Origin: Corynebacterium uberis
Lineage (GTDB): Bacteria > Actinomycetota > Actinomycetes > Mycobacteriales > Mycobacteriaceae
Length of the DNA: 64,000 bases
Reading direction: 5' to 3'
Assembly: GCF_020616335.1 (NCBI RefSeq)
Contig: NZ_CP085051.1
Location: 868,001-932,000, forward strand
Positions 1 through 64,000 of the stretch are shown piece after piece; position 1 is the stretch's first letter, and every line of letters begins with the position of its first letter. A program made the position numbers and the translations under genes. The notes beneath the pieces were generated by a model. The model did not search any database, was not told the DNA's origin, and worked only from the letters and a program-made list of their open reading frames with translations.

Positions 1-1977
1 ATCATGGCGCTGCGCGGGCACGCCTCCATTCAGGGCTCCACGGACATTCCCACGCTGTTTAACCTGCTGCCGGGATATCTGCCCATGCCCACCACCAAGG
101 AGCCGACGTTTAAGGAATACCTGGCAAACGTCAACGCCCCGGACCAAAAGGGCTTCTGGCAGCTCGGCGACACCTATGCGGTGAGTCTGCTGAAGGCCTA
201 CTTCGGTGACGCCGCCACCGAAGCCAACGGCTTTGGGTATGACTTCTTACCCAAACTCACCGGCCCGCAGTCGACGTACCACACGCTGCAAAACATGCTC
301 GCCGATAAGGTGGACGGCTACTTTGTGTTCGGCCAAAACCCGGCCGTGGCACAATCGCATGGCCGGCTGCAGCGCATGGCACTGTCACACCTGAAATGGA
401 TGGTCATCCGGGACTTCCAGCTCATTGAAACCGCGACGTTCTGGAAGGATTCCCCCGAAATCAAGCGCGGGGACATGGCCACCGAGGACATTGCCACCGA
501 GGTGTTCTATCTGCCCGCGGCCAACCACGTGGAAAAATCCGGCACGTTCACCCAGACGCAGCGCATGCTCCAGTGGCGCTTCCAGGCGGTCGAACCGCCA
601 GGAGACGCGGAAAGCGAGTTGGACTTCTTCCACCGCCTGGGCTGCAAGATCCGGGAGCGGCTGGCCGGGTCCACGGACCCGCGCGACCGCGCGCTACTGA
701 ACATGACGTGGGACTATCCCGTGGATGACCGCGGCGAGGTCATCGCCGAAAACGTGCTCAAGGAGATCAACGGCTACTACCTCACCGGCGAGCACGCCGG
801 GGAGCTGCTGCCCAACTACCTGGCTATGAAGGCGGACGGGTCTACCTCCGGCGGCTGCTGGATCTACTCCGGCGTCTTCGCTGACGGCATCAACCGCTCC
901 ATGCTCAAGCGACCTCGCTCGGCCGACGAGTGGGGCTGGGTGTGGCCGCTCAACCGCAAGATGCTGTACAACCGTGCCTCGGCGGACCCGGAGGGCAAGC
1001 CGTGGTCGGAGCGCAAGAAGTACATCTGGTGGGACGAGGAGCAGCGCCGGTGGGTCGGCGATGACGTCCCGGACTTCCCGGCGACCACGCCCCCGGACTT
1101 TGTTCCGGAGCCGGACGCCGTGGGCCCGGCCGCGCTGGCCGGCTCGGACGCCTTTGTCATGCAGCCCGACGGCAAGGGCTGGCTCTTCGCACCCACGGGC
1201 ATGGTGGACGGGCCGATGCCCACCCACTATGAGCCGCAGGAATCTCCCATGCCCAACCTGCTCTATGACCAGCAGCAATCGCCGACGCGGTTGACGTTCC
1301 CGCATGAGGACAACCTCTCGGCGCCGACTGCCGGCGAGCCGGGCGCGGAAGTCTACCCGTTCGCGTTTTCTACCTACAGGTTGACGGAGCACTACACCTC
1401 CGGGGCGATGAGCCGACGACTGCCGTTCCTGGCGGAGCTGCAGCCGGAGCTGTTCTGCGAAGTCTCGCCCACATTGGCGCGCCAGCGGGGCCTGGAAAAC
1501 GGCGGCTGGGCAACAATCGTCTCGCCGCGTGCGGCCATTGAGGCCCGAGTGTTGGTCTCTGACCGCATCACCACCATGAAGGTGGGCGGACGCGAGTATG
1601 AGCAGATTGGTCTGCCGTACCACTTTGGGCAGTCCGATACCACCGCGGTGACCGGCGATAGCCCGAATGACCTGCTGGGCATCACCTTGGACCCCAACAC
1701 CTCTATCCAGGCCTCCAAGGTGGGCGCCTGTGACATCCGTGCGGGCCGGCGCCCTCACGGCAAGGAGTTGGTGGATCTGGTGCGCGCCTACCAGGAGGCC
1801 GCGGGCCTGACCACGGCCACCGGCAACCGCCTGGTTACGGTGTCCAAGGAGGATTTGGAGGCCTCCGAGGAGGCGGGCGAGGGCGCCGGCCAGGGCCCGC
1901 AGCAGGATCAGTCTGAGGTGGGTCGTCCAGAGATGCCCACCACCCACGGCGCAACCGCCAAGAACGGAGATGCATAA
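1..1977 (+). CDS. fdnG: Formate dehydrogenase (N/O type) alpha subunit, C-terminal part (cut by window start)
   Basis: The open frame runs in from the window edge, so this is the C-terminal two thirds of the molybdopterin catalytic subunit that oxidises formate to CO2. The visible part starts in the characteristic ALRGHASIQGSTDIPTL stretch and ends with the molybdopterin-dinucleotide-binding domain (about residues 440-580 of the visible part, with GQSDTTAVTGDSPNDLLG and ASKVGACDIRAGRR). An acidic, low-complexity tail of about 50 residues follows. The ATG at 4 is internal, not the start. The N-terminus, with the Fe-S site and the Cys/Sec active residue, is outside the window. The adjacent selD, selC, selA and selB make a UGA-encoded selenocysteine there very likely (inference). 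First of three overlapping or near-overlapping fdh genes. Confidence 0.93.
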   Translation: MMALRGHASIQGSTDIPTLFNLLPGYLPMPTTKEPTFKEYLANVNAPDQKGFWQLGDTYAVSLLKAYFGDAATEANGFGYDFLPKLTGPQSTYHTLQNMLADKVDGYFVFGQNPAVAQSHGRLQRMALSHLKWMVIRDFQLIETATFWKDSPEIKRGDMATEDIATEVFYLPAANHVEKSGTFTQTQRMLQWRFQAVEPPGDAESELDFFHRLGCKIRERLAGSTDPRDRALLNMTWDYPVDDRGEVIAENVLKEINGYYLTGEHAGELLPNYLAMKADGSTSGGCWIYSGVFADGINRSMLKRPRSADEWGWVWPLNRKMLYNRASADPEGKPWSERKKYIWWDEEQRRWVGDDVPDFPATTPPDFVPEPDAVGPAALAGSDAFVMQPDGKGWLFAPTGMVDGPMPTHYEPQESPMPNLLYDQQQSPTRLTFPHEDNLSAPTAGEPGAEVYPFAFSTYRLTEHYTSGAMSRRLPFLAELQPELFCEVSPTLARQRGLENGGWATIVSPRAAIEARVLVSDRITTMKVGGREYEQIGLPYHFGQSDTTAVTGDSPNDLLGITLDPNTSIQASKVGACDIRAGRRPHGKELVDLVRAYQEAAGLTTATGNRLVTVSKEDLEASEEAGEGAGQGPQQDQSEVGRPEMPTTHGATAKNGDA

Positions 1978-1980
1978 GCG

Positions 1981-3003
1981 GTGACTAGCAGTTTCCTCAC
2001 CGAATCCCCGCGACACGTGGGCTACACCACGCGCAAGGGGTTCTTTACGGACACCTCGATCTGCATTGGCTGCAAGGCCTGCGAGGTCGCCTGTAAGGAA
2101 TGGAACCGCAACCCTGTGGAGGGCTATTCGCTCACCGGGCACTCCTATGACAACACGGGCGCGTTGGGTGCGGACACGTGGCGGCACGTCGCCTTCGTGG
2201 AGCAGACCAAGGAGCGCATCGAGCAGGCTCAGGAGTCGGGGCGCAAGCTCATCGGCCTGGGTATGCCCAGCATGCCCAGCATGCCCACTAAGCCAGGGGA
2301 GACCCCGGCAGACGAGGCTGCGAGCCGGCCTGCCGCCTCCACGGCCCCGCCCCAGACCCCGGATTTCCGGTGGCTGATGTCTTCGGACGTGTGCAAGCAC
2401 TGCACCAACGCCGGTTGCCTGGACGTGTGCCCTACCGGTGCGCTCATGCGCTCGGAGTTTGGCACCGTGGTGGTTCAGGATGATGTGTGCAATGGGTGCG
2501 GTACGTGCGTGGCTGGCTGCCCCTTCGGGGTCATCGAGCGGCGCACCGACGGCGGCGTCAATGTGCGTGCTGAGCGCGGTGGCCATGACTTCACCCCGGG
2601 TGAGCAGGCGCCGATCAAGAACGTGGGCGTGGCCCAGAAGTGCACGCTGTGTTATGACCGCCTCAAGGACGGCCAGATGCCCGCGTGCGCGAAGGCCTGC
2701 CCCACGGAGTCCATCCAATACGGCGACCACGATGAGCTGCTGGAGCGCGCCCGCGCCCGCGTCGCCGAGCTGCACGCCCAGGGCTACCCGGAGGCACGCC
2801 TCTACGGCGCCAACCCGGAAGATGGTGTCGGCGGCACGGGGTCCATCTTCTTGCTTCTCGACGCCCCCGAGGTCTACGGCCTGCCGCCGGATCCACGGGT
2901 GCCCACCGCCGACCTGCCCGCCATGGCGCGCACCGCGCTGAAAGCCGCAGCCGGCATGGTGGGCGCGTGCGCGGCCGCATTCCTGATCGGAGGCCGCAAG
3001 TGA
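1981..3003 (+). CDS. Formate dehydrogenase iron-sulfur (beta) subunit
   Basis: Electron-transfer subunit carrying four [4Fe-4S] clusters from the catalytic subunit to the membrane subunit. Four cysteine groups are visible: C28/C31/C34/C38, CKHCTNAGCLDVCP near residue 136, CNGCGTCVAGCPFG near 169, and CTLC (220) with CAKACP (235). A low-complexity Met/Pro insert (GMPSMPSMPTKPGE) sits near residues 96-110. The C-terminus has one hydrophobic stretch ending at GG, consistent with a membrane anchor. The GTG start lies 3 bases after the alpha stop, with GGAG just upstream. The stop overlaps the next gene's GTG, so the three subunits are one operon. Confidence 0.93.
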   Translation: MTSSFLTESPRHVGYTTRKGFFTDTSICIGCKACEVACKEWNRNPVEGYSLTGHSYDNTGALGADTWRHVAFVEQTKERIEQAQESGRKLIGLGMPSMPSMPTKPGETPADEAASRPAASTAPPQTPDFRWLMSSDVCKHCTNAGCLDVCPTGALMRSEFGTVVVQDDVCNGCGTCVAGCPFGVIERRTDGGVNVRAERGGHDFTPGEQAPIKNVGVAQKCTLCYDRLKDGQMPACAKACPTESIQYGDHDELLERARARVAELHAQGYPEARLYGANPEDGVGGTGSIFLLLDAPEVYGLPPDPRVPTADLPAMARTALKAAAGMVGACAAAFLIGGRK

Positions 3004-4055
3004 CCAATCAGTTTGACTCCTACCGTCCGCCGCAGGGCCCGCGGAAGAAGGGCAAGCGCGCCGAGGGATCCTTCGAGGCCTCCATGGTGCCGCGCATGCA
3101 GTTCGACTCCTACTACGGCCGCCCCGTGGTCAAGGCCCCGCCGTGGGAGTCGCCCATCGGCGTCTACCTTTTCCTCGGCGGCGTGGCCGGGGGATCGTCC
3201 CTGTTGGCGCTGGGTGCACACGCTTCTCGACGCCGCCTCCTGCGGCGCAACGCGCGCCTCTCGGCGTTCACCGCGGCGTCGGTAGGCTCTGTCGCGCTCA
3301 TCGTTGACCTCGGCCGGCCGGAGCGGCTGCTCAACATGTTCCGCGTGTTCAAGCTCTCCTCGCCGATGAACATGGGGTCCTGGATCCTCGGCGGCTTTGC
3401 CTCCCTCGCCGGCCTGGCGGCCCTGCCGGAGATCGATGATCTCACCGGCCAGCGCCTCCCGCTGCCCGGGTTCCTGCGCACCCTGCTGCACAAGGCCGCC
3501 GGCCCCGCCGGCGTGGGCTCCGCGCTGCTGGGCTCCCCGCTGGCCGTCTACACCGCCGTCCTGTTTGCCGATACCTCCAACCCCACCTGGAACGGCGCCA
3601 AAGACCACCTGCCCTACGTGTTCGTTTCCTCCGCCACCCTGGCCGCCTCCGGGCTGGCCCTGGTGACCACGCCGGTGACGGAGACCGGTCCCGTGCGCGC
3701 CCTTGCCGCCGCCGGCGCGGCCTGCGACCTTGCGGCCACCAAAATCATGGAAGACAACATGGACCCCACGGCTGCCGAGCCGCTGCACACCGGCACCCCC
3801 GGCAAGCTGCTCAAATGGTCCGAACGGATGGTCGCCCTCGGCGGGGTAGGGGCCCTGCTGGCCCGGCACCGGGCCGTGGGCGTGGTCTCCGGGCTGGCGC
3901 TCATGGCCGGCTCGGCGCTGACCCGCTTCGGCGTGCTGCACGCCGGGCTCGAAGCCGCCAAGGACCCCCGCTACACCATAGAGCCGCAGCTGCGTCGGCT
4001 GGCCAAGCGCCAGCAGGCGGGCACCACCGGCGATTCGATCACCACCGCCGGCTAG
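3000..4055 (+). CDS. Formate dehydrogenase membrane subunit, NrfD/PsrC family
   Basis: Polytopic membrane protein of about 351 residues with roughly eight hydrophobic segments. It resembles NrfD/PsrC quinone-reactive subunits rather than the b-type cytochrome FdnI, so it probably passes formate electrons to menaquinone without haem. I chose the GTG at 3000 because it overlaps the beta-subunit stop (GTGA) and gives VTNQFDSYRPP; an in-frame ATG 33 bases upstream would intrude into the beta gene. The basic N-terminal 45 residues look cytoplasmic. Its stop TAG overlaps the convergent selD stop in the 4-base CTAG. Confidence 0.88.
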   Translation: MTNQFDSYRPPQGPRKKGKRAEGSFEASMVPRMQFDSYYGRPVVKAPPWESPIGVYLFLGGVAGGSSLLALGAHASRRRLLRRNARLSAFTAASVGSVALIVDLGRPERLLNMFRVFKLSSPMNMGSWILGGFASLAGLAALPEIDDLTGQRLPLPGFLRTLLHKAAGPAGVGSALLGSPLAVYTAVLFADTSNPTWNGAKDHLPYVFVSSATLAASGLALVTTPVTETGPVRALAAAGAACDLAATKIMEDNMDPTAAEPLHTGTPGKLLKWSERMVALGGVGALLARHRAVGVVSGLALMAGSALTRFGVLHAGLEAAKDPRYTIEPQLRRLAKRQQAGTTGDSITTAG

Positions 4056-5062
4056 ACCACGGTGATGGTTGGCTCCCCGTCGGCCACGGTGGTCTGACCG
4101 ATGACCGGGTAGCCTGGTACCTCGCCAATGACCAGCAGGCCACCAGAAGTCTGCGCATCGGCCAGCAGAATCAAGGACTCGAAGTCCAGGTCTGACTCCA
4201 CATGGGGGCTTACCCAGTCGAAGTTCGAGCGCGAACCGCCCGGGATGAAGCCCTCGTGCACGGCGGTGACGGCGGCGTCGATAAGCGGAACCTTCGCGTG
4301 GTCGATGGTCGCGCTGACCTGCGAGGCGCGCAGCATCTTGTACAAGTGGCCCAGCAGGCCAAAGCCCGTCACATCCGTAGCGGCCTTCGCCCCCGCAGCG
4401 ACCGCAGCGCGCGCCGCATCCCGATTCAGCGTGGTCATCGTGGCAATCGCCTCCGGGAAAACCTCCCCGGTCTTCTTGTGCCGATTGTTCAAAATGCCCA
4501 CGCCGAGCGGCTTGGTCAGGGTGATCGGCAGGCCGGGGGCGGCGGCGTCGTTACGCATCAGCTTCGCCGGATCGACCAGGCCCGTCGCCGCCATCCCATA
4601 AAACGGCTCCGGCGCCTTAATGGAATGGCCGCCCGTCACCGCAATACCAGCATCCGACGCCACATCCATTCCCCCACGCAACACCTCACGCAGCACCGTC
4701 AACGGCAACACATCCTGCGGCCAACCCACAATATTGATCGTGGTCAGCGGCGTGCCGCCCATCGCGTAAATATCCGACAGCGCATTCGTGGCCGCAATGC
4801 GACCCCAGTCATACGGGTCATCGACCACGGGGGTGAAGAAGTCCGTCGTCGAAATGACGGCCAGGTCGCCGCTGCCACTGATGCCGTTGATGCGTACGGC
4901 CGCAGCATCGTCGCCATCATCCAGGCCGACGATGACATTCGGATCCTGCATGCCCACCAGATCCTTGACCGTGTCTTCCAACTGGCCCGGCGGGATTTTG
5001 CAGGCGCAGCCGCCGCCGGCGGCGAATTGAGTGAGGCGAAGGGGATCGTGCTGAGTGCTCAT
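4052..5062 (-). CDS. selD: Selenide, water dikinase (selenophosphate synthase)
   Basis: Makes selenophosphate from selenide and ATP, the selenium donor for SelA. The N-terminal GGGCACKIPP gives C19 and K22, equivalent to the catalytic Cys17 and Lys20 of the E. coli enzyme, so this SelD uses cysteine rather than selenocysteine. The PurM/AIR-synthase-type fold is indicated by VGLDDGDDAAAVRI, ISTTDFFTPVVDDPYDWGRIAA and DVTGFGLLGH. At 336 residues it is of normal length. It is transcribed toward the fdh operon and overlaps it by 4 bases at the stops. One copy of the window's repeated 13-mer lies inside it at 4274-4286. Confidence 0.95.
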   Translation of the reverse strand: MSTQHDPLRLTQFAAGGGCACKIPPGQLEDTVKDLVGMQDPNVIVGLDDGDDAAAVRINGISGSGDLAVISTTDFFTPVVDDPYDWGRIAATNALSDIYAMGGTPLTTINIVGWPQDVLPLTVLREVLRGGMDVASDAGIAVTGGHSIKAPEPFYGMAATGLVDPAKLMRNDAAAPGLPITLTKPLGVGILNNRHKKTGEVFPEAIATMTTLNRDAARAAVAAGAKAATDVTGFGLLGHLYKMLRASQVSATIDHAKVPLIDAAVTAVHEGFIPGGSRSNFDWVSPHVESDLDFESLILLADAQTSGGLLVIGEVPGYPVIGQTTVADGEPTITVV

Positions 5063-5105
5063 GCCTCCCGAGGCTACCCGGGTTGGCGACCGCGCCCCCG
5101 CCCCG

Positions 5106-5180
5106 TCGCGCCCGGTGCCCCCTGCACTGTCGCGCCCGGTGCCCCCTGCACTGTCGCCCCTGCACTGTCGTCCCCTGCAC
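5106..5180. repeat. 24-bp tandem repeat (two full units plus decayed units)
   Basis: The unit TCGCGCCCGGTGCCCCCTGC plus ACTG occurs perfectly at 5106-5129 and 5130-5153. It is followed by shortened units sharing CCCCTGCACTG / CCCCTGCAC. The last CTGCAC is also the first bases of the 109-bp element, so the array abuts or grew from the element's end. It lies just upstream of the selD start. Confidence 0.85.
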
Positions 5181-5283
5181 CGTGTGACTGGTGTGACTGG
5201 GTGAGTGCGTGTTTGGGGGTAAAAACGCGCGTTTTCGGGGGTGTTTTGTGCACTCTGTAAACCCCACCAGTCACACGGTGCAG
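5175..5283. repeat. 109-bp inverted-repeat element, copy 1
   Basis: Bounded by perfect 19-bp terminal inverted repeats, CTGCACCGTGTGACTGGTG at 5175-5193 and its complement at 5265-5283. The centre holds the perfect palindrome AAAACGCGCGTTTT (5222-5235). Copy 2 at 5446-5554 has the same length with six substitutions (about 94% identity). It has no coding capacity, so a miniature (MITE/REP-like) element is the simplest reading. No target-site duplication is obvious. Confidence 0.85.
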
Positions 5284-5445
5284 GAAGTCCCTACGGAGAG
5301 GCGCTGCTCAGTGCCTGGACGGAGAAACCACCGCGGGCGCCTTGTTCGCAGCGGCGGTGCGGGGGCGTGCTCGGTGGTGGGGGCGGGACGTCGATAAGCG
5401 CGGGCGTACCGCGGCACGCGGAACTCCTCGTCGCCCCGGCTCCTC

Positions 5446-5554
5446 CTGCACCGTGTGACTGGTGTGACTGGGTGAGTACGTGTTCGGGGGTGAAAACGCG
5501 CCTTTTCGGGGGTGATTTGCGCACTCTGTAAACCCCACCAGTCACACGGTGCAG
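5446..5554. repeat. 109-bp inverted-repeat element, copy 2
   Basis: Same orientation and length as copy 1, 271 bp further right, with identical 19-bp ends (5446-5464 and 5536-5554). Substitutions fall only between the ends and break the central palindrome of copy 1 (CGCGCG becomes CGCGCC). Conservation of the ends with drift in the middle suggests that the ends matter for mobilisation or folding. Confidence 0.85.
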
Positions 5555-5647
5555 GAGAGGGGTGCAGGAAGCCCCAGGAGAGCCGCGCCCGGGAGGGCTC
5601 ACCGGGGGAACCCACGCCCCGCGCCCCGCCCCGCGCTCCGCGCAGGC

Positions 5648-6493
5648 TTAGCGGCGGTCCCACCGCCAGTCGCGCTCCCAGTGCGCGTGGTCGTAGTTGG
5701 CGCGGATGTCTTCTTCGATGCGCGCCCACGCTTCTGGGCGGAACAGTGCGTTGGAGGTGACTTCGGTGATGCGCCATCCGGCGTTGCGCAGGGCGTTCAT
5801 TCGTTGGGCGTCGCGTTCTCGGCCGTGGGCGGTGAAGTGGTGGTGGCTTTGGTATTCGGCGCCGACTTGGTGGTAGGCGTCGCCGAGGTCGATGTAGTAG
5901 ATGCCGGTGGGGGTGGTGACGCGGACTTGGGGTGTCAGGGCGGTGAAGCCGGCGGCGTGGGCGCGTAGGCGTAGGAGTGTTTCGGGGCGGGATTCGGCAC
6001 GCGGGTCGGCGAGTGTTAGTGCACGTCGTAGGTCGATGGGCCGGGTGGCGTTGATGCGGGGGTGGCGGCGCAGGAGGGCCAGGAGGGTGGGGTTTTGGCG
6101 GGTGAGGGTGTCGAGGACGGCGACGAGTTCGTTGTCCAAGGCGCGCAGGTGGGCGAGGCGTGCCGCACGATCGCGCGGGAGGTGCAGGCAGCCGGGCCAT
6201 TGGTGGGGGATTTCGGCGAGGTCGCAGACTGCTTGGGCGGCGTCCATGGTGGTGGGGTTGCGGCGGATGAGCAGCCCGGCGCCGGGGATGAGGCGCCGTC
6301 GCGCGGGGGCGGGTAGGGCGGCGACGGGGGTCCACGTGGTGATTGGCAGGTGGTAGCCGGCGTGGTGGAGCCAGGCGAAGCCGCGTAGTTGCGCGGCAGG
6401 GTGGTGCAGGCGCAGCGTGGCGGTGGGATCGGGAAACGGAGGGGCTAGGTCCGTTGGCTCGAAGGTAGCGGTTTCGAGGGTTTCAGTCTTCAT
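5648..6493 (-). CDS. DUF559-type (VSR/REase-like) domain protein
   Basis: Protein of 281 residues. The N-terminal about 150 residues resemble the unassigned region found before DUF559 in many actinobacterial proteins. The C-terminal about 110 residues match the DUF559/very-short-patch-repair endonuclease-like fold: a glutamate in SRPETLLRLRA, then YYIDLGD and GAEYQSHHH, which fit the E...D...ExQ/K catalytic pattern, and a final GWRITEVTSNALF. Its substrate is unknown; such orphan proteins are common and often multicopy in corynebacteria. It sits inside the sel cluster and is divergent from tRNA-Sec. Confidence 0.75.
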   Translation of the reverse strand: MKTETLETATFEPTDLAPPFPDPTATLRLHHPAAQLRGFAWLHHAGYHLPITTWTPVAALPAPARRRLIPGAGLLIRRNPTTMDAAQAVCDLAEIPHQWPGCLHLPRDRAARLAHLRALDNELVAVLDTLTRQNPTLLALLRRHPRINATRPIDLRRALTLADPRAESRPETLLRLRAHAAGFTALTPQVRVTTPTGIYYIDLGDAYHQVGAEYQSHHHFTAHGRERDAQRMNALRNAGWRITEVTSNALFRPEAWARIEEDIRANYDHAHWERDWRWDRR

Positions 6494-6546
6494 AGTCTTG
6501 TGGACTCCTCTCGGGCCTGCGGGGTTCCCTGCTAGTATTTTTGCCC

Positions 6547-6641
6547 GGAGGCGTACGTGTCCTGGTGGGCGCCCCGGTCTTCAAAACCGGTGAGGCCGAG
6601 TATCTCGGTCTGGCGGGTTCGATTCCCGTCCGTCTCCGCCA
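6547..6641 (+). tRNA. selC: tRNA-Sec (anticodon TCA), selC
   Basis: A 95-nt gene with encoded CCA. The anticodon arm CCGGTCTTCAAAACCGG gives a TCA anticodon that reads UGA. A long extra arm (GGCCGAGTATCTCGGTC region) and the TTCGATT T-loop with GCGGG/CCCGT stem are visible. The 5' strand GGAGGCG pairs with CGTCTCC before discriminator G and CCA, leaving one weak pair at the inner end. A TAGTAT at 6533-6538 could be its -10 box. It lies directly before selA, so tRNA and the enzyme that converts Ser-tRNA to Sec-tRNA are adjacent. Confidence 0.95.
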
Positions 6642-6688
6642 GTTTTCCTAAGTTTTCTATTTTTCTAGGTCAGGTGAGGGGCGCGAAG

Positions 6689-8026
6689 GTGTGTAGTGAT
6701 CCGCGGCGAAGGATTCCTAGCACGGATTCGCTGTTGCCTTTGGGTGAGGGGTTGGGGGTGAGTCCTAGCGCGTTGCGGTCGGTGATTCATGAGGCGCAGG
6801 CTGCGGCGCGGGCGGGTCGGATTGCTCCGGAGGAGGTTGCGGCGCGGGTGCGCGCGCGGCTGGGGGAGGGGGCGTCGATAAGCAGGGTGCTCAACGCCAC
6901 GGGTGTGGTGGTGCATACGAATCTGGGGCGCGCACCGTTGTCTCCTTCCGCACGTCAGGCGCTTATCGACGCCGCCGGCTACACCGATGTGGAGTTGGAT
7001 CTGGCCTCCGGCACGCGCTCGTCGAATCGAGGTGCGGGGGCGCGCGAGGCGCTGCTGCAGGCGTGCCCGGCGGCTGAGGATGCGCTGGTGGTCAACAATG
7101 GTGCGGCGGCGTTGCTGCTGGCCACGGCCCTGGCGGGCGGTGAGGTGGTGATCTCGCGCGGGGAGCTCATTGAGATTGGGGCGGGGTTTCGGCTGCCGGA
7201 GCTGATCGAGTCGACTGGGGTGCGGCTGCGCGAGGTGGGGGCGACGAATCGTACGCACCCGCAGGATTATGTGGTCCCTGGTGCTTCGGCGATTCTGAAG
7301 GTACACCCTTCGAATTACGTGGTGCGTGGCTTTACCGCCTCCGTGGATGTGGAGCAGCTGCGTGAGATTGCTGATGCCCACGGCCAGCTGCTCATCGTGG
7401 ATGTGGGCTCCGGGCTGCTGCGCCCGGACGCAGTGCTGCCGGAGGAGCCGGACATTGATTCGGCGCTGCGCGCCGGTGCCGACGTGGTTATTGCCAGCGG
7501 TGACAAGCTGCTTGGCGGGCCGCAAGCCGGACTGATGCTGGGCCGCGCGGAGGTGATTCGGCGGGCGAAGAAGCACCCGCTGGCCCGCGCGCTGCGGATG
7601 GATAAGCTGCGCCTGGCCGCGCTAGAGGCCACGGTGCGCGGCGGCAGCCTGGTGGCCGGCTACCTGCGTGCCGATACCCGCGCCCGAACCGAAGCCCTGG
7701 CCGCCCGGCTGGGCGCCCGCGTGGTGGAACACCAGGGGCGCGTGGGCGGCGGCGGTGCCCCGGAGGTTCCGCTGCCGGGTTGGGCGGTCGCGCTGGACCA
7801 GGGGCTGGCCACGCACTTGCGGGCCTTAGGCGTGCTCCCGCGGGTGCGCGATGGCGAGTGCCTGGTGGACCTGCGGTGCATCCCCGCGGAGGACGATGAG
7901 CGCCTGGCTGGGTTGATCGACAAGGCGCGCGAGGCGCAGGCTCGGCAGGCGCAGGCTCGGCAGGCGCGCCAGGCGCAACCAGGCCAGGCGCCAGCGAGAA
8001 AGGCCGAGGACTCATGCACGTCATAG
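6689..8026 (+). CDS. selA: L-seryl-tRNA(Sec) selenium transferase
   Basis: PLP enzyme converting Ser-tRNA(Sec) to Sec-tRNA(Sec) with selenophosphate. K273 in SGDKLLGGPQAG is the PLP lysine (K295 in E. coli); NATGVVVHTNLGRAPLS and the DVGSGLL stretch are typical. I chose GTG 6689 (VCSDPRRRIPSTDSLL) because other SelA proteins begin with a DPRRRIPxTD stretch; GTG 6674 is an alternative, and any earlier start enters the tRNA. The last 30 residues are an Ala/Gln/Arg repeat (QARQAQARQARQAQ) not found in E. coli SelA. The 3' end overlaps selB by 13 bases, implying coupled translation. Two 13-mers (6871 and 6961, inverted) lie inside. Confidence 0.94.
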   Translation: MCSDPRRRIPSTDSLLPLGEGLGVSPSALRSVIHEAQAAARAGRIAPEEVAARVRARLGEGASISRVLNATGVVVHTNLGRAPLSPSARQALIDAAGYTDVELDLASGTRSSNRGAGAREALLQACPAAEDALVVNNGAAALLLATALAGGEVVISRGELIEIGAGFRLPELIESTGVRLREVGATNRTHPQDYVVPGASAILKVHPSNYVVRGFTASVDVEQLREIADAHGQLLIVDVGSGLLRPDAVLPEEPDIDSALRAGADVVIASGDKLLGGPQAGLMLGRAEVIRRAKKHPLARALRMDKLRLAALEATVRGGSLVAGYLRADTRARTEALAARLGARVVEHQGRVGGGGAPEVPLPGWAVALDQGLATHLRALGVLPRVRDGECLVDLRCIPAEDDERLAGLIDKAREAQARQAQARQARQAQPGQAPARKAEDSCTS

Positions 8027-9696
8027 CCACCGCCGGGCACGTCGACCACGGCAAGTCCGCGCTGGTCCGCGCCTTGACCGGCATGGAGCCGGACCGCTGG
8101 GAGGAGGAGCGCCGCCGCGGGCTGACCATTGACTTGGGCTTCGTGTGGGCGGGCGACCTTGCCTTCGTGGATGTTCCCGGCCACGAGCGCTTCTTGTCCA
8201 ACACGTTGGCGGGCTTGGGACCGGCGAGCGTGGTGCTGTTCGTGGTGGCCGCCGATGAGGGTTGGCAGCGCCAGTCGGCGGATCACCGGGATGCGATCGC
8301 CGCGCTGGGGATTTCCCACGGGGTTATCGCCGTGACTAAGTCTGATCTGGCCCCGGATGCGGACTTGGACCCTATCCGTGAGGAGTTCGCGGGCACCGGG
8401 TTGGCCGATGCCCCCATCGTCCGGGTCAGCGCGAAGACCGGCGCGGGCATCGAGGAGCTGCGTGCGGCCCTGCGCGAGGTGGTGCCGCAGCCGCCGCGCC
8501 GCCCGTTGCGCTACTGGGTGGACCGCTGCTTTAGCGTCAAGGGCGCGGGAACGGTGGTCACCGGAACGCTGGAGTGCGCGCACGTGGCGGCGGGCGATCA
8601 GCTGGTGTGGCACGATGGTCACCGCCCCCACGCTGTTACGGTGCGCGGCATTCAGAGCGAAAACCAGCAGGTAGACAGTGCTGATCCGGTGGCCCGGGTG
8701 GCGCTGAACCTGCGTGGCGGCAGCCCACACCGCGGCCACGTGCTGGTGCGCCCGGATCAGTGGGTGTTTACCCGGTGCGTGGACGCCCGGGTGGTTTTCG
8801 GCAGCATTGATCAGGCACCAGAACACCTGGTGGTGCACGTGGGCACCGCGGAGATTCAGGCCCGGCTGCGCCCCCTTGGGAATCATGCGCGTCTGGTGTT
8901 GGAGTCTGCGGTGCCGCTGCGCCACGGCGACCGGTTGGTCCTGCGCGCCCCGGGCGGGGGGATCGTCGCCGGGGTGGAGGTGGCGGATGTGGAGCCCCCG
9001 GAGCTTGCCCGCCGGGGTGCGGCGGCGCGCCGGGGTGCGCAGTTGGCTGCAGGCCTGAGTGCCGATGGGGAGGTGGCCCGCCGCGGCGCGGTGCGCCATG
9101 CGGATTTCCTGCGCCTGGGGTTCGGCGCCCCGCACCATGCGCGCGATGAGGCCGGGTGGTGGATTGACCCGGGTACTTTCGATGGGTGGGTGGTCCGCGC
9201 CCAGCAGGCCGTCGCAGCTGCCGATCCGCTCAATCCCGCGGTTTCGCGCGGCTCGCTGCACGTCCCGGAGGAGCTTATCGACGCCCTCGTGGCCGCCGCC
9301 GGACTAGAAACTTCTGGTGGGCTCATCCGCAAGCCTGGGGCCAAGGTTGATCTCGGTGGGGCGGAGAAGGCGGTAGCCACCGTTGAGGGCTGGCTGGATG
9401 ATGAGCCCTTTGCTGCCCCCGAGGCCGACGAGCTTGCCGAACTCAAGCTGGGCCCCCGCCAGCTGGCCGCCGCCGCCCAGGCAGGGCGCCTGCTGCGCCT
9501 TCCCGGCGAGGTGATCCTGCTTCCCGACGCCCCACGCCGCGCCGCCGCCATCCTGGCAAAGCTGGAGCAGCCATTTACGCTCAGCCAGGCGCGCAAGGCG
9601 CTAGATACCACCCGCCGCGTGGCGGTGCCCCTCCTGGAATACCTGGATGGGCAAGGCCTGACCCGGTGGGATGGCAACGTGCGCACGGTGCGCTAG
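8014..9696 (+). CDS. selB: Selenocysteine-specific elongation factor
   Basis: GTPase that delivers Sec-tRNA to UGA codons followed by a SECIS hairpin. GTPase motifs are GHVDHGKS (residues 8-15), DVPGHE (near 53) and TKSD (near 108). EF-Tu-like domains II-III follow (VKGAGTVVTGTL), and the C-terminal winged-helix repeats that bind SECIS RNA end in LLEYLDGQGLTRWDGNVR. At 560 residues it is somewhat shorter than the E. coli protein (614). The start ATG is within the selA end. The stop overlaps the next, convergent gene by the 4 bases CTAG. Confidence 0.94.
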   Translation: MHVIATAGHVDHGKSALVRALTGMEPDRWEEERRRGLTIDLGFVWAGDLAFVDVPGHERFLSNTLAGLGPASVVLFVVAADEGWQRQSADHRDAIAALGISHGVIAVTKSDLAPDADLDPIREEFAGTGLADAPIVRVSAKTGAGIEELRAALREVVPQPPRRPLRYWVDRCFSVKGAGTVVTGTLECAHVAAGDQLVWHDGHRPHAVTVRGIQSENQQVDSADPVARVALNLRGGSPHRGHVLVRPDQWVFTRCVDARVVFGSIDQAPEHLVVHVGTAEIQARLRPLGNHARLVLESAVPLRHGDRLVLRAPGGGIVAGVEVADVEPPELARRGAAARRGAQLAAGLSADGEVARRGAVRHADFLRLGFGAPHHARDEAGWWIDPGTFDGWVVRAQQAVAAADPLNPAVSRGSLHVPEELIDALVAAAGLETSGGLIRKPGAKVDLGGAEKAVATVEGWLDDEPFAAPEADELAELKLGPRQLAAAAQAGRLLRLPGEVILLPDAPRRAAAILAKLEQPFTLSQARKALDTTRRVAVPLLEYLDGQGLTRWDGNVRTVR

Positions 9697-10142
9697 GCGG
9701 TGACGTGCTCGGTGCCGGGATGCGCGGTCGCGCGCGGATCAGTCGCCTGGGCGATGAGGTGTTGGCAGCCCCAGTGCACCGTCAGCGCGCCGCACAGCCC
9801 CATGCCTAGTCCGAAGACCCCGGCGATGTGGAACAGGTCGGTGACCACGATGAACCAGACGCAGGATCCTATGACACACACCAGGCAAAACCACACGGTC
9901 GCTTGGAGTGCGCGGGCGAACTTCCTGGTGGACCAGGAGCTGGCAAAGAGGTAGGCCACGAACCAGAACAGCAGGGCGATGGCTATCCCGGCTCCGCAGA
10001 TTCCGGTGGCAAAGGGGTAGCCGCTGCCTTCTGGGAGGTCTGGGCCACTGAATTCGTTGTAGAAGGAAATTGCGGCGACCAGCGTCATCCCCAGGATGAA
10101 CAGTCCGGTGAGGACGGACACCGTGGCCTTGAGCATTTTCAT
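9693..10142 (-). CDS. Small four-helix membrane protein, paralogue A
   Basis: 149 residues with about four hydrophobic segments. It shares layout with the two genes upstream: an SSWSTRKFARALQATVWF loop between helices 2 and 3, and a DLFHIAGVFGLGMGLCGALTVHWG last helix. I do not recognise the family, and no catalytic residues stand out. It is the last of a three-gene co-directional set with gaps of 3-6 bases, so probably one transcript. It is convergent with selB, with a 4-base stop overlap. Confidence 0.7.
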   Translation of the reverse strand: MKMLKATVSVLTGLFILGMTLVAAISFYNEFSGPDLPEGSGYPFATGICGAGIAIALLFWFVAYLFASSWSTRKFARALQATVWFCLVCVIGSCVWFIVVTDLFHIAGVFGLGMGLCGALTVHWGCQHLIAQATDPRATAHPGTEHVTA

Positions 10143-10148
10143 CGGGTT

Positions 10149-10565
10149 TTAGCTCTTCAGCTGGGGGGTGACGCGCTGGCGGGCCCAGTGAATGGTGGCT
10201 GCGGCGATGACGGTGCACAGCAGGGCGAGCAGGATGCGGAAGTCAGCACCCCAGTGGGTGTGCAGCTGGAACCAGGCGGCCGCAACGACGCCGCAAGCCA
10301 GGGCGAACCATGCGGTGATGTCCACGGCGCGCAGCACCTTGTCGGTGGACCAGGTGGTGGCAAAGCTGTATGCCACGTAGAAGGCCAGCAGGGCAGCCGC
10401 CACTCCGGCACAGCCGAAGGCTACCTGGAAGGGCAGGCCGGCGCCGGGAATGCCGGTGACGTAGTCGACCTCCGCTCCGGCAGTCAGGACGGCAGCGACG
10501 GTGATGGCCAAGAGGAGCAGGCCCGCCGCTGCGGCGGTGATGGTGGGAAGGATTTTGGTGGTCAT
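10149..10565 (-). CDS. Small four-helix membrane protein, paralogue B
   Basis: 138 residues, four hydrophobic segments. A TTWSTDKVLRAVDITAWFALACGVVAAAWF stretch (quoted across the loop and third helix) matches the equivalent position of paralogue A (SSWSTRKFARAL), and the C-terminal helix again ends in IHWARQRV. Function unknown. It is the middle gene of the three; the spacing to both neighbours is only 3-6 bases. Confidence 0.7.
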   Translation of the reverse strand: MTTKILPTITAAAAGLLLLAITVAAVLTAGAEVDYVTGIPGAGLPFQVAFGCAGVAAALLAFYVAYSFATTWSTDKVLRAVDITAWFALACGVVAAAWFQLHTHWGADFRILLALLCTVIAAATIHWARQRVTPQLKS

Positions 10566-10568
10566 GGG

Positions 10569-11060
10569 TCAGTCTCCTTGTGTGGAAAGCTCGCGGGCGA
10601 TGCTGCGGCAGATGGCCAGCAGCGTGACCGCTCCGGTGAGGGAAAAGGCGACGCCGAGGACGCCGACGATATTGAAAAGATCTGTACGGGCGATGAACCA
10701 GACGGTGGAGCCCGCCACGATGAGTAGGCAGGCCCACACCAGGATGCGCACGCCGGTGAGGAAGACGCGGGTGCGCCATCCGGCGACCAAAAGGAAGGCC
10801 ACCAGGATAAAGAGCAACGCTGTGGCGATGCCCACGCCGATGATCCCCAGGTAGTACGGCAGGGAGGAGGCTTCCATCCCTAAGGGCTCGTCAAGCTGTG
10901 GGTCGAGGCCAGCACGCACGCCTTCTGCGGTGCACCACCCCGCCCAGAACACCAGCAAAGAAAACAAGAAAGAGGCGCCGGCGGCCAGCAGGTTGCGGTG
11001 CCGTGTCGCCGCGGAGGAATCGGGTGCTGGGGTAGGGCGTGGGGCTGGTGTCTGGGGCAT
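10569..11060 (-). CDS. Small four-helix membrane protein, paralogue C
   Basis: First gene of the set, about 163 residues from the ATG at 11060 (MPQTPAPRPTP), which has a GGAAGG ribosome site about 11 bases upstream; the frame is open further upstream without such a site. The N-terminus has a Pro-rich 25-residue cytoplasmic leader, then four hydrophobic segments with AGWRTRVFLTGVRILVW in the loop position and WFIARTDLFNIVGVLG, which matches WFIVVTDLFHIAGVFG of paralogue A. Function unknown. Confidence 0.68.
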   Translation of the reverse strand: MPQTPAPRPTPAPDSSAATRHRNLLAAGASFLFSLLVFWAGWCTAEGVRAGLDPQLDEPLGMEASSLPYYLGIIGVGIATALLFILVAFLLVAGWRTRVFLTGVRILVWACLLIVAGSTVWFIARTDLFNIVGVLGVAFSLTGAVTLLAICRSIARELSTQGD

Positions 11061-11171
11061 GAGCTGCGACCTTCCAGGGTCTTCTGGCGTGTAACCCCAA
11101 CCTAATGGCCTCCCGTGGCACAAGGCAATAGCTGTTATCGGATTGCAACCTGTATCGACGTGCCGACGACC

Positions 11172-12227
11172 CTAGGGGACGCGGTGGGTCCACTCGGGGG
11201 TGCCGAACTTGGTGTCCACGAGGTGTTGGGCGGCGTCGATATCCGCTTGGGGCAGCTCGGCCATGGTGGCGGGGTAACGGGAGGTAAAGGTGTCAAGCAG
11301 GGCGTCGATGACCTGCTCGCGCGGCACGCCCGTCTGGCGACGCAACGGGTCCACGCGCTTGGCGGCAGAGCGGATGCCCTTGTCTGCCAGCTTGACCTTG
11401 CCCACCCGCAGGACCTCCGACATCTTTTCGGCGTTGATGTCATAGCTCATGGTGGTGTGGTGGAGCACCGCGCCCTTGACCCGCTTTTGGGCGGCCCCGC
11501 CGATCTTGCCGCCGTCAGAGGTGATGTCATTGATGGGCACGTACCAGGCGTTGACGCCCAGGGAGCGCAGCCCAGCGATGACCCACTGGTCCAAGTATTC
11601 GTAGGATTCCACGTAGCTCAACCCCGCGACGGCGGATTCCGGGACGTAGAGGGAATAGGTGACGCAGTTGCCGCCCTCCATGAACATGGCCCCGCCGCCG
11701 GAGATGCGGCGCACCGGGGTGATCCCGTGGCGCTCCACGCCTTCTTGGTTCAACTCGTTGCGGTAGGACTGGTAGGAGCCGAAGACGACGGCGCGGTCGT
11801 GCCACTCCCAGAACCGCAGCATCGCCCCGCGCTGGGGTACCTGGCTTAACAGGTGTTCGTCGAGAGCCACGTTGAGCGGGGTGGGCAGGGGGCCGGGGCG
11901 GTAGACGGTCCATTCGAGGTCGGTTAAGTCCGTGGCGTCGAGGAGCGCGCGACGGGTGACCTGGGCGATGTCGCGGGTAGAAAAGCCGTGCAGGGCGGTG
12001 CCCTCGCAGCGGGTGAGGGCGGCGTCGAGAAGCTTTTCTAGGGTGTCGGTGTCCGCGGTGACGGGCGCGCCGACGAGCGCGGCGTTGAGGGCGTGGAAGG
12101 CTTCTTCGGGCTCTAAGAAGAAGTCTCCGGAGATGCTGGCGGCGGTGATGTGGGAGCCGTCGTCGGTGATGTCGGCGACGACGAGCTTGCCGCCGGGGAC
12201 CTTTCGTTCAAAATGATGATCAGGCAT
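11172..12227 (-). CDS. lplA: Lipoate-protein ligase A
   Basis: Attaches lipoate to the E2 subunits of 2-oxoacid dehydrogenases and to GcvH. RRISGGGAMFMEGGN (near residue 178) and DGGKIGGAAQKR (near 240) are the lipoyl-AMP-binding signatures. The first about 95 residues (GGKLVVADITDDGSHITAAS...) look like the LplA accessory domain that in E. coli is C-terminal, so the domain order appears swapped, an arrangement I believe is seen in other actinobacterial LplA proteins. 351 residues. It is monocistronic and divergent from the MFS gene at 12376. Confidence 0.9.
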   Translation of the reverse strand: MPDHHFERKVPGGKLVVADITDDGSHITAASISGDFFLEPEEAFHALNAALVGAPVTADTDTLEKLLDAALTRCEGTALHGFSTRDIAQVTRRALLDATDLTDLEWTVYRPGPLPTPLNVALDEHLLSQVPQRGAMLRFWEWHDRAVVFGSYQSYRNELNQEGVERHGITPVRRISGGGAMFMEGGNCVTYSLYVPESAVAGLSYVESYEYLDQWVIAGLRSLGVNAWYVPINDITSDGGKIGGAAQKRVKGAVLHHTTMSYDINAEKMSEVLRVGKVKLADKGIRSAAKRVDPLRRQTGVPREQVIDALLDTFTSRYPATMAELPQADIDAAQHLVDTKFGTPEWTHRVP

Positions 12228-12375
12228 ACCTACGAAGGTAGCGCCCCGTGGGGGTGTCTGCTTTAGCGTCGTGTCATCGCTGCCTGGTGAGCGGGACCAA
12301 AGGGGCCGTGCGTTAGCGTGGAGGTTCGTCCGCGACTGTCCCCGACAGCCCTTCGTGTTCGACTAGAAAGCGCAC

Positions 12376-13584
12376 ATGTCCACCGAGCTGAGCCCGCACG
12401 CCCCTTTCCCATACCTCAAGCTCACGGGACTGTCCTTCGCGGCGTTCATCGCCATCATGACCGAGAACGTGCCCTCCGGTCTGCTGTTGGATATGGCCTT
12501 GAGCTTTGGCACCTCCACGGCGGTGGTTGGCCAATTCCTTACTGCTTACGCGTTTGGGTCCGTCGTCGCCGCCATTCCCGTGATGACGGTGACCCGGGCC
12601 ATGCCCCGGCGTGCGCTCTTGGTCACCGCGGTGGGATTCCTCGCCGCCTTCAACGCCCTGACGGCCATGACCACCGTTGTTGGCGTGGGCTTTGTCTCCC
12701 GGTTCATCGCGGGCATGGCCGGCGGCGTGGTGTGGGGCCTGGTGGCCAACTATGCGCGCAGCCTGGTCACCCCGGACAAGGCCGGCCGCGCCCTGGCCTG
12801 GGTGAGCTTTGGCCAGCCCATCGCGCTGGCATTCGGTGTGCCGCTGGGCGCGTGGGCCAGCCAGTTTTTGGGCTGGAGGGGCGTGTTCGTGGCACTGTCT
12901 GCCATCGCCGCGGGGCTGGCCATCTGGATTGGAGTGACCGTCCCGCCCCGGCGCGGCATGACTGGTGGCGCGCCGGGGCTGAAACTGCTGGCCGGAGTGC
13001 TGCGGGTGCGCGGGGTACCAGCCGTGCTGGTGGCGTTGGCGGGGTGGATCTGCGCCCACAACATCGTCTATACCTACATCGCGCCAGTGACCCGGGACGC
13101 GGGAGCGCCGGTGAGCGTGGATGCGGTGCTGCTGGCCTTCGGCGTGGCGGCCTCGGTGGGGATCTTTGCCACCGCCGCGGTGGTGGACGCCCACCTGTAT
13201 GCCACCGCCGTAGCCTGCGGGGCCGCATTGATCTGCGGTCTGGGGCTGATCTGCGTGGCGGCGGGCAGCCCGTGGGGGTTGATCGGCGGGGTGATCGTCT
13301 GGGGCGTGGGCTTCGGCGGGGCGCCCACGGTCATGCAGACGGCGCTGGCCGCGCGGGCGGGGGAGCAGGCCGATATGGCGCAGTCCTTCTTTGTCACGGT
13401 CTTTAACAGCGGGGTTGGTCTGGGAGGGGCTGTTGGTGGCGTGCTGTCGGGAGCCTACGGCTCTGGGAGCTTGCCGTGGGTGGCCGCGGGGTTATGCGTG
13501 GGCGTTGGGGTGCTGCTGTGGTGGCGCCCGGCGTATTTCTCGCCGGCCGGGGTCGTGCTCGGAGGCCAAGCGCAGCGGGGCTAG
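12376..13584 (+). CDS. MFS transporter, DHA1 (AraJ/YdhP-like) exporter family
   Basis: 402 residues with 12 predicted membrane helices. The N-terminal helices contain FAAFIAIMTENVPSGLLLDMA, and a loop TRAMPRRALL replaces the usual MFS motif A. The pattern fits the DHA1 group of sugar or drug exporters (AraJ, YdhP), which usually start with a glutamate in helix 1 as here (TENVPSG). The substrate cannot be read from sequence. The ATG start at 12376 follows GACTAGAAAGC; no close operon partner. Confidence 0.85.
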   Translation: MSTELSPHAPFPYLKLTGLSFAAFIAIMTENVPSGLLLDMALSFGTSTAVVGQFLTAYAFGSVVAAIPVMTVTRAMPRRALLVTAVGFLAAFNALTAMTTVVGVGFVSRFIAGMAGGVVWGLVANYARSLVTPDKAGRALAWVSFGQPIALAFGVPLGAWASQFLGWRGVFVALSAIAAGLAIWIGVTVPPRRGMTGGAPGLKLLAGVLRVRGVPAVLVALAGWICAHNIVYTYIAPVTRDAGAPVSVDAVLLAFGVAASVGIFATAAVVDAHLYATAVACGAALICGLGLICVAAGSPWGLIGGVIVWGVGFGGAPTVMQTALAARAGEQADMAQSFFVTVFNSGVGLGGAVGGVLSGAYGSGSLPWVAAGLCVGVGVLLWWRPAYFSPAGVVLGGQAQRG

Positions 13585-13650
13585 GCGCTGTGCACGGCTG
13601 ACCGGGTGTTTGGGGCTCACGGCGCTTCGCCTGGGCCTAAGGTAGGCGCT

Positions 13651-15459
13651 ATGAGTAAAAGAGACCGCGCCTCTTCCTTCCTGCGGGAGGTCAACCTGCC
13701 GCGCCGCATCCATCCTGCGTTGGTTCCCGGGGTCTCCGTCGATGACCTGCGCATTCACTTCCGGATTGATAGGCCCATTGTGGTGGGTGTGGGCGGGGTG
13801 ATCATCGCGTTTGTGGTCTGGGGGGTGATGAGCCCGGATCAGGTGCTCGCGCTATCAACGTCCGTCCTGCACTGGGTGATGGTCAACCTAGGGTGGGTGT
13901 TTACCACGTTGGCAGTGGTGGCGGCGGTAGTGCTGGTGCTGCTGGCGGTATCGCGCTACGGGGCCATTCCGCTGGGTCGGGATGGGGAGAAGCCGGAGTA
14001 CTCCACCTTGTCCTGGGCGGCCATGCTCTTTGCCGCCGGCATTGGCATTGGCATCATTTTCTTTGGCCCCTTCGAGCCGCTGACCTACTACCTTTCGCCG
14101 CGCCCGGGTGCCTACGAGCCGGAGACGCAGCGGGCGGTGCTGGGGGCGCTGTCCCAGTCGGCGCTGCATTGGGGGATTAATGCGTGGGCGATTTATGCGG
14201 TGGTGGGCCTGGCGGTGGGCTATGTGTCCTACCGGCGCGGCCGCGTGCCTTTGATGAGCTCTATTCTTACGCCGCTGTGGGGGACCCGCCCGGTGGCCTC
14301 ACGGCTTATCGACGCCATGGCCATCGTCGCCACGCTCTTCGGTACTGCCGCCTCGCTGGGCATCGGTGCTCTCCAGATCTCCCACGGTGTGGAGGTGGTC
14401 ACCGGCTGGTCGCCAGCAGGCAATGCGCTGGCCATCGGGATCATTGTGGTGCTGACGGTGGGCACCATCTTCTCGGCGGTATCCGGTGTGAACAAGGGCA
14501 TCCAGTGGCTGTCCAACATCAACCTGGTGCTGGCCGTGGGGCTGGCGCTGTTCTTCTTTATTGTGGGCCCCACCGCCTTTCTGGCCAACATGATCCCGGC
14601 GGTCATCGTGGATTATGTGGGCTCCATGCCGCAGATGCTGGCGGCAAACATGGGGCAGGGCGAGGACATGCAGGAGTTCTTGTCCAGCTGGACCACGTTC
14701 TACTGGGCGTGGTGGGTGTCCTGGTCTCCCTTCGTAGGGGTGTTCGTGGCCAAGATTTCTCGCGGCCGGACTATCCGCCAGTTCATCTTTGGGGTGCTGT
14801 TTATCCCGTCGACGATCATCATTTTGGCGTTCAGCATCCTGGGTGGCACCACCATTTGGTTGCAGCGCTCCACCGGGGATATCGCGCCGGGCGGTAAGCT
14901 TCCCGCCCCGGAGCAGATCGTGTTCACCGTGCTGGATCACCTGCCGGGTGGCCACCTGGTGGCCCCGTTGCTCATCGTCATGCTGGCGGTGTTCTTTATC
15001 ACCACGGCGGATTCTGCCTCCCTGGTCAATTCGCAGCTCTCCCAGCAGGGAAACCCCAAGCCGCGGCGGATGGTCACCGCGTTTTGGGCGGTGTGCATGG
15101 CAGGCATTGCGGTGGTGATTTTGTTGACCGGTTCATCCAACGCATTGCAGGGCTTGCAAAACCTCATCACCATCACCGCGCTGCCGTTTGCGGTGGTGCT
15201 GGTGGCCATGATGGTCGCGCTGTTTAAAGAGCTGCGCCATGATCCGCAGTCGATTCGCACCACCTTCCAACAACAGGCCATAGCCAAAGCGGTGGTGCGC
15301 GGGGTGCGCGAGCACGGTGACAACTTCACCCTGGCCATCGAGCCCACCCATGATGATGACTACGCCGTTGGCTCCCACTTTGATGCAGACAATGAGCAGG
15401 TCATGGACTGGTATGTGGCGCCTGCGGACCCACCGGATGAATCACATCCCGGTACGTAG
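13651..15459 (+). CDS. BCCT-family transporter (betaine/carnitine/choline type)
   Basis: 602 residues, 12 membrane helices. BCCT signatures are clear: GIGIGIIFFGPFEPL in helix 3, HWGINAWAIYA in helix 4, and the WTTFYWAWWVSWSPFVG plus FVAKISRGRTIRQF signature segment. Both cytosolic tails are short, without the long charged C-terminal osmosensory helix of BetP, so it is closer to EctP/LcoP-like carriers (inference). Start at ATG 13651; an upstream in-frame start would add 15 non-conserved residues. A 13-mer copy lies inside at 14304-14316. Confidence 0.9.
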   Translation: MSKRDRASSFLREVNLPRRIHPALVPGVSVDDLRIHFRIDRPIVVGVGGVIIAFVVWGVMSPDQVLALSTSVLHWVMVNLGWVFTTLAVVAAVVLVLLAVSRYGAIPLGRDGEKPEYSTLSWAAMLFAAGIGIGIIFFGPFEPLTYYLSPRPGAYEPETQRAVLGALSQSALHWGINAWAIYAVVGLAVGYVSYRRGRVPLMSSILTPLWGTRPVASRLIDAMAIVATLFGTAASLGIGALQISHGVEVVTGWSPAGNALAIGIIVVLTVGTIFSAVSGVNKGIQWLSNINLVLAVGLALFFFIVGPTAFLANMIPAVIVDYVGSMPQMLAANMGQGEDMQEFLSSWTTFYWAWWVSWSPFVGVFVAKISRGRTIRQFIFGVLFIPSTIIILAFSILGGTTIWLQRSTGDIAPGGKLPAPEQIVFTVLDHLPGGHLVAPLLIVMLAVFFITTADSASLVNSQLSQQGNPKPRRMVTAFWAVCMAGIAVVILLTGSSNALQGLQNLITITALPFAVVLVAMMVALFKELRHDPQSIRTTFQQQAIAKAVVRGVREHGDNFTLAIEPTHDDDYAVGSHFDADNEQVMDWYVAPADPPDESHPGT

Positions 15460-15474
15460 CTGGTAGCTTTGAAA

Positions 15475-15570
15475 GCCACACGGGTACCCGGTGCAATTCC
15501 GGGCTGAGATGCCGCAAGGGCGAACCGCATGAACCTGATCCGGTTAGTACCGGCGCTAGGGAAGGAAGCG
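15475..15570 (+). promoter_or_regulatory. TPP riboswitch (THI element)
   Basis: The conserved core is present: CCGGGCTGAGATGCCGCAAGG, with the CTGAGA box at 15504-15509, then ACCGCATGAACCTGATCCGG (15523-15542) and GTACCGGCGCTAGGGAAG. It lies immediately upstream of ykoE, within 10 bases of its start codon. The aptamer overlapping the ribosome site (AGGGAAGGAAG) suggests translational control: TPP binding would hide the Shine-Dalgarno sequence and shut off thiamine-precursor uptake. Confidence 0.95.
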
Positions 15571-15578
15571 AATTTTTC

Positions 15579-16229
15579 ATGCCTGCACAATCACAGGAAC
15601 ATCAAGACCAAGGTCAACATCAAGGCCAAGGCCAGGGCCAACGTCCGCTATCGCGTTCGTGGCGCATCATCGATATCGTCATTGCCACGGTGCTCGCCGT
15701 GGCGGGGGGACTGCTGTTTTGGATTTGGGATGGCCTCGGCGGCGCGGGCTATGAGGTCCTCAACGCGCTGACCCCCGGCCTGGGCGGGCTGGCAGTGGGG
15801 GTGTGGCTGCTCGCCGGGGTGGTCGGCGGGCTGGTCATCCGAAAGCCCGGGGCGGCGCTGTTCGTCGAACTGCTGGCCGCGGTGGTCTCCATGATCCTGG
15901 GAAACCAGTGGGGCGTGGGCGTGATCTACTCCGGTCTGGCCCAGGGCTTAGGCGCAGAGCTGGTCTTCGCGCTGCTGGTCTACCGGCGCTGGGGCCTGGG
16001 CACCGCGGTGGGCGCGGGCACGGCCTCCGCGGCGGCGGCCTTCGCCCTGGAGCTTGTCACCTCTGGGAACTGGGCGCGCAGCCTGGCGTTCAACCTGACT
16101 TACTTGGGCTGCGTGCTGGTCTCCGGGGCGGTGTTGGCCGGGGTGGGCGGCTTCTACCTGGTGCGTGGCTTGGCGCGCACGGGCGCACTCGACCGCTTTG
16201 CGGCGGGAAGGGAAGCGGCCGCGCAGTGA
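15579..16229 (+). CDS. ykoE: ECF transporter S component for thiamine/HMP
   Basis: Substrate-binding membrane component of the ykoEDC energy-coupling-factor transporter. 216 residues: a Gln-rich N-terminal tail (about residues 1-25), then about six hydrophobic helices including ELLAAVVSMILGNQWGVGVIYSGLAQGLGAELVF, which matches YkoE proteins. It is controlled by the TPP riboswitch just upstream, supporting thiamine or hydroxymethylpyrimidine as substrate. The stop TGA overlaps the GTG start of the ATPase gene. Confidence 0.92.
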   Translation: MPAQSQEHQDQGQHQGQGQGQRPLSRSWRIIDIVIATVLAVAGGLLFWIWDGLGGAGYEVLNALTPGLGGLAVGVWLLAGVVGGLVIRKPGAALFVELLAAVVSMILGNQWGVGVIYSGLAQGLGAELVFALLVYRRWGLGTAVGAGTASAAAAFALELVTSGNWARSLAFNLTYLGCVLVSGAVLAGVGGFYLVRGLARTGALDRFAAGREAAAQ

Positions 16230-17524
16230 TCCGCGCTTGCGACTTTTCTTATCAACACCCCACCCGCGACGCGCCTGCCTTTGAGCACGTCAGCATTGAG
16301 ATCCCGGCCGGGCAGCGGGTGCTGCTGTGCGGGGATTCCGGAAGCGGAAAGTCGACCTTTGCCACCGCGTTGGCGGGCGTGCTGGAGGAAGATGCGCTCA
16401 CCAGCGGCTCCCTGGAGGTCGCCGGAACGGTGGGACTGGTTCTTCAGGACCCGGACCCCATCTGCTCCCGGATCGGCGATGACGTCGCCTTCGGCTGTGA
16501 GAATCTGGGCCAGCACAACATCTGGGAGAAGGTGCGCTGGGCACTGAAGGCGGTGGGTCTGGACCTGCCGCTGGATCACCCCACCGCGCGGCTGTCCGGC
16601 GGGCAGCGCCAACGCCTGGCGCTCGCCGGGGTACTGGCCATGGGTGCGGATGTTGTGGTCCTGGATGAGCCCACAGCCAACCTTGACCCGCAGGGCGCGC
16701 AGGAAATTGTGCGCCTGGTAGATGAGGTGGTGGCCAACACGGGGGCGACCCTGTTGGTCATTGAACACCGGGCGCAGCGGTGGCTGCCGTATGTGGAGCG
16801 CATCGTCGAGATGACCGGCCAGGGGATAGTGGAGCGCACGGAGCTGCCGGAGCCGCCGCGCCTGCCGGGGGCGCGGGGCGTCGATAAGCACCAACAGCCC
16901 GCCGTGTGGACCCGGCAGCTGCGCACGCACACCGGCCCGCCGCGCGACGTGGAGCTGCCGGAGGGCGCGGCAACGGTGATCACCGGGCCCAACGGTGCGG
17001 GCAAGACCTCTCTGGCCATGGTGCTCGCCGGGCTGGATGCCCCGCGCTCGGGAGAGGTGGACTATGCGCCGCAGGTGCGTGATGGGCTGGGCGGGCCGGC
17101 GCATCGGTGGCGCTCGGCGCAGCTCGCGCGGCGCATCGGGTGCGTGTTTCAGGACCCGGAGCACCAGTTTGTGGCCCGCACGGTCGCCGAGGAGATGGCG
17201 GTGGGCCCGCGGGTGATGGGCATGCCCGATGCCCCGATTGATCAGCTGCTAGAACAGTTGCGCCTCGACCACCTGCGCAACGCCAATCCATTTACCCTGT
17301 CCGGGGGTGAGAAGCGCCGGCTATCCGTAGCAACGGCACTGGTTGCGGCCCCGCGGGTGCTCATTTTGGATGAACCGACCTTTGGCCAAGACGAGCAGAC
17401 CTTTGTAGAGCTGGTCACGCTGCTGCGCCAGCTGACCGACCGCGGCGTCACCGTGGCGGCTATCACCCACGATGAGCTTTTCCTCCACGCGCTGGGCGAT
17501 CATCACGTGGAGGTCACCCCATGA
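16226..17524 (+). CDS. ykoD: ECF transporter duplicated ATPase subunit
   Basis: Two fused ABC ATPase domains (432 residues). Domain 1: Walker A GDSGSGKST (near residue 34), signature LSGGQRQRLAL, Walker B VVVLDEPTANLD. Domain 2: Walker A GPNGAGKTS (near 255), signature LSGGEKRRLSVA, Walker B VLILDEPTFGQD. The linker between domains carries a 13-mer copy at 16877 (encoding GVDK). The GTG start at 16226 overlaps the ykoE stop; the frame is open far upstream but only antisense to ykoE content. ATGA overlap with ykoC. Confidence 0.93.
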   Translation: MIRACDFSYQHPTRDAPAFEHVSIEIPAGQRVLLCGDSGSGKSTFATALAGVLEEDALTSGSLEVAGTVGLVLQDPDPICSRIGDDVAFGCENLGQHNIWEKVRWALKAVGLDLPLDHPTARLSGGQRQRLALAGVLAMGADVVVLDEPTANLDPQGAQEIVRLVDEVVANTGATLLVIEHRAQRWLPYVERIVEMTGQGIVERTELPEPPRLPGARGVDKHQQPAVWTRQLRTHTGPPRDVELPEGAATVITGPNGAGKTSLAMVLAGLDAPRSGEVDYAPQVRDGLGGPAHRWRSAQLARRIGCVFQDPEHQFVARTVAEEMAVGPRVMGMPDAPIDQLLEQLRLDHLRNANPFTLSGGEKRRLSVATALVAAPRVLILDEPTFGQDEQTFVELVTLLRQLTDRGVTVAAITHDELFLHALGDHHVEVTP

Positions 17525-18261
17525 GGATGCTCGACAGTTTCAACCCCGTCGCCCGGCTTGCCGGCGCGCTCGTGGTGACCACTCCACTATTGATCTCCGT
17601 GGACCTCGTCTCCGCCACGGTGGCGCTGGTGTTGTGCACCGCGGTGGCCCTGGCCTGGGGCTTTCGCTTCACGCGCCTGCTTCCGCTGTGCGCCATCGCC
17701 CCGCTCGCCGGCGTGTCCATGGCGCTCTACGCCCGCCCGGAAGGCCACGAGTATTTCTCCTTCGGGTTCGCCCACATCACGGACAACTCGCTGGCCCTCG
17801 CCGCGGCGATCATGGTGCGCGTCATCGCGGTGGCGCTGCCGGTCCTGGTGCTCACCGATCGGCTGGACCCCACGGACCTCGGCGACGGGCTGGCGCAGGT
17901 GGCGCACCTGCCGGAGCGCTTCGTCGTCGCCTCCGTCGCCGGGGTGCGCATGCTCACGCTCTTTCGTGACGACTGGGCCAGCCTCAACCGCGCCCGCCGC
18001 GCCCGCGGCATTGCCGACCAAGGCCGCCTGCGCCACACCCTCACCCTGTCCTTCGGACTTTTGGTAGCGGCGCTGCGCCGCGGATCCACGCTCGCCGTGG
18101 CCATGGAGGCGCGCGGATTTGGCTCCGGCCCGCGCACCTGGGCCCGGCGCTCCCAGCTGCACCGCCGCGACGCAGTACTGGTCGCGGGCTGTGCCGTCGT
18201 GGCGGCGATAAGCATCGCCGCGGCGGTGTGGACCGGCCAATTCCGCTTCCTGGGGGCCTAA
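17521..18261 (+). CDS. ykoC: ECF transporter transmembrane (T) component
   Basis: CbiQ/EcfT-type coupling protein of 246 residues that links the S component to the ATPases. Hydrophobic helices frame the cytosolic region with SLNRARRARGI and AMEARGFGSGPRTW; the second is the EcfT ARG motif (MEARGF). The start overlaps ykoD as ATGA. Completes the riboswitch-controlled transporter. Confidence 0.9.
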   Translation: MRMLDSFNPVARLAGALVVTTPLLISVDLVSATVALVLCTAVALAWGFRFTRLLPLCAIAPLAGVSMALYARPEGHEYFSFGFAHITDNSLALAAAIMVRVIAVALPVLVLTDRLDPTDLGDGLAQVAHLPERFVVASVAGVRMLTLFRDDWASLNRARRARGIADQGRLRHTLTLSFGLLVAALRRGSTLAVAMEARGFGSGPRTWARRSQLHRRDAVLVAGCAVVAAISIAAAVWTGQFRFLGA

Positions 18262-18272
18262 CGGAGACAGCT

Positions 18273-18905
18273 ATGAGCGATTTTCCTGCCGGTGGCTCCC
18301 CGCTTTCCGACGCCGCCCCCAGCGCCGCCCCCAGCGCTACCCCCAGCGCCGCCCCCAGCGCTACCCCCAGCGCCGCCCCCAGCGCTACCCCCAGCGCCGC
18401 CTCCAGCGCGGCGGTCACCGCCGCTGCTGCCTCCGGGGACCCGCTGACGGTTCTCATCGACGGCCCTTCGGGGGCAGGCAAGACCACGTGGGCGGCGTCA
18501 CTGGGCTACCCGGTGGTGCATCTGGATGACTTCTACCCCGGCTGGTCGGGTCTGGCCGCCGCCGCGCAGATGGTGGCCCGGGATGTGCTTGACCCGGTGA
18601 ACCCGGGGTTTTGGCGCTGGGACTGGGATGCTGATCGGCGCGGGGCGTGGCAGCCGTTGCCGCGCCGGGGCCCGGGCGAGGTGCTGGTGGTGGAGGGCGC
18701 CGGCGCGGTGACCGCAGAATCGGTGGCCGCGGCGCGGGCTCTCGGCCGAGTGCACACCGTGTTGGTCACGGCCCCGGAGGAGGTGCGCCGCACCCGGGCG
18801 CTGGCGCGCGACCCATATTATGCCCCCTTTTTGGCCATGTGGGCCCGCCAGGAGGAGCGGCACTTTTCAGTTCCGGTGCACTACGATGAGGTAATCCGGG
18901 GGTAG
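18273..18905 (+). CDS. P-loop kinase, uridine-kinase-like, with repeat N-terminus
   Basis: 210 residues. Residues about 63-70 form the Walker A GPSGAGKTT; HLDDFYPGW follows as in uridine/phosphoribulokinase-like kinases, and RWDWDADRRGAWQPLP and VLVVEGAGAVTAES are typical of short actinobacterial paralogues. The ribosome site ACGGAGACAG precedes ATG 18273. The first about 50 residues are a PSAAPSAT repeat (see separate entry). The 11-base gap to ykoC suggests co-transcription, so a role in thiamine-precursor phosphorylation is possible but only inferred from position. Confidence 0.78.
   Translation: MSDFPAGGSPLSDAAPSAAPSATPSAAPSATPSAAPSATPSAASSAAVTAAAASGDPLTVLIDGPSGAGKTTWAASLGYPVVHLDDFYPGWSGLAAAAQMVARDVLDPVNPGFWRWDWDADRRGAWQPLPRRGPGEVLVVEGAGAVTAESVAAARALGRVHTVLVTAPEEVRRTRALARDPYYAPFLAMWARQEERHFSVPVHYDEVIRG
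18318..18406 (+). repeat. In-frame minisatellite (12/24-bp units) in the kinase gene
   Basis: CCCAGCGCCGCC and CCCAGCGCTACC alternate about seven times, coding for alternating PSAA and PSAT. All units keep the frame. Nearly identical copies at DNA level, including alternating GCC and GCT codons, point to recent slippage expansion of a 24-bp unit rather than selection on the peptide alone. Confidence 0.9.
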
Positions 18906-18950
18906 CTGTGCAACATCGGGGGTGGGGTGGTGGCTGATTTTGGTGCGCTT

Positions 18951-18988
18951 GTAGGGGTATTCCCACTATCCTTTCGGGAAACACCTAC
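18951..18988 (+). terminator. Stem-loop between the kinase and oppA
   Basis: GTAGGGGTATTCCC (18951-18964) can pair with GGGAAACACCTAC (18976-18988) with one bulge and one mismatch, loop of 11 bases. There is no U-tract, so it could be an actinobacterial-style terminator for the yko operon or a leader structure for oppA. It ends 28 bases before the oppA GTG. Confidence 0.4.
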
Positions 18989-19015
18989 CCAGTATTGAGA
19001 CGGAAAGAGACGTCC

Positions 19016-20638
19016 GTGAGAAAAGCGCTCAAGGCGGCGAGCCTGCTCCTAGCCGGAGTTCTCGCCGCGTGCTCCAGCGGCCAGGATGGGCCGGAAGTAA
19101 ATTACGTCAGCGTCAATGGTTCGGAGCCGCAGAATCCGCTGCTTCCTGCGGGTACCACGGAGACTGGCGGCGGGGACATCATCGACCAGATCTTTTCCGG
19201 CCTGGTGGGCTATGACACAGACGGCAAGGCGTACAACGAGGTTGCCACGAACATCAGCACCACGGATGCCACCACTTTTAAGGTGGAGCTGCATCGGGAC
19301 CGAAAGTTCTCTGACGGCTCTCCGGTCCAGGCCCACAACTTTGTGCGCGCTTGGGATTACGCGGTGGAGCACAGCCAGACCGGCGCGGACTTCTTTGCCC
19401 CCATCAAGGGCTTTGAGGAGGGCAAGGCGCACATGGAGGGCCTGAAGGTGGTGGATGATTACACCTTCACCATCACGCTGGCCTCGCCGCAGGCGGACTT
19501 TCCCATCCAGCTGGGGCACTCCTCCTTCTTCCCGCTTCCCGACGTCGCCTTCGACGACATGGAGGCCTTCGGTCAGCTGCCCGTGGGCAACGGCCCCTAC
19601 AAGATGGAGCGCTGGGACCACAACGTTGCAGCCACCCTGGTGCCCAACCCGGAGTACGTGGGCGAGCGCACGCTCGCTAACTCCGGGGCCCAGGTGCGCT
19701 TCTACACCACCCCCAACGCGGCCTACGCGGACGTGTTGTCCGGTCAGCTTGACATCATCAAGGACGTGCCCAGTTCGGCGTTTACCACCTACCAGGACGA
19801 GCTGGGAGATGGCGCGGTGAATAAGCCGGTGGCTGTCTTCCAGGGATTTACCATTCCGCAGAACCTGCCGCACTTTAGCGGCGAGGAGGGCGCGCTGCGC
19901 CGCGCGGCGATCTCGCTGGCCATCAACCGCCCGCAGGTCACCCACGCCATCTTTGCGGATACCCGCACTCCGGCGCGCGACTTCACCTCGCCGGTGTTGC
20001 CCGGCTACAGCGCTGATATCCCCGGCGCGGAGGTGTTGGAGTTCAACCCGCAGCGCGCCCGCGAGCTGTGGGACAAGGCGGATGCCATCTCGCCCTACGA
20101 GGGCACGTTTACCATCTCCTACAACTCTGATGGCGGGCACAAGCCCTGGGCGGATGCCGTGGCCAATCAGCTCAAAAACAACCTGGGCATCCAGGCTGAG
20201 GGCACCGCCTACCCGGACTTTAAGTCCCTGCGCGATGACATCACCAACCGCACCATCACCGGCGCGTTCCGCACCGGCTGGCAGGGCGATTTCCCGGCCA
20301 TGTCTGGCTTTCTTACCCAGACGTACCGCACGGGGGCGGGCTCCAATGATGGCGACTACTCCAACCCGCGTTTCGACGCCGAGCTCGACGCCGCCGCCAG
20401 CGCCCCCAGCGTGGAGGAGGCCAACAAGCACTACCGTGCCGCGCAGGCAATCCTGCTGAAGGATCTGCCCGCCATCCCGCTGTGGTATTCCAACGTCACC
20501 GGCGGCAGCGGGCCGCGCGTGAGCAACGTGCACTTCAACTGGAAGTCCGTGCCGGAGCTTAGCGCCGTGGTCAAGGAGGGCGACCCCGGACCCGGTGGTG
20601 GCGCTGATAACAAGACACAAGGACACGGAAAGGAGTAG
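19016..20638 (+). CDS. oppA: Oligopeptide ABC transporter substrate-binding lipoprotein
   Basis: Family-5 (SBP_bac_5) peptide-binding lipoprotein of 540 residues. The signal peptide ends in a lipobox, LLAGVLAACSS, so the mature Cys is lipidated and the protein sits on the outer face of the membrane. SEPQNPLLPAGTTETGGGDIIDQIFSGLVGYD and LHRDRKFSDGSPVQAHNFVRAW are family signatures. GTG 19016 is chosen because GGAAAGAGA lies at optimal distance; a TTG 21 bases upstream is less likely. First gene of oppABC(DF), with 5 bases to oppB. Confidence 0.92.
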   Translation: MRKALKAASLLLAGVLAACSSGQDGPEVNYVSVNGSEPQNPLLPAGTTETGGGDIIDQIFSGLVGYDTDGKAYNEVATNISTTDATTFKVELHRDRKFSDGSPVQAHNFVRAWDYAVEHSQTGADFFAPIKGFEEGKAHMEGLKVVDDYTFTITLASPQADFPIQLGHSSFFPLPDVAFDDMEAFGQLPVGNGPYKMERWDHNVAATLVPNPEYVGERTLANSGAQVRFYTTPNAAYADVLSGQLDIIKDVPSSAFTTYQDELGDGAVNKPVAVFQGFTIPQNLPHFSGEEGALRRAAISLAINRPQVTHAIFADTRTPARDFTSPVLPGYSADIPGAEVLEFNPQRARELWDKADAISPYEGTFTISYNSDGGHKPWADAVANQLKNNLGIQAEGTAYPDFKSLRDDITNRTITGAFRTGWQGDFPAMSGFLTQTYRTGAGSNDGDYSNPRFDAELDAAASAPSVEEANKHYRAAQAILLKDLPAIPLWYSNVTGGSGPRVSNVHFNWKSVPELSAVVKEGDPGPGGGADNKTQGHGKE

Positions 20639-20643
20639 GGCAG

Positions 20644-21570
20644 ATGCCACGCTATATTGCGCGCCGACTGCTACAGATGATCCCCGTCTTCTTCGGGGCC
20701 ACGCTGCTGCTCTACGCGCTGGTTTTCCTCATGCCCGGCGATCCGGTGGCCGCCCTGGGCGGCGACAAGGCGCTGTCAGAGGCCGCCCGGGCGCGCATTG
20801 AATCCCAATACAACCTGGACAAGCCCTTCCTGGTGCAGTACCTGCTCTACCTCAAGGGCATTGTGACCTTGGACTTTGGCACTACCTTCTCGGGCCGCCC
20901 CGTCGCTGAGGTCATGGCTGAGGCCTTCCCGGTGACCATCAAGCTGGCGGTCATGGCGCTGGTCTTTGAGGCCGTGTTTGGCATCCTCTTCGGCGTCATC
21001 GCCGGGGTGCGCCGCGGTGGCTTCTTTGACTCCACGGTGCTGGTGCTCTCGCTCATCGTCATTGCCGTGCCCTCCTTTGTCATCGGCTTTGTTTTCCAAT
21101 ACGTGGTGGGCGTCAAGTGGGGGCTGCTGCCGGTGACGGTGGGCAGCAAGGAAACCTTCGTGCCGCTGCTCATGCCGGCGATCGTGCTCGGCGCGTTGTC
21201 TTTTGCCTACGTGTTGCGGCTGACCCGCCAATCGGTCTCAGAGAACCTGACCGCGGACTACGTGCGCACCGCCCGGGCCAAGGGCTTGGGCGGGCGGTCG
21301 GTGATGACCCGGCACGTGCTGCGCAACTCCTTAATCCCCGTGGCCACCTTCCTGGGCGCTGATCTTGGCGCGCTGATGAGTGGCGCCATTGTCACAGAGG
21401 GCATCTTTGCCATCAACGGCGTGGGCGGCACGATGTACCAGGCCATCTTGAAGGGCGAGCCGACCACTGTGGTGTCCTTTGCCACTGTGCTAGTGGTGGT
21501 CTACATCGTGGCCAACCTGCTTGTTGATCTCATCTACGCCGTACTAGACCCGAGGATTCGCTATGAGTAG
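20644..21570 (+). CDS. oppB: Oligopeptide ABC transporter permease, OppB type
   Basis: 308 residues, six membrane helices. The N-terminus RYIARRLLQMIPVFFGATLLLYALVFLMPGDP is the standard OppB/DppB start, and the EAA loop RTARAKGLGGRSVMTRHVLRNSLIPV docks the ATPase. The gene ends with DLIYAVLDPRIRYE. It overlaps oppC by 8 bases, indicating translational coupling. Confidence 0.94.
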   Translation: MPRYIARRLLQMIPVFFGATLLLYALVFLMPGDPVAALGGDKALSEAARARIESQYNLDKPFLVQYLLYLKGIVTLDFGTTFSGRPVAEVMAEAFPVTIKLAVMALVFEAVFGILFGVIAGVRRGGFFDSTVLVLSLIVIAVPSFVIGFVFQYVVGVKWGLLPVTVGSKETFVPLLMPAIVLGALSFAYVLRLTRQSVSENLTADYVRTARAKGLGGRSVMTRHVLRNSLIPVATFLGADLGALMSGAIVTEGIFAINGVGGTMYQAILKGEPTTVVSFATVLVVVYIVANLLVDLIYAVLDPRIRYE

Positions 21571-22642
21571 CACCCGTATCCCACGGCCGGACCGTGATGA
21601 CCAAGAAAACCAGGTCAACCGTGACCTTCCAGAACCCGCGGGAGCGGTGGCTGACGCCGGGACTGTAGCCACCGAGGTTGCTGCGCCGGGCGTCGAAAAG
21701 CGAGCTGCCCGCCCGGGCCAAGAGCACGTGGTGGCCGCCGATGATGAGACCGGCCTCGGCGCAGTCGATGCGGTAGCCGATGAGTCCGCGCCGTCTTCCC
21801 AATGGGCGGTGGCCTGGCGGTACCTGCGCCGGCGGCCCCTGTTTTGGATTTCCGCAGCGCTGATCCTGCTTGCCCTCGCCGTGGCGGCGGTCCCGGGGCT
21901 GTTTACCCGGGCGGACCCCAGCTTCTGCGACCTTGACTATTCCCTGCGCGGGATGAGCTGGTCCCACCCCTTCGGTTTTGACCGCCAGGGCTGTGACATC
22001 TACGCGCGCACCGTCTACGGGGCCCGTGCCTCGGTGCTCGTGGGCGTGCTCACCACCGCGCTCGTGGTCCTCCTCGGCGGCGCGATCGGCGCCCTGGCCG
22101 GGTTCTTCGGCGGCTGGCTCGACGCGGTGCTCTCCCGCATCACGGATATCTTCTTTGCCGTGCCCCTGGTGCTGGCCGCGATCGTGATCATGCAGCTGTT
22201 TAAGAACCACCGCACCATCATCACGGTGGTGCTGGTGTTGGCCCTGTTCGGCTGGACCAGCATCGCGCGCATCACTCGCGGCGCCGTGATGAGCGCCAAG
22301 AATGAGGACTATGTCACCGCGGCCCGGGCGCTGGGCGCGCGGCGGCGCACCCTGTTGCTCAGCCACATCCTGCCCAACGCGGCGGCGCCGATCATCGTGT
22401 ACGCCACGGTGGCGCTGGGAACGTTCATCGTGGCGGAAGCCACGCTGTCCTTCCTGGGCATCGGCCTGCCGTCCTCGGTGGTGTCCTGGGGCGGGGATAT
22501 TGCCGTGGCGCAGGACGTGTTGCGCACCAAGCCTGCCGTGCTCTTCTTCCCCGCGACAGCCCTGGGGCTGACCGTGCTGAGCTTCATCATGATGGGCGAC
22601 GTCGTCCGCGACGCGCTGGACCCGAAGGCGAGGAAACGATGA
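21563..22642 (+). CDS. oppC: Oligopeptide ABC transporter permease, OppC type
   Basis: 359 residues. A long, poorly conserved cytosolic N-terminus of about 85 residues precedes the OppC membrane domain (AWRYLRRRPLFWISAALILLAL). DRQGCDIYARTVYGARASVLVG and the EAA loop AARALGARRRTLLLSHILPNAAAPI are typical. It ends in DALDPKARKR and overlaps the ATPase gene as ATGA. Confidence 0.93.
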   Translation: MSSTRIPRPDRDDQENQVNRDLPEPAGAVADAGTVATEVAAPGVEKRAARPGQEHVVAADDETGLGAVDAVADESAPSSQWAVAWRYLRRRPLFWISAALILLALAVAAVPGLFTRADPSFCDLDYSLRGMSWSHPFGFDRQGCDIYARTVYGARASVLVGVLTTALVVLLGGAIGALAGFFGGWLDAVLSRITDIFFAVPLVLAAIVIMQLFKNHRTIITVVLVLALFGWTSIARITRGAVMSAKNEDYVTAARALGARRRTLLLSHILPNAAAPIIVYATVALGTFIVAEATLSFLGIGLPSSVVSWGGDIAVAQDVLRTKPAVLFFPATALGLTVLSFIMMGDVVRDALDPKARKR

Positions 22643-24336
22643 CCGATCACACCACTGCGGATCGCGCTGCGGATCACGCATCCGCGGATCACGCTGCGGA
22701 TCGCGCCGCAGGTCACGCCGCAGATAAGCCGCTATTGGAAATTAAGGACCTGCGAGTCTCCTTCACCTCCTCGACGGGCGTGGTTGACGCTGTGCGCGGG
22801 GCAAACCTGACGGTCTACCGCGGGCAATCCGTGGCCATCGTCGGCGAGTCCGGCTCCGGCAAGTCCACCACCGCCATGTCCGTGCTGGGCCTACTTCCGG
22901 GCGAAGGAAAGGTCACCGGCGGATCCATCCTCTTCGACGGCCAAGAGATCGCCGGGGCCAGCGAAAAGCAGATGCAACAGCTGCGCGGCGCCCACATTGG
23001 CCTGGTGCCCCAAGACCCCATGAGCAACCTCAACCCGGTGTGGCGCGTGGGCACCCAGATCGAAGAGGCACTGCACGCCAATAATGCAGAAGGCTCCGCC
23101 GAGCAGCTGCTTGAAGATGCCGGCTTAGATGATGCCGCGCGCCGGGCCCGCCAATTCCCCCACGAGTTTTCCGGCGGCATGCGCCAGCGCGCGCTCATTG
23201 CCATTGGCCTGGCCGCTAAGCCGCAGTTGCTCATCGCCGACGAGCCGACCTCCGCGCTGGATGTCACGGTGCAAAAGCGCATTCTCGATCACCTAGAGGG
23301 CCTGACTGAGCAGCTGGGTACCGCCGTGCTGCTGATTACCCATGACTTGGGGCTGGCCGCCGAGCGCGCTGAGCACCTGGTGGTCATGCACCGCGGCCGG
23401 GTGGTCGAGGCCGGTCCCTCCCGCGAGATCCTGGCCAACCCGCGCCACCCCTATACCCGCAGGCTTGTCGACGCCGCCCCCTCCCTGGCTTCCGCACGCA
23501 TCCAGGGCGGCCACGGGGCCGACGAATTGCTCAAGACAGGGGATACCCAGACCACGGAGCAGGTCATCCGCGTGGACGGCCTGACCAAGGAGTTTAAAAA
23601 CGTTACCGCCGTGGAGGATGTGTCCTTCTACGTGCGGGAAGGCACCACCACAGCGCTGGTGGGCGAGTCCGGTTCCGGGAAATCCACCGTGGCCAACATG
23701 GTGCTGGGCCTGTTGCAGCCGACGAAGGGGAGCGTGTACTTCCACGGCCGCAACCTCGACGAGCTCAGCCGGGCGGAGAAGTTTGCGGTGCGGGAGAAGA
23801 TGCAGGTGGTCTTCCAGAACCCCTACGGTTCGCTGGACCCCATGTACTCGATCTACCGTTGCATCGAGGAACCGTTGGCGGTGCATAAGAAGGGCACACG
23901 CAAGCAGCGTCAGCAGCGGGTGGCGGACCTGCTGGATATGGTGGCCCTGCCGCGGTCAACCATGCGGCGCTACCCCAACGAGCTGTCTGGCGGTCAGCGC
24001 CAGCGGGTGGCCATTGCGCGTGCGCTGGCGTTGCGCCCGGAGGTGTTGGTGCTCGATGAGGCGGTGTCCGCCCTGGACGTGCTCGTGCAGCACCAGGTGC
24101 TTGAGCTGCTGGCTGGCCTGCAAGAAGAGCTGAAGCTGAGTTACCTGTTTATTACCCATGACCTGGCCGTGGTGCGCCAGATTGCAGACGATGTTGTGGT
24201 GATGCGCAAGGGACATCTGGTGGAGCGGGGCAGCGCCGATGAGGTGTTTGCCCACCCCCGCCAGGACTACACCCGCAACCTCATTGAGTCTGTTCCGGGC
24301 GCCGGAATCGACTGGGGTGCACACGTAACAAACTAG
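22639..24336 (+). CDS. oppDF: Oligopeptide ABC transporter, fused double ATPase (OppD-OppF)
   Basis: Two ABC ATPases in one 565-residue chain. The first has GESGSGKST, a signature FSGGMRQRALIA and LLIADEPTSALD; the second has GESGSGKST near residue 346, LSGGQRQRVAIA and LVLDEAVSALD. In the second Walker B the usual EP(T/V) is EAV. The N-terminal 30 residues are a His/Asp/Ala-rich repeat (DRAADHASADHAADRAAG) coded by GCGGATCRCGC-type units. One chain replacing OppD and OppF fixes a 1:1 heterodimer-like motor. Confidence 0.94.
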   Translation: MTDHTTADRAADHASADHAADRAAGHAADKPLLEIKDLRVSFTSSTGVVDAVRGANLTVYRGQSVAIVGESGSGKSTTAMSVLGLLPGEGKVTGGSILFDGQEIAGASEKQMQQLRGAHIGLVPQDPMSNLNPVWRVGTQIEEALHANNAEGSAEQLLEDAGLDDAARRARQFPHEFSGGMRQRALIAIGLAAKPQLLIADEPTSALDVTVQKRILDHLEGLTEQLGTAVLLITHDLGLAAERAEHLVVMHRGRVVEAGPSREILANPRHPYTRRLVDAAPSLASARIQGGHGADELLKTGDTQTTEQVIRVDGLTKEFKNVTAVEDVSFYVREGTTTALVGESGSGKSTVANMVLGLLQPTKGSVYFHGRNLDELSRAEKFAVREKMQVVFQNPYGSLDPMYSIYRCIEEPLAVHKKGTRKQRQQRVADLLDMVALPRSTMRRYPNELSGGQRQRVAIARALALRPEVLVLDEAVSALDVLVQHQVLELLAGLQEELKLSYLFITHDLAVVRQIADDVVVMRKGHLVERGSADEVFAHPRQDYTRNLIESVPGAGIDWGAHVTN

Positions 24337-24351
24337 CGAGTTCGCCGCGCC

Positions 24352-24388
24352 GAACCCCTTATTGACAAATTTTGCCAATAAGGGGTTC
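24352..24388. promoter_or_regulatory. 37-bp near-perfect palindrome before the surface-protein gene
   Basis: GAACCCCTTATTGACAAA (24352-24369), one central T, then TTTGCCAATAAGGGGTTC (24371-24388); only one of 18 pairs mismatches. It lies 15 bases after the oppDF stop and 10 bases before the GTG of the next gene. In RNA it would form a long hairpin (a terminator for opp without a U-tract); in DNA it could be an operator, and it contains TTGACA, a possible -35 box. The AT-rich core flanked by a GC-rich shoulder is unlike its surroundings. Confidence 0.7.
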
Positions 24389-24398
24389 ACTGTGCCTT

Positions 24399-27188
24399 GT
24401 GAATCTGCAACCTCGAGGCTGGAGAGCCTCCGTCGCCGCCCTCGCCGCGGCCCTCCTGATCCCCCTAACCGGCCTGCCCGCCGCCGCCAGCCCCAACGAC
24501 GCGCTGGTGGTCCGCACCGAAGGCCACGTCGATTCCCCCCACGTGACGTGGGACGAGCACACCAGCAACTTCCAGCTCGTCTCCCGCAGCGGGGGAGACC
24601 TACCAATTGAAAAGACGGTCAACTACGCCGGGCGCGGAAAGGAAAACAAGGGCCAGTTCGTCTTCACCGTCCCCGATGACCCGCGCCTGAGCTTCCTGGG
24701 GAAGCCCGGCACCCGCCTGTATAGCCTGGGCCCGGCCGCCGGCGGCCGCGGCGCGCCCATCTGGGCCGGGTTCGGCGCGGACTTGGACCTGCCCGTAGAC
24801 AGCTTCCGGGACGGCACATTGACCATGGAGATCGTCGATTTTGACGGCCCCGGGCGCATGGAGCTGTTCAACTACACGGACGCTGACTATCCCGTCCGCA
24901 GGCTCTGGTCCTCCCACGACCTGGGCTACCGCTCCACCTGGGCCACGGCGGGAACCCACACCCACAACCTGACCACCTTCAGCAAACCCGGCCGCTATCA
25001 GGTCACCTACCGGGCCGCCGCCCGCGGGGTGGACGGCAAGCTCATCGCCTCTGCGCCGCAGACCCTGGTCTGGCAGATCGGCGGCACCCGCCCGGACGAG
25101 CACGGTCTGGGCCCCATCGAGGACGCCTTTGCGGCAAGCGCCCAGTCCTCCGATAGTGAACAATTCCACCCCGAGTTCTCGCTGCGCCCCTACCACGGCT
25201 CCATGCCCGGTTCCGCCGATGGGGCGCTGAGCACGCTGACCTTCAACACCGGCAATGACCGCGACCGCGGGCACGCCGTGTTCTACGTGGACGGCTACTT
25301 CCTGGCGGAGGTCCCGGTCGAGTCCGGCACGGCCCACTGGGATGAGCTGTTGGGTGACACCGAGTCCTCCTACAGCGCCGTGTTCATTCCGGACAAGGCG
25401 GCAGAAAGCCCGCGCTGGGTGTCTGCTCCGCTGCGCTACACCACCGGCGAGCAGACCACCGCCACCACCGATGAGGCTGATGGTCTACCCAGCCCTGCCA
25501 CCCAGGACCCGGCGCCGCGCCTGGACCTGGGGGACTATCAGCCCACCAGCACCGATATCACGGTGAGCACCACCGCGGAAGACCCGGATACCGCGACCAC
25601 GGACCTGACCGTGGCCCCGGCCGATGACTCCCTGAGCGTGCTGGCGTCCGGCGGCTACTACCGTCTGGATTCCTCCGGAACTATTTCCGCAGATGTGGTG
25701 GGCACGCAGGCCGCTAGCTGCCCCATCGCGTTTAGCAGCGCGCCGGGCAGGCGTACCTCCCGGCAGTCCATCGACGGCTGCCAGGGGCCGGGCTACGCTC
25801 TGGTGCTCAAGATCTCCCCGGATGCGCGCACTATAGCTCCGGGAGATGCCCACGTCACCGTCGCGCTGCCCGATGGGTTCGCGCCCACCCCGCCGACGAC
25901 GGTGGCCTTCCAGCTCAACAATGAGCCGGAGGATCCGGACTACTCGCCGGAGGATCCGGAAGGCACGGACAACACCGAAGGGGCCACACTTAGTACGCAG
26001 CCCGTCACGCTGGAGCAGGGCCATCTGGACATCGCCCCCTTCTCGCGCGGTTCCGAGGTGGACCTGGCCATCAAGGACGGCACTGGGACGGCAAGTCACC
26101 AGGAGGTCTGGCGGGACCCAAGCGCCGTGACCCTGTCTGTGGCGGACCAGGCTCAGCGCACCTTGAGCGCCCGGGACGTGGCCAAAGGACTAGGGTTCTT
26201 GGGCCAGGAAGGCCAGCAGATCTACCTGCTTCCGCAAAGCCAGACCGATGGTTTGTTGTGGCCTGGGCTGAGTACGGAGGATGACGCGGCAACCCACGAT
26301 GGGGACTACACCTTTACCATCACCTCGGCCGAGACCCCGGAGGGTGGAGACTGGTTCGCCTTCACCGGCGGCGGCCCGACCCCCATCGAGCACGTCTTCG
26401 ACGCCACGCATAGCCAATTGCGTGCCGACGCCCCCCTCCACCGCCACCTGGCATGGGCCTTCACCAAGCCCGGCACGTACCGCCTGTCGGCCACCATAGC
26501 CCGCGGCGGGGACAACCCTGCCACGAGTAAGCCGGTGACCCTGACCTGGCAGGTAGGCCAGTCTGAGCAGGACCAGCCGGATCGTGAGGCTGGCACAGCG
26601 CAGGAGCGCTGGACCACCGGGCACATTGATATCCACCCGGCAGACGTTCCGGGTTCTCCCACCACCCCGGAACTCCTGTTGCATCGCGATGGCACCGGGG
26701 ACCGCAAGACCTCGGACGTAGCGCTGGTGGTTAACGCCGCGCGTGCGCGGGTGATCGGCGGCGGGCAGCGCTATCCGTCCATCCCGGTCGAGCCGGAGCT
26801 GGCGTTCCTGGGCAAGCGGGGCGATGTGGTCTACCACCTGCCCATGAGCCAGGACCCGCAGGCGATTTGGCCCGGGTTTGACACCTATTCGGTGCGCACC
26901 ACCCACCCGGATATGCGCTTTCGGCTGCGGCCAAAGAGCGCGCCCGAGGGTGGCAAGTGGTTTGCGTTTACTTCCGGGTTAGATATTCACCGGATCGCAG
27001 ATTCCACGGGGCCGGCCGTCTTTGGTTCCGGGAAGCCATTCCACGCTCATCTGGACTGGGTGTTTACCCGTTCAGGCACGTATGAGATTGAGGTGCGTGG
27101 AGAGTCCAGCACCGGTTCAACTGCGTGGCACACCGTGACTTTTGTGGTGGAGCCGCACACGTTCGGCCAGGTGAAGTTGGATTCCTAG
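24399..27188 (+). CDS. Large secreted protein with actinobacterial surface-anchored (TIGR03769-type) repeats
   Basis: 929 residues from GTG 24399. A signal peptide (about residues 1-32, ending AAASPND) is followed by at least three copies of a domain with the pattern HxD...FLGKxGxxxYxLP...xxWPGF...W.AFT...HxHxxWxFxxPGxYxL, visible near residues 20-220, 580-720 and 740-925. These match the surface-anchored repeat family (TIGR03769) that I know from actinobacterial metal-uptake loci. No LPXTG motif or C-terminal helix is present, so it is probably released or held by other means. An earlier TTG lies inside the palindrome and is unlikely. Function unknown. Confidence 0.78.
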   Translation: MNLQPRGWRASVAALAAALLIPLTGLPAAASPNDALVVRTEGHVDSPHVTWDEHTSNFQLVSRSGGDLPIEKTVNYAGRGKENKGQFVFTVPDDPRLSFLGKPGTRLYSLGPAAGGRGAPIWAGFGADLDLPVDSFRDGTLTMEIVDFDGPGRMELFNYTDADYPVRRLWSSHDLGYRSTWATAGTHTHNLTTFSKPGRYQVTYRAAARGVDGKLIASAPQTLVWQIGGTRPDEHGLGPIEDAFAASAQSSDSEQFHPEFSLRPYHGSMPGSADGALSTLTFNTGNDRDRGHAVFYVDGYFLAEVPVESGTAHWDELLGDTESSYSAVFIPDKAAESPRWVSAPLRYTTGEQTTATTDEADGLPSPATQDPAPRLDLGDYQPTSTDITVSTTAEDPDTATTDLTVAPADDSLSVLASGGYYRLDSSGTISADVVGTQAASCPIAFSSAPGRRTSRQSIDGCQGPGYALVLKISPDARTIAPGDAHVTVALPDGFAPTPPTTVAFQLNNEPEDPDYSPEDPEGTDNTEGATLSTQPVTLEQGHLDIAPFSRGSEVDLAIKDGTGTASHQEVWRDPSAVTLSVADQAQRTLSARDVAKGLGFLGQEGQQIYLLPQSQTDGLLWPGLSTEDDAATHDGDYTFTITSAETPEGGDWFAFTGGGPTPIEHVFDATHSQLRADAPLHRHLAWAFTKPGTYRLSATIARGGDNPATSKPVTLTWQVGQSEQDQPDREAGTAQERWTTGHIDIHPADVPGSPTTPELLLHRDGTGDRKTSDVALVVNAARARVIGGGQRYPSIPVEPELAFLGKRGDVVYHLPMSQDPQAIWPGFDTYSVRTTHPDMRFRLRPKSAPEGGKWFAFTSGLDIHRIADSTGPAVFGSGKPFHAHLDWVFTRSGTYEIEVRGESSTGSTAWHTVTFVVEPHTFGQVKLDS

Positions 27189-27205
27189 CGGGTTAACCGC
27201 CCCGC

Positions 27206-27236
27206 GGGGTTGTCGGAGCACGCAGCCGGCAACCCC
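27206..27236 (+). terminator. Hairpin after the surface-protein gene
   Basis: GGGGTTGTCGG pairs with CCGGCAACCCC (11 bp, one G-T pair) around a 9-base loop, 18 bases after the stop codon. No U-tract follows; position and strength suggest a terminator. Confidence 0.55.
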
Positions 27237-27351
27237 GGTGCCGGGCGGCGCGCCTGATGCGGGAAACCAGGTTACCGCAAGGTGAACGGGGGTGAAATGG
27301 GGGGTGTACTGAGGCTTGGCTTTTATGGGGAAAAGCTGCATACTACTTCTC

Positions 27352-28755
27352 ATGTCTGAATCTCATGCGTTTTCTTTGCGGGCGCTGAAGCCCGCGCCGC
27401 GCCTGAGCTCTGCTGAGGTAGCACACCGCTACCCGCTGCTGCGCTTTCAGGTGTTTATGGGCATCTTCATTGGTTACGCCGGATTCTATTTGGTGCGCAA
27501 CAACATCTCGGTGGTCTCTGCGCTGCTCAAGAGCGAGGGCATCCTTGATACGGTGGCCATCGGAATCATTGCCAATGCCGTATTTGTTTCTTACGGTTTA
27601 TCCAAATTCTTCATGGCCACGTTGTCGGATCGCTCAAATGCGCGCATGTTTATGCCCATTGGGCTCGCGCTATCTGGCCTGACCAATATTGCACTGGGTA
27701 CCATGCCCGCGCTACATGCCTCGGTGGCCATTTTTGCGCTGGTGATGTTCATCAACGGTTGGTTCCAGGGCATGGGCTGGCCGCCCTCGGGCCGGGTTTT
27801 GGTCCACTGGTTCTCCACCTCTGAGCGCGGTTTGAAGACCTCCATCTGGAACTGCGCGCACAACGTCGGTGGCGCGGGCGTGGGCATCGCGGCCGCCTGG
27901 GCGCTGAGCGTGACCAATAATCAGTGGCAGTCTGCCTTCTGGTTCCCCGGCATCCTGGCCCTGGTGGTGGCCGTCATTGCCTTCGTGCTCATTCGGGATA
28001 CCCCGGAGTCGCAGGGCCTGCCCACCATTGAGGAATATCGCAACGACCCGGCCAAGACCGAGGAAGTGGACGCGTCCGGCCTGACTGTCTGGCAGATCGT
28101 GTGGCGCCACGTGTTGACCAACCGGGTGATGATGTTCCTGGCGCTGGCCAACGTGTTTATCTACGTGCTGCGCTACGGCGTGCTCAGCTGGACCCCGGTC
28201 TACCTGCATGATGTCCACGGCGCCGACCTGGGCGCCGGCATCGCCGGCTTCTCCTTCTTCGAGCTGACCGGCATTGTGAGCACGCTGCTGTGCGGCTGGG
28301 TCTCCGACCGCATCTTCAAGGGCTACCGCACAGGCACCGGCATCCTGTTCATGTCCGGTGTGGGCCTGTTCATTGCGGCCTATTGGCTGCTGCCGCAGGG
28401 CACCCCGGTGTGGGTCCTGCTGGTGGTGGTGGCCATGATCGGTGGGTTGATCTACGGCCCGGTCATGCTCATCGGCTTGCAAGCCATTGACTTGGCTCCG
28501 CGTAACGTGGCCGGCACGGCCGCGGGCTACACCGGCCTGATGGGCTACGTGGTGGGCGCTACGTTGGCTTCCACGGGCGTGGGTTGGATTATTAAACACT
28601 ATGGCTGGGATGTGACGTTTATATTCCTTCTGGTGTGTGCCATTCTGGCCATCGTGTTGCTGCGTGGTATCGGTGGCGATGAGCGTCGTTTGATGGAACA
28701 CCACGCGTCGCAGAAGGCTGCTGCGGCCGAGGCAGGATCGGACGCAGCTGAGTAG
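27352..28755 (+). CDS. glpT: Glycerol-3-phosphate/phosphate antiporter (GlpT family)
   Basis: MFS organophosphate:phosphate antiporter, 467 residues and 12 helices. Strong match to GlpT blocks: KPAPRLSSAEVAHRYPLLRFQVF, GYAGFYLVRNN, NGWFQGMGWPPSGRVLVHW, IWNCAHNVGGAGVG and LIYGPVMLIGLQAIDLAPRNVAGTAAG. The basic residue in YLVRNN corresponds to the phosphate-binding Arg45 of E. coli GlpT. ATG 27352 gives the conserved N-terminus; ATG 27325 has a better placed GAGG and cannot be excluded. Lies alone between two peptide-uptake operons. Confidence 0.92.
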   Translation: MSESHAFSLRALKPAPRLSSAEVAHRYPLLRFQVFMGIFIGYAGFYLVRNNISVVSALLKSEGILDTVAIGIIANAVFVSYGLSKFFMATLSDRSNARMFMPIGLALSGLTNIALGTMPALHASVAIFALVMFINGWFQGMGWPPSGRVLVHWFSTSERGLKTSIWNCAHNVGGAGVGIAAAWALSVTNNQWQSAFWFPGILALVVAVIAFVLIRDTPESQGLPTIEEYRNDPAKTEEVDASGLTVWQIVWRHVLTNRVMMFLALANVFIYVLRYGVLSWTPVYLHDVHGADLGAGIAGFSFFELTGIVSTLLCGWVSDRIFKGYRTGTGILFMSGVGLFIAAYWLLPQGTPVWVLLVVVAMIGGLIYGPVMLIGLQAIDLAPRNVAGTAAGYTGLMGYVVGATLASTGVGWIIKHYGWDVTFIFLLVCAILAIVLLRGIGGDERRLMEHHASQKAAAAEAGSDAAE

Positions 28756-28817
28756 TCTGAGCCGCAACTGAATCAAAAATGGGGGTATTAAGCGGGGGGA
28801 TAACAACTGCTGTGTGA

Positions 28818-28853
28818 AAGCGCCGTCGTGGGTGGTGACCTGCGGCGGCGCTT
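28818..28853 (+). terminator. Possible hairpin terminator after glpT
   Basis: AAGCGCCG and CGGCGCTT form an 8-bp perfect stem around a 20-base spacer, about 60 bases after the glpT stop. There is no U-tract. The rest of the 252-base gap to the next gene shows nothing else that I can identify. Confidence 0.4.
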
Positions 28854-29007
28854 CGCATGCGGGCCGTGTTGCAAAAAAGTTACCCAGAATCTCCAACCTG
28901 GGACTTGTGACGCCAGTAACATTGGCAACCAACAATTTCAGTGGTTTCCCAAAACCATCACCTGAGCTTGATTGTTGCCTTCACTGTGGGCGAAAGCGAG
29001 GACCGGG

Positions 29008-29991
29008 TTGATCAAGTATGTGTTAAAGAAGACTGCCAGCTGGGGGGTGGTCATCGTGTTGGCCACCAACCTTGCCTACTTCATGGCGTCTGTGTTCCTA
29101 GATCCGCGCTCGAACTACCAGGGGCGGCGCCCTCCGATGTCGCCTGAGCAGATCTCCGGGGTACTCACGCCGTTGAATCTCAACCCGGAGACCCCGTTGT
29201 TGCAGCGGTGGTGGACGTGGCTGACGGGGGTGGTGTTGCACTGGGACTGGGGGTCGTCCCCGGTGGGGGACTCGGTCAACTCGCAGGTGTCTTATCGCAT
29301 CTGGGTCTCTGCGCAGTTGTTGCTCATTGCCACGGTCGCCTCGGTGATCATTGGCGTGGCGGTGGGCGTGTATACCGCCTCGCGCCAATACAAGCTGGCG
29401 GACCGAGTCTGGCAGGGGCTGTCCATTGTCACTATGAACACACACGTGGTGGTCGCCTCTATCGCGGTGGTGGCGGTAGGCCTGTGGGTCAATGACATCA
29501 CCGGCACGCGCTTCTTCTACGTCACGGGGGCAGCGTCGCCGGACGTGCAGGGATTCTGGCCCAAGTTGGCAGATCTCGGCCAACACCTGGTGCTGCCCAC
29601 GGTATCCCTGGTGATCATTTCCTACGCGGGCTACCACATGATGCAGCGCTCGTTGCTGCTGGATAACCTCTCCGCGGACTATGTGCGCACCGCGAGAGCC
29701 AAGGGGTTGACCCGCTCGACGGCTATCCGCCGACACGCGCTGCGCACGTCCATCATCCCGGTGGCCACGTCCGTGGCGTTTTCCGTGCCCGGGATTTTTA
29801 CCGGCGCGGTGATGACGGAGACGATCTTCGCCTGGCAGGGCATGGGCAAGTACTTCATTGAGACCATCAGCCGCAATGATGTCCATGGCGTGGTAGCGGT
29901 CGCCGCGTTTTCCGCGCTCATGGTCGCCTTTTCTGCGGTGCTGGCAGACATCGTGGTGGTGCTCCTTGACCCGAGAGTGCGGGTGAGCTAG
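29008..29991 (+). CDS. Peptide ABC transporter permease, DppB type
   Basis: 327 residues from TTG 29008 (IKYVLKKTASWGVV), preceded by GCGAGGACC; upstream extension adds an unlikely sequence. The N-terminal helix is followed by an extended external loop with MSPEQISGVLTPLNLNPETPLLQRWWTWL, as in actinobacterial DppB. The EAA loop is RTARAKGLTRSTAIRRHALRTSIIPV, and the end is VVVLLDPRVRVS. First gene of the second peptide operon, 2 bases before dppC. Confidence 0.9.
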   Translation: MIKYVLKKTASWGVVIVLATNLAYFMASVFLDPRSNYQGRRPPMSPEQISGVLTPLNLNPETPLLQRWWTWLTGVVLHWDWGSSPVGDSVNSQVSYRIWVSAQLLLIATVASVIIGVAVGVYTASRQYKLADRVWQGLSIVTMNTHVVVASIAVVAVGLWVNDITGTRFFYVTGAASPDVQGFWPKLADLGQHLVLPTVSLVIISYAGYHMMQRSLLLDNLSADYVRTARAKGLTRSTAIRRHALRTSIIPVATSVAFSVPGIFTGAVMTETIFAWQGMGKYFIETISRNDVHGVVAVAAFSALMVAFSAVLADIVVVLLDPRVRVS

Positions 29992-29993
29992 CC

Positions 29994-31019
29994 ATGGGAA
30001 GCCATAAGTATCGGCGCCATGACCTGGAGATTGACACCGCGGCAGAGAATCTGGGGGTGCGCCCGGTAGGCCCCAACCCGGATCTGACACCCGCCTCGGT
30101 GGGCACTGGGCAGGCCGTCCTGGCAAGCCCGGATGAAGAGCAGGCCCACCGCACGGCGGCCAAGGCCACGAGCAAGTGGCGCCTGTACGCGCGGCGTTTC
30201 ATGCGCAACAAGATGGCCGTGGTGGGCCTGGTGATCTTCGGGTTGCTGGTGGCGGCCTCGGTGGGAGGCAAGTATCTCACCCCGTGGGCTTTCGATGATC
30301 CGGATTTCCTCAGCCTCGCATCGGGCCCGTCGGCGGAGCACTGGTTTGGCACCACCGATTCCGGCAATGACCTGTATGCGCAGACGGTCCACGGGCTGGG
30401 GCGCTCGCTGATTATCGCCCTGGTGGTCTCGCTGGCTACCTCGGTATTGTCTGCGATTATCGGCGCGGGCGCCGCGCTTTATGGCGGCTGGCCGGAAAAG
30501 GTGATCCTGGCTGCTATTCACTTCCTGCTGGCTATCCCCACGTTCTTGCTGACCGCCCTGATGGTGGCGGATGCCAATGGGGATTGGAAGCTCCTCATCG
30601 TGGTGCTCATCATCTTTGGCTGGATGTATCCGGCGCGCGTGATTTGGTCGCTGGCGCTGAGCATCCGCGAGAATGATTATGTGCGCGCCGCAGGCTACAT
30701 GGGGGTGTCGCGTCCGCGCATTGTGCTGCGCCACATCATTCCCAATATTGGTTCGCTGCTCATCATTCAATTTGCTCTGGGCGTGGTCTCCACTGTGGTT
30801 TCAGAAACGGCGCTGTCCTTCCTTGGCCTTGGTGTGAAGCTTCCCGACGTCTCCTTGGGCACCCTGCTCTCCGGCGGTGCGGGTGCCCTCCAGTCGGCGC
30901 CCTGGCAGTTCTACTTCCCGGCGCTCACGTTGACGCTGCTGACGGTGTCTATGTCCTTCATCGCGGACGGTCTGCGTGACGCCCTTGACCCGAATTCTCA
31001 GGCTGGAGGCCACGCATGA
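29994..31019 (+). CDS. Peptide ABC transporter permease, DppC type
   Basis: 341 residues. An N-terminal hydrophilic stretch of about 65 residues precedes KWRLYARRFMRNKMAVVGLVIFG, the usual OppC/DppC first helix. GTTDSGNDLYAQTVHGLGRSLIIALV and AAGYMGVSRPRIVLRHIIPNIGSLL (EAA loop) are diagnostic. It overlaps the downstream ATPase by 4 bases (ATGA). With no substrate-binding gene upstream, the binding protein is supplied by the last gene of the cluster. Confidence 0.92.
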   Translation: MGSHKYRRHDLEIDTAAENLGVRPVGPNPDLTPASVGTGQAVLASPDEEQAHRTAAKATSKWRLYARRFMRNKMAVVGLVIFGLLVAASVGGKYLTPWAFDDPDFLSLASGPSAEHWFGTTDSGNDLYAQTVHGLGRSLIIALVVSLATSVLSAIIGAGAALYGGWPEKVILAAIHFLLAIPTFLLTALMVADANGDWKLLIVVLIIFGWMYPARVIWSLALSIRENDYVRAAGYMGVSRPRIVLRHIIPNIGSLLIIQFALGVVSTVVSETALSFLGLGVKLPDVSLGTLLSGGAGALQSAPWQFYFPALTLTLLTVSMSFIADGLRDALDPNSQAGGHA

Positions 31020-32941
31020 TTGCCACACCAGAACCCATCTTGTCCGTGCGGGATTTGCGCGTGACATTCCCGTCTGAGGCCGGTCCCGTTCATGCGGTGC
31101 GCGGGGTGGATTTTGACCTTTTTCCGGGGCGCACCTTAGGCATTGTGGGGGAGTCCGGCTCCGGAAAGTCGGTGACCTCCATGGCCGTCATGGGGCTGCT
31201 TCCGGAATACGCCCGGATTGAGGGCTCTGCGGTGTTTGCCGGTGAGGAGCTTTTGACCAAGTCGGACAAAGAGATGTCCAAGGTCCGCGGTAAGGGCATT
31301 GGAATGATTTTCCAGGATCCGCTGTCTGCCTTGACACCGGTGTTTAACGTCGGCGACCAGATCATGGAGGCCATTCACACCCACCAGAATGTGTCGAAGA
31401 AGCAGGCCCTCACACAGGCCATCGAGCTGCTGGATCTGGTGGGAATTCCTGAGCCGGACAAGCGGGTGCGTTCCTTCCCACACGAGTTTTCCGGCGGTAT
31501 GCGCCAGCGCGTGGTCATCGCTATTGCTATTGCCAATAACCCGCGGGTTCTTATTGCCGATGAACCCACCACAGCCCTGGACGTGACCATTCAGGCCCAG
31601 ATCCTTGACGTGATCAAGCTCGCCCAGCGCGAGACCGGCGCGGCGACCATCATGATCACCCATGACATGGGCGTGGTGGCCGGCACCGCCGACGATGTGC
31701 TGGTCATGTACGCCGGCCATCCGGTGGAGATGGGGCCGGTAGACACCATCTTCAACGACCCCCGCATGCCCTATACGGTGGGCCTGCTGGGCTCCACTCC
31801 GCGGGTGGATGTCGCCGCCGACGAGCCGCTCACCCCGATTGCGGGCTCACCGCCGGTGCTTCTCGACGTCGCCGACCAGTGCCAGTTCGCACAGCGCTGC
31901 CCCGTGGCGCTGGAGCGGTGCCTAGCGGCAGAACCGCCGCTGCGGGGCGTCGATAAGCACCACAAAGTCGCCTGTGTGCGCTCCGATGAGATCGCCCACG
32001 GGCGCATCGGGGACGAGCGGATGTACCCGCTGCCGCAGCTCGCCCAGGATGTGCTGGCAGATGTGCCCCGTGAGCAGCGGGAGATCACGCTGGATGTGCG
32101 CAACCTGCACAAGGAATTTCCGCTGATCAAGGGGGCAGTGCTCAAGCGCAAGGTGGGCGTGGTGCACGCCGTCAAGGGCGTGGACTTTGAGGTTCGCGCC
32201 GGCGAATGCATGGCCATCGTCGGTGAATCCGGCTCCGGCAAGACCACAACTCTGCTGGAAGTTATGGACCTGCAGCCCGCCGCGGATACCACCCTCATGC
32301 TCGCCGGAAAGGACGCATCCACCTTCAGCGCTGCCGAGCGTCGGCGTGCCCGCCACGACATCCAAATGGTCTTCCAGGACCCCATGAGCTCGCTCAACCC
32401 GCGTATGACCATCCGCGAAATCATCGCCGAGCCGCTGGAATCCCTGGGCTATGACGGCGACATTGACCAGCGCGTCGGCGAACTCATGGAGCTGGTGGGC
32501 CTGGGCGCCCACCAGATTGACCGCTTCCCCGGGCACTTCTCCGGCGGGCAACGCCAGCGCATCGGCCTGGCCCGCGCGCTGGCCACCAACCCCAAGATCA
32601 TCGTGCTCGACGAGCCTGTCTCCGCACTCGACGTGTCCATCCAGGCCGGCGTGATCAACCTGCTCGAAGACCTCAAGCGCCGCCTGGGACTGTCCTACCT
32701 CTTTGTCGCCCACGACCTGTCCGTGGTCCGCCACCTATCCGACCGCGTCGCCGTGATGTACAAAGGCGAATTTGTGGAAGCCGGCGACGTGGACGAGATC
32801 TTCGACCACCCCCAACACCCCTACACCAAGGCGCTGCTCTCAGCCATCCCGGTACCCGACCCCGCCGTCGAGCGAGAACGCGTCCGCATCCCGTTCAACC
32901 CAGACCTGCTCGCCACCGCGAGCACGGACACAACTACATAA
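31016..32941 (+). CDS. Peptide ABC transporter, fused double ATPase (DppD-DppF)
   Basis: 641 residues with two ABC domains: GESGSGKSV (near residue 43), FSGGMRQRVVIA and LIADEPTTALD in the first; GESGSGKTT (near 403), FSGGQRQRIGLARA and IVLDEPVSALD in the second. Between them is the oligopeptide/dipeptide C-terminal extension CQFAQRCPVALERC...KVACVRS, with four cysteines of the type that may hold an Fe-S cluster. A 13-mer copy at 31946 encodes GVDK. Same fused layout as the opp operon, but not a recent duplicate. Confidence 0.94.
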   Translation: MIATPEPILSVRDLRVTFPSEAGPVHAVRGVDFDLFPGRTLGIVGESGSGKSVTSMAVMGLLPEYARIEGSAVFAGEELLTKSDKEMSKVRGKGIGMIFQDPLSALTPVFNVGDQIMEAIHTHQNVSKKQALTQAIELLDLVGIPEPDKRVRSFPHEFSGGMRQRVVIAIAIANNPRVLIADEPTTALDVTIQAQILDVIKLAQRETGAATIMITHDMGVVAGTADDVLVMYAGHPVEMGPVDTIFNDPRMPYTVGLLGSTPRVDVAADEPLTPIAGSPPVLLDVADQCQFAQRCPVALERCLAAEPPLRGVDKHHKVACVRSDEIAHGRIGDERMYPLPQLAQDVLADVPREQREITLDVRNLHKEFPLIKGAVLKRKVGVVHAVKGVDFEVRAGECMAIVGESGSGKTTTLLEVMDLQPAADTTLMLAGKDASTFSAAERRRARHDIQMVFQDPMSSLNPRMTIREIIAEPLESLGYDGDIDQRVGELMELVGLGAHQIDRFPGHFSGGQRQRIGLARALATNPKIIVLDEPVSALDVSIQAGVINLLEDLKRRLGLSYLFVAHDLSVVRHLSDRVAVMYKGEFVEAGDVDEIFDHPQHPYTKALLSAIPVPDPAVERERVRIPFNPDLLATASTDTTT

Positions 32942-32960
32942 CGTCACTTTTCACTCCCCA

Positions 32961-32985
32961 TGGCGCCGCAACTCCACCGGCGCCA
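32961..32985 (+). other. Short hairpin between the fused ATPase and dppA-like gene
   Basis: TGGCGCCG and CGGCGCCA (8 bp, 9-base loop) lie 20 bases after the ATPase stop. Without a U-tract it may be an mRNA processing or stabilising structure that lets the binding-protein gene be expressed at a different level from the membrane parts. Confidence 0.45.
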
Positions 32986-33025
32986 CCACCTAGCAAAAAA
33001 AGACACCGAAAGGAGGACGCCACCG

Positions 33026-34699
33026 ATGAAAATGCGACGCACACTTGCGGCCCTAGTCTCAGTGGCCGCCCTGACTTTGAGCGCCTGCGGGGGCTCAGAC
33101 GGATCATCCGGATCCGGATCCAAGCTGGAAGTCTCACCCGATGGGTCCTACAACAAGCAGGACCGGGAAAACCTCGCCCAGGGCGGGGAGCTGACCCTGC
33201 CTATTGACGAGCTTTCTGAACAGCAAAATGACTTCCACGCGGACTTTACAGCGTATACCCGCACTATTTGGCAGTGGTACAACCCGGTGCTGTTCACCAC
33301 CGATGGGGATGGCACCTACCACACAAACCCTGATTACCTCACGGATGCCAAGGAAGAAACCGTCGACGGTAACACCCGGGTGACCTACACCATCAACCCC
33401 AAGGCGCAGTTCAACGATGGTACTCCCATCGATTGGAAGGTTTTTGAGCACACCTGGCAGTTCATGAATGGGTCCAACAAGGAACTCAACGTGAGCTCCA
33501 CGGATGGCTACGAGCGCGTTACCTCCGTGCGCCCCGGCGAGAATGACCGTCAGGTTGTTGTGACCTATAACGGCGTGTATCCCTGGTGGCAGGGCATATT
33601 CGGAGAGTTGCTCCACCCGGCGATCAACAGCCCAGAGATCTTTAACAAGGCGTACATCGGCAAGCTACACCCCGAGTGGGGAGCCGGCCCCTTCACGGTG
33701 GACAACGTGGACTTCCATGCCGGTGTGGTCAGCTTCAAGCCCAATGACAAGTGGTGGGGAAATAAGCCCTTGCTAGACAAGGTCACGTACCGCTACATGG
33801 AAGACCAGGCCAGTATCAACGCGTTCAAGGCTGGGGAAATTGACGCCACAAGGGTAAGCAGTAAGGATCGGCTGGCGGTGGCCAAGGGAATGGGGGACCA
33901 AGCCAAAATCTACACAGCGCTGCGCCCGGCGAATGTGCTGATCATGCTCAACGGGCAGTCTCCAGAGCTGAATGACGTCCACGTCCGAGAAGCCGTCATG
34001 ACTGCCATTGATCGTGCCCAGCTCGCGGACATTCGCTTCAACGGCTTGGACTACACCGAACAGCTGCCGGGATCCTTCAACCTGCTTCCCACCCAGGAAG
34101 GGTATGAGGACAACTTTGGCCAGGTGGTCTCTTTCGACCCAGACAAGGCGAAGGAGATCTTGGATCAGGCCGGTTGGGCCCCGGGTGCAGACGGTGTGCG
34201 GGAAAAGGACGGAAAGCCGCTCACGCTGCGCTATGTCGAAGTTGGCGGCACGCCTATGACCAAGGCGACCGCGGGTGCGGTTCAAAAGATGCTCAAGGAC
34301 GTGGGCATTGAGGTCAAGGTGGAGGAGCGCCCCTCCTCGGACTTCTCCAAGGTGGCTACCCAGCGGGACTTTGACATCTTCCCCATGGCCTTCAACATGG
34401 GAGATGCCTTTGGTGTGGCCAGCTTCGGGCAGGTCTACCGGTCCAATTCTGAGCTCAACCGGTCTGGCACGGGTACCCCGGAGCTGGATAAGAAGATCGA
34501 CGAGTTGCAGAAGATTGGCGATGCCAAGGGGCAGATCAAGAAGTCCAACGAGCTGGAGCGCGAGGCCTTCCACGGCTACGGCATCATGCCGCTGGCTAAC
34601 GGCCCGTTCATCACGGCTACCAAGCCGGGGCTTGCTAACTATGGTTCGCTGTCCTTCGGCTACATCCCGCCGGAGAACATTGGCTGGGAAAAGAAATAG
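33026..34699 (+). CDS. Peptide ABC transporter substrate-binding lipoprotein (DppA/OppA family)
   Basis: 557 residues. The lipobox LTLSACGG follows a short basic, hydrophobic leader. The SBP_bac_5 fold shows in DGNTRVTYTINPKAQFNDGTPIDWKVFEHTWQFMN, HPEWGAGPFTVDNVD and VREAVMTAIDRAQLADI. The start ATG 33026 is preceded by AAGGAGG. Last gene of the second peptide operon and followed by a strong hairpin, so it marks the operon's end. Confidence 0.92.
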   Translation: MKMRRTLAALVSVAALTLSACGGSDGSSGSGSKLEVSPDGSYNKQDRENLAQGGELTLPIDELSEQQNDFHADFTAYTRTIWQWYNPVLFTTDGDGTYHTNPDYLTDAKEETVDGNTRVTYTINPKAQFNDGTPIDWKVFEHTWQFMNGSNKELNVSSTDGYERVTSVRPGENDRQVVVTYNGVYPWWQGIFGELLHPAINSPEIFNKAYIGKLHPEWGAGPFTVDNVDFHAGVVSFKPNDKWWGNKPLLDKVTYRYMEDQASINAFKAGEIDATRVSSKDRLAVAKGMGDQAKIYTALRPANVLIMLNGQSPELNDVHVREAVMTAIDRAQLADIRFNGLDYTEQLPGSFNLLPTQEGYEDNFGQVVSFDPDKAKEILDQAGWAPGADGVREKDGKPLTLRYVEVGGTPMTKATAGAVQKMLKDVGIEVKVEERPSSDFSKVATQRDFDIFPMAFNMGDAFGVASFGQVYRSNSELNRSGTGTPELDKKIDELQKIGDAKGQIKKSNELEREAFHGYGIMPLANGPFITATKPGLANYGSLSFGYIPPENIGWEKK

Positions 34700-34729
34700 G
34701 ACCTTCGAGCTTGTTCTTTCCACTGGGTG

Positions 34730-34771
34730 CCGGGGTGAAACAATTACAGTTTCGCCCCGGTTTCCATTCTT
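34730..34771 (+). terminator. Intrinsic terminator of the second peptide operon
   Basis: CCGGGGTGAAAC (34730-34741) pairs with GTTTCGCCCCGG (34749-34760), 12 bp with one G-T pair and a 7-base loop, followed by TTTCCATTCTT. It sits 31 bases after the binding-protein stop. Confidence 0.85.
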
Positions 34772-34832
34772 ATATGAGCTTCTAGTGAATCGTCTGGCAG
34801 TGAGTAGTTGCTAAAGTTCTCCGGGAGGTGCC

Positions 34833-35130
34833 ATGTCGCTTTTGCGTAATCGTCCTTTTCGGCGGTTCGTCGCGGCCAAGGTCTCCAATAAACTGGCAGA
34901 TACGATTTCCGCGGTGGCCCTCCCGCTTATTGCGCTGGGCATCTCGGGAAACCCGGTGCTGGTTGGCGTGGCATCGTGCTGCGCCATGGGGGGCGCTCAT
35001 TGTCATGCAATGCTTTGCAGGTACCCTGGTTGATCGCGTTAGCGCGAGCTTGGCGTTGCGGGGTTCCTCGCTGGCGCAGGCGTTCGGATGGGCTGCTGTG
35101 CTGTGTGCGGCCACGACGCATTCTGTGTGA
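34833..35130 (+). pseudogene. Frameshifted, truncated MFS transporter remnant
   Basis: MSLLRNRPFRRFVAAKVSNKL starts a typical MFS N-terminus. The frame breaks at a run of six G (34988-34993): removing one G joins it to GALIVMQCFAGTLVDRVSASLAL, which contains an MFS motif-A-like loop (GTLVDRVS). The joined product stops after about 99 residues at TGA 35128-35130, so even corrected it covers only about three helices. GGGAGGTG before the ATG is a good ribosome site, so a short peptide may still be made. Confidence 0.7.
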
Positions 35131-35358
35131 GCAATAATTCTTCAGCCGAAGCGGGGTGCCGTGATCGATGGGGAGGGCGATGTCCCGGGATGGAACACGG
35201 GAAAACCAAAATATTGTCCTGCGCGGCGCGCAATGGTCAGGTAATCTGTGTTGCACCCAGCGGTGCAGTGAAGCGTCTCTGGAACTACCAATCCCCTATT
35301 TTCCGTTTTGCGGGACGAGGTGATCATATTCTTTGCCGAACAGCGGAGGGCAACGCGT
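35131..35358. other. Non-coding stretch between two MFS genes
   Basis: This 228-base stretch has lower GC than the surrounding core. I see no gene, RNA or clear inverted repeat in it. It may be the eroded remainder of the pseudogene's 3' part, but no MFS-like translation is visible. Confidence 0.4.
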
Positions 35359-36546
35359 GTGAGTAATCTGCGTAGTCCGGTCCTTTACCTGGGCCTGTCG
35401 TTGCTACTGTCAGGTTTTGGAGATTGTCTGATCCCCATTGCTTTTGCCATTGAGTCGACTCGCCTGAGTCCTGAGGGGGCGTTGCTCACCTGGGTATTGA
35501 TGGCATTGTGGGCGGGGCGTTTGGTTGGCGCCACAGCCGCCAGGCGTATGCCGGATATGCTCCGTCCAGGCCGGATCATGATCATCGCGGATGTTATTCG
35601 GGCAGTAGCGCAAGGGGGTTTACTTGTTAGCGTGAGCGCTGGTTATATGCTGCCGGCAGCGATGGTGGTGTCTTCGGCGATCTATGGCCTTGCGACGTCA
35701 TTTTTCAATCCAGCCCGATTTAGTCTCTTGCCGGCCATTTGTCCACAACGAAGCCTTGGAAGAGCAAATGCCGTATTTTCTGCAATTGGAGACACCTTTG
35801 CCATCGCCGGCCCTGTGCTGGGCACACTGTTGATGCTTTCTTGTGGCTTTTCGGGTGTGCTTTTCATAGATACCCTGAGCTTCGTCTTGTCCACGATGGT
35901 GCTTCTGCGGTTCTGGGCAACGCGTTCCACATCATTGGGGAGCAGGACAGCAAAGAGCACTTCCGGAGCTTTGCCGCGGTGGGTCTCCTGGGGGCTGTCT
36001 AGCTGGTTCTTTGTGTCCTGCGCTGTGGGGCTGGTGGGGATTGCGGCGCCAACCCACATTATGGGTTTTCATGGGGAAGCTGCCTGGGCAAGCGTGGCTA
36101 CGGGTGTTGCCGTAGGTTCCCTCTGTGGATCGGCTCTGCTTTTGATACTTCGCCCGTCGGTATCGCGTTGGGTGGGTGTGCATACTATCGCGTGCGTGGC
36201 CTTTGCCGCTCAGATTATCGCCTATGCAGCCATTGGTACCGTGTGGATTGTTGTTGCAGTTGCCGCCCTTGGGTCACTGTGGGTCACAGTGTCTGGAGTT
36301 TGTTGGGACACCGTCGGGCAGACTCTCGGTGGCGGTGATGGCGATCTGGTTCACATATTTGCCACCCGAGACCAACTGGTTAATACAGTTGCCATTCCCT
36401 GCGGCATGCTCGTGTTCGCACTGTGCTCGAGGCTGAGCGGCACGCAGACGTCATTGTGGGTGGGCGTTGCACTATGCACGGCTGGGGTTGCCAGTCTGTT
36501 TCCTTTGTGGGGGAGATGGAACGCGAAGACCGCGTCGCACACTTAA
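35359..36546 (+). CDS. MFS transporter in a low-GC patch
   Basis: 395 residues from GTG 35359, preceded by GGAGGG 8 bases upstream; 12 hydrophobic helices. Pieces such as FNPARFSLLPAICPQRSLGRANAVFSAIGDTFAIAGPVLGTLL match MFS exporters related to macrolide efflux and enterobactin-exporter-like groups. Base composition and codon use (many TTT, TCT, GAG/ATT mixes) are visibly less GC-rich than neighbours, suggesting acquisition. The stop overlaps the convergent DUF402 gene by TTAA. Confidence 0.82.
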   Translation: MSNLRSPVLYLGLSLLLSGFGDCLIPIAFAIESTRLSPEGALLTWVLMALWAGRLVGATAARRMPDMLRPGRIMIIADVIRAVAQGGLLVSVSAGYMLPAAMVVSSAIYGLATSFFNPARFSLLPAICPQRSLGRANAVFSAIGDTFAIAGPVLGTLLMLSCGFSGVLFIDTLSFVLSTMVLLRFWATRSTSLGSRTAKSTSGALPRWVSWGLSSWFFVSCAVGLVGIAAPTHIMGFHGEAAWASVATGVAVGSLCGSALLLILRPSVSRWVGVHTIACVAFAAQIIAYAAIGTVWIVVAVAALGSLWVTVSGVCWDTVGQTLGGGDGDLVHIFATRDQLVNTVAIPCGMLVFALCSRLSGTQTSLWVGVALCTAGVASLFPLWGRWNAKTASHT

Positions 36547-37076
36547 TCAGCCGGAGTCAGTTCCAGGTTTTCTGGGCGGGCCCACTCCAGCTCAACGCCG
36601 AGGGAACTCAGCCACGCCATCGGGTCATCCCCGCACCGGGCGATGCCGTCGATGGCGCGGGTGGTGGCTTTCAGCGCGCGGGTGCCTTCTTCGGGGGAGA
36701 TGAGCCCTGCTGCTAGGGCGTCGGAAAGCTCATCGAGGTCATCAACGGTGACCGGTTGGCCAGGCACGCAAATGAGGTCCACGTAGAGGTCCCGGGTGTG
36801 CCACACCTGCGCTGTGCGGGTGATGGCTGCAACATCGATGTAGTACTCGAAGGGGCGTGGCGCGCGGTGGTGGAAGATGTTGACCCGCAGGTCTAGCTCG
36901 GGAAGTAGCCAGGACTCAAGGTATCCAAAACGCGGGTGGTTTGCCCCGCGGGCCATATACAGGCCCCATGCGGCCTCCCGGTAGGTATCGACTGCCCGCT
37001 CGAAGCCTTTGGGGTCAATGTTGATGGCGCGGGAGACGTCAAAGGTTTCCCGTTTGATCGCGTGAAGCTTGCCCAT
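36543..37076 (-). CDS. DUF402 domain protein
   Basis: 177 residues. The DUF402 core is seen in NIFHHRAPRPFEYYIDVAAITRTAQVWHTRDLYVDLICVPGQPVTVDDLDELSDALAAG, with the conserved YYIDVA and DLYVDL strands. Characterised relatives act on nucleotides, but no activity can be assigned here. It begins the block whose order resembles Rv1156-Rv1178 of Mycobacterium tuberculosis. Confidence 0.82.
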   Translation of the reverse strand: MGKLHAIKRETFDVSRAINIDPKGFERAVDTYREAAWGLYMARGANHPRFGYLESWLLPELDLRVNIFHHRAPRPFEYYIDVAAITRTAQVWHTRDLYVDLICVPGQPVTVDDLDELSDALAAGLISPEEGTRALKATTRAIDGIARCGDDPMAWLSSLGVELEWARPENLELTPAD

Positions 37077-37107
37077 GGGTACCTAAAAGAGGGTGCGTCT
37101 GAGGGGG

Positions 37108-37770
37108 CTACCCGTGGTGGATGACCCCGGCGGTGGGGGCATAGTTGCAGGTGGCGTCTTGGGTTGCCACGGCGCCGCTGATGACGGCGATGATGGTGCC
37201 GCGGCCGGTAGTGGCGGTGCCGGACAGGGTGGCGGGCCCTTGGGGGTTGACGCCGTAGTTGTTCAGCTGGGTCTCGCCGGTGGCCATGGTGTCCAGGTTG
37301 ATCCAGTTGACCTTCATGTGGCCTTGTTCTGGCAGCGCGGCGGAGGTTCCCAGGGCAGTGAACAGGAAGGCGGTGTCTTCGGCGCCGGCGCCGGGTGCGG
37401 GGATGGGGGAGGGGCCGGGTACCCCAATGGCGGTGCCTACGGAGTTCAGCCCGTTGATGCAGTTGCCGGCGACGGTGGGCCAATAGAACTGGGCTACGTG
37501 GGGGGCGTTTTCGGGAAGCTCAACGTCTCCGGGGGCGGCGGTGCCTTCGTAGAAGGCGATGGCCGCGTTGAGGGTGTCGCGCAGTTGTTGGGGCAGCCAG
37601 GGCTGGGCGGCGAAGTCGCGGACCTGGTTGAGCTGCTCGGCGGTGGGCTGGAGCATGGGGCCTTCTGGCAGGTTTTCGGCTCCGGGAACCGCTCCGGCGG
37701 TGGGGCTTAGTGCTAGCGCGGCGGTGCAGGCTACAGCGGCAGTGGCAGACAGCAGGCGGATACGCGGCAC
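37108..37770 (-). CDS. Secreted Rv1157c-family protein
   Basis: About 220 residues from GTG 37770 (VPRIRLLSATAAVACTAALALSPTAGAVPGAEN), which gives a clean signal peptide cut after AGA; an upstream start would add 50 non-conserved residues. The mature part has two cysteines (GNCINGLNSVGTA and DATCNYAPTAG) that could form a disulfide, and a Pro-rich GVPGPSPIPAPGAG link. Function unknown; it is one gene away from typA, as in mycobacteria. Confidence 0.78.
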   Translation of the reverse strand: MPRIRLLSATAAVACTAALALSPTAGAVPGAENLPEGPMLQPTAEQLNQVRDFAAQPWLPQQLRDTLNAAIAFYEGTAAPGDVELPENAPHVAQFYWPTVAGNCINGLNSVGTAIGVPGPSPIPAPGAGAEDTAFLFTALGTSAALPEQGHMKVNWINLDTMATGETQLNNYGVNPQGPATLSGTATTGRGTIIAVISGAVATQDATCNYAPTAGVIHHG

Positions 37771-38315
37771 GGCGAGGGCTCTTTTCTGTAGTGCGGAAGT
37801 AAACAAGGGCACAGTCGGGCACAGTGAAGCGCGAAGTGGCGCCACCAAGCGCGGGGCAAGGACGCCACGGGCGAGCACACCACCGCGCGCGAAGCACGGC
37901 GGCGGTGAACCTGTGCACACTAATCCTTCACCATAGCGCGTTGGTCCCGGCTGTGGGTAGATTGTGTGCTATCTGTGCTGCGATTTTGGTGGGTTGTCAT
38001 TCACAGCACCCCAGGCAGGCAGGGAAATTTTGGTGCCAAAACAATTTTCCTGTGATCCGCCGCAACGGTCGCGCAAACGGGGGCGGCGGGGCGTCGATAA
38101 GCAAGCAGATAAGCAAGCAGAAATGCGAGCTGATACACGAGCAGATAGCCGGGGAGTGAAGCAGCACTGCGCGATACGCGCTGCTCGGCGTGCACTGGCG
38201 GGCAAAAGGGGGTAGTGTCTTTCCGGTCCATGCGCGCGTGGCCGGGCTCACGGTGGTCTGTGCGAGCGCGGCGCATACATTTTTGCTACTTGAGTGCTTC
38301 AGGAGTTTCCCGCTA
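37771..38315. other. Gap between the secreted protein and typA
   Basis: A 545-base gap without a convincing gene. It should hold promoters for both divergent genes. At 38090-38102 is an exact 13-mer, followed by two 12-bp direct repeats (GATAAGCAAGCA at 38096-38107 and 38108-38119) and related GAGCAGATAGCC and GAGCTGATACACGAGC sequence to about 38155. AGGAGTTT at 38300 is the typA ribosome site. Confidence 0.6.
38090..38102 (+). repeat. Intergenic copy of 13-mer GGCGTCGATAAGC
   Basis: One of 12 exact copies in the window, here outside any gene and next to short direct repeats sharing GATAAGC. See the finding on this motif. Confidence 0.8.
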
Positions 38316-40229
38316 GTGAGCCATCCAGAATTCCGTAACGTTGCCATCGTCGCGCACGTCGACCACGGCAAGACCACCCTCGTCAACGCAATGCTGGAGC
38401 AGTCCGGCGTGTTTGGCGATCACGGCGAGGTCACCGACCGCGTGATGGATTCTGGTGACCTGGAAAAGGAAAAGGGCATCACCATCCTGGCCAAGAACAC
38501 GGCCATCCACCGCAAGGGCCTGGGCAAGGACGGCCAGGACCTGATCATCAACGTCATTGATACGCCCGGCCACGCGGACTTTGGTGGGGAGGTCGAGCGC
38601 GCGCTGTCCATGGTCGATGGCGTGGTGCTGCTTGTCGACGCCGCCGAGGGCCCCCTCCCGCAGACCCGCTTCGTGTTGGGCAAGGCGCTCGCCGCGAAGA
38701 TGCCGGTGATCATCCTGGTCAACAAGACCGACCGCCCGGATGCGCGCATCGATGAGGTGGTGGAGCAGTCCCAGGACCTGCTGCTGGAGCTGGCCGCCGG
38801 CCTGGATGACCCGGAGGCCGCTGAGGCCGCCGAGCAGCTGCTGGACCTGCCGGTGCTCTACGCCTCCGGGCGTGAGGGCAAGTGCGCCACCACCAACCCG
38901 GGCAACGGCAACGTGCCGGACTCGCCGGACCTGCAGCCGCTCTTTGACGTCATCTATGACGTCCTGCCGGAGCCCTCGGCCACCATTGATGGCCCGCTGC
39001 AAGCCCACGTGACCAACCTGGACTCCAGCTCCTTCCTGGGGCGCATTGGTCTGGTGCGCATCCACTCCGGGTCGTTGAAGAAGGGCCAGCACGTCGCCTG
39101 GATCCATTACGACGCCGAGGGCAACAGCCACATCAAGGACGTCAAGATCGCCGAGCTGCTGCGCACCGAGGGCGTTAACCGCGTGCCTGCGGAAGAGGTC
39201 ATCGCCGGCGACATCGCGGCCGTCTCTGGCATCGATGAGATCATGATCGGCGATACGCTGGCGGATCTGGAGCATCCCAACCCGCTGCCGCGCATCACCG
39301 TCGATGAGCCGGCGATCTCCATGACCGTGGGCGTGAACACCTCGCCCATGGCGGGGCGCGGCGGCGGCACCAAGCTCACCGCCCGGCTGGTGAAGAACCG
39401 CCTGGACCAGGAGCTGATTGGTAACGTGTCCATCCGCGTGCTGCCCACCGAGCGCCCGGACGCCTGGGAGGTCCAGGGCCGCGGCGAGATGGCCCTGTCC
39501 GTGCTGGTGGAGACCATGCGGCGCGAGGGCTTCGAGCTGACCGTGGGCAAGCCACAGGTGGTCACCCAGACCATTGACGGCAAGATCCATGAGCCCTACG
39601 AGCACATGGTCATTGACGTGCCCGCCGAGCATCAGGGCGCGGTCACCCAGCTGATGGCCGCGCGCAAGGGCCAGATGGTGGCCATGGACACCACGCCGGG
39701 ATCGGACTGGATCCGCATGGAATTTCGGGTGCCTGCCCGCGGGCTGATCGGCTTCCGTACCACCTTCATGACGGAAACCCGCGGCACCGGCATCGCTAAC
39801 TCGTACGCGGATGGCATGGAGCCCTGGGCTGGTGAGATTAAGGACCGCGCCACCGGATCCCTGGTGGCCGACCGCACCGGCCAGGTCACCGCCTACGCGC
39901 TGACCCAGCTGGCAGACCGCGGCAGCTTCTTCGTCGAGCCCGGCGATGAGACCTACGAAGGCATGGTCGTTGGCGCCAACAATCGTGATGAAGATATGGA
40001 CATCAACATCACCAAGGAAAAGAAGCTGACCAACATGCGCTCCGCCACCGCGGACGCCACCGTCACTCTGGCCAAGGCACACACGCTGTCGCTGGATGAG
40101 GCCATGGAGTTCTGCGGCGCCGACGAGTGCGTGGAGGTCACCCCGGACGTGCTGCGCGTGCGCAAGGTGGAGCTGTCTGCCACCGATCGCGGCCGGGCCC
40201 GCGCCCGCGAGAAGGCGCGCAATAAGTAA
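38316..40229 (+). CDS. typA: Ribosome-associated GTPase TypA/BipA
   Basis: 637 residues. G1 AHVDHGKTT (near residue 10), switch region EKEKGITILAKNTAI, G3 DTPGHADFGGEVER, G4 NKTDRP. The EF-G-like domains III/V and the BipA-specific C-terminus (SVKKxKLTNMRS-like KEKKLTNMRSATADATVTLAKAHTLSLDEA) are all present. Start GTG 38316 follows AGGAG. TypA binds 70S ribosomes and helps ribosome assembly and stress or cold growth in other bacteria. Confidence 0.95.
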   Translation: MSHPEFRNVAIVAHVDHGKTTLVNAMLEQSGVFGDHGEVTDRVMDSGDLEKEKGITILAKNTAIHRKGLGKDGQDLIINVIDTPGHADFGGEVERALSMVDGVVLLVDAAEGPLPQTRFVLGKALAAKMPVIILVNKTDRPDARIDEVVEQSQDLLLELAAGLDDPEAAEAAEQLLDLPVLYASGREGKCATTNPGNGNVPDSPDLQPLFDVIYDVLPEPSATIDGPLQAHVTNLDSSSFLGRIGLVRIHSGSLKKGQHVAWIHYDAEGNSHIKDVKIAELLRTEGVNRVPAEEVIAGDIAAVSGIDEIMIGDTLADLEHPNPLPRITVDEPAISMTVGVNTSPMAGRGGGTKLTARLVKNRLDQELIGNVSIRVLPTERPDAWEVQGRGEMALSVLVETMRREGFELTVGKPQVVTQTIDGKIHEPYEHMVIDVPAEHQGAVTQLMAARKGQMVAMDTTPGSDWIRMEFRVPARGLIGFRTTFMTETRGTGIANSYADGMEPWAGEIKDRATGSLVADRTGQVTAYALTQLADRGSFFVEPGDETYEGMVVGANNRDEDMDINITKEKKLTNMRSATADATVTLAKAHTLSLDEAMEFCGADECVEVTPDVLRVRKVELSATDRGRARAREKARNK

Positions 40230-40260
40230 GACTTCGCGCAATCCCACTAGGCTAGGCACA

Positions 40261-41970
40261 GTGAGTAGTCCAACACGCCGGCCCCTTGGGAGCCGGGCCC
40301 TCGCGCTGGCCCTTTCTGGCACGCTAGCCGCGCTGGCGCTCAACCTTGGCGGCTGCGTGGCCCGGCCTGGGCCCGCCCCGGTGGTCGAGGACCCCCCAGC
40401 CGCTGAAGCGGCGGATCATCCCGAAGCTGAGGATTCGCCAGACGGCAACCGGCCCGGGGAGGCCGGTGCTGACAACGCGGACCAGGAGGACCCAGAGTCC
40501 ACCACCACCCCGGGCGCGCAGGACGCCTCTGGGCAGCCGGTGCGCTCCACCATCAACGTGGGCGTGGACCCGCTGCGTGCGGGGCTCAACCCGCACCTGG
40601 CTGCGGACGCCAGCGCCCTGGTCGACTCGCTTGCAGACCTCGTACTGCCCTCGCCGTTTAAGAACGGCCAGCCGGACCCCAACCTGGTGGTCTCAGCCCG
40701 GGAGGTCGCCCCGCCCGAGGGATCCACGGTACAGCGCAGCGTGCACTATGTCATCGCCCCGGAGGCGCAATGGTCAGATGGCACGCCGGTGAGCGGCAAT
40801 GACTTCGCCTACCTGTGGCGGATGATGGTGTCTACCCCCGGCGTTGTCGGCGCCGCGGGCTACCGCGCGATCAGCGCTGTGCGCGTGGGCGGTGGGGGCA
40901 AGACGGTGGATGTGGATTTTGCCTACCCGGTTGCCCAGTGGCGTGAGCTTTTTGCGCACCTGCTGCCCTCGCACCTGGTCGCCGGGGAGGATTTTGCTTC
41001 CGCGCTGCACGACACCATTCCGGCTTCTGCAGGGCGCTACATGGTGCGGGTGGTGGATCGCTCCCGCGGGATCATCGAACTCGGGCGCAATGATCGCTTC
41101 TGGGGAAGCGCCCCGGCGGCAACTGAGGTGTTGAGTCTGCGCCCCGTGCGTTCTGCGGTGGAGGGGTCGGATCAGCTGCGTTCGGGGCAGCTCAGTTTCA
41201 TCGACGTCACCCCGGCGCAGACCACGCAGGAGTCCTTTGGGCTGGTCCCCGGCACGCAGACCCGCCAGCTGACCACGGCCCGCCGGCTCGAGGTGCGCGC
41301 GTCGGCGATCTCACCAAGGCTGCGCGACGCGCAGGTGCGTGCCACGTTCCTTTCGCTTATCGACGCCCCCCGCGTCGCCCGGCTAGCCACCGGCCGGACC
41401 GCACCCCTCGAGGTGCCGAGCCCCGCCGCCGCCGTCGCCGGGGTGACCCCCGGCCCTGAAGACGTGGCGGCGCTGCGTGAGGCGAGCCACAAGCGGGCGC
41501 TGCGCATCGCGGCCGATCCCGCCGACCCCACGGCGTCCGCGGCCGCGCGCACCATCGTGGACCTGCTGGCCCACCAGGGGGTGTCCGCCCGGGTCGTGGC
41601 CACGGATATAGATACCCTGGCGGCCACGCAGCTTCCTGAAGGCACCGTGGATGCGGTGGTGGTGTGGTCCGCCGGCCGTGCGACGGCGATGGATGTGGCG
41701 GACGCGTACTCCTGCGGCGTCGATAAGCAGCCGGGCAACCTGTCGGGCTACTGTGATGTGGCGCTGCAACCACAACTCGTGGCGGCGCTGGGCGGGAAGG
41801 ACGATGCCGCGCAGCTTGCCCACCGCATCGAATCCTCCGCGCACCTGAGCCTGCCGCTGCTCAAGGAGACCCGACTGCTGGTCACCGGGCAGGACCTGGA
41901 AGGACCGGACCCGAACCTGGAGAACTGGACCGCGGGCTTATCCGCGGCCGCAACCTGGAAGAAGAAGTGA
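40261..41970 (+). CDS. lpqW: LpqW-like lipoprotein (family-5 binding-protein fold)
   Basis: 569 residues from GTG 40261. Signal peptide with lipobox LNLGGCVA, then an acidic Pro/Glu/Asp-rich linker (about residues 35-95), then the SBP_bac_5 fold (GVDPLRAGLNPHLAADASALVDSLADLVLPSPF, APEAQWSDGTPVSGNDFAYLW). In mycobacteria LpqW influences PIM/lipoarabinomannan synthesis. It directly follows typA and precedes mshB, as in M. tuberculosis. Two 13-mers (41355 and 41716) lie inside, the second coding GVDK. Confidence 0.88.
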   Translation: MSSPTRRPLGSRALALALSGTLAALALNLGGCVARPGPAPVVEDPPAAEAADHPEAEDSPDGNRPGEAGADNADQEDPESTTTPGAQDASGQPVRSTINVGVDPLRAGLNPHLAADASALVDSLADLVLPSPFKNGQPDPNLVVSAREVAPPEGSTVQRSVHYVIAPEAQWSDGTPVSGNDFAYLWRMMVSTPGVVGAAGYRAISAVRVGGGGKTVDVDFAYPVAQWRELFAHLLPSHLVAGEDFASALHDTIPASAGRYMVRVVDRSRGIIELGRNDRFWGSAPAATEVLSLRPVRSAVEGSDQLRSGQLSFIDVTPAQTTQESFGLVPGTQTRQLTTARRLEVRASAISPRLRDAQVRATFLSLIDAPRVARLATGRTAPLEVPSPAAAVAGVTPGPEDVAALREASHKRALRIAADPADPTASAAARTIVDLLAHQGVSARVVATDIDTLAATQLPEGTVDAVVVWSAGRATAMDVADAYSCGVDKQPGNLSGYCDVALQPQLVAALGGKDDAAQLAHRIESSAHLSLPLLKETRLLVTGQDLEGPDPNLENWTAGLSAAATWKKK

Positions 41971-42869
41971 TGAAGGACCTATCTGGTGCGCGCGTGGTGG
42001 CCGTGCACGCACACCCCGACGATGAGGCGATCTGGACTGGCGGTGCCCTGGCGCACCTGGCCCGCCGCGGCGCAGACGTCACCGTGGTCACCTGCACGCT
42101 GGGGGAGGAAGGCGAGGTCATCGGCGAAACCTACCAAGAGTTAGTGGCCGATCACGGCGACCAACTCGGCGGATTTCGCATCGCCGAACTGCGCGCCTCC
42201 CTGACCGCCCTGGGGGTCCAGGGCGTCCACCTGGGAGCCCCAGGACGCTACCGGGATTCCGGGATGGCCGGCACCCCGGCAGCAGCCAATCCGCGCGCCT
42301 TTGTCAACGCCACAACCCGCGCCGTGGCTGACCTGGTGGACATCCTCGTGCGCGTGCGCCCCCACCTGGTTATCACCTACGGCCCCGACGGCGGCTACGG
42401 GCACCCGGACCACATCCAGGCCCACACGATCACCCACGCCGCCGTGGCAGCCGTGGGCGATACGGCCCCCGTGCAGCGCATCGCCTGGTCGGTCACGGAC
42501 ACCGGCTACCTCAACCGGGGGCTCGACGCCCTGAGCCGCATCCCGGAGGGCTGGCGGCGTGCCAACGACGGCGAGATTGCCAGCCTGGACGGCTTCGATG
42601 TTGCCGTCGAGCTGACCGACCAGGACTACTCCGCCAAGCTGACGGCCATGAAGGCCCACGCCACGCAGCTGTGGATCGCCGACGCCACCGCCAGCCTGAC
42701 CAACCCCCACGCCGCAACCGCAGCCACCACCGACCCACAGGCCGCGGCGAGCGTGTTCGCCCTGTCCAACCTCATCGCCCAGCCGCTGGGCACCACCGAG
42801 CACTACCGCATCGGAGCCGGCACCGTCCCGGCGGGCGGCACGGATCTGATGGAGGGGTTGGAATGGTAG
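41970..42869 (+). CDS. mshB: N-acetyl-GlcN-Ins deacetylase of mycothiol synthesis
   Basis: 299 residues. The zinc motif HAHPDDE (H15, D18) and GGYGHPDHIQ near residue 146 supply the metal ligands of the PIG-L/LmbE family; TCTLGEEGEVIG is conserved in MshB. It removes the acetyl group from GlcNAc-Ins in mycothiol biosynthesis. MshB and Mca are close relatives; gene order supports MshB. The start (ATG 41970, or GTG 41967) overlaps the lpqW stop, and the stop overlaps the next gene. Confidence 0.88.
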   Translation: MKDLSGARVVAVHAHPDDEAIWTGGALAHLARRGADVTVVTCTLGEEGEVIGETYQELVADHGDQLGGFRIAELRASLTALGVQGVHLGAPGRYRDSGMAGTPAAANPRAFVNATTRAVADLVDILVRVRPHLVITYGPDGGYGHPDHIQAHTITHAAVAAVGDTAPVQRIAWSVTDTGYLNRGLDALSRIPEGWRRANDGEIASLDGFDVAVELTDQDYSAKLTAMKAHATQLWIADATASLTNPHAATAATTDPQAAASVFALSNLIAQPLGTTEHYRIGAGTVPAGGTDLMEGLEW

Positions 42870-43285
42870 ACCCTGCGCGCCCACACGAGCCGCAGCGCCA
42901 CATTTTTATTCGCCAAGACGTCTCCCGCGCGGAGGTCATCGGCGGGATCACCTGGCTGGCGGTGGCGGCTGCGGTCTCGGTGCTCCTGGAGGTGGTCTAC
43001 TTAAGCGCCTGGGTGAGCCTGCCCGGGGGAGTGCAGGTCCCGGTGCCCTACACCATCCTCCTCGCCGGGGGCTTTAACCTGGTGTTATCCCGCACCGCGC
43101 TGCTATGGACGCGCAACAAACTCGCCGCCGGGGTGCCCCTGTGGGTGTGGGTGGCAGGGTTTCTCACCCTGACCTTTTGGGTCACGGTGACAGGCGATCA
43201 ACTCGTCGGATCAAGCCTGCGTAGCCTGCTCTTACTTGTAGTAGGTATGGCTGGCGGTGGTTGGCCGCTAGTCAGGGGGAAGTGA
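42863..43285 (+). CDS. Conserved small membrane protein after mshB (Rv1171-like position)
   Basis: 140 residues with four hydrophobic segments (about 28-48, 58-76, 88-106 and 112-130). Starts at ATG 42863 inside the mshB end, so translationally coupled. No function known; a membrane protein at this place is also found in mycobacteria. Confidence 0.75.
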   Translation: MVDPARPHEPQRHIFIRQDVSRAEVIGGITWLAVAAAVSVLLEVVYLSAWVSLPGGVQVPVPYTILLAGGFNLVLSRTALLWTRNKLAAGVPLWVWVAGFLTLTFWVTVTGDQLVGSSLRSLLLLVVGMAGGGWPLVRGK

Positions 43286-43305
43286 CATACTACTGCGTGT
43301 CACTT
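43280..43305. promoter_or_regulatory. Inverted repeat before fdxC
   Basis: AAGTGACA (43280-43287) and TGTCACTT (43298-43305) form a perfect 8-bp inverted repeat with 10-base spacer, partly overlapping the stop codon of the upstream gene. Either a weak terminator or a dimeric-regulator site in the 143-base fdxC upstream region. Confidence 0.4.
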
Positions 43306-43428
43306 ATTGTGATGACCCGTTTTCTTGGTGATCGGGCGCGGCCGTGCACCCTGGTTGCGCGGCCCACGCCGTCAGCGAGCCCCGACCGACACAGCGCGCC
43401 TCAAGTTTTCCGGAGTGATAGATAACAG

Positions 43429-43752
43429 ATGACCTATGTGATCGCACAGCCGTGTGTGGACGTGATGGACCGAGCATGCGTTGAGGAATGCCCGGTGGAC
43501 TGCATCTACGAGGGCAAACGCTCCCTGTACATCCACCCTGATGAGTGCGTCGACTGCGGCGCCTGCGAACCCGCATGCCCCACCGAGGCGATCTTCTACG
43601 AAGATGACGTGCCCGATGAGTGGATGGACTACACCGACGCCAATGCGGCATTCTTTGATGACTTAGGTTCCCCCGGCGGGGCTCAAAAGCTGGGCCCCCA
43701 GGACTTCGACCCCGCCTACGTGGCCGAGCTACCCCCGCAAAACCAGGACTAG
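43429..43752 (+). CDS. fdxC: Seven-iron ferredoxin
   Basis: 107 residues. The N-terminal [27 protein letters not shown] and the second [17 protein letters not shown] give the [3Fe-4S] and [4Fe-4S] binding cysteines of 7Fe ferredoxins (C9, C17, C21, C25 and the CxxCxxCxxxC group near residue 40). A 40-residue C-terminal tail follows. Immediately before dapC, as in M. tuberculosis Rv1177-Rv1178. Confidence 0.93.
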
Positions 43753-43833
43753 GTTCCTCGCCGCGGGCGCCGCGGGGGCCGCGCGGCGGTGGGGGTGTGC
43801 ACAGCGGCGCGGGGGCGTGGCAAAGGCGGCCGC

Positions 43834-43846
43834 GGCGTCGATAAGC
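43834..43846 (+). repeat. Intergenic copy of 13-mer GGCGTCGATAAGC
   Basis: Exact copy in the 139-base gap between fdxC and dapC, 46 bases before the dapC start. See the finding on this motif. Confidence 0.8.
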
Positions 43847-43891
43847 CATTGCTCGTCGGAGGCGCGCGGCGCGCGGGGTAAGCTGACGGGC

Positions 43892-45016
43892 GTGACTGAG
43901 CCAACTTCCCCCACCTCACCGCGGCGAACCCCCCGCGCGCAGACCTTGCCCGACTTCCCCTGGGACACCATCGCCGAGGCCAAAGCCACCGCGCAGGCGC
44001 ACCCGGAAGGAATGGTCAACCTCTCCGTTGGCTCCCCGGTTGACCCCGTCGCCCCCGGCATCCAGCTCGCCCTGGCAGAAGCCGCCGGCTACCCCGGCTA
44101 CCCGCAGACCATTGGCACCCAACAGCTGCGGGACACCCTCGTGGAATCCCTGGAGCGCCGCTACGGTGTGACCGGCCTGAGCCGCGAGTCCGTCCTGCCC
44201 GTGGTTGGAACCAAGGAAGCTATTGCCTGGCTGCCCACCACCTTAGGGCTGGGGGAGCACTCCACCGTGGCCTTCCCCGAGCTGGCCTATCCCACCTACG
44301 AGGTCGGCGCCGCACTGGCCGGGGCGGCAAGCTTGCGCACCGATGACGTCGCCGGCGACGCGGACCTGATCTTTATCAACTCCCCGGCCAACCCCACCGG
44401 ACGCGTCTTGGGCGTCGAGCGGCTGCGCGAACTCGTGCGCGCCGCCCGAGCCACCGGTGTGATTCTGGTCTCCGACGAGTGCTACCTGGGCCTGGGCTGG
44501 GATGATGAGCACCCACCGGTATCCATCCTGGACCCCCGCGTGTGCGACGGCGATCACACCGGGCTGCTGGCCGTGCACTCCCTATCCAAGACCTCCAACC
44601 TGGCAAGCTACCGCGCCGGCTTCCTCGCCGGCGACCCGGCACTCATCGCCGAGCTAGCCCTGGTGCGCAAGCACGCCGGACTCATGGTGCCCTACCCGGT
44701 CCAAGCCGCCATGGTGGCCGCCTGCACCGACGATGACCAAGAAGCACTGCAAAAGCTGCGCTACGCCTCCCGGCGCGCCACCCTCATGGCCGCGGTGCGC
44801 GATGCCGGGCTGACCATCGAACACTCAGAAGCCGGCCTCTACCTATGGGCCACCCGCGGCGAAGACGGGCGCGCCACCGTCGACTGGCTGGCCCAGCGCG
44901 GAATCCTCGTCGCCCCGGGCGACTTTTACGGTCCCAGCGGGAAAAACTACGTCCGCATCGCCCTGACGGCCACCGATGAAGACATCGCCGCCGCCGCAGC
45001 CCGCCTGCGCGACTAA
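43892..45016 (+). CDS. dapC: N-succinyldiaminopimelate aminotransferase
   Basis: Class-I PLP aminotransferase of 374 residues that turns N-succinyl-2-amino-6-ketopimelate into N-succinyl-DAP in the succinylase lysine/peptidoglycan pathway. PLP lysine in HSLSKTSNLASYRAGF; FINSPANPTGRVLG and VSDECYLGLGW are fold-I motifs. GTG 43892 chosen since earlier starts add a low-complexity stretch. dapD (47.4 kb) and dapE (54.6 kb) of the same pathway are in this window. Confidence 0.92.
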   Translation: MTEPTSPTSPRRTPRAQTLPDFPWDTIAEAKATAQAHPEGMVNLSVGSPVDPVAPGIQLALAEAAGYPGYPQTIGTQQLRDTLVESLERRYGVTGLSRESVLPVVGTKEAIAWLPTTLGLGEHSTVAFPELAYPTYEVGAALAGAASLRTDDVAGDADLIFINSPANPTGRVLGVERLRELVRAARATGVILVSDECYLGLGWDDEHPPVSILDPRVCDGDHTGLLAVHSLSKTSNLASYRAGFLAGDPALIAELALVRKHAGLMVPYPVQAAMVAACTDDDQEALQKLRYASRRATLMAAVRDAGLTIEHSEAGLYLWATRGEDGRATVDWLAQRGILVAPGDFYGPSGKNYVRIALTATDEDIAAAAARLRD

Positions 45017-45043
45017 GCCGGCACCCACACAAGGCCCGCCCCG

Positions 45044-45913
45044 GTGTCCTCCCGCAGCCCGCTACCACCACGCCACGGCATCCCCGCCCGGCGCGTGGTC
45101 CTGCGCGGGACCGTCGACCCCGCACACCGCTACCTAGCCGGGCGAGCCGGGGACAGCCCCTTCGCCTTTGGCCAACCGATCCCTCCCGGCACGGTGCTCG
45201 ATCGCCCGCAGCCCGCCTGGTACTACCCGGAGCTAGGCCCGGAGCCGAAAATTCCCTTCCACCACACCCTGATCCACGCCGACGCAGACCTCCTCGTGGT
45301 GGACAAGCCCCCCTTCCTGCCCACCACATCCAACGGGCGACTAGTACGCAACACCCTACAAACCCGGCTCCGGCTGGCCTACGGGCAGGACTGCGTGCCC
45401 ATCCACCGCCTGGACAGGCTGACATCCGGGATAGTTCTGTGCTCCCGCCACCAGGACACCCGCGGCGCCTACCAGCGACTATTCCAGCTTCACCGGGTGT
45501 CCAAACGCTACCTCGCCCGCGTGAGCAACCCCCACCTTCTGCCAACATCCTGGACGCGTATCGACGCCCCCATGGCCCGCATCCCCGCAGCCCGCGGCGT
45601 GGCCGTGGGGCACGGCAGGCCAACCACCACCTGGCTGCGCCGCCGCCCCGGCACCGACCTGGTGGATCTACGCCCCATCACCGGGCACACCCACCAGCTT
45701 CGGGCCGTACTCAACCACCTAGGAAGCCCCATCCGTGGCGATGACACCTACCCGGAGGACCTAGGCCTTGACCTTGGGGATTTCAGCCACGTGTTGCAGC
45801 TGCGGGCCATCGGCGTGAGCCTGGTGGACCCACTGAGCAACCAGACACGCACCTTTGCGGTACCGGAACAATTTCCGCGGCCCGGGTCTGGGGCGGTAAA
45901 CTGCGCCAGTTAG
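45044..45913 (+). CDS. RluA-family pseudouridine synthase
   Basis: 289 residues. The catalytic Asp is in PIHRLDRLTSGIVLCSR (near residue 126), and LRPITGHTHQLRAVLNHLGSPIRGDDTYP is the RluA-family binding motif. No S4 domain is visible. Target is rRNA or tRNA uridine; which one cannot be told. GTG start; 27 bases after dapC. Confidence 0.9.
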   Translation: MSSRSPLPPRHGIPARRVVLRGTVDPAHRYLAGRAGDSPFAFGQPIPPGTVLDRPQPAWYYPELGPEPKIPFHHTLIHADADLLVVDKPPFLPTTSNGRLVRNTLQTRLRLAYGQDCVPIHRLDRLTSGIVLCSRHQDTRGAYQRLFQLHRVSKRYLARVSNPHLLPTSWTRIDAPMARIPAARGVAVGHGRPTTTWLRRRPGTDLVDLRPITGHTHQLRAVLNHLGSPIRGDDTYPEDLGLDLGDFSHVLQLRAIGVSLVDPLSNQTRTFAVPEQFPRPGSGAVNCAS

Positions 45914-45946
45914 CGTTGTTGACAATCTAGTCCGGAGACAATCACC

Positions 45947-46516
45947 ATGGCCGAGCCCAGTGCCAGCAGACGTGTGCGCCTAATTGGTGGCATGCGCCAA
46001 TTCCTGCAGTTTGGCATCGTCGGTGGATCCGGAGTGATAGTCAATATGGCGGCGGTGATTTTTGCCACTAAAATGGGCCTATGGAGCGCCGGACTACACG
46101 CTGATGACCCGTTTATGAATATTCTTGGTACCGCGTTCAACGTGCGGTGGTACCACATTTATTACACCTTTGCATTCCTGGTAGCTAATACCTGGAATTA
46201 CCAGATGAACCGCATGTGGACCTTCCGGGGGGCGAACACGCGCAGCTGGTGGCGGGGCTTTTTCCCCTTCCTGTTCACCGGCGTCGGGGCTTTCTTAGTC
46301 ACCCAGGTGGTGGCCACGCTGCTGATGAATCCCACATCACCGATCGCGCTATCGGACGCGTTCTTTGACGGCTCCAGTGGGCTGCGCACTAAGCACTATT
46401 GGGCGAATCTCATTGCCACGCTGGTGGCCATGCCGATCAATTTTGTGATCAATAAGTTGTGGACCTTCCGCGGCAAGCGCGTGGTGGTGGTCGCTCAGGA
46501 GGAGCCGGCGGCTTAG
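45947..46516 (+). CDS. GtrA-family membrane protein
   Basis: 189 residues with four helices. RQFLQFGIVGGSGVIVNM and the paired NYQMNRMWTFRG and NFVINKLWTFRGKR motifs are the GtrA signature. Such proteins are thought to flip or help transfer polyprenyl-linked sugars for the cell envelope. The stop overlaps the convergent membrane protein by TTAG. Confidence 0.88.
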   Translation: MAEPSASRRVRLIGGMRQFLQFGIVGGSGVIVNMAAVIFATKMGLWSAGLHADDPFMNILGTAFNVRWYHIYYTFAFLVANTWNYQMNRMWTFRGANTRSWWRGFFPFLFTGVGAFLVTQVVATLLMNPTSPIALSDAFFDGSSGLRTKHYWANLIATLVAMPINFVINKLWTFRGKRVVVVAQEEPAA

Positions 46517-46995
46517 TCCTGGCCGCTCTTGGCCAGGTTGTCTGCCTCCCGCTCCCGGGCCCGCCGCGTCAGTCGCGGGCTGACAGTCAGTGTCAGGATG
46601 CCAAAAACCACAGCAAACACGATGAGCGAGATGACCCCGGAGATTTCTCCGGAAAACTCTGTGCGGGCGATACCCCACAACATGATGCACAGGAGCGCCA
46701 CGCGCCCGAACACCTCCAGTACGGTGCTGTGCACCATGCGGGGGCGTGGATTGTAGGTGCGCAGCCACCGCTGGCTGATGGCCCCAGCCAGGGTCATGGG
46801 GAGGAGCATAAGCAGCACCGCCACGACAGCGTGATCGGGGATGACCCACGGCGTGATGGCCAGACTGAGCAGCAGGAACCACAGGTGGTAATACTGTGCA
46901 ACGCTGGCCGCGCGGTGCAGGATGTGGCGTTCGTATTCGTCATCGACGCTGGCGTCTAGACGCTTGAGGTAGCTGGTGGGGGAGAGCGTATTCAC
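46513..46995 (-). CDS. Membrane protein paired with an XRE regulator
   Basis: 160 residues from GTG 46995, whose first bases overlap the stop of the regulator gene (GTGA). Four hydrophobic segments, with charged ends (YLKRLDASVDDEYERHILHRAASVAQYYH and SPRLTRRAREREADNLAK). Membrane proteins next to a small Cro/CI-like regulator are a common pair in Gram-positive bacteria; function unknown. Confidence 0.75.
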   Translation of the reverse strand: MNTLSPTSYLKRLDASVDDEYERHILHRAASVAQYYHLWFLLLSLAITPWVIPDHAVVAVLLMLLPMTLAGAISQRWLRTYNPRPRMVHSTVLEVFGRVALLCIMLWGIARTEFSGEISGVISLIVFAVVFGILTLTVSPRLTRRAREREADNLAKSGQD

Positions 46996-47219
46996 GGCTG
47001 CGGATTCCTTTCCGGGTCGGTGGGGGCAAAAACCTCTTCTACGGTGCGGTGAAGGACCGCACAGATCGCCAGGGCGAGGTGGACGGAGGGGGAGTAGTTG
47101 CCCTTTTCGATGTTGGCGATTGTTTGGCGCGAGACCCCGACGGCGGACGCGAGCTCGGCTTGGGTGAGCTCTGCCCAACGGCGGTAGCGTCGCACCATGT
47201 TTGTGGTGGGTTCGTTCAT
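46992..47219 (-). CDS. Small XRE/Cro-CI-type regulator
   Basis: 75 residues with a classical helix-turn-helix: RRWAELTQAELASAVGVSRQTIANIEKGNYSPSVHLALAICAVLHRTVEEVF. It matches the group of about 70-residue regulators that are co-transcribed with a membrane protein. Translationally coupled to the downstream gene; probably controls its own operon. Confidence 0.88.
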   Translation of the reverse strand: MNEPTTNMVRRYRRWAELTQAELASAVGVSRQTIANIEKGNYSPSVHLALAICAVLHRTVEEVFAPTDPERNPQP

Positions 47220-47306
47220 GGAGCCTCTTCGTGGAAGTCAAATGCGCTACCTAAAAAGTAAAGGAAACTTGGCACTGAGTCAAGGCGGCTTGCGGGATAG
47301 CGTAAG

Positions 47307-47338
47307 AAAAAGCCCGCCTGCGGGTGATCGCAGGCGGG
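47307..47338 (-). terminator. Intrinsic terminator after dapD
   Basis: On the minus strand CCCGCCTGCG pairs with CGCAGGCGGG (10 bp, 6-base loop) and is followed by a U-tract (GCTTTTTCTTACG). It lies about 40 bases after the dapD stop. Confidence 0.9.
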
Positions 47339-47378
47339 TATTCGACGGCCCAAAGGAGGCGGGCCGCGAGTTAAGCGG

Positions 47379-48356
47379 CTAGTTGGTGTGCAGCTCCTCG
47401 TTGAGCGCCACGGTGGCCTTATATGGGGTGGCCTCAACTGCGCCGGTGACGGAGTTGCGGCGGAACAGGATCCCGCTGGCCCCGGACAGCGCGGCAGCCT
47501 TGACGGTATCGCCGCTGGTCACCCCGGCGGCCTCAGCCACGGCATCCAGCACGGTGACCTTCGTGCCCGCGGTGACGTAGAGGCCTGCCTCGACCACGCA
47601 GTCGTCGCCAAGCGAAATCCCTACGCCCGCATTGGCGCCGAGCAGGCAGCGCTTGCCAATGGAGATGACCTCCTTGCCGCCGCCGGACAGGGTGCCCATG
47701 ATCGAGGCGCCGCCGCCGACGTCGGAGCCATCATCAACCACCACACCGGCGGAGATGCGCCCCTCCACCATAGAGTTGCCCAGCGTGCCGGCGTTGAAGT
47801 TGACAAAGCCCTCGTGCATGACGGTGGTGCCCTCCGCCAGGTGCGCGCCCAGGCGCACCCGATCCGCATCACCAATACGCACCCCGGTGGGCACCACATA
47901 ATCGACCATGCGGGGGAACTTGTCCACCGAGTACACCGTCACCGGGCCGCGGGCGGCCAGGCGGGCGCGCGTGGCGGCAAAATCGGCCACCGCGCAGGGG
48001 CCAAAATTCGTCCACACCACGTTGTTGAGCTTGCCAAAGATGCCCTCCACGCTCAGCCCGTGCGGGGCGACCAGCCGGTGGGAGAGCAGCTGCAGGCGCA
48101 GGTAGGCGTCATACGTGTCCGCGGGCGCGGCATCCAGATCCGCGATGGCAGTCTCCACCACCACCCGGCGCACACCGCGATCCTCATCCGCCCCGGCCAG
48201 CGCGGCGAGCTGCGCGGGCGCCTGTTGCGTATCGACGTCCCGGGTGCCCGGCTGCGCAGTGTCCTGCGCGTGAAGCTGGGGAGTCGGGTACCAGGCATCC
48301 AACACGGTTCCATCGGTGGTCACAGTGGCCACACCAAGGCCATAAGCAGAAGTCAT
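47379..48356 (-). CDS. dapD: Tetrahydrodipicolinate N-succinyltransferase
   Basis: 325 residues, actinobacterial DapD type. Adds succinate to tetrahydrodipicolinate in DAP/lysine synthesis. The C-terminal two thirds are hexapeptide repeats of a left-handed beta-helix ([55 protein letters not shown]). The ATG overlaps the permease stop (ATGA), so it is expressed with aroP1; terminator follows. Confidence 0.95.
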
Positions 48357-49726
48357 GGCCTCGAACCTACCTGATCGCCGCGGCGGCGGGTCAACAGGGA
48401 GCCTGCGGCCAGGCCCAACGTCAGAATGCTCACCGAGAAGATCTGCGCGCGCGAGGAGGAATCAAATAGCATGAGTACCACCAGGCCCACAAAGCCGGCT
48501 ACCGTGGCCCACGGCAGCCAGGGGTGGCCCCACATGCGCACCTTGGACAACTCCCCGCCAGCCACCAGCTTGGGGTGCAGGCGCAGGTAGCTGCCGCAGA
48601 TCATTAACCAAATGACCACCAGGCACCCGCCCACGGCATTGAGCAGGAAGTCCAACAGGCCCGGGGGATTCCACCACTGCAAGCCCACGGAGACGAAGGC
48701 GAAGAACATGGACATGATCACCGAATTGATGGGCACGCCCGCGCGCGAGGTCACCGCAAACATCCGCGGCGAATCCCCCTCCAACGCCAGCGAATAGCAC
48801 AGCCGCGAGGACGCATAAATCTGGGCGTTAAAGGCAGACAGCAGCGCCAAAACGATGATCAGCTCCATGAAGCCCACCACGCCCGGGGCGCCGGTCATGG
48901 TCAAGATGGTGGTGAAGGGAGATTCCGCAGCAGAATCCGCCCCGCGGATCTCCGAGAACGGCATGAGGAAACAAATCACCACCACCGAGCCCAAATAAAA
49001 CAGCGAGATGCGCCAGATGATCGAGCGCACCGCGGTGGCGATCGCGCGCTGCGGATCATGGGATTCTGCCGCCGCGATGGTCACGATCTCAATGCCGCCG
49101 AAAGCGAAGGCCACCGCCAGCAAGCCCGCGGCCATGCCCGGCCAGCCGTTGGGCATAAAGCCAGAATCCCGAATGTGCGTCAGCCCCACCGCGGGGTGAC
49201 CGGGCAGCCAGCCGAAGATCAAGGCCACTCCGACCACCAAGAATCCGATGATCACGGCCACCTTGATAAAGGCGAACCAGAATTCGAACTCGCCGAAGCC
49301 CTTGACCTGGCCCAAGTTGACCACGGCGAAGAACACCACGCAGATCAGCGCCGGGATCCACGGGTCCACACCAAACCAGGCGCCCATGATTGCTGCGGCG
49401 CCGGTCATCTCCGCGCCGAGCACCATGATGAGCATGAACCAATACAGCCACCCCAGGGTAAAGCCCGCCCAGTGGCCCAACCCTTGCCGGGCGTAGGCGG
49501 AAAAGGCCCCAGAGGCGGGGCGCGCAGACGCCATCTCTCCGAGCATCTGCATGACCATGACAATCATCAGCCCGGCCAGCAGGTAGGCCAGCAAGATCGC
49601 GGGCCCGGCGGCGCGGATGCCCACGCCGGTGCCCAGGAAAAGCCCGGCGCCCACCGACGATCCCAGCCCCATCATGGTCAGGTGCCGGGTTTTTAACCCG
49701 GAACCAAGTGTCGTTTTTTCAGTCAT
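48353..49726 (-). CDS. Aromatic/amino acid permease, AAT family (copy 1)
   Basis: 457 residues, 12 helices, APC superfamily. Signature: [27 protein letters not shown] at helix 1, [34 protein letters not shown], and [27 protein letters not shown]. The AroP/GabP-type group includes corynebacterial AroP, near dapE in C. glutamicum. The specificity of each copy is unknown. Its stop overlaps the dapD start. Confidence 0.88.
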
Positions 49727-49773
49727 TGGCCTCGGCCTCGGTGTCAGTGAAGGAAAACAAGAGTCAGATCAAT

Positions 49774-51150
49774 TTATCCCATGTCGGCGGAACGCTTGTG
49801 CGCGGCCCCAACCACAAAGGACGCGGCGACGAGGACCGCAAAGACAATGCTCACGGATGTCACCTGCCCCCGCGAAGAAGGATCAAACAACATGAGCAGC
49901 ACAAACCCGCCCAACGCGATGATCGCCGCCCAGGGCAGCCACGGGTATCCGCCGAGGCGGACCGAGCCCAGCGCGCCGCTGGCGACCAGCCGGGGGTGCA
50001 GCCGCAGGTAGCTGGCGGCCACCACAATCCAGATGAGGATGAGAATCCCGCCGACCGAGTTGAGCAGGAAGTCCAACAGCCCGGTGGGGTTCCACCACTG
50101 CAGGCCCACAGAAGCGAACGCGCAGATCATGGACAGCACCACGGCGTTGATGGGGACCTCGTGGCGCGTCAGCCGGGCAAACAACCGCGGCGCGTCATGC
50201 TCGCACGCAAGGGAGTACACCATACGGGACGACGCGTAGATCTGGGCGTTGAATGCAGACAGCAGGCTCGCCACGATGACCACCTCCATCACGCCCACCA
50301 CGCCCGGGATGCCGGCCATGTCGAGCACCTGGGTGAAAGGCGATTCGGCGGCGGAGGTTGCCCCGCGGATCTGGCTGAAGGGCAGCAGGAACGTAATCAC
50401 CAGGACGGTGCCCACATAGAACAGGCCGATGCGCCACATCACCGAGTTGGTTGCCCGCCGAATGGAGGTCTGGGGATCTTCTGATTCCGCCGCGGCGATG
50501 GTCACGATTTCAATGCCGCCAAAAGCAAAGGCCACCGCCAACAGGCCGGCCGCCACCCCCGGCCAGCCCTGGGGCATGAAGCCATCGCCGAGGAAGTGCG
50601 TGGTGCCCACGAAGGAGTGGCCCGGCAGCCATCCGAAAATCTGGGCGACGCCCAACACCAAAAAGATGATGATCACGGCGACTTTGATGAAGGAAAACCA
50701 GAACTCGAACTCGCCGAAGCCGCGCACGCGCGCGAAATTGACCACGGCGAAAAACACCACGCAGATCAGCGCCGGGATCCACGGGTCCACACCAAACCAG
50801 GCGCCCATGATGGCCGCCGCGCCGGTCATCTCCGCGCCCAGAACCAGCACCATGTTCAGCCAGAAGAGCCAGCCGATGGAAAACCCTGCCCAGTGGCCAA
50901 ATGCCAGGCGGGCGTAGGCGGCAAAAGACCCAGTGGCTGGGTGGGCGGCGCCCATTTCCCCGAGCATACGCATGACCACCATGACCACCGCGCCAGCCAT
51001 GGCATAGGCCAGGATCACCGCCGGGCCTGCGGCGCGGATACCCACGCCGGTGCCCAAAAACAGCCCGGCGCCGATAGCCGAGCCCAGGCCCATCATGGTC
51101 AAGTGGCGAGTTTTTAATCCATTGCTCAGCGCAGTGGTAGTAGACATCAA
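49774..51150 (-). CDS. Aromatic/amino acid permease, AAT family (copy 2)
   Basis: 458 residues. Nearly collinear with copy 1: the same helix-1 block ([27 protein letters not shown]) and the same GWLPGHSFVG and [22 protein letters not shown]. It differs most in the N-terminal 10 residues and in the last helices. The 47-base gap to copy 1 contains no terminator. Confidence 0.88.
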   Translation of the reverse strand: MMSTTTALSNGLKTRHLTMMGLGSAIGAGLFLGTGVGIRAAGPAVILAYAMAGAVVMVVMRMLGEMGAAHPATGSFAAYARLAFGHWAGFSIGWLFWLNMVLVLGAEMTGAAAIMGAWFGVDPWIPALICVVFFAVVNFARVRGFGEFEFWFSFIKVAVIIIFLVLGVAQIFGWLPGHSFVGTTHFLGDGFMPQGWPGVAAGLLAVAFAFGGIEIVTIAAAESEDPQTSIRRATNSVMWRIGLFYVGTVLVITFLLPFSQIRGATSAAESPFTQVLDMAGIPGVVGVMEVVIVASLLSAFNAQIYASSRMVYSLACEHDAPRLFARLTRHEVPINAVVLSMICAFASVGLQWWNPTGLLDFLLNSVGGILILIWIVVAASYLRLHPRLVASGALGSVRLGGYPWLPWAAIIALGGFVLLMLFDPSSRGQVTSVSIVFAVLVAASFVVGAAHKRSADMG

Positions 51151-51186
51151 CGTCCCGCTTTCACGAGTGTGGTGGAAGGTGGAGCT

Positions 51187-52581
51187 TTAGGCCGCGCGGC
51201 GGCGGCGTCGGAAAGCAAACGAGGCAGCGGCGGCGAGCAGGATGACCGCGCAGACCACCGTCACAGCGAGCACCTGGGTGCGCGCAACGGGGTCGGCGAG
51301 CATGAGGCACACGATGGCCCCCACGGCCGCGGCCGTGGCCCACGCCGCCCAGGGATAGCCCCACATGCGCACGCTGGTGATCTCGCCGCGGCGCTCCAGG
51401 ATCGGGTGAATCCGCAGGTAGGAAGCGATGACCGTGACCCAGATGACCACCAAGCATCCGCCGATGGAGCTGAGCAGGAAGTCCAGCAAGCCCGGCGGAT
51501 TCCACCATTGCAGGCCCACCGAGCCGAAGGCAAAAATCACGGAGAGCACCACCGCGGGGATGGGCACCTGGGCAACGGAGACCTGGCGGAAGATGGCGGG
51601 GGCATCGCCGCGTTCGGCAAGCGAGTAGCACAGCCGCGACGACCCGTACAGCTGCGCATTAAACGCGCTGAGCAGGGCCAAGACAATGACAACCTCCATG
51701 ATTCCCACCACGCCGGGAATGCCCGCCATGTCCAACACCATGGTGAAAGGAGACTCCGCCGCAGTCTGGGCGCCCTTAATCTCCTGCAAGGGCAGCAGGA
51801 AACTAATCACCAGCACCGACCCGATGTAGAACAGCCCGATGCGCCAGATGATCGAATTGACCGCAGTGTGCACGGAGCGCTGCGGATCCTCCGATTCTGC
51901 CGCCGCAATGGTCACCAGCTCGATGCCGCCGAAGGCAAAGGCCACCGCCAGCAGGCCTGCGGCCACGCCAGACACGCCGGAGGGCATGAAGCCTTCCGCC
52001 GTGATGTTGTGGGTGCCCACGAAGGAGTGGCCCGGCAGCCAACCGAAGATCAGGGCCACGCCGATGATGAGGAAGGCGATGATCACGGCAACCTTGACAA
52101 AGGCGAACCAGAACTCAAACTCGCCGAAGCCGCGGACGCTGGCCAGGTTGACGGCGGCCAACACGGCCACCGCAATCAGCGCGGGCACCCAGGCCGGGAT
52201 GCCAAACCAGGCGCCCATGATGGCCGCGGCGCCGGTCATCTCCGCGCCCATGATCATGATCATCATGAACCAGTACAGCCAGCCGACGGAAAAGCCCGCC
52301 CAGGGCCCAAAGGCCTGCTCGGCGTAGGAGGAGAAGGTCCCCGCGGAGGGGCGGGCGGCAACCATCTCGCCGAGCATCCGCATGATCAGGACGGTGATGA
52401 CGCCGGTGACGGCGTAGGCGATGATGACGGCGGGTCCGGCGGCGCGGATGCCCACCCCGGTGCCCAGGAAAAGCCCGGCGCCGATGGCAGAACCCAATCC
52501 CATCATGGTCAGGTGCCGGGTGCGCAGCCCGCGGCCCAGTGCTGCGCCGGTGCCGGCGTCTACGGTGGTGTTGTCTGGCAT
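51187..52581 (-). CDS. Aromatic/amino acid permease, AAT family (copy 3)
   Basis: 464 residues from ATG 52581 (MPDNTTVDAG). Same family blocks, but the helix-5 region differs from copies 1 and 2 (AWFGIPAWVPALIAVAVLAAVNLASVRGFGEFE) and the C-terminus is basic (FAFRRRRRAA). Upstream gene of the triplet, and only 56 bases from the convergent-free TetR gene, which runs in the same direction. Confidence 0.88.
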   Translation of the reverse strand: MPDNTTVDAGTGAALGRGLRTRHLTMMGLGSAIGAGLFLGTGVGIRAAGPAVIIAYAVTGVITVLIMRMLGEMVAARPSAGTFSSYAEQAFGPWAGFSVGWLYWFMMIMIMGAEMTGAAAIMGAWFGIPAWVPALIAVAVLAAVNLASVRGFGEFEFWFAFVKVAVIIAFLIIGVALIFGWLPGHSFVGTHNITAEGFMPSGVSGVAAGLLAVAFAFGGIELVTIAAAESEDPQRSVHTAVNSIIWRIGLFYIGSVLVISFLLPLQEIKGAQTAAESPFTMVLDMAGIPGVVGIMEVVIVLALLSAFNAQLYGSSRLCYSLAERGDAPAIFRQVSVAQVPIPAVVLSVIFAFGSVGLQWWNPPGLLDFLLSSIGGCLVVIWVTVIASYLRIHPILERRGEITSVRMWGYPWAAWATAAAVGAIVCLMLADPVARTQVLAVTVVCAVILLAAAASFAFRRRRRAA

Positions 52582-52637
52582 AGGTGAAACTGTAGCGTGA
52601 ACGAATCCGCACCGGTGCACGAAGTGGCCTGTGTGGT

Positions 52638-53258
52638 CTACTTTTGCTCCTTGCGATCCTGCGCGGGGGAGGGCTGCTGCTTTTCCGCCTGGGAGTGCAG
52701 CCCCTCAAGGTAGAGTGCGACGAGCCACTGGGGCTGGCGCGGGGCAAGCTGGTGGGTGATGTCGGGTAAGGGCCGGGCGATGGAGACAAGCCCTAGGTGA
52801 AAGCGCAGCGGGTCCAGCCCGGCGGGAACTAAAGCGTTGGCTTCGGCGCGGGCTAGGAGGTCTGCATAGGCGGTGTGCACGTTGGACACGATGGTGTCGG
52901 TGAGGTGGCGGGCAAGCTCTTCGTGGCCGTGTTCGAGGAGATAGGGGGTGAAAATGGAGATCAGGGGGACGAGCTGGGAGGTCACTAGATCGCTAATGGT
53001 GTCGTGCCATGCCGTGGCGGGGTTGGCATCCCACTGGGCGTCATGGCGCTGTAGTGCCTGGTAGAAGGCGTCAAGCACGCGTTCTGACATGCCGCTAAAG
53101 AGGCTGAGTCGGTCCGGGAAGTGCCGCTGCACAGTGGCTATGCCCACATGGGCGTGGCGGGCGATAGCGCGAAAGGAGACCTCCGGTCCGCGTTGCGCAA
53201 ATAGCTCCTCGGCGGCATCGAGGATGGCTTCGCGGTTGGCTTGGGCGTCGGCGCGCAT
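52638..53258 (-). CDS. TetR-family regulator
   Basis: 206 residues. The N-terminal HTH REAILDAAEELFAQRGPEVSFRAIARHAHVGIATVQRHFPDRLSLFSGM is TetR-type; the C-terminal domain is predicted to bind a ligand. It is divergent from the membrane-protein gene at 53459, with a long inverted repeat between, and may also be co-transcribed with the permeases downstream. Probable repressor of one or both. Confidence 0.9.
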   Translation of the reverse strand: MRADAQANREAILDAAEELFAQRGPEVSFRAIARHAHVGIATVQRHFPDRLSLFSGMSERVLDAFYQALQRHDAQWDANPATAWHDTISDLVTSQLVPLISIFTPYLLEHGHEELARHLTDTIVSNVHTAYADLLARAEANALVPAGLDPLRFHLGLVSIARPLPDITHQLAPRQPQWLVALYLEGLHSQAEKQQPSPAQDRKEQK

Positions 53259-53265
53259 GAGGGTC

Positions 53266-53292
53266 CTTGGGTTCTTGGGTTTCTTGGGTTTT
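53266..53292. repeat. 9-bp tandem repeat in the tetR leader
   Basis: CTTGGGTT(T/C) occurs three times in tandem just upstream of the tetR start codon. Could be slippage-prone and affect the regulator's translation. Confidence 0.7.
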
Positions 53293-53345
53293 CGGGGCTG
53301 AGGTGGGGGAGTCGGTGTTCTTTTTTAAGGGTATTGCACAGAGAG

Positions 53346-53395
53346 AACCGGCACACTATGATCCGTTTGCGTAAGTGGATCACGGTGTTCCGTTT
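53346..53395. promoter_or_regulatory. Long imperfect inverted repeat, probable TetR operator
   Basis: AACCGGCACACTATGATCC (53346-53364) and GGATCACGGTGTTCCGTTT (53377-53395) match as inverted repeats in 15 of 19 positions, with a 12-base spacer. It sits midway between the divergent tetR and membrane-protein genes, the expected place for the operator. Whether it is one long site or two nested sites cannot be told. Confidence 0.6.
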
Positions 53396-53458
53396 GAATC
53401 GTCGTGGCCATCCTACCTCTGACCCATGACTTTCCGTCCAGCTCAGAAAGGCCCCCTC

Positions 53459-54565
53459 ATGACACACCACCCCGAGCACGCCTCCCCATATGGGGATCTA
53501 CCTGACACCGATGACAACCTTCAGCTCAACCCGGCAGCCCTGGGTGAGCACCGGGAAGCGCAGGAAGCGCAGAAGGCGCAGGAAGCGCAGGAGTCGAAGC
53601 CCCGGAACGCCTGGGCGATTGTTACCGCCCTGGTCGTCGGTCTGCCGGTGGTCATCGCCGCCATGCTCTTTTCCTTCCTTGCCCCCATGAATGCCTCGGG
53701 GCCGCATCACCTGCCTGTAGAGATCGCGGCGCCGGCGCAGGTCGTCGATAAGCTCGATGCCGCGCTCCAGCACCAGCAGCCGGACGCCCTCGATCTGCGC
53801 CACGCCGCAAGCCCCGACGCCGCCCGCGAGGCCGTAGCCCAACGCGAGGCGGTCGGCGCCCTGGTGGTTGACCCCCAGGCCAATCAGGTCACCGTCTACA
53901 CTGCCGCCGCCAACGGCGCGCCTTACGGCCAGCTGCTCACCGGCGTGGCAGAAAGCTTCCGGGTCCAAGGAATGGACGTGACCTCCACCGACGTGGCCCC
54001 GCTGACGGAGAAGGATCCCTCCGGCACCGGCCTGAGCGCGCTTGGTTTGCCCCTTGCTTTCGGCGGGATGGTCTCGGGCGCATTGATTACCCTGCTGCTG
54101 CGCCGGCGCGCCGTGTGGGAGAAACTGTGCGGCGTCATCGGAGTGAGCCTGGTCGGCGGTTTCATCGTCTCCGCGATCCTGACCTGGGGTTACGGGACCC
54201 TTGATGCGAACGTGTGGGCCACCACCGCCACCATCGCGGCAGGTATCGCCGCGACGTCCTTTGTGGCCACCGGGCTCGGATCGTGGCTTGGCCTGGGCGG
54301 GGTGGGTATCGCCGCGATCCTGACCATCTTCGTGTCCAACCCGCTGTCCGGCCTGGCCACCGGATGGTGGTGGCTGCCGCAAGGTTGGGGCGCGCTGGGC
54401 CAGTGGATGCCCATCGGCGCGGCCGGGCACGCGCTGCGCTCGGTGGCCTTCTTCGACGGCGCGGGTGCCACGCAGCAGTGGTGGGCGCTGGCCTTGTGGA
54501 TCCTGGTTGGTGCGGCGGTGCTGGTGTGGGGAGAAAGCCGCAAACCGGCGTCCCGCGTAGGCTAA
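53459..54565 (+). CDS. YhgE/ABC-2-like membrane protein
   Basis: 368 residues. A cytosolic N-terminus with a charged EAQEAQKAQEAQE repeat (coded by GCGCAGGAA-type units) precedes helix 1 (AIVTALVVGLPVVIAAMLFSF). A large external loop of about 140 residues follows (MNASGPHHLPVEIAAPAQVVDKL...), then five C-terminal helices. This 1+5 layout with external domain resembles ABC-2/YhgE-type membrane proteins; no ATPase is adjacent. Divergent from tetR, so probably its target. Confidence 0.75.
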   Translation: MTHHPEHASPYGDLPDTDDNLQLNPAALGEHREAQEAQKAQEAQESKPRNAWAIVTALVVGLPVVIAAMLFSFLAPMNASGPHHLPVEIAAPAQVVDKLDAALQHQQPDALDLRHAASPDAAREAVAQREAVGALVVDPQANQVTVYTAAANGAPYGQLLTGVAESFRVQGMDVTSTDVAPLTEKDPSGTGLSALGLPLAFGGMVSGALITLLLRRRAVWEKLCGVIGVSLVGGFIVSAILTWGYGTLDANVWATTATIAAGIAATSFVATGLGSWLGLGGVGIAAILTIFVSNPLSGLATGWWWLPQGWGALGQWMPIGAAGHALRSVAFFDGAGATQQWWALALWILVGAAVLVWGESRKPASRVG

Positions 54566-54571
54566 CGGGGC

Positions 54572-55774
54572 ATGAACAGCCCGCGTCACGCCCGCCCCGA
54601 AGAGCCCTCCTCGCCCGCTGAGGCCAACCAGCAACCCCTGCCCCGGCTAGACCTGTGCGCAGACCCCGTCGCCCTGACCCAGGCCTTGGTGGACATTCCC
54701 AGCGAGTCACACAAGGAGGCCCGCATTGCCGATGCCATTGAGGCCGCGCTGCGCGCCCAGTTCGGCGACGCCGGGGCGCAGGCGGGCGCACCCGCACCCA
54801 TTGAGATCCTGCGGGTGCGCAACAACGTGCTCGCCCGCACACATCGCGGTTTAGACCAGCGGGTGATCCTGGCCGGGCACATCGATACGGTGCCCATCGC
54901 CGATAACGTCCCCTCGCGGCTGGACCACGGCATTCTCCACGGCTGCGGGTCGGTGGATATGAAATCCGGCATGGCCGTCTACCTGCATGCTTTTGCCACG
55001 CTCGCCCGCAGCGCAGACTTGAGCCGCGACCTCACGCTGATCTGCTACGAGGCTGAAGAGGTCGCCTCCCAATACAACGGCCTGGCCTACATTCAGCGCG
55101 AGCTACCGGACTGGCTGCACGCGGACCTGGCCCTGCTGGGGGAGCCCACTGGCGGCGACATCGAGGCCGGCTGCCAGGGCTCCATCCGGCTGAGAATCAC
55201 CGCCCGCGGCACCCGGGCGCATTCTGCGCGCGCCTGGCTGGGTGATAACGCCATCCACCGCCTGACCCCGGTGCTCAAGCGGGTGGCGGACTACCAGCCG
55301 CGCGATGCCGTCGACCTGGGCGGGTGCGTCTACCGGGAGGGACTCAACGTGGTCCACGTCGAAGGCGGGGTGGCCACCAACACCATCCCGGATGAGGCCT
55401 GGTGCTTTGTCAACTTCCGCTTCGCCCCGGATCGCTCCACCGACGAGGCGATGGCCCACCTGCTCGACGTGTTGGCCTTGGGCGATGATGATCAGCTGTC
55501 CTGGGAGCCTGATGACGTCTCCGCCGCCGCGCACCCCGGCCTGGGCAGCCCCGTCACCCAGGAGCTTATCGACGCCCTCGGGGGCACCGTGCGCGCCAAA
55601 TACGGCTGGACCGACGTCGCCCGGTTCGCGGCCGCGGGAGTGCCCGCCCTGAACCTTGGCTGCGGCGACCCCGGGTACGCGCATAAGCGCGATGAGCAGT
55701 GCCCTGTCGAACACATCACGCGGGTAGCGCACGCTTTGAGCATCTACCTCACCGCGCGTACCCAGCAATCCTGA
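54572..55774 (+). CDS. dapE: Succinyl-diaminopimelate desuccinylase
   Basis: 400 residues, M20 metallopeptidase family. Removes succinate to give L,L-DAP. Metal and catalytic motifs: AGHIDTVP (near residue 104), [12 protein letters not shown] (D near 128), [10 protein letters not shown] (E pair near 160), GEPTGG and [14 protein letters not shown] at the end. A 25-residue N-terminal extension precedes the core. A 13-mer copy at 55564 codes LIDA. Confidence 0.92.
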
Positions 55775-55798
55775 GCCCAAGGCGCTAGGTTGTCATCC

Positions 55799-56560
55799 GT
55801 GGCAGCAGAGAAAAACCCAACCCCAGACAAACAGCGCATGTTGCGCGGACCCCTGCTCGTGCGTGCAGAAGGCGCCGAGCAGGAATCCACCTATGATCAG
55901 CGCCTCCTGGAGCTGCGGGCCGACCATGACTGGATGCACGCGGACCCGTGGCGCATCCTGCGCATCCAATCGGAGTTCGTCGCCGGCTTTGATGCCCTGG
56001 CGGACCTGCCGCGGGCGGTCAGCGTCTTCGGCTCCGCCCGCATCCCCCGCGACCACCCCTACTACGCGCTGGGGGTGGAGGTCGGCCGCCAGCTCGCCCG
56101 GGCGGACTATGCCGTCATCACCGGCGGGGGACCAGGCCTGATGGAGGCCCCCAACCGTGGCGCCAGCGAGGTCGGCGGATTGTCCGTAGGCCTGGGCATC
56201 GAGTTGCCCCACGAGCAACACCTCAACGCCTACGTCGACCTGGGGCTCAACTTCCGGTACTTCTTTGTCCGCAAGACCATGTTCCTGAAGTACTCCCAGG
56301 GCTTCGTGTGCTTGCCGGGCGGCTTTGGCACCCTGGATGAGCTTTTCGAGGTGCTGTGCATGGTGCAGACCGGCAAGGTCACCCACTATCCGATCGTGCT
56401 CATTGGCACCGAGTTCTGGTCGGGGCTCATCGAGTGGATTCGCGAGCGCCTGGTCAGCGAAAAGCTCATCAACGCCGATGACCTCGACCACCTCATGGTC
56501 ACCGATTCCCCGCAGGAGGCCGTCGACCACATCAGGCGGGCGCATGCGGCACGGCGCTAA
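55799..56560 (+). CDS. TIGR00730/LOG-family Rossmann protein
   Basis: About 253 residues (GTG 55799; TTG 55790 also possible). SVFGSARIPRDHPYY, GGGPGLMEAPNRGA and the LPGGFGTLDELFEVL motif mark the LOG/YgdH-like family. Relatives release cytokinins or cleave nucleotide 5'-monophosphates to ribose 5-phosphate and base. Between dapE and folP2, as in M. tuberculosis. Confidence 0.9.
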   Translation: MAAEKNPTPDKQRMLRGPLLVRAEGAEQESTYDQRLLELRADHDWMHADPWRILRIQSEFVAGFDALADLPRAVSVFGSARIPRDHPYYALGVEVGRQLARADYAVITGGGPGLMEAPNRGASEVGGLSVGLGIELPHEQHLNAYVDLGLNFRYFFVRKTMFLKYSQGFVCLPGGFGTLDELFEVLCMVQTGKVTHYPIVLIGTEFWSGLIEWIRERLVSEKLINADDLDHLMVTDSPQEAVDHIRRAHAARR

Positions 56561-56604
56561 CGCGGTCGCGGGCAGCGGTGGGCCTACCAGGTAGGTTAGG
56601 GCCC

Positions 56605-57441
56605 ATGCCTGCTCCGCTTGCTGCCGTCATGGCGATTATCAACCGCACCCCCGACTCTTTCTATGACCAGGGCGCCACCCACGCCTGGGATGCGGCCCTT
56701 GAGCGAGTCGACCAGGTCATCGCGCAGGGTGCGGACATCGTCGATGTGGGGGGAGTCAAGGCCGGTCCGGGCCAGGAGGTCAGCGCCGCCGAGGAAGCCG
56801 CCCGAGTGGTGGACTTCATCGCCGCCGTCCATGAGCGCCACCCGGAGGTGGTTATCTCAGTAGACACGTGGCGCGCTGGCGTCGCGGAGGCCGCCATTGC
56901 CGCCGGGGCCGGGTTGATTAACGATACCTGGGCGGGGGCCGACCCGGAGCTCGTCGAGGTAGCCGGCCAGCATCGGGTCGGCTACGTGTGCTCGCACACC
57001 GGCGGCGCGGTACCGCGGACGCGCCCGCACCGCGTCCACTACGACGACGTGGTGGCAGACGTCATCGCCACCACCGACGCGTTGGCGCGCCGGGCCGCTG
57101 AGTGCGGGGTTCCGCCGGAGCGCATCTACATTGACCCCACCCATGATTTTGGTAAAAACACGTTCCACGGCCTTGAGCTGCTGCGCCGTGTCGACGAGTT
57201 GGTGGCCACCGGGTGGCCGGTGCTCATGGCCCTGTCCAACAAGGATTTTGTGGGGGAGACTGTGGCCCGCCCGGTGCGGGAGCGACTGGCGGGCACCCTG
57301 GCGGCCACGGCGTGGGCGGCGGCGCGCGGGGTGGCGGCCTTCCGCGTACACGAGGTAGCCCAGACCGTCGATGTGCTGCAGATGACGGCGGCCATTCAGG
57401 GCCAGGTGGCGCCGCTGGCCACGATCCGAGGATTGGCATGA
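56605..57441 (+). CDS. folP2: Dihydropteroate synthase homologue, FolP2 type
   Basis: 278 residues, TIM-barrel pterin-binding family: MAIINRTPDSFYDQGAT, DVGGVKAGPGQEVS, SVDTWRAGVA, INDTWAGADP, and a Gln/Lys-bearing PTHDFGKNT. These are the FolP2 variants seen next to gpgS in actinobacteria; the mycobacterial FolP2 has no proven dihydropteroate synthase activity, so folate synthesis is not a safe call. ATGA overlap with gpgS. Confidence 0.85.
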   Translation: MPAPLAAVMAIINRTPDSFYDQGATHAWDAALERVDQVIAQGADIVDVGGVKAGPGQEVSAAEEAARVVDFIAAVHERHPEVVISVDTWRAGVAEAAIAAGAGLINDTWAGADPELVEVAGQHRVGYVCSHTGGAVPRTRPHRVHYDDVVADVIATTDALARRAAECGVPPERIYIDPTHDFGKNTFHGLELLRRVDELVATGWPVLMALSNKDFVGETVARPVRERLAGTLAATAWAAARGVAAFRVHEVAQTVDVLQMTAAIQGQVAPLATIRGLA

Positions 57442-58193
57442 TGCGCCACGTCAGCGTGGTCATCCCCGCGCTCAATGAGCAGGACACGGTAGCCGGGGTG
57501 GTGGCGGCCGCGCTCGCCGACCATCCGGGCGAGGTGCTGGTCATCGATTCTGATTCGCAGGATGCCACCGCCAGTCGTGCCGAGCGCGCCGGGGCGCGGG
57601 TAGTCCATTGGACCCGGGACGTGTTGCCGCAGGTTGCCCCGTGGTCGGGCAAGGGGGAGGCCCTGTGGCGCGGCGTGGCCGCAGCGAGCGGCGAGGTGGT
57701 GGTCTTCATGGATGCGGACCTGAAGGACCCGCGACCGGGGATGGTGGCGGCCCTGGCCGCACCGTTTGCGGACCCCCGCGTGGCTATGGTGCGGGCCCGA
57801 TACCAGCGCCGCCTCAACGGGGTCGTGGGGGAGGGCGGCCGGGTTACCGAACTGACGGCGCGCCCCCTGCTCAGCGCGCTGTTTCCCGAGCTCGCACACA
57901 TTGGCCAACCGCTGGGCGGCGAATACGCGCTGTGCACCCGCGTTGCCCGTGAGCTGCCCTTCATCGCGGGCTATGGGGTTGAGGCTGGATTGCTTATCGA
58001 CGTCGCCCGGGCCTACTCGCCGGCAGCCATCGCCGAGGTGGACTTGGGGGTGCGGGCCCACCGGAACCGCCCGCTGGCCCAGTTGCGGGGGACCGCCGAC
58101 GACGTGGCGCGTGCATTATTGCAGCGTGCAGGGGTTGCAGGCGTGCAAGTACGGGAACGCCCGCCATTGTCACGTATGATCAACTGCGATTAA
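57438..58193 (+). CDS. gpgS: Glucosyl-3-phosphoglycerate synthase
   Basis: 251 residues, GT-A fold (GT81). Transfers glucose from a sugar nucleotide to 3-phosphoglycerate, the first step to methylglucose or glucosylglycerate polysaccharides in actinobacteria. VVIPALNEQDTV, VVVFMDADLKDPRP (metal-binding D-x-D) and the substrate loop QPLGGEYALCTRVARELPFIAGYGVEAGLLID are characteristic. ATG 57438 overlaps the folP2 stop. Confidence 0.88.
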   Translation: MMRHVSVVIPALNEQDTVAGVVAAALADHPGEVLVIDSDSQDATASRAERAGARVVHWTRDVLPQVAPWSGKGEALWRGVAAASGEVVVFMDADLKDPRPGMVAALAAPFADPRVAMVRARYQRRLNGVVGEGGRVTELTARPLLSALFPELAHIGQPLGGEYALCTRVARELPFIAGYGVEAGLLIDVARAYSPAAIAEVDLGVRAHRNRPLAQLRGTADDVARALLQRAGVAGVQVRERPPLSRMINCD

Positions 58194-58243
58194 ACGCCCC
58201 TGCCCTGTTACTGACTTTTAAGGAAGCGAGCTTCTCCGAGACT

Positions 58244-58528
58244 ATGTTTGCGCTCTGGATCCTGCTCATCGTCGTTTTGCTCCTCCTCATTGTGCTGGGC
58301 ACGTGGTTGTGGGGAACTATTTTTGGCCGTGGAGAGGTCACCGAACCCCTGGAGGCGCCGGAGAAGGTGCGGGAGCAGAATGCGCAGGCGGTGGCCGAAG
58401 GGCGGGTGGATGACCTGCGCTTCGCGGTGGTCGTGCGCGGGTACCGCCAGGATCAAGTGGACCCCGTTATTGCGCAACTTGCGGAGCGAATCGCAGTTTT
58501 GGAATCCCGACTTAAGGGAAACGACTAA
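58244..58528 (+). CDS. DivIVA-domain small membrane protein
   Basis: 94 residues: one N-terminal helix (FALWILLIVVLLLLIVLGTWLWG), then a short DivIVA-like region (DDLRFAVVVRGYRQDQVDPVIAQLAERIAVLESRLK). Proteins of this layout sit at this place in corynebacteria and mycobacteria (Rv1209-like). Role unknown; pole or septum localisation is possible from family. Confidence 0.82.
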   Translation: MFALWILLIVVLLLLIVLGTWLWGTIFGRGEVTEPLEAPEKVREQNAQAVAEGRVDDLRFAVVVRGYRQDQVDPVIAQLAERIAVLESRLKGND

Positions 58529-58579
58529 GCTGGATTGGGTATCCCCATAGAGCAGTTCAAGTAAGGAGCCTGACTTTTT

Positions 58580-58747
58580 ATGGCAGCGATGAAGCCCCGC
58601 ACTGGTAGCGGAGACATGGAAGCGGTCCTGGAAAACCGAAAGATCGTCATGCGCATCCCCTCCGATGGAGGCGGCCGCTTGGTCATTGAGATGAGTAAGG
58701 AGGAGGCCGCCGAGCTGGGCGGCCTGCTCACCGAGGCGGCCCAGTAG
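58580..58747 (+). CDS. DUF3117 protein
   Basis: 55 residues: MAAMKPRTGSGDMEAVLENR followed by KIVMRIPSDGGGRLVIEMSK and EEAAELGGLLTEAAQ. A near-invariant small actinobacterial protein; GTAAGGAG is the ribosome site 10 bases upstream. Function unknown. Too short for many gene callers, but position and conservation (Rv1211-like) make it certain. Confidence 0.92.
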   Translation: MAAMKPRTGSGDMEAVLENRKIVMRIPSDGGGRLVIEMSKEEAAELGGLLTEAAQ

Positions 58748-58763
58748 GAGCACGCAGACCCCC

Positions 58764-59636
58764 ATGCTCGCAGACGTCATCGATGTGCTCGCCGATCCCG
58801 TTGACGGGACCCCGCTGGCCGGGGCGGATAATTTTAGCCGCCTCGTGTCTACCTCGGGCCACAGTTACGATGTGGCCCGACAAGGCTATGTCACCTTAAC
58901 CGGGGGCGCGGGCCTGCGCCATAAGGGCGATGATGGTGAGATGATCGCCCACCGGGAGACCTTCCTGTCGAGCGGTCATTTTGCGCCCTTTGTGGAGGCG
59001 GTGACCGAGTCCGTCCACGACGCCCTCGATGAGGCCGCCGTGCCGGATGATGCGTCCCCGGTGATCTGCGAGGTCGGTGCCGGCACGGGCTACTACCTGT
59101 CCCACACGTTGGACTCTGTGCTCGGTGCGCGCGGTGTGGGATTAGACGTGTCCGTCGCCGCCGCCCGTCACCTGGCCAAGTGCCATCCGCGGGTGGGCGC
59201 GGTGGTAGCTGATGCGTGGTCGCGCTTGCCGCTGCGCGATGAGTCCATTGACGCTATTACCGTCATTTTTGCCCCGCGTAACGCCGCCGAATTTGCCCGG
59301 GTGCTCAAGCCGGGCGGCCAGGTCATCGTCCTGACCGCGGACACCGGTCACCTGGCGGAGCTGCGCGCGCCGCTGGGAATTATTGATGTGGAAAAGGGCA
59401 AGGTGGATCGCCTTATTGAGCAGGCTCGCGGCCACCTGGTCCCGGTGGGGGAGCCGGAACACATCACCTTTGCCATGGATCTTGATCAGGCGGCCATCGC
59501 CGCCCAGATTGGGATGAGCCCCTCGGCGCGCCACATTGACCCGGAGGTTCTTGCCGGGCGCATTGCCGAGTTGCCCAGCACCATGAAGGTCACCGCGCAC
59601 GCCAACATCACCCGGTTGGCGCGCGCCGACGCCTAA
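58764..59636 (+). CDS. RlmA-like 23S rRNA (guanine-N1) methyltransferase homologue
   Basis: 290 residues with a class-I methyltransferase fold: VICEVGAGTGYYLSHTL (SAM site), FAPRNAAEFARVLKPGGQVIVLT. The N-terminus ADPVDGTPLAGADNFSRLVSTSGHSYDVARQGYVTLT has the RlmA layout (GHSFDxARxGYV) but lacks the four zinc-binding cysteines of RlmA(I)/TlrB. 7-base gap to the convergent GH32-like gene. Confidence 0.85.
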   Translation: MLADVIDVLADPVDGTPLAGADNFSRLVSTSGHSYDVARQGYVTLTGGAGLRHKGDDGEMIAHRETFLSSGHFAPFVEAVTESVHDALDEAAVPDDASPVICEVGAGTGYYLSHTLDSVLGARGVGLDVSVAAARHLAKCHPRVGAVVADAWSRLPLRDESIDAITVIFAPRNAAEFARVLKPGGQVIVLTADTGHLAELRAPLGIIDVEKGKVDRLIEQARGHLVPVGEPEHITFAMDLDQAAIAAQIGMSPSARHIDPEVLAGRIAELPSTMKVTAHANITRLARADA

Positions 59637-59643
59637 GGCCCGG

Positions 59644-61077
59644 CTAGCCGGCCAGTCCGCCGTTCCAGCGTTCGAAGCTGTTGATCAGCTCGGCGCCACC
59701 GGTGGCCGTGACGTCGAAGCCGTGGCAGCCGCCATCAACGTAGACGCGGCTGGCCATGGCCACCAGGCCGCCGTCGGCGAAGACTTCCAGCGTGGAACCG
59801 TCGGCGATGATGGTCAGTGAATCGGAGTCCCCGTCGGCCAGGGGAGCGCGGGCGGGGGCGTCGCCGCGGTGGTGGGGGTTCATGGAGCGGTCGATGGTCA
59901 GCTCGTCGCCGGTGTGGCAGATGGTGGCGGCGGTGGCCCCGGAGGCGTCGAGAAGCTTCACCAGAACCTGACCGCCCTGGGGGATATCGCACAATCCGGT
60001 CCATAGATGCGCGCGCTGGGTGCGGCCGACATGATCCGGCAGCTTGGAGGTGGGCGTCTGGTAGAGCACCCCGTCTTGCAGGGTGGTCACCCGCGGCAGG
60101 GAGACCGCGTTGGCCCATTCTTCCGTGTCAAGGCTCGGGTGCGTGGTGGGGTCATCAAGCCGCCCGATGCCGTTGAGCAAGCCCATGATCGCGGCCCGGT
60201 CATAGCGCTGCTCCTCGGGGATGGTCCCCGGGGTAAACGTGGTGTTGCGGGGGCGGGTGAAGTCATGGCCGTAGTCGATGCGGGTGAAGGGGCTGACCAC
60301 CGTAAACGTGGGTCCTTCGAGGTGGCCGACCACGTATCCGGAGATGTCCACGCCGTTGCGCTCGACGGTGATGAGCAGGATGTCTCTGATGTGCCCGGTG
60401 ACCTCGTCGCGCAGCCGGGTAATCCGCGGCGAGACAATGGAGGCCTGGGGCTCGAGTCCGGTGTCTCCTTCGAAGCGCAGCGGGCCGTGCAGCTGCCATT
60501 CTTTGCCGTCGTCGGAGTGCAGCATCGCTAGGTCGGGGCTGTCTACGTCCCCGGTGACCGCGAGCATGAGCCAGCCCTCGTGGCCTTCGGAACGGTCATC
60601 ATTGGCCACCCAGTCGGCCACCACGCAGGGGGAGCGGAAGTTGTATAGGCCGTCTGTGTCGCCGACGACTCTCCCCACCCGCTGCACGGCGGGGCACAGG
60701 GACAGCGGGTCATCGGAGATGTCGGAGCAGCACGCCTCGAGGTCGTCGATGCGGGCGAGGTGAATCTCCGTGCCCGTAGGGGTGACGGAGGTGAAATAGA
60801 GGTTGACCCCGCCGTCGATGGCCGCCACGGAGCCGGCGCGCACCCGCTCCTCGGCGCCCTGCGGCGCGAGCGCGTCATCGCACTGGTCCCAGCTGTAGGC
60901 GTCCCCTCGTGATATTTGGTGGCCCCACCGCGACGGTGACTGCGGGTCCGGCCGGTATTGATAAAACAGGTGCCAGGTTGAGGAATCGAGAAGGATCGCT
61001 GCGGGCGCCTCCAACACTCCAGTTTCGGCGGTCACGTGCAGCTCAGGGCGATAATAGGTGGCGGGTAGGGAGGGCAT
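59644..61077 (-). CDS. GH32/GH68-like five-blade protein without usual catalytic motifs
   Basis: 477 residues: a beta-propeller N-terminal part and beta-sandwich C-terminal part typical of GH32 (WHLFYQYRPD, RWGHQISRGDAYSWDQ, ADGSTLEVFADGG). However the WMNDPNG nucleophile motif is replaced by GVLEAPAAI, RDP by FRSP, and the ECP acid/base motif by LEPQA. It may be a non-catalytic or altered-specificity member. Upstream budA is 21 bases away, so they share a transcript. Confidence 0.72.
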   Translation of the reverse strand: MPSLPATYYRPELHVTAETGVLEAPAAILLDSSTWHLFYQYRPDPQSPSRWGHQISRGDAYSWDQCDDALAPQGAEERVRAGSVAAIDGGVNLYFTSVTPTGTEIHLARIDDLEACCSDISDDPLSLCPAVQRVGRVVGDTDGLYNFRSPCVVADWVANDDRSEGHEGWLMLAVTGDVDSPDLAMLHSDDGKEWQLHGPLRFEGDTGLEPQASIVSPRITRLRDEVTGHIRDILLITVERNGVDISGYVVGHLEGPTFTVVSPFTRIDYGHDFTRPRNTTFTPGTIPEEQRYDRAAIMGLLNGIGRLDDPTTHPSLDTEEWANAVSLPRVTTLQDGVLYQTPTSKLPDHVGRTQRAHLWTGLCDIPQGGQVLVKLLDASGATAATICHTGDELTIDRSMNPHHRGDAPARAPLADGDSDSLTIIADGSTLEVFADGGLVAMASRVYVDGGCHGFDVTATGGAELINSFERWNGGLAG

Positions 61078-61098
61078 GAAGGTGCTCCTTTCGCGTCT

Positions 61099-61839
61099 TT
61101 AGCTTTTGATCTCGGTGTGGTGGATTTGTTCGTCGAGGTTCTCGGGGGCCAGCTCCGCGCGGGAAAAATCGCGCGTCAGCGGCAAGTGAAGCTGCAGGTC
61201 GGTGCCGGGGCACAGCTCGACCTGGCCCTCCTCCAAGGTGAAATCCAAGACGTGGCCGCCGCTGTGGCGGGCCTCATCGATGAAGTGCACGTGGCAGCCG
61301 GGGACCCCAATGCCCTTCTCATAGACCGGGGTGCGGAACCCCGCAATGGTTCCGGTGACGTCATGGAAGGTCAATTCCGCGTCGTCGCCGGTGGCCTCCG
61401 TCATCGGGCGGTAGGGCTTGGACTGCCTGGTCACGGTGCGCACAGTCACCGCGCTGAAGCGGCCGGTGATGCGCAGCGCATACATGTAGTTCTCGCTGGG
61501 CTGGAGGCCGTCGATGAACTCCCCAAGATCCTCCCGCGACATCTGCTGCGGGGGATGGGAGACGATGAGCGGAACAAAGTTGGTCATCACGGTGAAAGGA
61601 GAACGCTGCGTGAGCGCGGCGCGCTCGGCGGAGCCGTCGCCGCGGACCTGATAGCAGGTGCCGTCCAGGACGATCATTTCCCCGTCCAGGGCATCAAAGG
61701 TACCGATGCCAAAGTTGCCGTGGCCCAGCAGCTCTCCGACGGTCATTTCGCCGTCGTAGATCCCGTCGAGCAAGGCCGTCATCAAAGAGTTCTGGAAAAT
61801 CGTGTGCCGCTGGACCGGCAGCGAAGTCTCAATCTCCAT
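61099..61839 (-). CDS. budA: Alpha-acetolactate decarboxylase
   Basis: 246 residues, the usual length. Converts acetolactate to acetoin. HTIFQNSLMTALLDGIYDGEMTVGELLGHGNFGIGTFDALDGEMI and GVPGCHVHFIDEARHSGGHVLDF (zinc-binding histidines) are conserved. No acetolactate synthase or butanediol dehydrogenase is in the window. First gene of a pair with the GH32-like gene, divergent from neither; both are inserted between the rlmA-like gene and the O-methyltransferase-like gene. Confidence 0.93.
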   Translation of the reverse strand: MEIETSLPVQRHTIFQNSLMTALLDGIYDGEMTVGELLGHGNFGIGTFDALDGEMIVLDGTCYQVRGDGSAERAALTQRSPFTVMTNFVPLIVSHPPQQMSREDLGEFIDGLQPSENYMYALRITGRFSAVTVRTVTRQSKPYRPMTEATGDDAELTFHDVTGTIAGFRTPVYEKGIGVPGCHVHFIDEARHSGGHVLDFTLEEGQVELCPGTDLQLHLPLTRDFSRAELAPENLDEQIHHTEIKS

Positions 61840-61867
61840 GCCGACCCAGGATAGTCAGCACCGCCGT

Positions 61868-62671
61868 TTAGTGCAGACGTGTCACCACAGCCATGCCCGC
61901 ACCCAGGGCCAGGCGGCACACCGCCACCCCGTCGAGGTCGTCCAGGGCGTCTTGGCACCGGCGTGCTGCAACCGTAGAACGGTCGTCGCGTTCCGGATCG
62001 TCTAACTCCCCGCCGCTCAGGCAATCCGCCAGCAGGAGGCTGCCGCCCGGGGCCAGCAAAGGCAGGGCGGTATCTACGAGCGCGGCAAGCTCGAGCGGAT
62101 CCACCTCCGCGTAGATGAGCTGATAGCTGCCCGGGGCCATGCGCCCGAGGACGTCGAGTGGCCGCGAGGTCAGGAAGCGGGCCCGCGATGTGGGCAGCCC
62201 GCGGCGTCGGAAAGCGTTCCGGGCGAGCTCTTGGTGCGCGGCCTCCGGATCGATGCACGTCAGCGTGCCCGCGGGCATCCCGTCGAGGAGATAATGGCCC
62301 ACCACGGCCAGCGCGGGGGTAATAGCAATTGCCGACGCCCCCGTCACCCCCGCCGTCGCGGCCGCAGCCAACATCGTGAGCGTGGCACCGGTCATCGGAT
62401 CCGGCACGCTAACGCCTAACTCCTGGGAATCCTGCCGGGCGGCGTCCAACTCCGCCACGTCCGCACGCGGGGACAACGAGGCAGAAGCAGCGGTAAGGGC
62501 GGAGGCAGACTGATCGGCGGCAGGGGCATCGGCCGCGACGCGCCGGGCCTCGACGTCACGCTGGCGGGCGTCAATGTAGTGTGCCAGGCCAGCGGCCTTG
62601 TCCTGGGGGCTATGTTCAGAGGATGTCACGGTCTCCGATGGTAGGCCACCGGCTGGCCAACGGCGGCCCAT
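61868..62671 (-). CDS. O-methyltransferase-like protein next to sigE (Rv1220c position)
   Basis: About 267 residues from ATG 62671 (GGGGA 6 bases upstream); GTG 62629 is an alternative. The C-terminal about 200 residues follow the class-I O-methyltransferase layout of M. tuberculosis Rv1220c ([71 protein letters not shown]). The glycine-rich SAM motif expected after the second helix is degenerate ([14 protein letters not shown] in place of VxEVGTGxGxxG), so methyl transfer is doubtful. Confidence 0.78.
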
Positions 62672-62894
62672 GACATCCCCATTGCGTTCCCGTGGGCTCC
62701 CTTTTGTTTCCCCAACCCTACGGGCGGGCAGCGTGCGGGGGAGCGGCACAGCTCACCGCCGCGCCGCTGCTGCGCCCGTTTGGGCCAGAATCTCAGCTAT
62801 CGCGCAGCTCTTGCGGCGCAAACACCGTACATTCACAGAACGCTGTGCGCTGGGAAGCTGGTCATGGCAAGGAAGAGTTGGCAGAATAAGGCTC

Positions 62895-63623
62895 ATGTCC
62901 ACGCAGTATTCCTCCGACGGCACCGCCGGACCCGCCAGCCTCAGCGGCCGCAGCAGCTTAAGAAGCTCCGCAGGCCCCACCGGGGCCGCGGCGCCGGCAC
63001 CCGCCCGGGATGTTCAGGACGGCCAGGATGCCCAGCAGGAGGCGGAACTGACCGGAACGGCAGCCTTCGACGCCGGCGTGGGTGATATGCCCAGCTGGGG
63101 CGAGCTGGTCGCCGAACACGCAGACAGCGTCTACCGGCTGGCCTACCGGCTGTCCGGCAATCAGCACGACGCGGAGGATCTGACACAAGAGACGTTCATG
63201 CGCGTGTTTCGCTCCCTGAAGCGCTATAAGGCAGGGACCTTCCGCGGGTGGCTGCACCGCATTACCACCAACCTCTTTTTGGATATGGTGCGCCACCGCA
63301 ACAAGATCCGCATGGAGGCCCTCCCAGAAGACTATGAGCGGGTTCCGGGCACGGACATGACCCCGGAGCAGGCATATAGCGTCAACCACCTGGACCCGGT
63401 TCTCCAGGACGCCCTCGATTCCCTGAGCCCGGACTTCCGCGTGGTGGTGGTGCTCTGTGATGTGGTGGGGATGAGCTATGAGGAGATTGCAGATACGCTG
63501 GGGCTCAAGATGGGCACGGTGCGCTCCCGCATCCACCGTGGCCGCAGCCAGCTGCGCACCCGTCTGGAACAGGCCGCAGAGGCCAGTGAGGAAGCACGGC
63601 TGCTGCTTCCCGCGCACCGATAG
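62895..63623 (+). CDS. sigE: ECF sigma factor SigE
   Basis: 242 residues. Region 2: [55 protein letters not shown]; region 4: [42 protein letters not shown] 65-residue low-complexity N-terminal extension precedes them. In C. glutamicum SigE controls the cell-surface stress response. GGGAAGC...GAGTTG at 62852-62880 could be an ECF-type promoter (weak). Followed by its anti-sigma gene. Confidence 0.94.
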
Positions 63624-63691
63624 CGCGATATCCTGGTTTCAGCGTTCCGCAATTTGAGTCCGGTATTGAACTTTGGGAGGTGACCCGCACC

Positions 63692-64000
63692 GTGTCCACG
63701 CACCCGACGCGCCCCACGCAACGCCGTGGCGCCCGCGAGATGCGTGTGGTCGCCGCCGCCCGTGCCCGCTTCGACTCCATCGATCACCTGGGCCCGGAGG
63801 CGGTGGCCGCCTTCGTTGATGGGGAGATGACCCCGCAGGCCGCGCACCGCGCCCGGATGCACCTGGCCCTGTGCGCGGAATGCCGCCGCGATGTGGCCCG
63901 CCAACAAGGTACCTCTGCGGCGCTGCGTAACTCCTGTCTGACCTCCCGGCTCCAAGCCTCCGCGGAGCTACTTGCCCGGCTGAATGCCATTGCGCAGGAA
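63692..64000 (+). CDS. cseE: Zinc-binding anti-sigma factor of SigE, N-terminal part (cut by window end)
   Basis: The window ends after 103 codons. GTG 63692 has GGGAGG 11 bases upstream; GTG 63680, in frame, overlaps this site. HRARMHLALCAECRRDV is the ZAS HxxxCxxC zinc motif, with an earlier AAFVDGEM typical of RseA/CseE/RsrA-type anti-sigma proteins. It would hold SigE inactive until envelope stress. Confidence 0.9.
   Translation, partial: MSTHPTRPTQRRGAREMRVVAAARARFDSIDHLGPEAVAAFVDGEMTPQAAHRARMHLALCAECRRDVARQQGTSAALRNSCLTSRLQASAELLARLNAIAQE

Follow-up and report, generated by a model that had tools for sequence, protein, structure and literature searches.

The window analyzed here is a 64-kb stretch of the Corynebacterium uberis genome that carries, among others, selA, selB, a BCCT transporter gene and a peptide ABC-transporter ATPase gene. 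Scattered over it are copies of an asymmetric word, GGCGTCGATAAGC, together with variants of it (Table 1). The first-pass annotation had listed 12 exact copies in the window, and all 12 were recovered at the places and on the strands it gave. According to simple in-house gene calls, from which the gene and intergenic assignments in the window derive, 10 of them lie in genes and two (38090 and 43834) are intergenic, which agrees with the two intergenic copies originally claimed. The accompanying list of near copies held up for those at 53741 and 57992, while the one placed at 5388 actually begins at 5387. The list was also short, as nine more one-mismatch copies and five two-mismatch copies fitting the wider word GGCRTCGNNAAGC were located in the window.

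Table 1. Copies of the word and of its variants in the 64-kb window of C. uberis
Class	Sequence	Position	Strand	Context
Exact	GGCGTCGATAAGC	4274..4286	+	antisense in predicted gene 4052-5062(-), frame LIDA
Exact	GGCGTCGATAAGC	6871..6883	+	sense in selA 6782-8026(+), frame GASIS
Exact	GGCGTCGATAAGC	6961..6973	-	antisense in selA 6782-8026(+), frame LIDA
Exact	GGCGTCGATAAGC	9273..9285	-	antisense in selB 8014-9696(+), frame LIDA
Exact	GGCGTCGATAAGC	14304..14316	-	antisense in BCCT transporter gene 13651-15459(+), frame LIDA
Exact	GGCGTCGATAAGC	16877..16889	+	sense in predicted gene 16226-17524(+), frame GVDK
Exact	GGCGTCGATAAGC	31946..31958	+	sense in peptide ABC-transporter ATPase gene 31046-32941(+), frame GVDK
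Exact	GGCGTCGATAAGC	38090..38102	+	intergenic
Exact	GGCGTCGATAAGC	41355..41367	-	antisense in predicted gene 40381-41970(+), frame LIDA
Exact	GGCGTCGATAAGC	41716..41728	+	sense in predicted gene 40381-41970(+), frame GVDK
Exact	GGCGTCGATAAGC	43834..43846	+	intergenic
Exact	GGCGTCGATAAGC	55564..55576	-	antisense in predicted gene 54572-55774(+), frame LIDA
One mismatch	GGCGTCGAGAAGC	2853..2865	-	position 9 variant
One mismatch	GGCGTCGAGAAGC	3222..3234	-	
One mismatch	GACGTCGATAAGC	5387..5399	+	position 2 variant, intergenic
One mismatch	GGCGTCGAGAAGC	12021..12033	+	
One mismatch	GGCGGCGATAAGC	18201..18213	+	core-position substitution, probably chance
One mismatch	GGCGTCGAAAAGC	21689..21701	+	
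One mismatch	GGCGTCGACAAGC	23463..23475	-	
One mismatch	GGCGTCGACAAGC	38630..38642	-	
One mismatch	GGCGTCGATACGC	45556..45568	-	position 11 variant
One mismatch	GTCGTCGATAAGC	53741..53753	+	position 2 variant
One mismatch	GACGTCGATAAGC	57992..58004	-	position 2 variant
One mismatch	GGCGTCGAGAAGC	59944..59956	+	
Wider word, two mismatches	GGCGTCGGGAAGC	9519..9531	-	
Wider word, two mismatches	GGCGTCGGAAAGC	18302..18314	-	
Wider word, two mismatches	GGCGTCGGAAAGC	36717..36729	+	
Wider word, two mismatches	GGCGTCGGAAAGC	51204..51216	+	
Wider word, two mismatches	GGCGTCGGAAAGC	62203..62215	+	

Abundance and placement in the C. uberis genome

Recounted over the whole 2.53-Mb genome, the exact word occurs 296 times (138 copies on the + strand and 158 on the -), far above expectation, against 0 copies of its reversed form, which served as the control. 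The wider word reaches 790 copies (399 and 391 on the two strands; control 3), a density of about 310 per Mb. In a 464-kb sample of the genome, 59 exact copies were observed versus 0.11 expected under an order-4 Markov model, and in the window copies with at most one mismatch number 24 versus 0.09 in shuffles. As for the known DUS and USS, a single short non-palindromic word is extremely over-represented genome-wide. It is also near all-or-none, with frequent single substitutions only at positions 2, 9, 10 and 11; the remaining nine positions gave just 4 single-substitution copies altogether. Sequence common to the copies extends over ~13-18 bp and, apart from a G-rich tract upstream of the word, the flanks differ. 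The layout is bipartite (GGCRTCG, two free bases, AAGC). Some type I restriction sites are bipartite too, and a restriction-modification or methylation target is one of two related readings, the other being a mobile element (insertion target or repeat remnant), that we consider very improbable. Restriction or methylation fits poorly because the word is long, asymmetric and enriched rather than avoided, and a hundreds-fold enrichment would be unexpected for such sites.

A coding artefact, in which the word is a by-product of codon bias or of a peptide conserved in proteins (LIDA, GVDK), finds some basis in the antisense LIDA-type frame, which dominates the coding copies (32/49 exact, 94/129 wider), and in the background word GGCGTCG, which has the same frame bias. 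Codon choice and intergenic copies refute it, leaving this explanation practically no credit. LIDA peptides are encoded by CTT-ATC-GAC-GCC in 32 of 40 cases versus 0.8 expected, CTT being 7.5% of Leu codons, and this excess identifies the word as a DNA-level signal. The initial argument that a peptide constraint cannot account for the word is thereby borne out. Restriction to one frame or one protein motif is excluded as well, with gene copies spread over four gene frames and others between genes. Non-coding sequence amounts to 12.8% and holds 17/67 exact (p = 0.004) and 31/162 wider copies (p = 0.014); the word is enriched outside genes and tolerated rather than selected in proteins, like DUS and USS.

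The replichore check proposed at first pass revealed no fork polarity, as 33/67 exact (p = 1.0) and 89/162 wider copies (p = 0.24) are co-oriented with the fork. Chi and KOPS motifs, which are polar with respect to replication, are likewise frequent short asymmetric words. A helicase or translocase moving along the DNA could read the C. uberis word as a recombination or fork-polarity signal (chi, KOPS or AIMS type), a reading to which the G-rich tract on one strand lends some support. Such a polar motif is disfavoured because fork orientation is even, as is the division between strands, and we give it hardly any weight. Copies were present in all 23 sampled stretches, and 22 stretches 18-20 kb long each hold 3-12 copies of the wider word, spaced almost at random. 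Dispersal over both strands without replication polarity is a further property shared with DUS and USS. Close pairs of copies showed no excess in the genome sample, unlike the pairs formed by USS terminators.

Spread, dialects and turnover within the genus

At least 50 copies of some form of the word were found in 132 of the 181 Corynebacterium species; 49 species have fewer than 50 of either form, and 37 have 17 or fewer wider-word copies. Nothing comparable, which also speaks against a coding artefact, was detected in 295 other Actinomycetes, where the top count was 53 with a control of 45. Absence of the word is unclustered on the trees (5 changes vs 5.8 shuffled).

The word exists in dialects distinguished by position 4. 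This is G in 161/163 sampled copies of genome G000 and A in those of G006 (33/35), G257 (18/18), G217 (15/16), G273 (11/11) and G335 (11/11). Elsewhere the position is mixed: among four close relatives, two loci together gave A in 11/84 copies, and 5 of those listed for G261 have A as well; among Neisseriaceae, likewise, one species bears two dialects at once. The A group requires 1 change on the TadA tree (in 62% of bootstrap trees) and 2 on the helicase tree versus 4.6 when shuffled, on single-gene trees of a small sample of 18 loci. Dialects therein follow phylogeny for the six sampled species, a small sample on single-gene trees, and DUS dialects are described as tracking phylogeny too (PMC3630211).

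Comparing the four close relatives pairwise at 137 sites inside aligned blocks turned up 24 differences, each of them a substitution and none an indel; a wider comparison comprised 4 sites in all, 2 of them gapped, too few to inform. Within aligned blocks the word arises through point mutation rather than insertion, as do DUS and USS. A mobile element is contradicted by the same lack of indels and by the differing flanks. The word is conserved in 226/250 cases versus 226/322 for permuted words.

This excess conservation, the asymmetry of the word and its steady density over the sampled chromosome would also suit a site to which an abundant nucleoid-associated or chromosome-organising protein binds; copies of such a site would aid folding or segregation and be kept by selection. 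A chromosomal role of an abundant DNA-binding protein could yield an identical static picture. The phages BFK20 and phi673 (87.5 kb) contain 0 copies, which is compatible with such a site; as a probe of the scarcity in foreign DNA expected of an uptake sequence, these counts are weak, covering the phages alone and not the word count of their host. Known segregation motifs show polarity and clustering, unlike the word in our sample. Moreover, the word-poor species and the dialects that differ between related species would be unusual for an essential site, and we judge this explanation unlikely.

Competence genes and a candidate self-label

The C. uberis genome encodes comEA, comEC, ssd, tadA, a tadE-like gene and a DUF4244 Flp-type pilin. 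A comEC domain was found in 181/181 Corynebacterium species and TIGR03816 (TadE-like) in 180/181, while comEA matched at 20/20 comEC loci, carrying an in-frame stop in the word-poor G177. Competence machinery is thus encoded as in DUS and USS bearers, word-poor species included; since comEC, comEA and tad genes also occur in the latter, their presence neither proves a link to the word nor discriminates.

Sequence-specific DNA uptake has been described for two Gram-negative families, with DUS and USS evolving by point mutation and scarcer where coding sequence is strongly constrained (PMC7811141). The DUS of Neisseriaceae, e.g., GCCGTCTGAA, have dialects and a minor-pilin receptor, ComP (PMC3630211, PMC6370729, PMC3868556). 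They resemble the Corynebacterium word in being short and non-palindromic, in their hundreds of copies in and between genes, in their closely related dialects and in a core tolerating little change. By eye, however, the words share no similarity, and the host here is actinobacterial; thousands of copies are cited for Neisseria against fewer here, and its type IV pilus bears ComP, whereas Corynebacterium has a Tad/Flp locus known here from its genes. For the USS of Pasteurellaceae (Hin-USS AAGTGCGGT, Apl-USS ACAAGCGGT; PMC7811141, PMC12616744), change by point mutation and common flanks beyond the core (in C. uberis the G-rich upstream tract) are shared features, and the range cited for Apl-USS, 200-500 per Mb, includes the C. 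uberis density of the wider word. Word and phylum differ, and the Corynebacterium word is known from sequence alone. Closest in lineage is the actinobacterium Micrococcus luteus, which also has comEA, comEC and a Flp/Tad pilus locus and is transformed via Flp pili (PMC6370729). Its transformation was shown experimentally, whereas the Corynebacterium case is read from genomes, and the parts of that paper drawn on describe no uptake word.

Four candidates had been named at first pass, and the DNA uptake signal is favoured by dialects, point-mutation turnover, absence of polarity, dispersal and competence genes; the recombination motif, the restriction or methylation site and the nucleoid-protein site fared less well, as weighed above. 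We consider it probable that the word serves Corynebacterium as a genus-level self-label in the manner of a DNA uptake sequence, and from the genomic pattern we infer an uptake preference, the kind of receptor and the transformability of these species. Against this reading stand the unclustered absence of the word, the mixed position 4 and the competence genes of word-poor species. Double-stranded DNA bearing GGCRTCGNNAAGC, and in C. uberis GGCGTCGATAAGC plus the upstream G-rich tract, would be preferred by a receptor at the cell surface; the likeliest candidate is one of the minor pilins or accessory proteins of the Tad/Flp pilus, which would feed ComEA and ComEC. Relatives' DNA would therefore enter the cell and recombine more frequently than DNA of foreign origin. 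Biased uptake may raise the word to hundreds of copies via point mutation and recombination, protein tolerance would cap its accumulation, and receptor changes would move it into dialects. With some reserve we also lean toward a broader proposal, namely that genus-wide sequence-specific uptake of self-DNA evolved independently of the Gram-negative families, with the Tad/Flp pilus reading a 13-18 bp word (the G-rich tract plus GGCRTCGNNAAGC), dialects dividing the genus into circles of gene exchange through transformation, and much of the genus being naturally transformable given the right word.

A literature search returned no earlier description of the word and no paper demonstrating DNA uptake or transformation in Corynebacterium, whose engineering is usually performed by electroporation. 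If true, the proposal would add a third, independent case of sequence-specific uptake, in a Gram-positive actinobacterial genus, and would show that self-labels evolve repeatedly. It would also point to natural transformation in a genus of medical and industrial importance, for which the right word on donor DNA would be a direct route to test transformation, and dialect shifts would constitute a natural experiment on gene-flow barriers. Regarding the putative receptor, a pattern scan of 17 Tad loci detected no candidate linked to the word among their pilins. Flp-type pilins were present in 17/17 of these loci and a TadE-like pilin in 12/17, and the pilins seen are small and mostly of net negative charge.

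Copy number, form and placement of the word

The first-pass annotation had reported 12 exact copies of the 13-mer GGCGTCGATAAGC in the window, and all of them were recovered where it had placed them, together with 12 one-mismatch copies; for these 24 copies shuffled sequences give 0.09. The window spans 868001–932000 of the genome, a single contig of 2,533,318 bases whose GyrB is most similar to named Corynebacterium records (79–84% identity), which places it in this genus. Extended by strand to the whole genome, the count that it had proposed came to 138 + 158 exact copies, with 0 for the reversed control. A sample of 464 kb holds 59 exact copies vs 0.11 expected under an order-4 Markov model. 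Single substitutions in this sample fall at position 9 (G 24, C 14, A 5), position 2 (A 14, T 4, C 1), position 11 (C 8, T 4) and position 10 (T 4), with a total of 4 such copies for the remaining nine positions. Positions 8 and 9 vary jointly among 163 copies (AT 68, AG 25, GC 20, AC 16, GA 10), and the working word was therefore set as GGCRTCGNNAAGC, with two free bases, which occurs 399 + 391 times in the genome (control 3). Its 31 intergenic copies in the sample, which are under no codon constraint, carry G at -2 in 29 and at -1 in 24 cases, with a G-rich upstream tract and a purine directly 3' of the word in 28.

Peptide constraint had been dismissed in the first-pass annotation as an explanation, and the gene map (a simple calling of our own that gave 457 genes, with 87% of the sequence coding and 12.8% intergenic) bears this out. 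The word occupies several gene frames, read as LIDA, GVDK, ASIS and AYRRR, and CTT ATC GAC GCC encodes 32 of the 40 LIDA peptides vs 0.8 expected, CTT being 7.5% of Leu codons. Additionally, 17 of 67 exact copies (p 0.004) and 31 of 162 wider copies (p 0.014) are intergenic, vs the 12.8% of sequence. Codon choice and intergenic copies rule out a peptide motif or codon bias as the origin. Concerning orientation, 99 of the 129 wider copies in genes are antisense, which could suggest a role in transcription. This candidate was rejected, since GGCGTCG, a background word, is equally biased (77% antisense) and between co-directional genes the direction is reversed (10 sense, 2 antisense). Convergent genes flank 8 of 32 intergenic copies, a somewhat high share vs their 14% of intergenic length.

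Along the chromosome, the wider word is found at 3–12 copies per 18–20 kb across 23 sampled stretches, with 24 in the 64-kb window; its spacing in the sampled stretches is near random and close pairs are not in excess (5 neighbours less than 100 bp apart vs 6.7 expected). Fork polarity is absent, as 33 of 67 exact and 89 of 162 wider copies are co-oriented. For this count dnaA, at the start of the contig, marked the origin, and the terminus was placed halfway along the genome; the GC skew agrees, changing sign from positive to negative near 1.2 Mb. Because the orientation of the word to the fork is even, polar motifs such as chi and KOPS are disfavoured. The main rival reading, in which the word is the site of a chromosome-organising protein, is in our judgement unlikely.

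Distribution and dialects in Corynebacterium

Over 181 Corynebacterium genomes, one per species, counts range from 0 to 798 for GTCGATAAGC and from 1 to 983 for GGCRTCGNNAAGC. With at least 50 copies of either form as the threshold, 132 of the 181 species are word-rich. Examples of wider-word counts are C. pollutisoli (775), C. lemuris (480), C. hylobatis (471), C. pelargi (281), C. stercoris (253), C. pilosum (92) and C. lubricantis (29). Not every species that falls short of this threshold is blank: of these 49, 12 still exceed their controls (2–11) with 24–47 wider-word copies, and the other 37 reach no more than 17. Some forms also escape the wider word, since genome G249 has 29 wider-word copies but 273 of GTCGATAAGC. 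G249 is probably the C. lubricantis genome, as their counts agree; G224, G018, G192, G007 and G238 were matched to named genomes by equal counts in this way too. Outside the genus, no enrichment was found in Rhodococcus tibetensis (23 wider-word copies, control 25) or Nocardia amamiensis (35, control 49), and among 295 other Actinomycetes the top count is 53 (control 45, in an 11-Mb genome), with none near the hundreds of Corynebacterium. A few of them stand several-fold over control at low counts (genomes G482, 25 vs 3, and G076, 52 vs 22). The 11-mer CGTCGATAAGC occurs 0–7 times in 140 genomes from 30 other genera of the family.

Dialects were searched for by k-mers in 16 genomes and by spaced words in 11 (G, sampled genome; L, sampled stretch of one). 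Clear forms were found in G000, G006, G257, G217, G273, G335 and G111, and a weaker one in G212. Several species poor in the 10-mer use an alternative dialect, namely CATCGGCAAGC or GGCATCGGCAA in G006, G257 and G217, CATCGACAAGC in G273 and G335, and both CGTCGTCAAGC and CGTCGCAAAGC in G111. The words of G218 (GGCGTCAATAA, 6 copies) and G311 (CCTCATTGGGG, 7 copies) are doubtful, and this discovery gave no convincing word in G014, G015, G094, G177, G010 or G294. Among the sampled copies, G000 has G at position 4 in 161 of 163, and A stands there in 33/35 of G006, 18/18 of G257, 15/16 of G217, 11/11 of G273 and 11/11 of G335. Some other genomes are mixed at this position: two loci of G004, G005, G256 and G271 have A in 11 of their 84 copies, and among the copies listed for G261 there are 5 with A. 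One change (TadA, 62% of bootstrap trees) or two (helicase) suffice for the A dialect on trees of 18 loci, vs 4.6 when shuffled. Absence of the word is not clustered on these trees (5 changes vs 5.8 shuffled); the word-poor G014 nests inside the A group, and its absence there looks like a loss. Apart from these forms, the dialect is blurred in G212 (72% GC; L050, L063–L066), which shows GGCGTCGTCAA and CGTCGnnGAGCT and has GAGC replacing AAGC. Two word-poor genomes carry other enriched words: G094 (L030, L031, L049) has TGTAGCGCGACA, with 5 copies in 57 kb, and 80 kb of G294 (L088–L091) contain 4 sites of a palindrome, ATGCACGTGCAT.

Competence genes and the reading of the word

In the C. uberis genome comEA and comEC adjoin holA. 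A Tad locus was identified by profile from ssd, tadA and a TadE-like gene, also with a DUF4244 Flp-type pilin; a pattern scan added a TadE-type pilin frame, putative tadB and tadC frames are named by position only, and a DEAH helicase is its neighbour. Across the genus, the ComEC domain is present in 181/181 genomes, the T2SSE ATPase in 178/181 and the TadE-like protein in 180/181, and a ComEA match in all 20 comEC loci compared. Word-poor species retain most competence and Tad genes. Gene presence thus fails to discriminate word-rich species, the ComEC domain being universal and T2SSE and TadE-like nearly so: the machinery exists, and its presence does not explain which species have the word. 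The ComEC open frame is longer in word-poor species (Fisher p 6e-8 for 149 of the 181 genomes, the 32 others not being among the matches listed), and a better T2SSE score was seen in 118/132 word-rich vs 10/49 other genomes, with three match-less genomes entered as E = 1. Both links were dropped as probably phylogenetic. Among 20 translated comEC loci many long ones are extended N-terminally, and an early C-terminal end occurs in G006, G212 and G311; six ComEC proteins scanned against Pfam gave the Competence domain only. The N termini of both ComEC and ComEA are longer in many word-poor species (L041–L043, L054, L059 vs L040, L045, L055), a difference that is probably phylogenetic.

Turnover was followed in four close relatives (93–96% identity) at two loci of 20 kb each. 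Of 137 pairwise word sites within aligned blocks, 113 retain the word; at the other 24 the pair differs through substitutions alone, with 0 indels. In directed comparisons, whose pairs are not independent and whose p value is therefore nominal, word sites are conserved in 226/250 cases vs 226/322 for 300 permuted same-letter patterns, which together are about as frequent as the word alone. Eight relatives, seven of them named species and one a MAG, were compared over the gyrB region as well, with a yield of only 4 informative sites. Two phages have 0 copies of the word, which says little unless set against the word count of their host.

By analogy, the word is probably a DUS-like self-label for DNA uptake, because it is dispersed, non-polar, near all-or-none and tolerated by proteins, has dialects clustered on trees and changes by point mutation. 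Passages of a 2020 paper explain DUS and USS by biased DNA uptake plus recombination, and describe strong short-motif preferences in members of the Pasteurellaceae and the Neisseriaceae, two families in all (PMC7811141). Biased uptake plus recombination would likewise spread the present word, as published for DUS/USS. Were uptake shown, this would be a known kind of system in a new phylum, probably with another pilus. In the literature covered on uptake words or competence in Corynebacterium and Actinobacteria (few subscription papers, preprints outside its scope) no such word is described. Passages of a spaced-motif scan hold CRISPR patterns for three Corynebacterium species and no such word (PMC5217627), and in the available parts of two further papers Corynebacterium is named solely in a genome table (PMC2267715; PMC1590033).

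Other features of the window

The window also holds a selenocysteine cassette, and its short dehydrogenase frame would fit a putative in-frame UGA upstream, beyond the window. Four copies of TGCACCGTGTGACTGGT form two inverted pairs, 271 bp apart, which lie between predicted genes and flank a near copy of the word; they are a small duplicated palindromic element.

Coordinates of individual features in the window and in one sampled stretch
Sequence	Position	Feature	Remark
Window	4–1977	Formate dehydrogenase alpha, C-terminal part	Profile 470–1066; at window edge
Window	5176–5282	TGCACCGTGTGACTGGT inverted pair	About 107 bp
Window	5387	Near word copy	
Window	5447–5553	TGCACCGTGTGACTGGT inverted pair	About 107 bp
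Window	6547–6641	tRNA-Sec	
Window	6782–8026	SelA	
Window	8014–9696	SelB	
Window	24372–27188	Large surface protein	Choice-of-anchor M domains; anchored-repeat ABC-transporter-associated signature
L041 (word-poor G177)	7664–8134	comEA	In-frame stop near 3' end; decay or sequencing error
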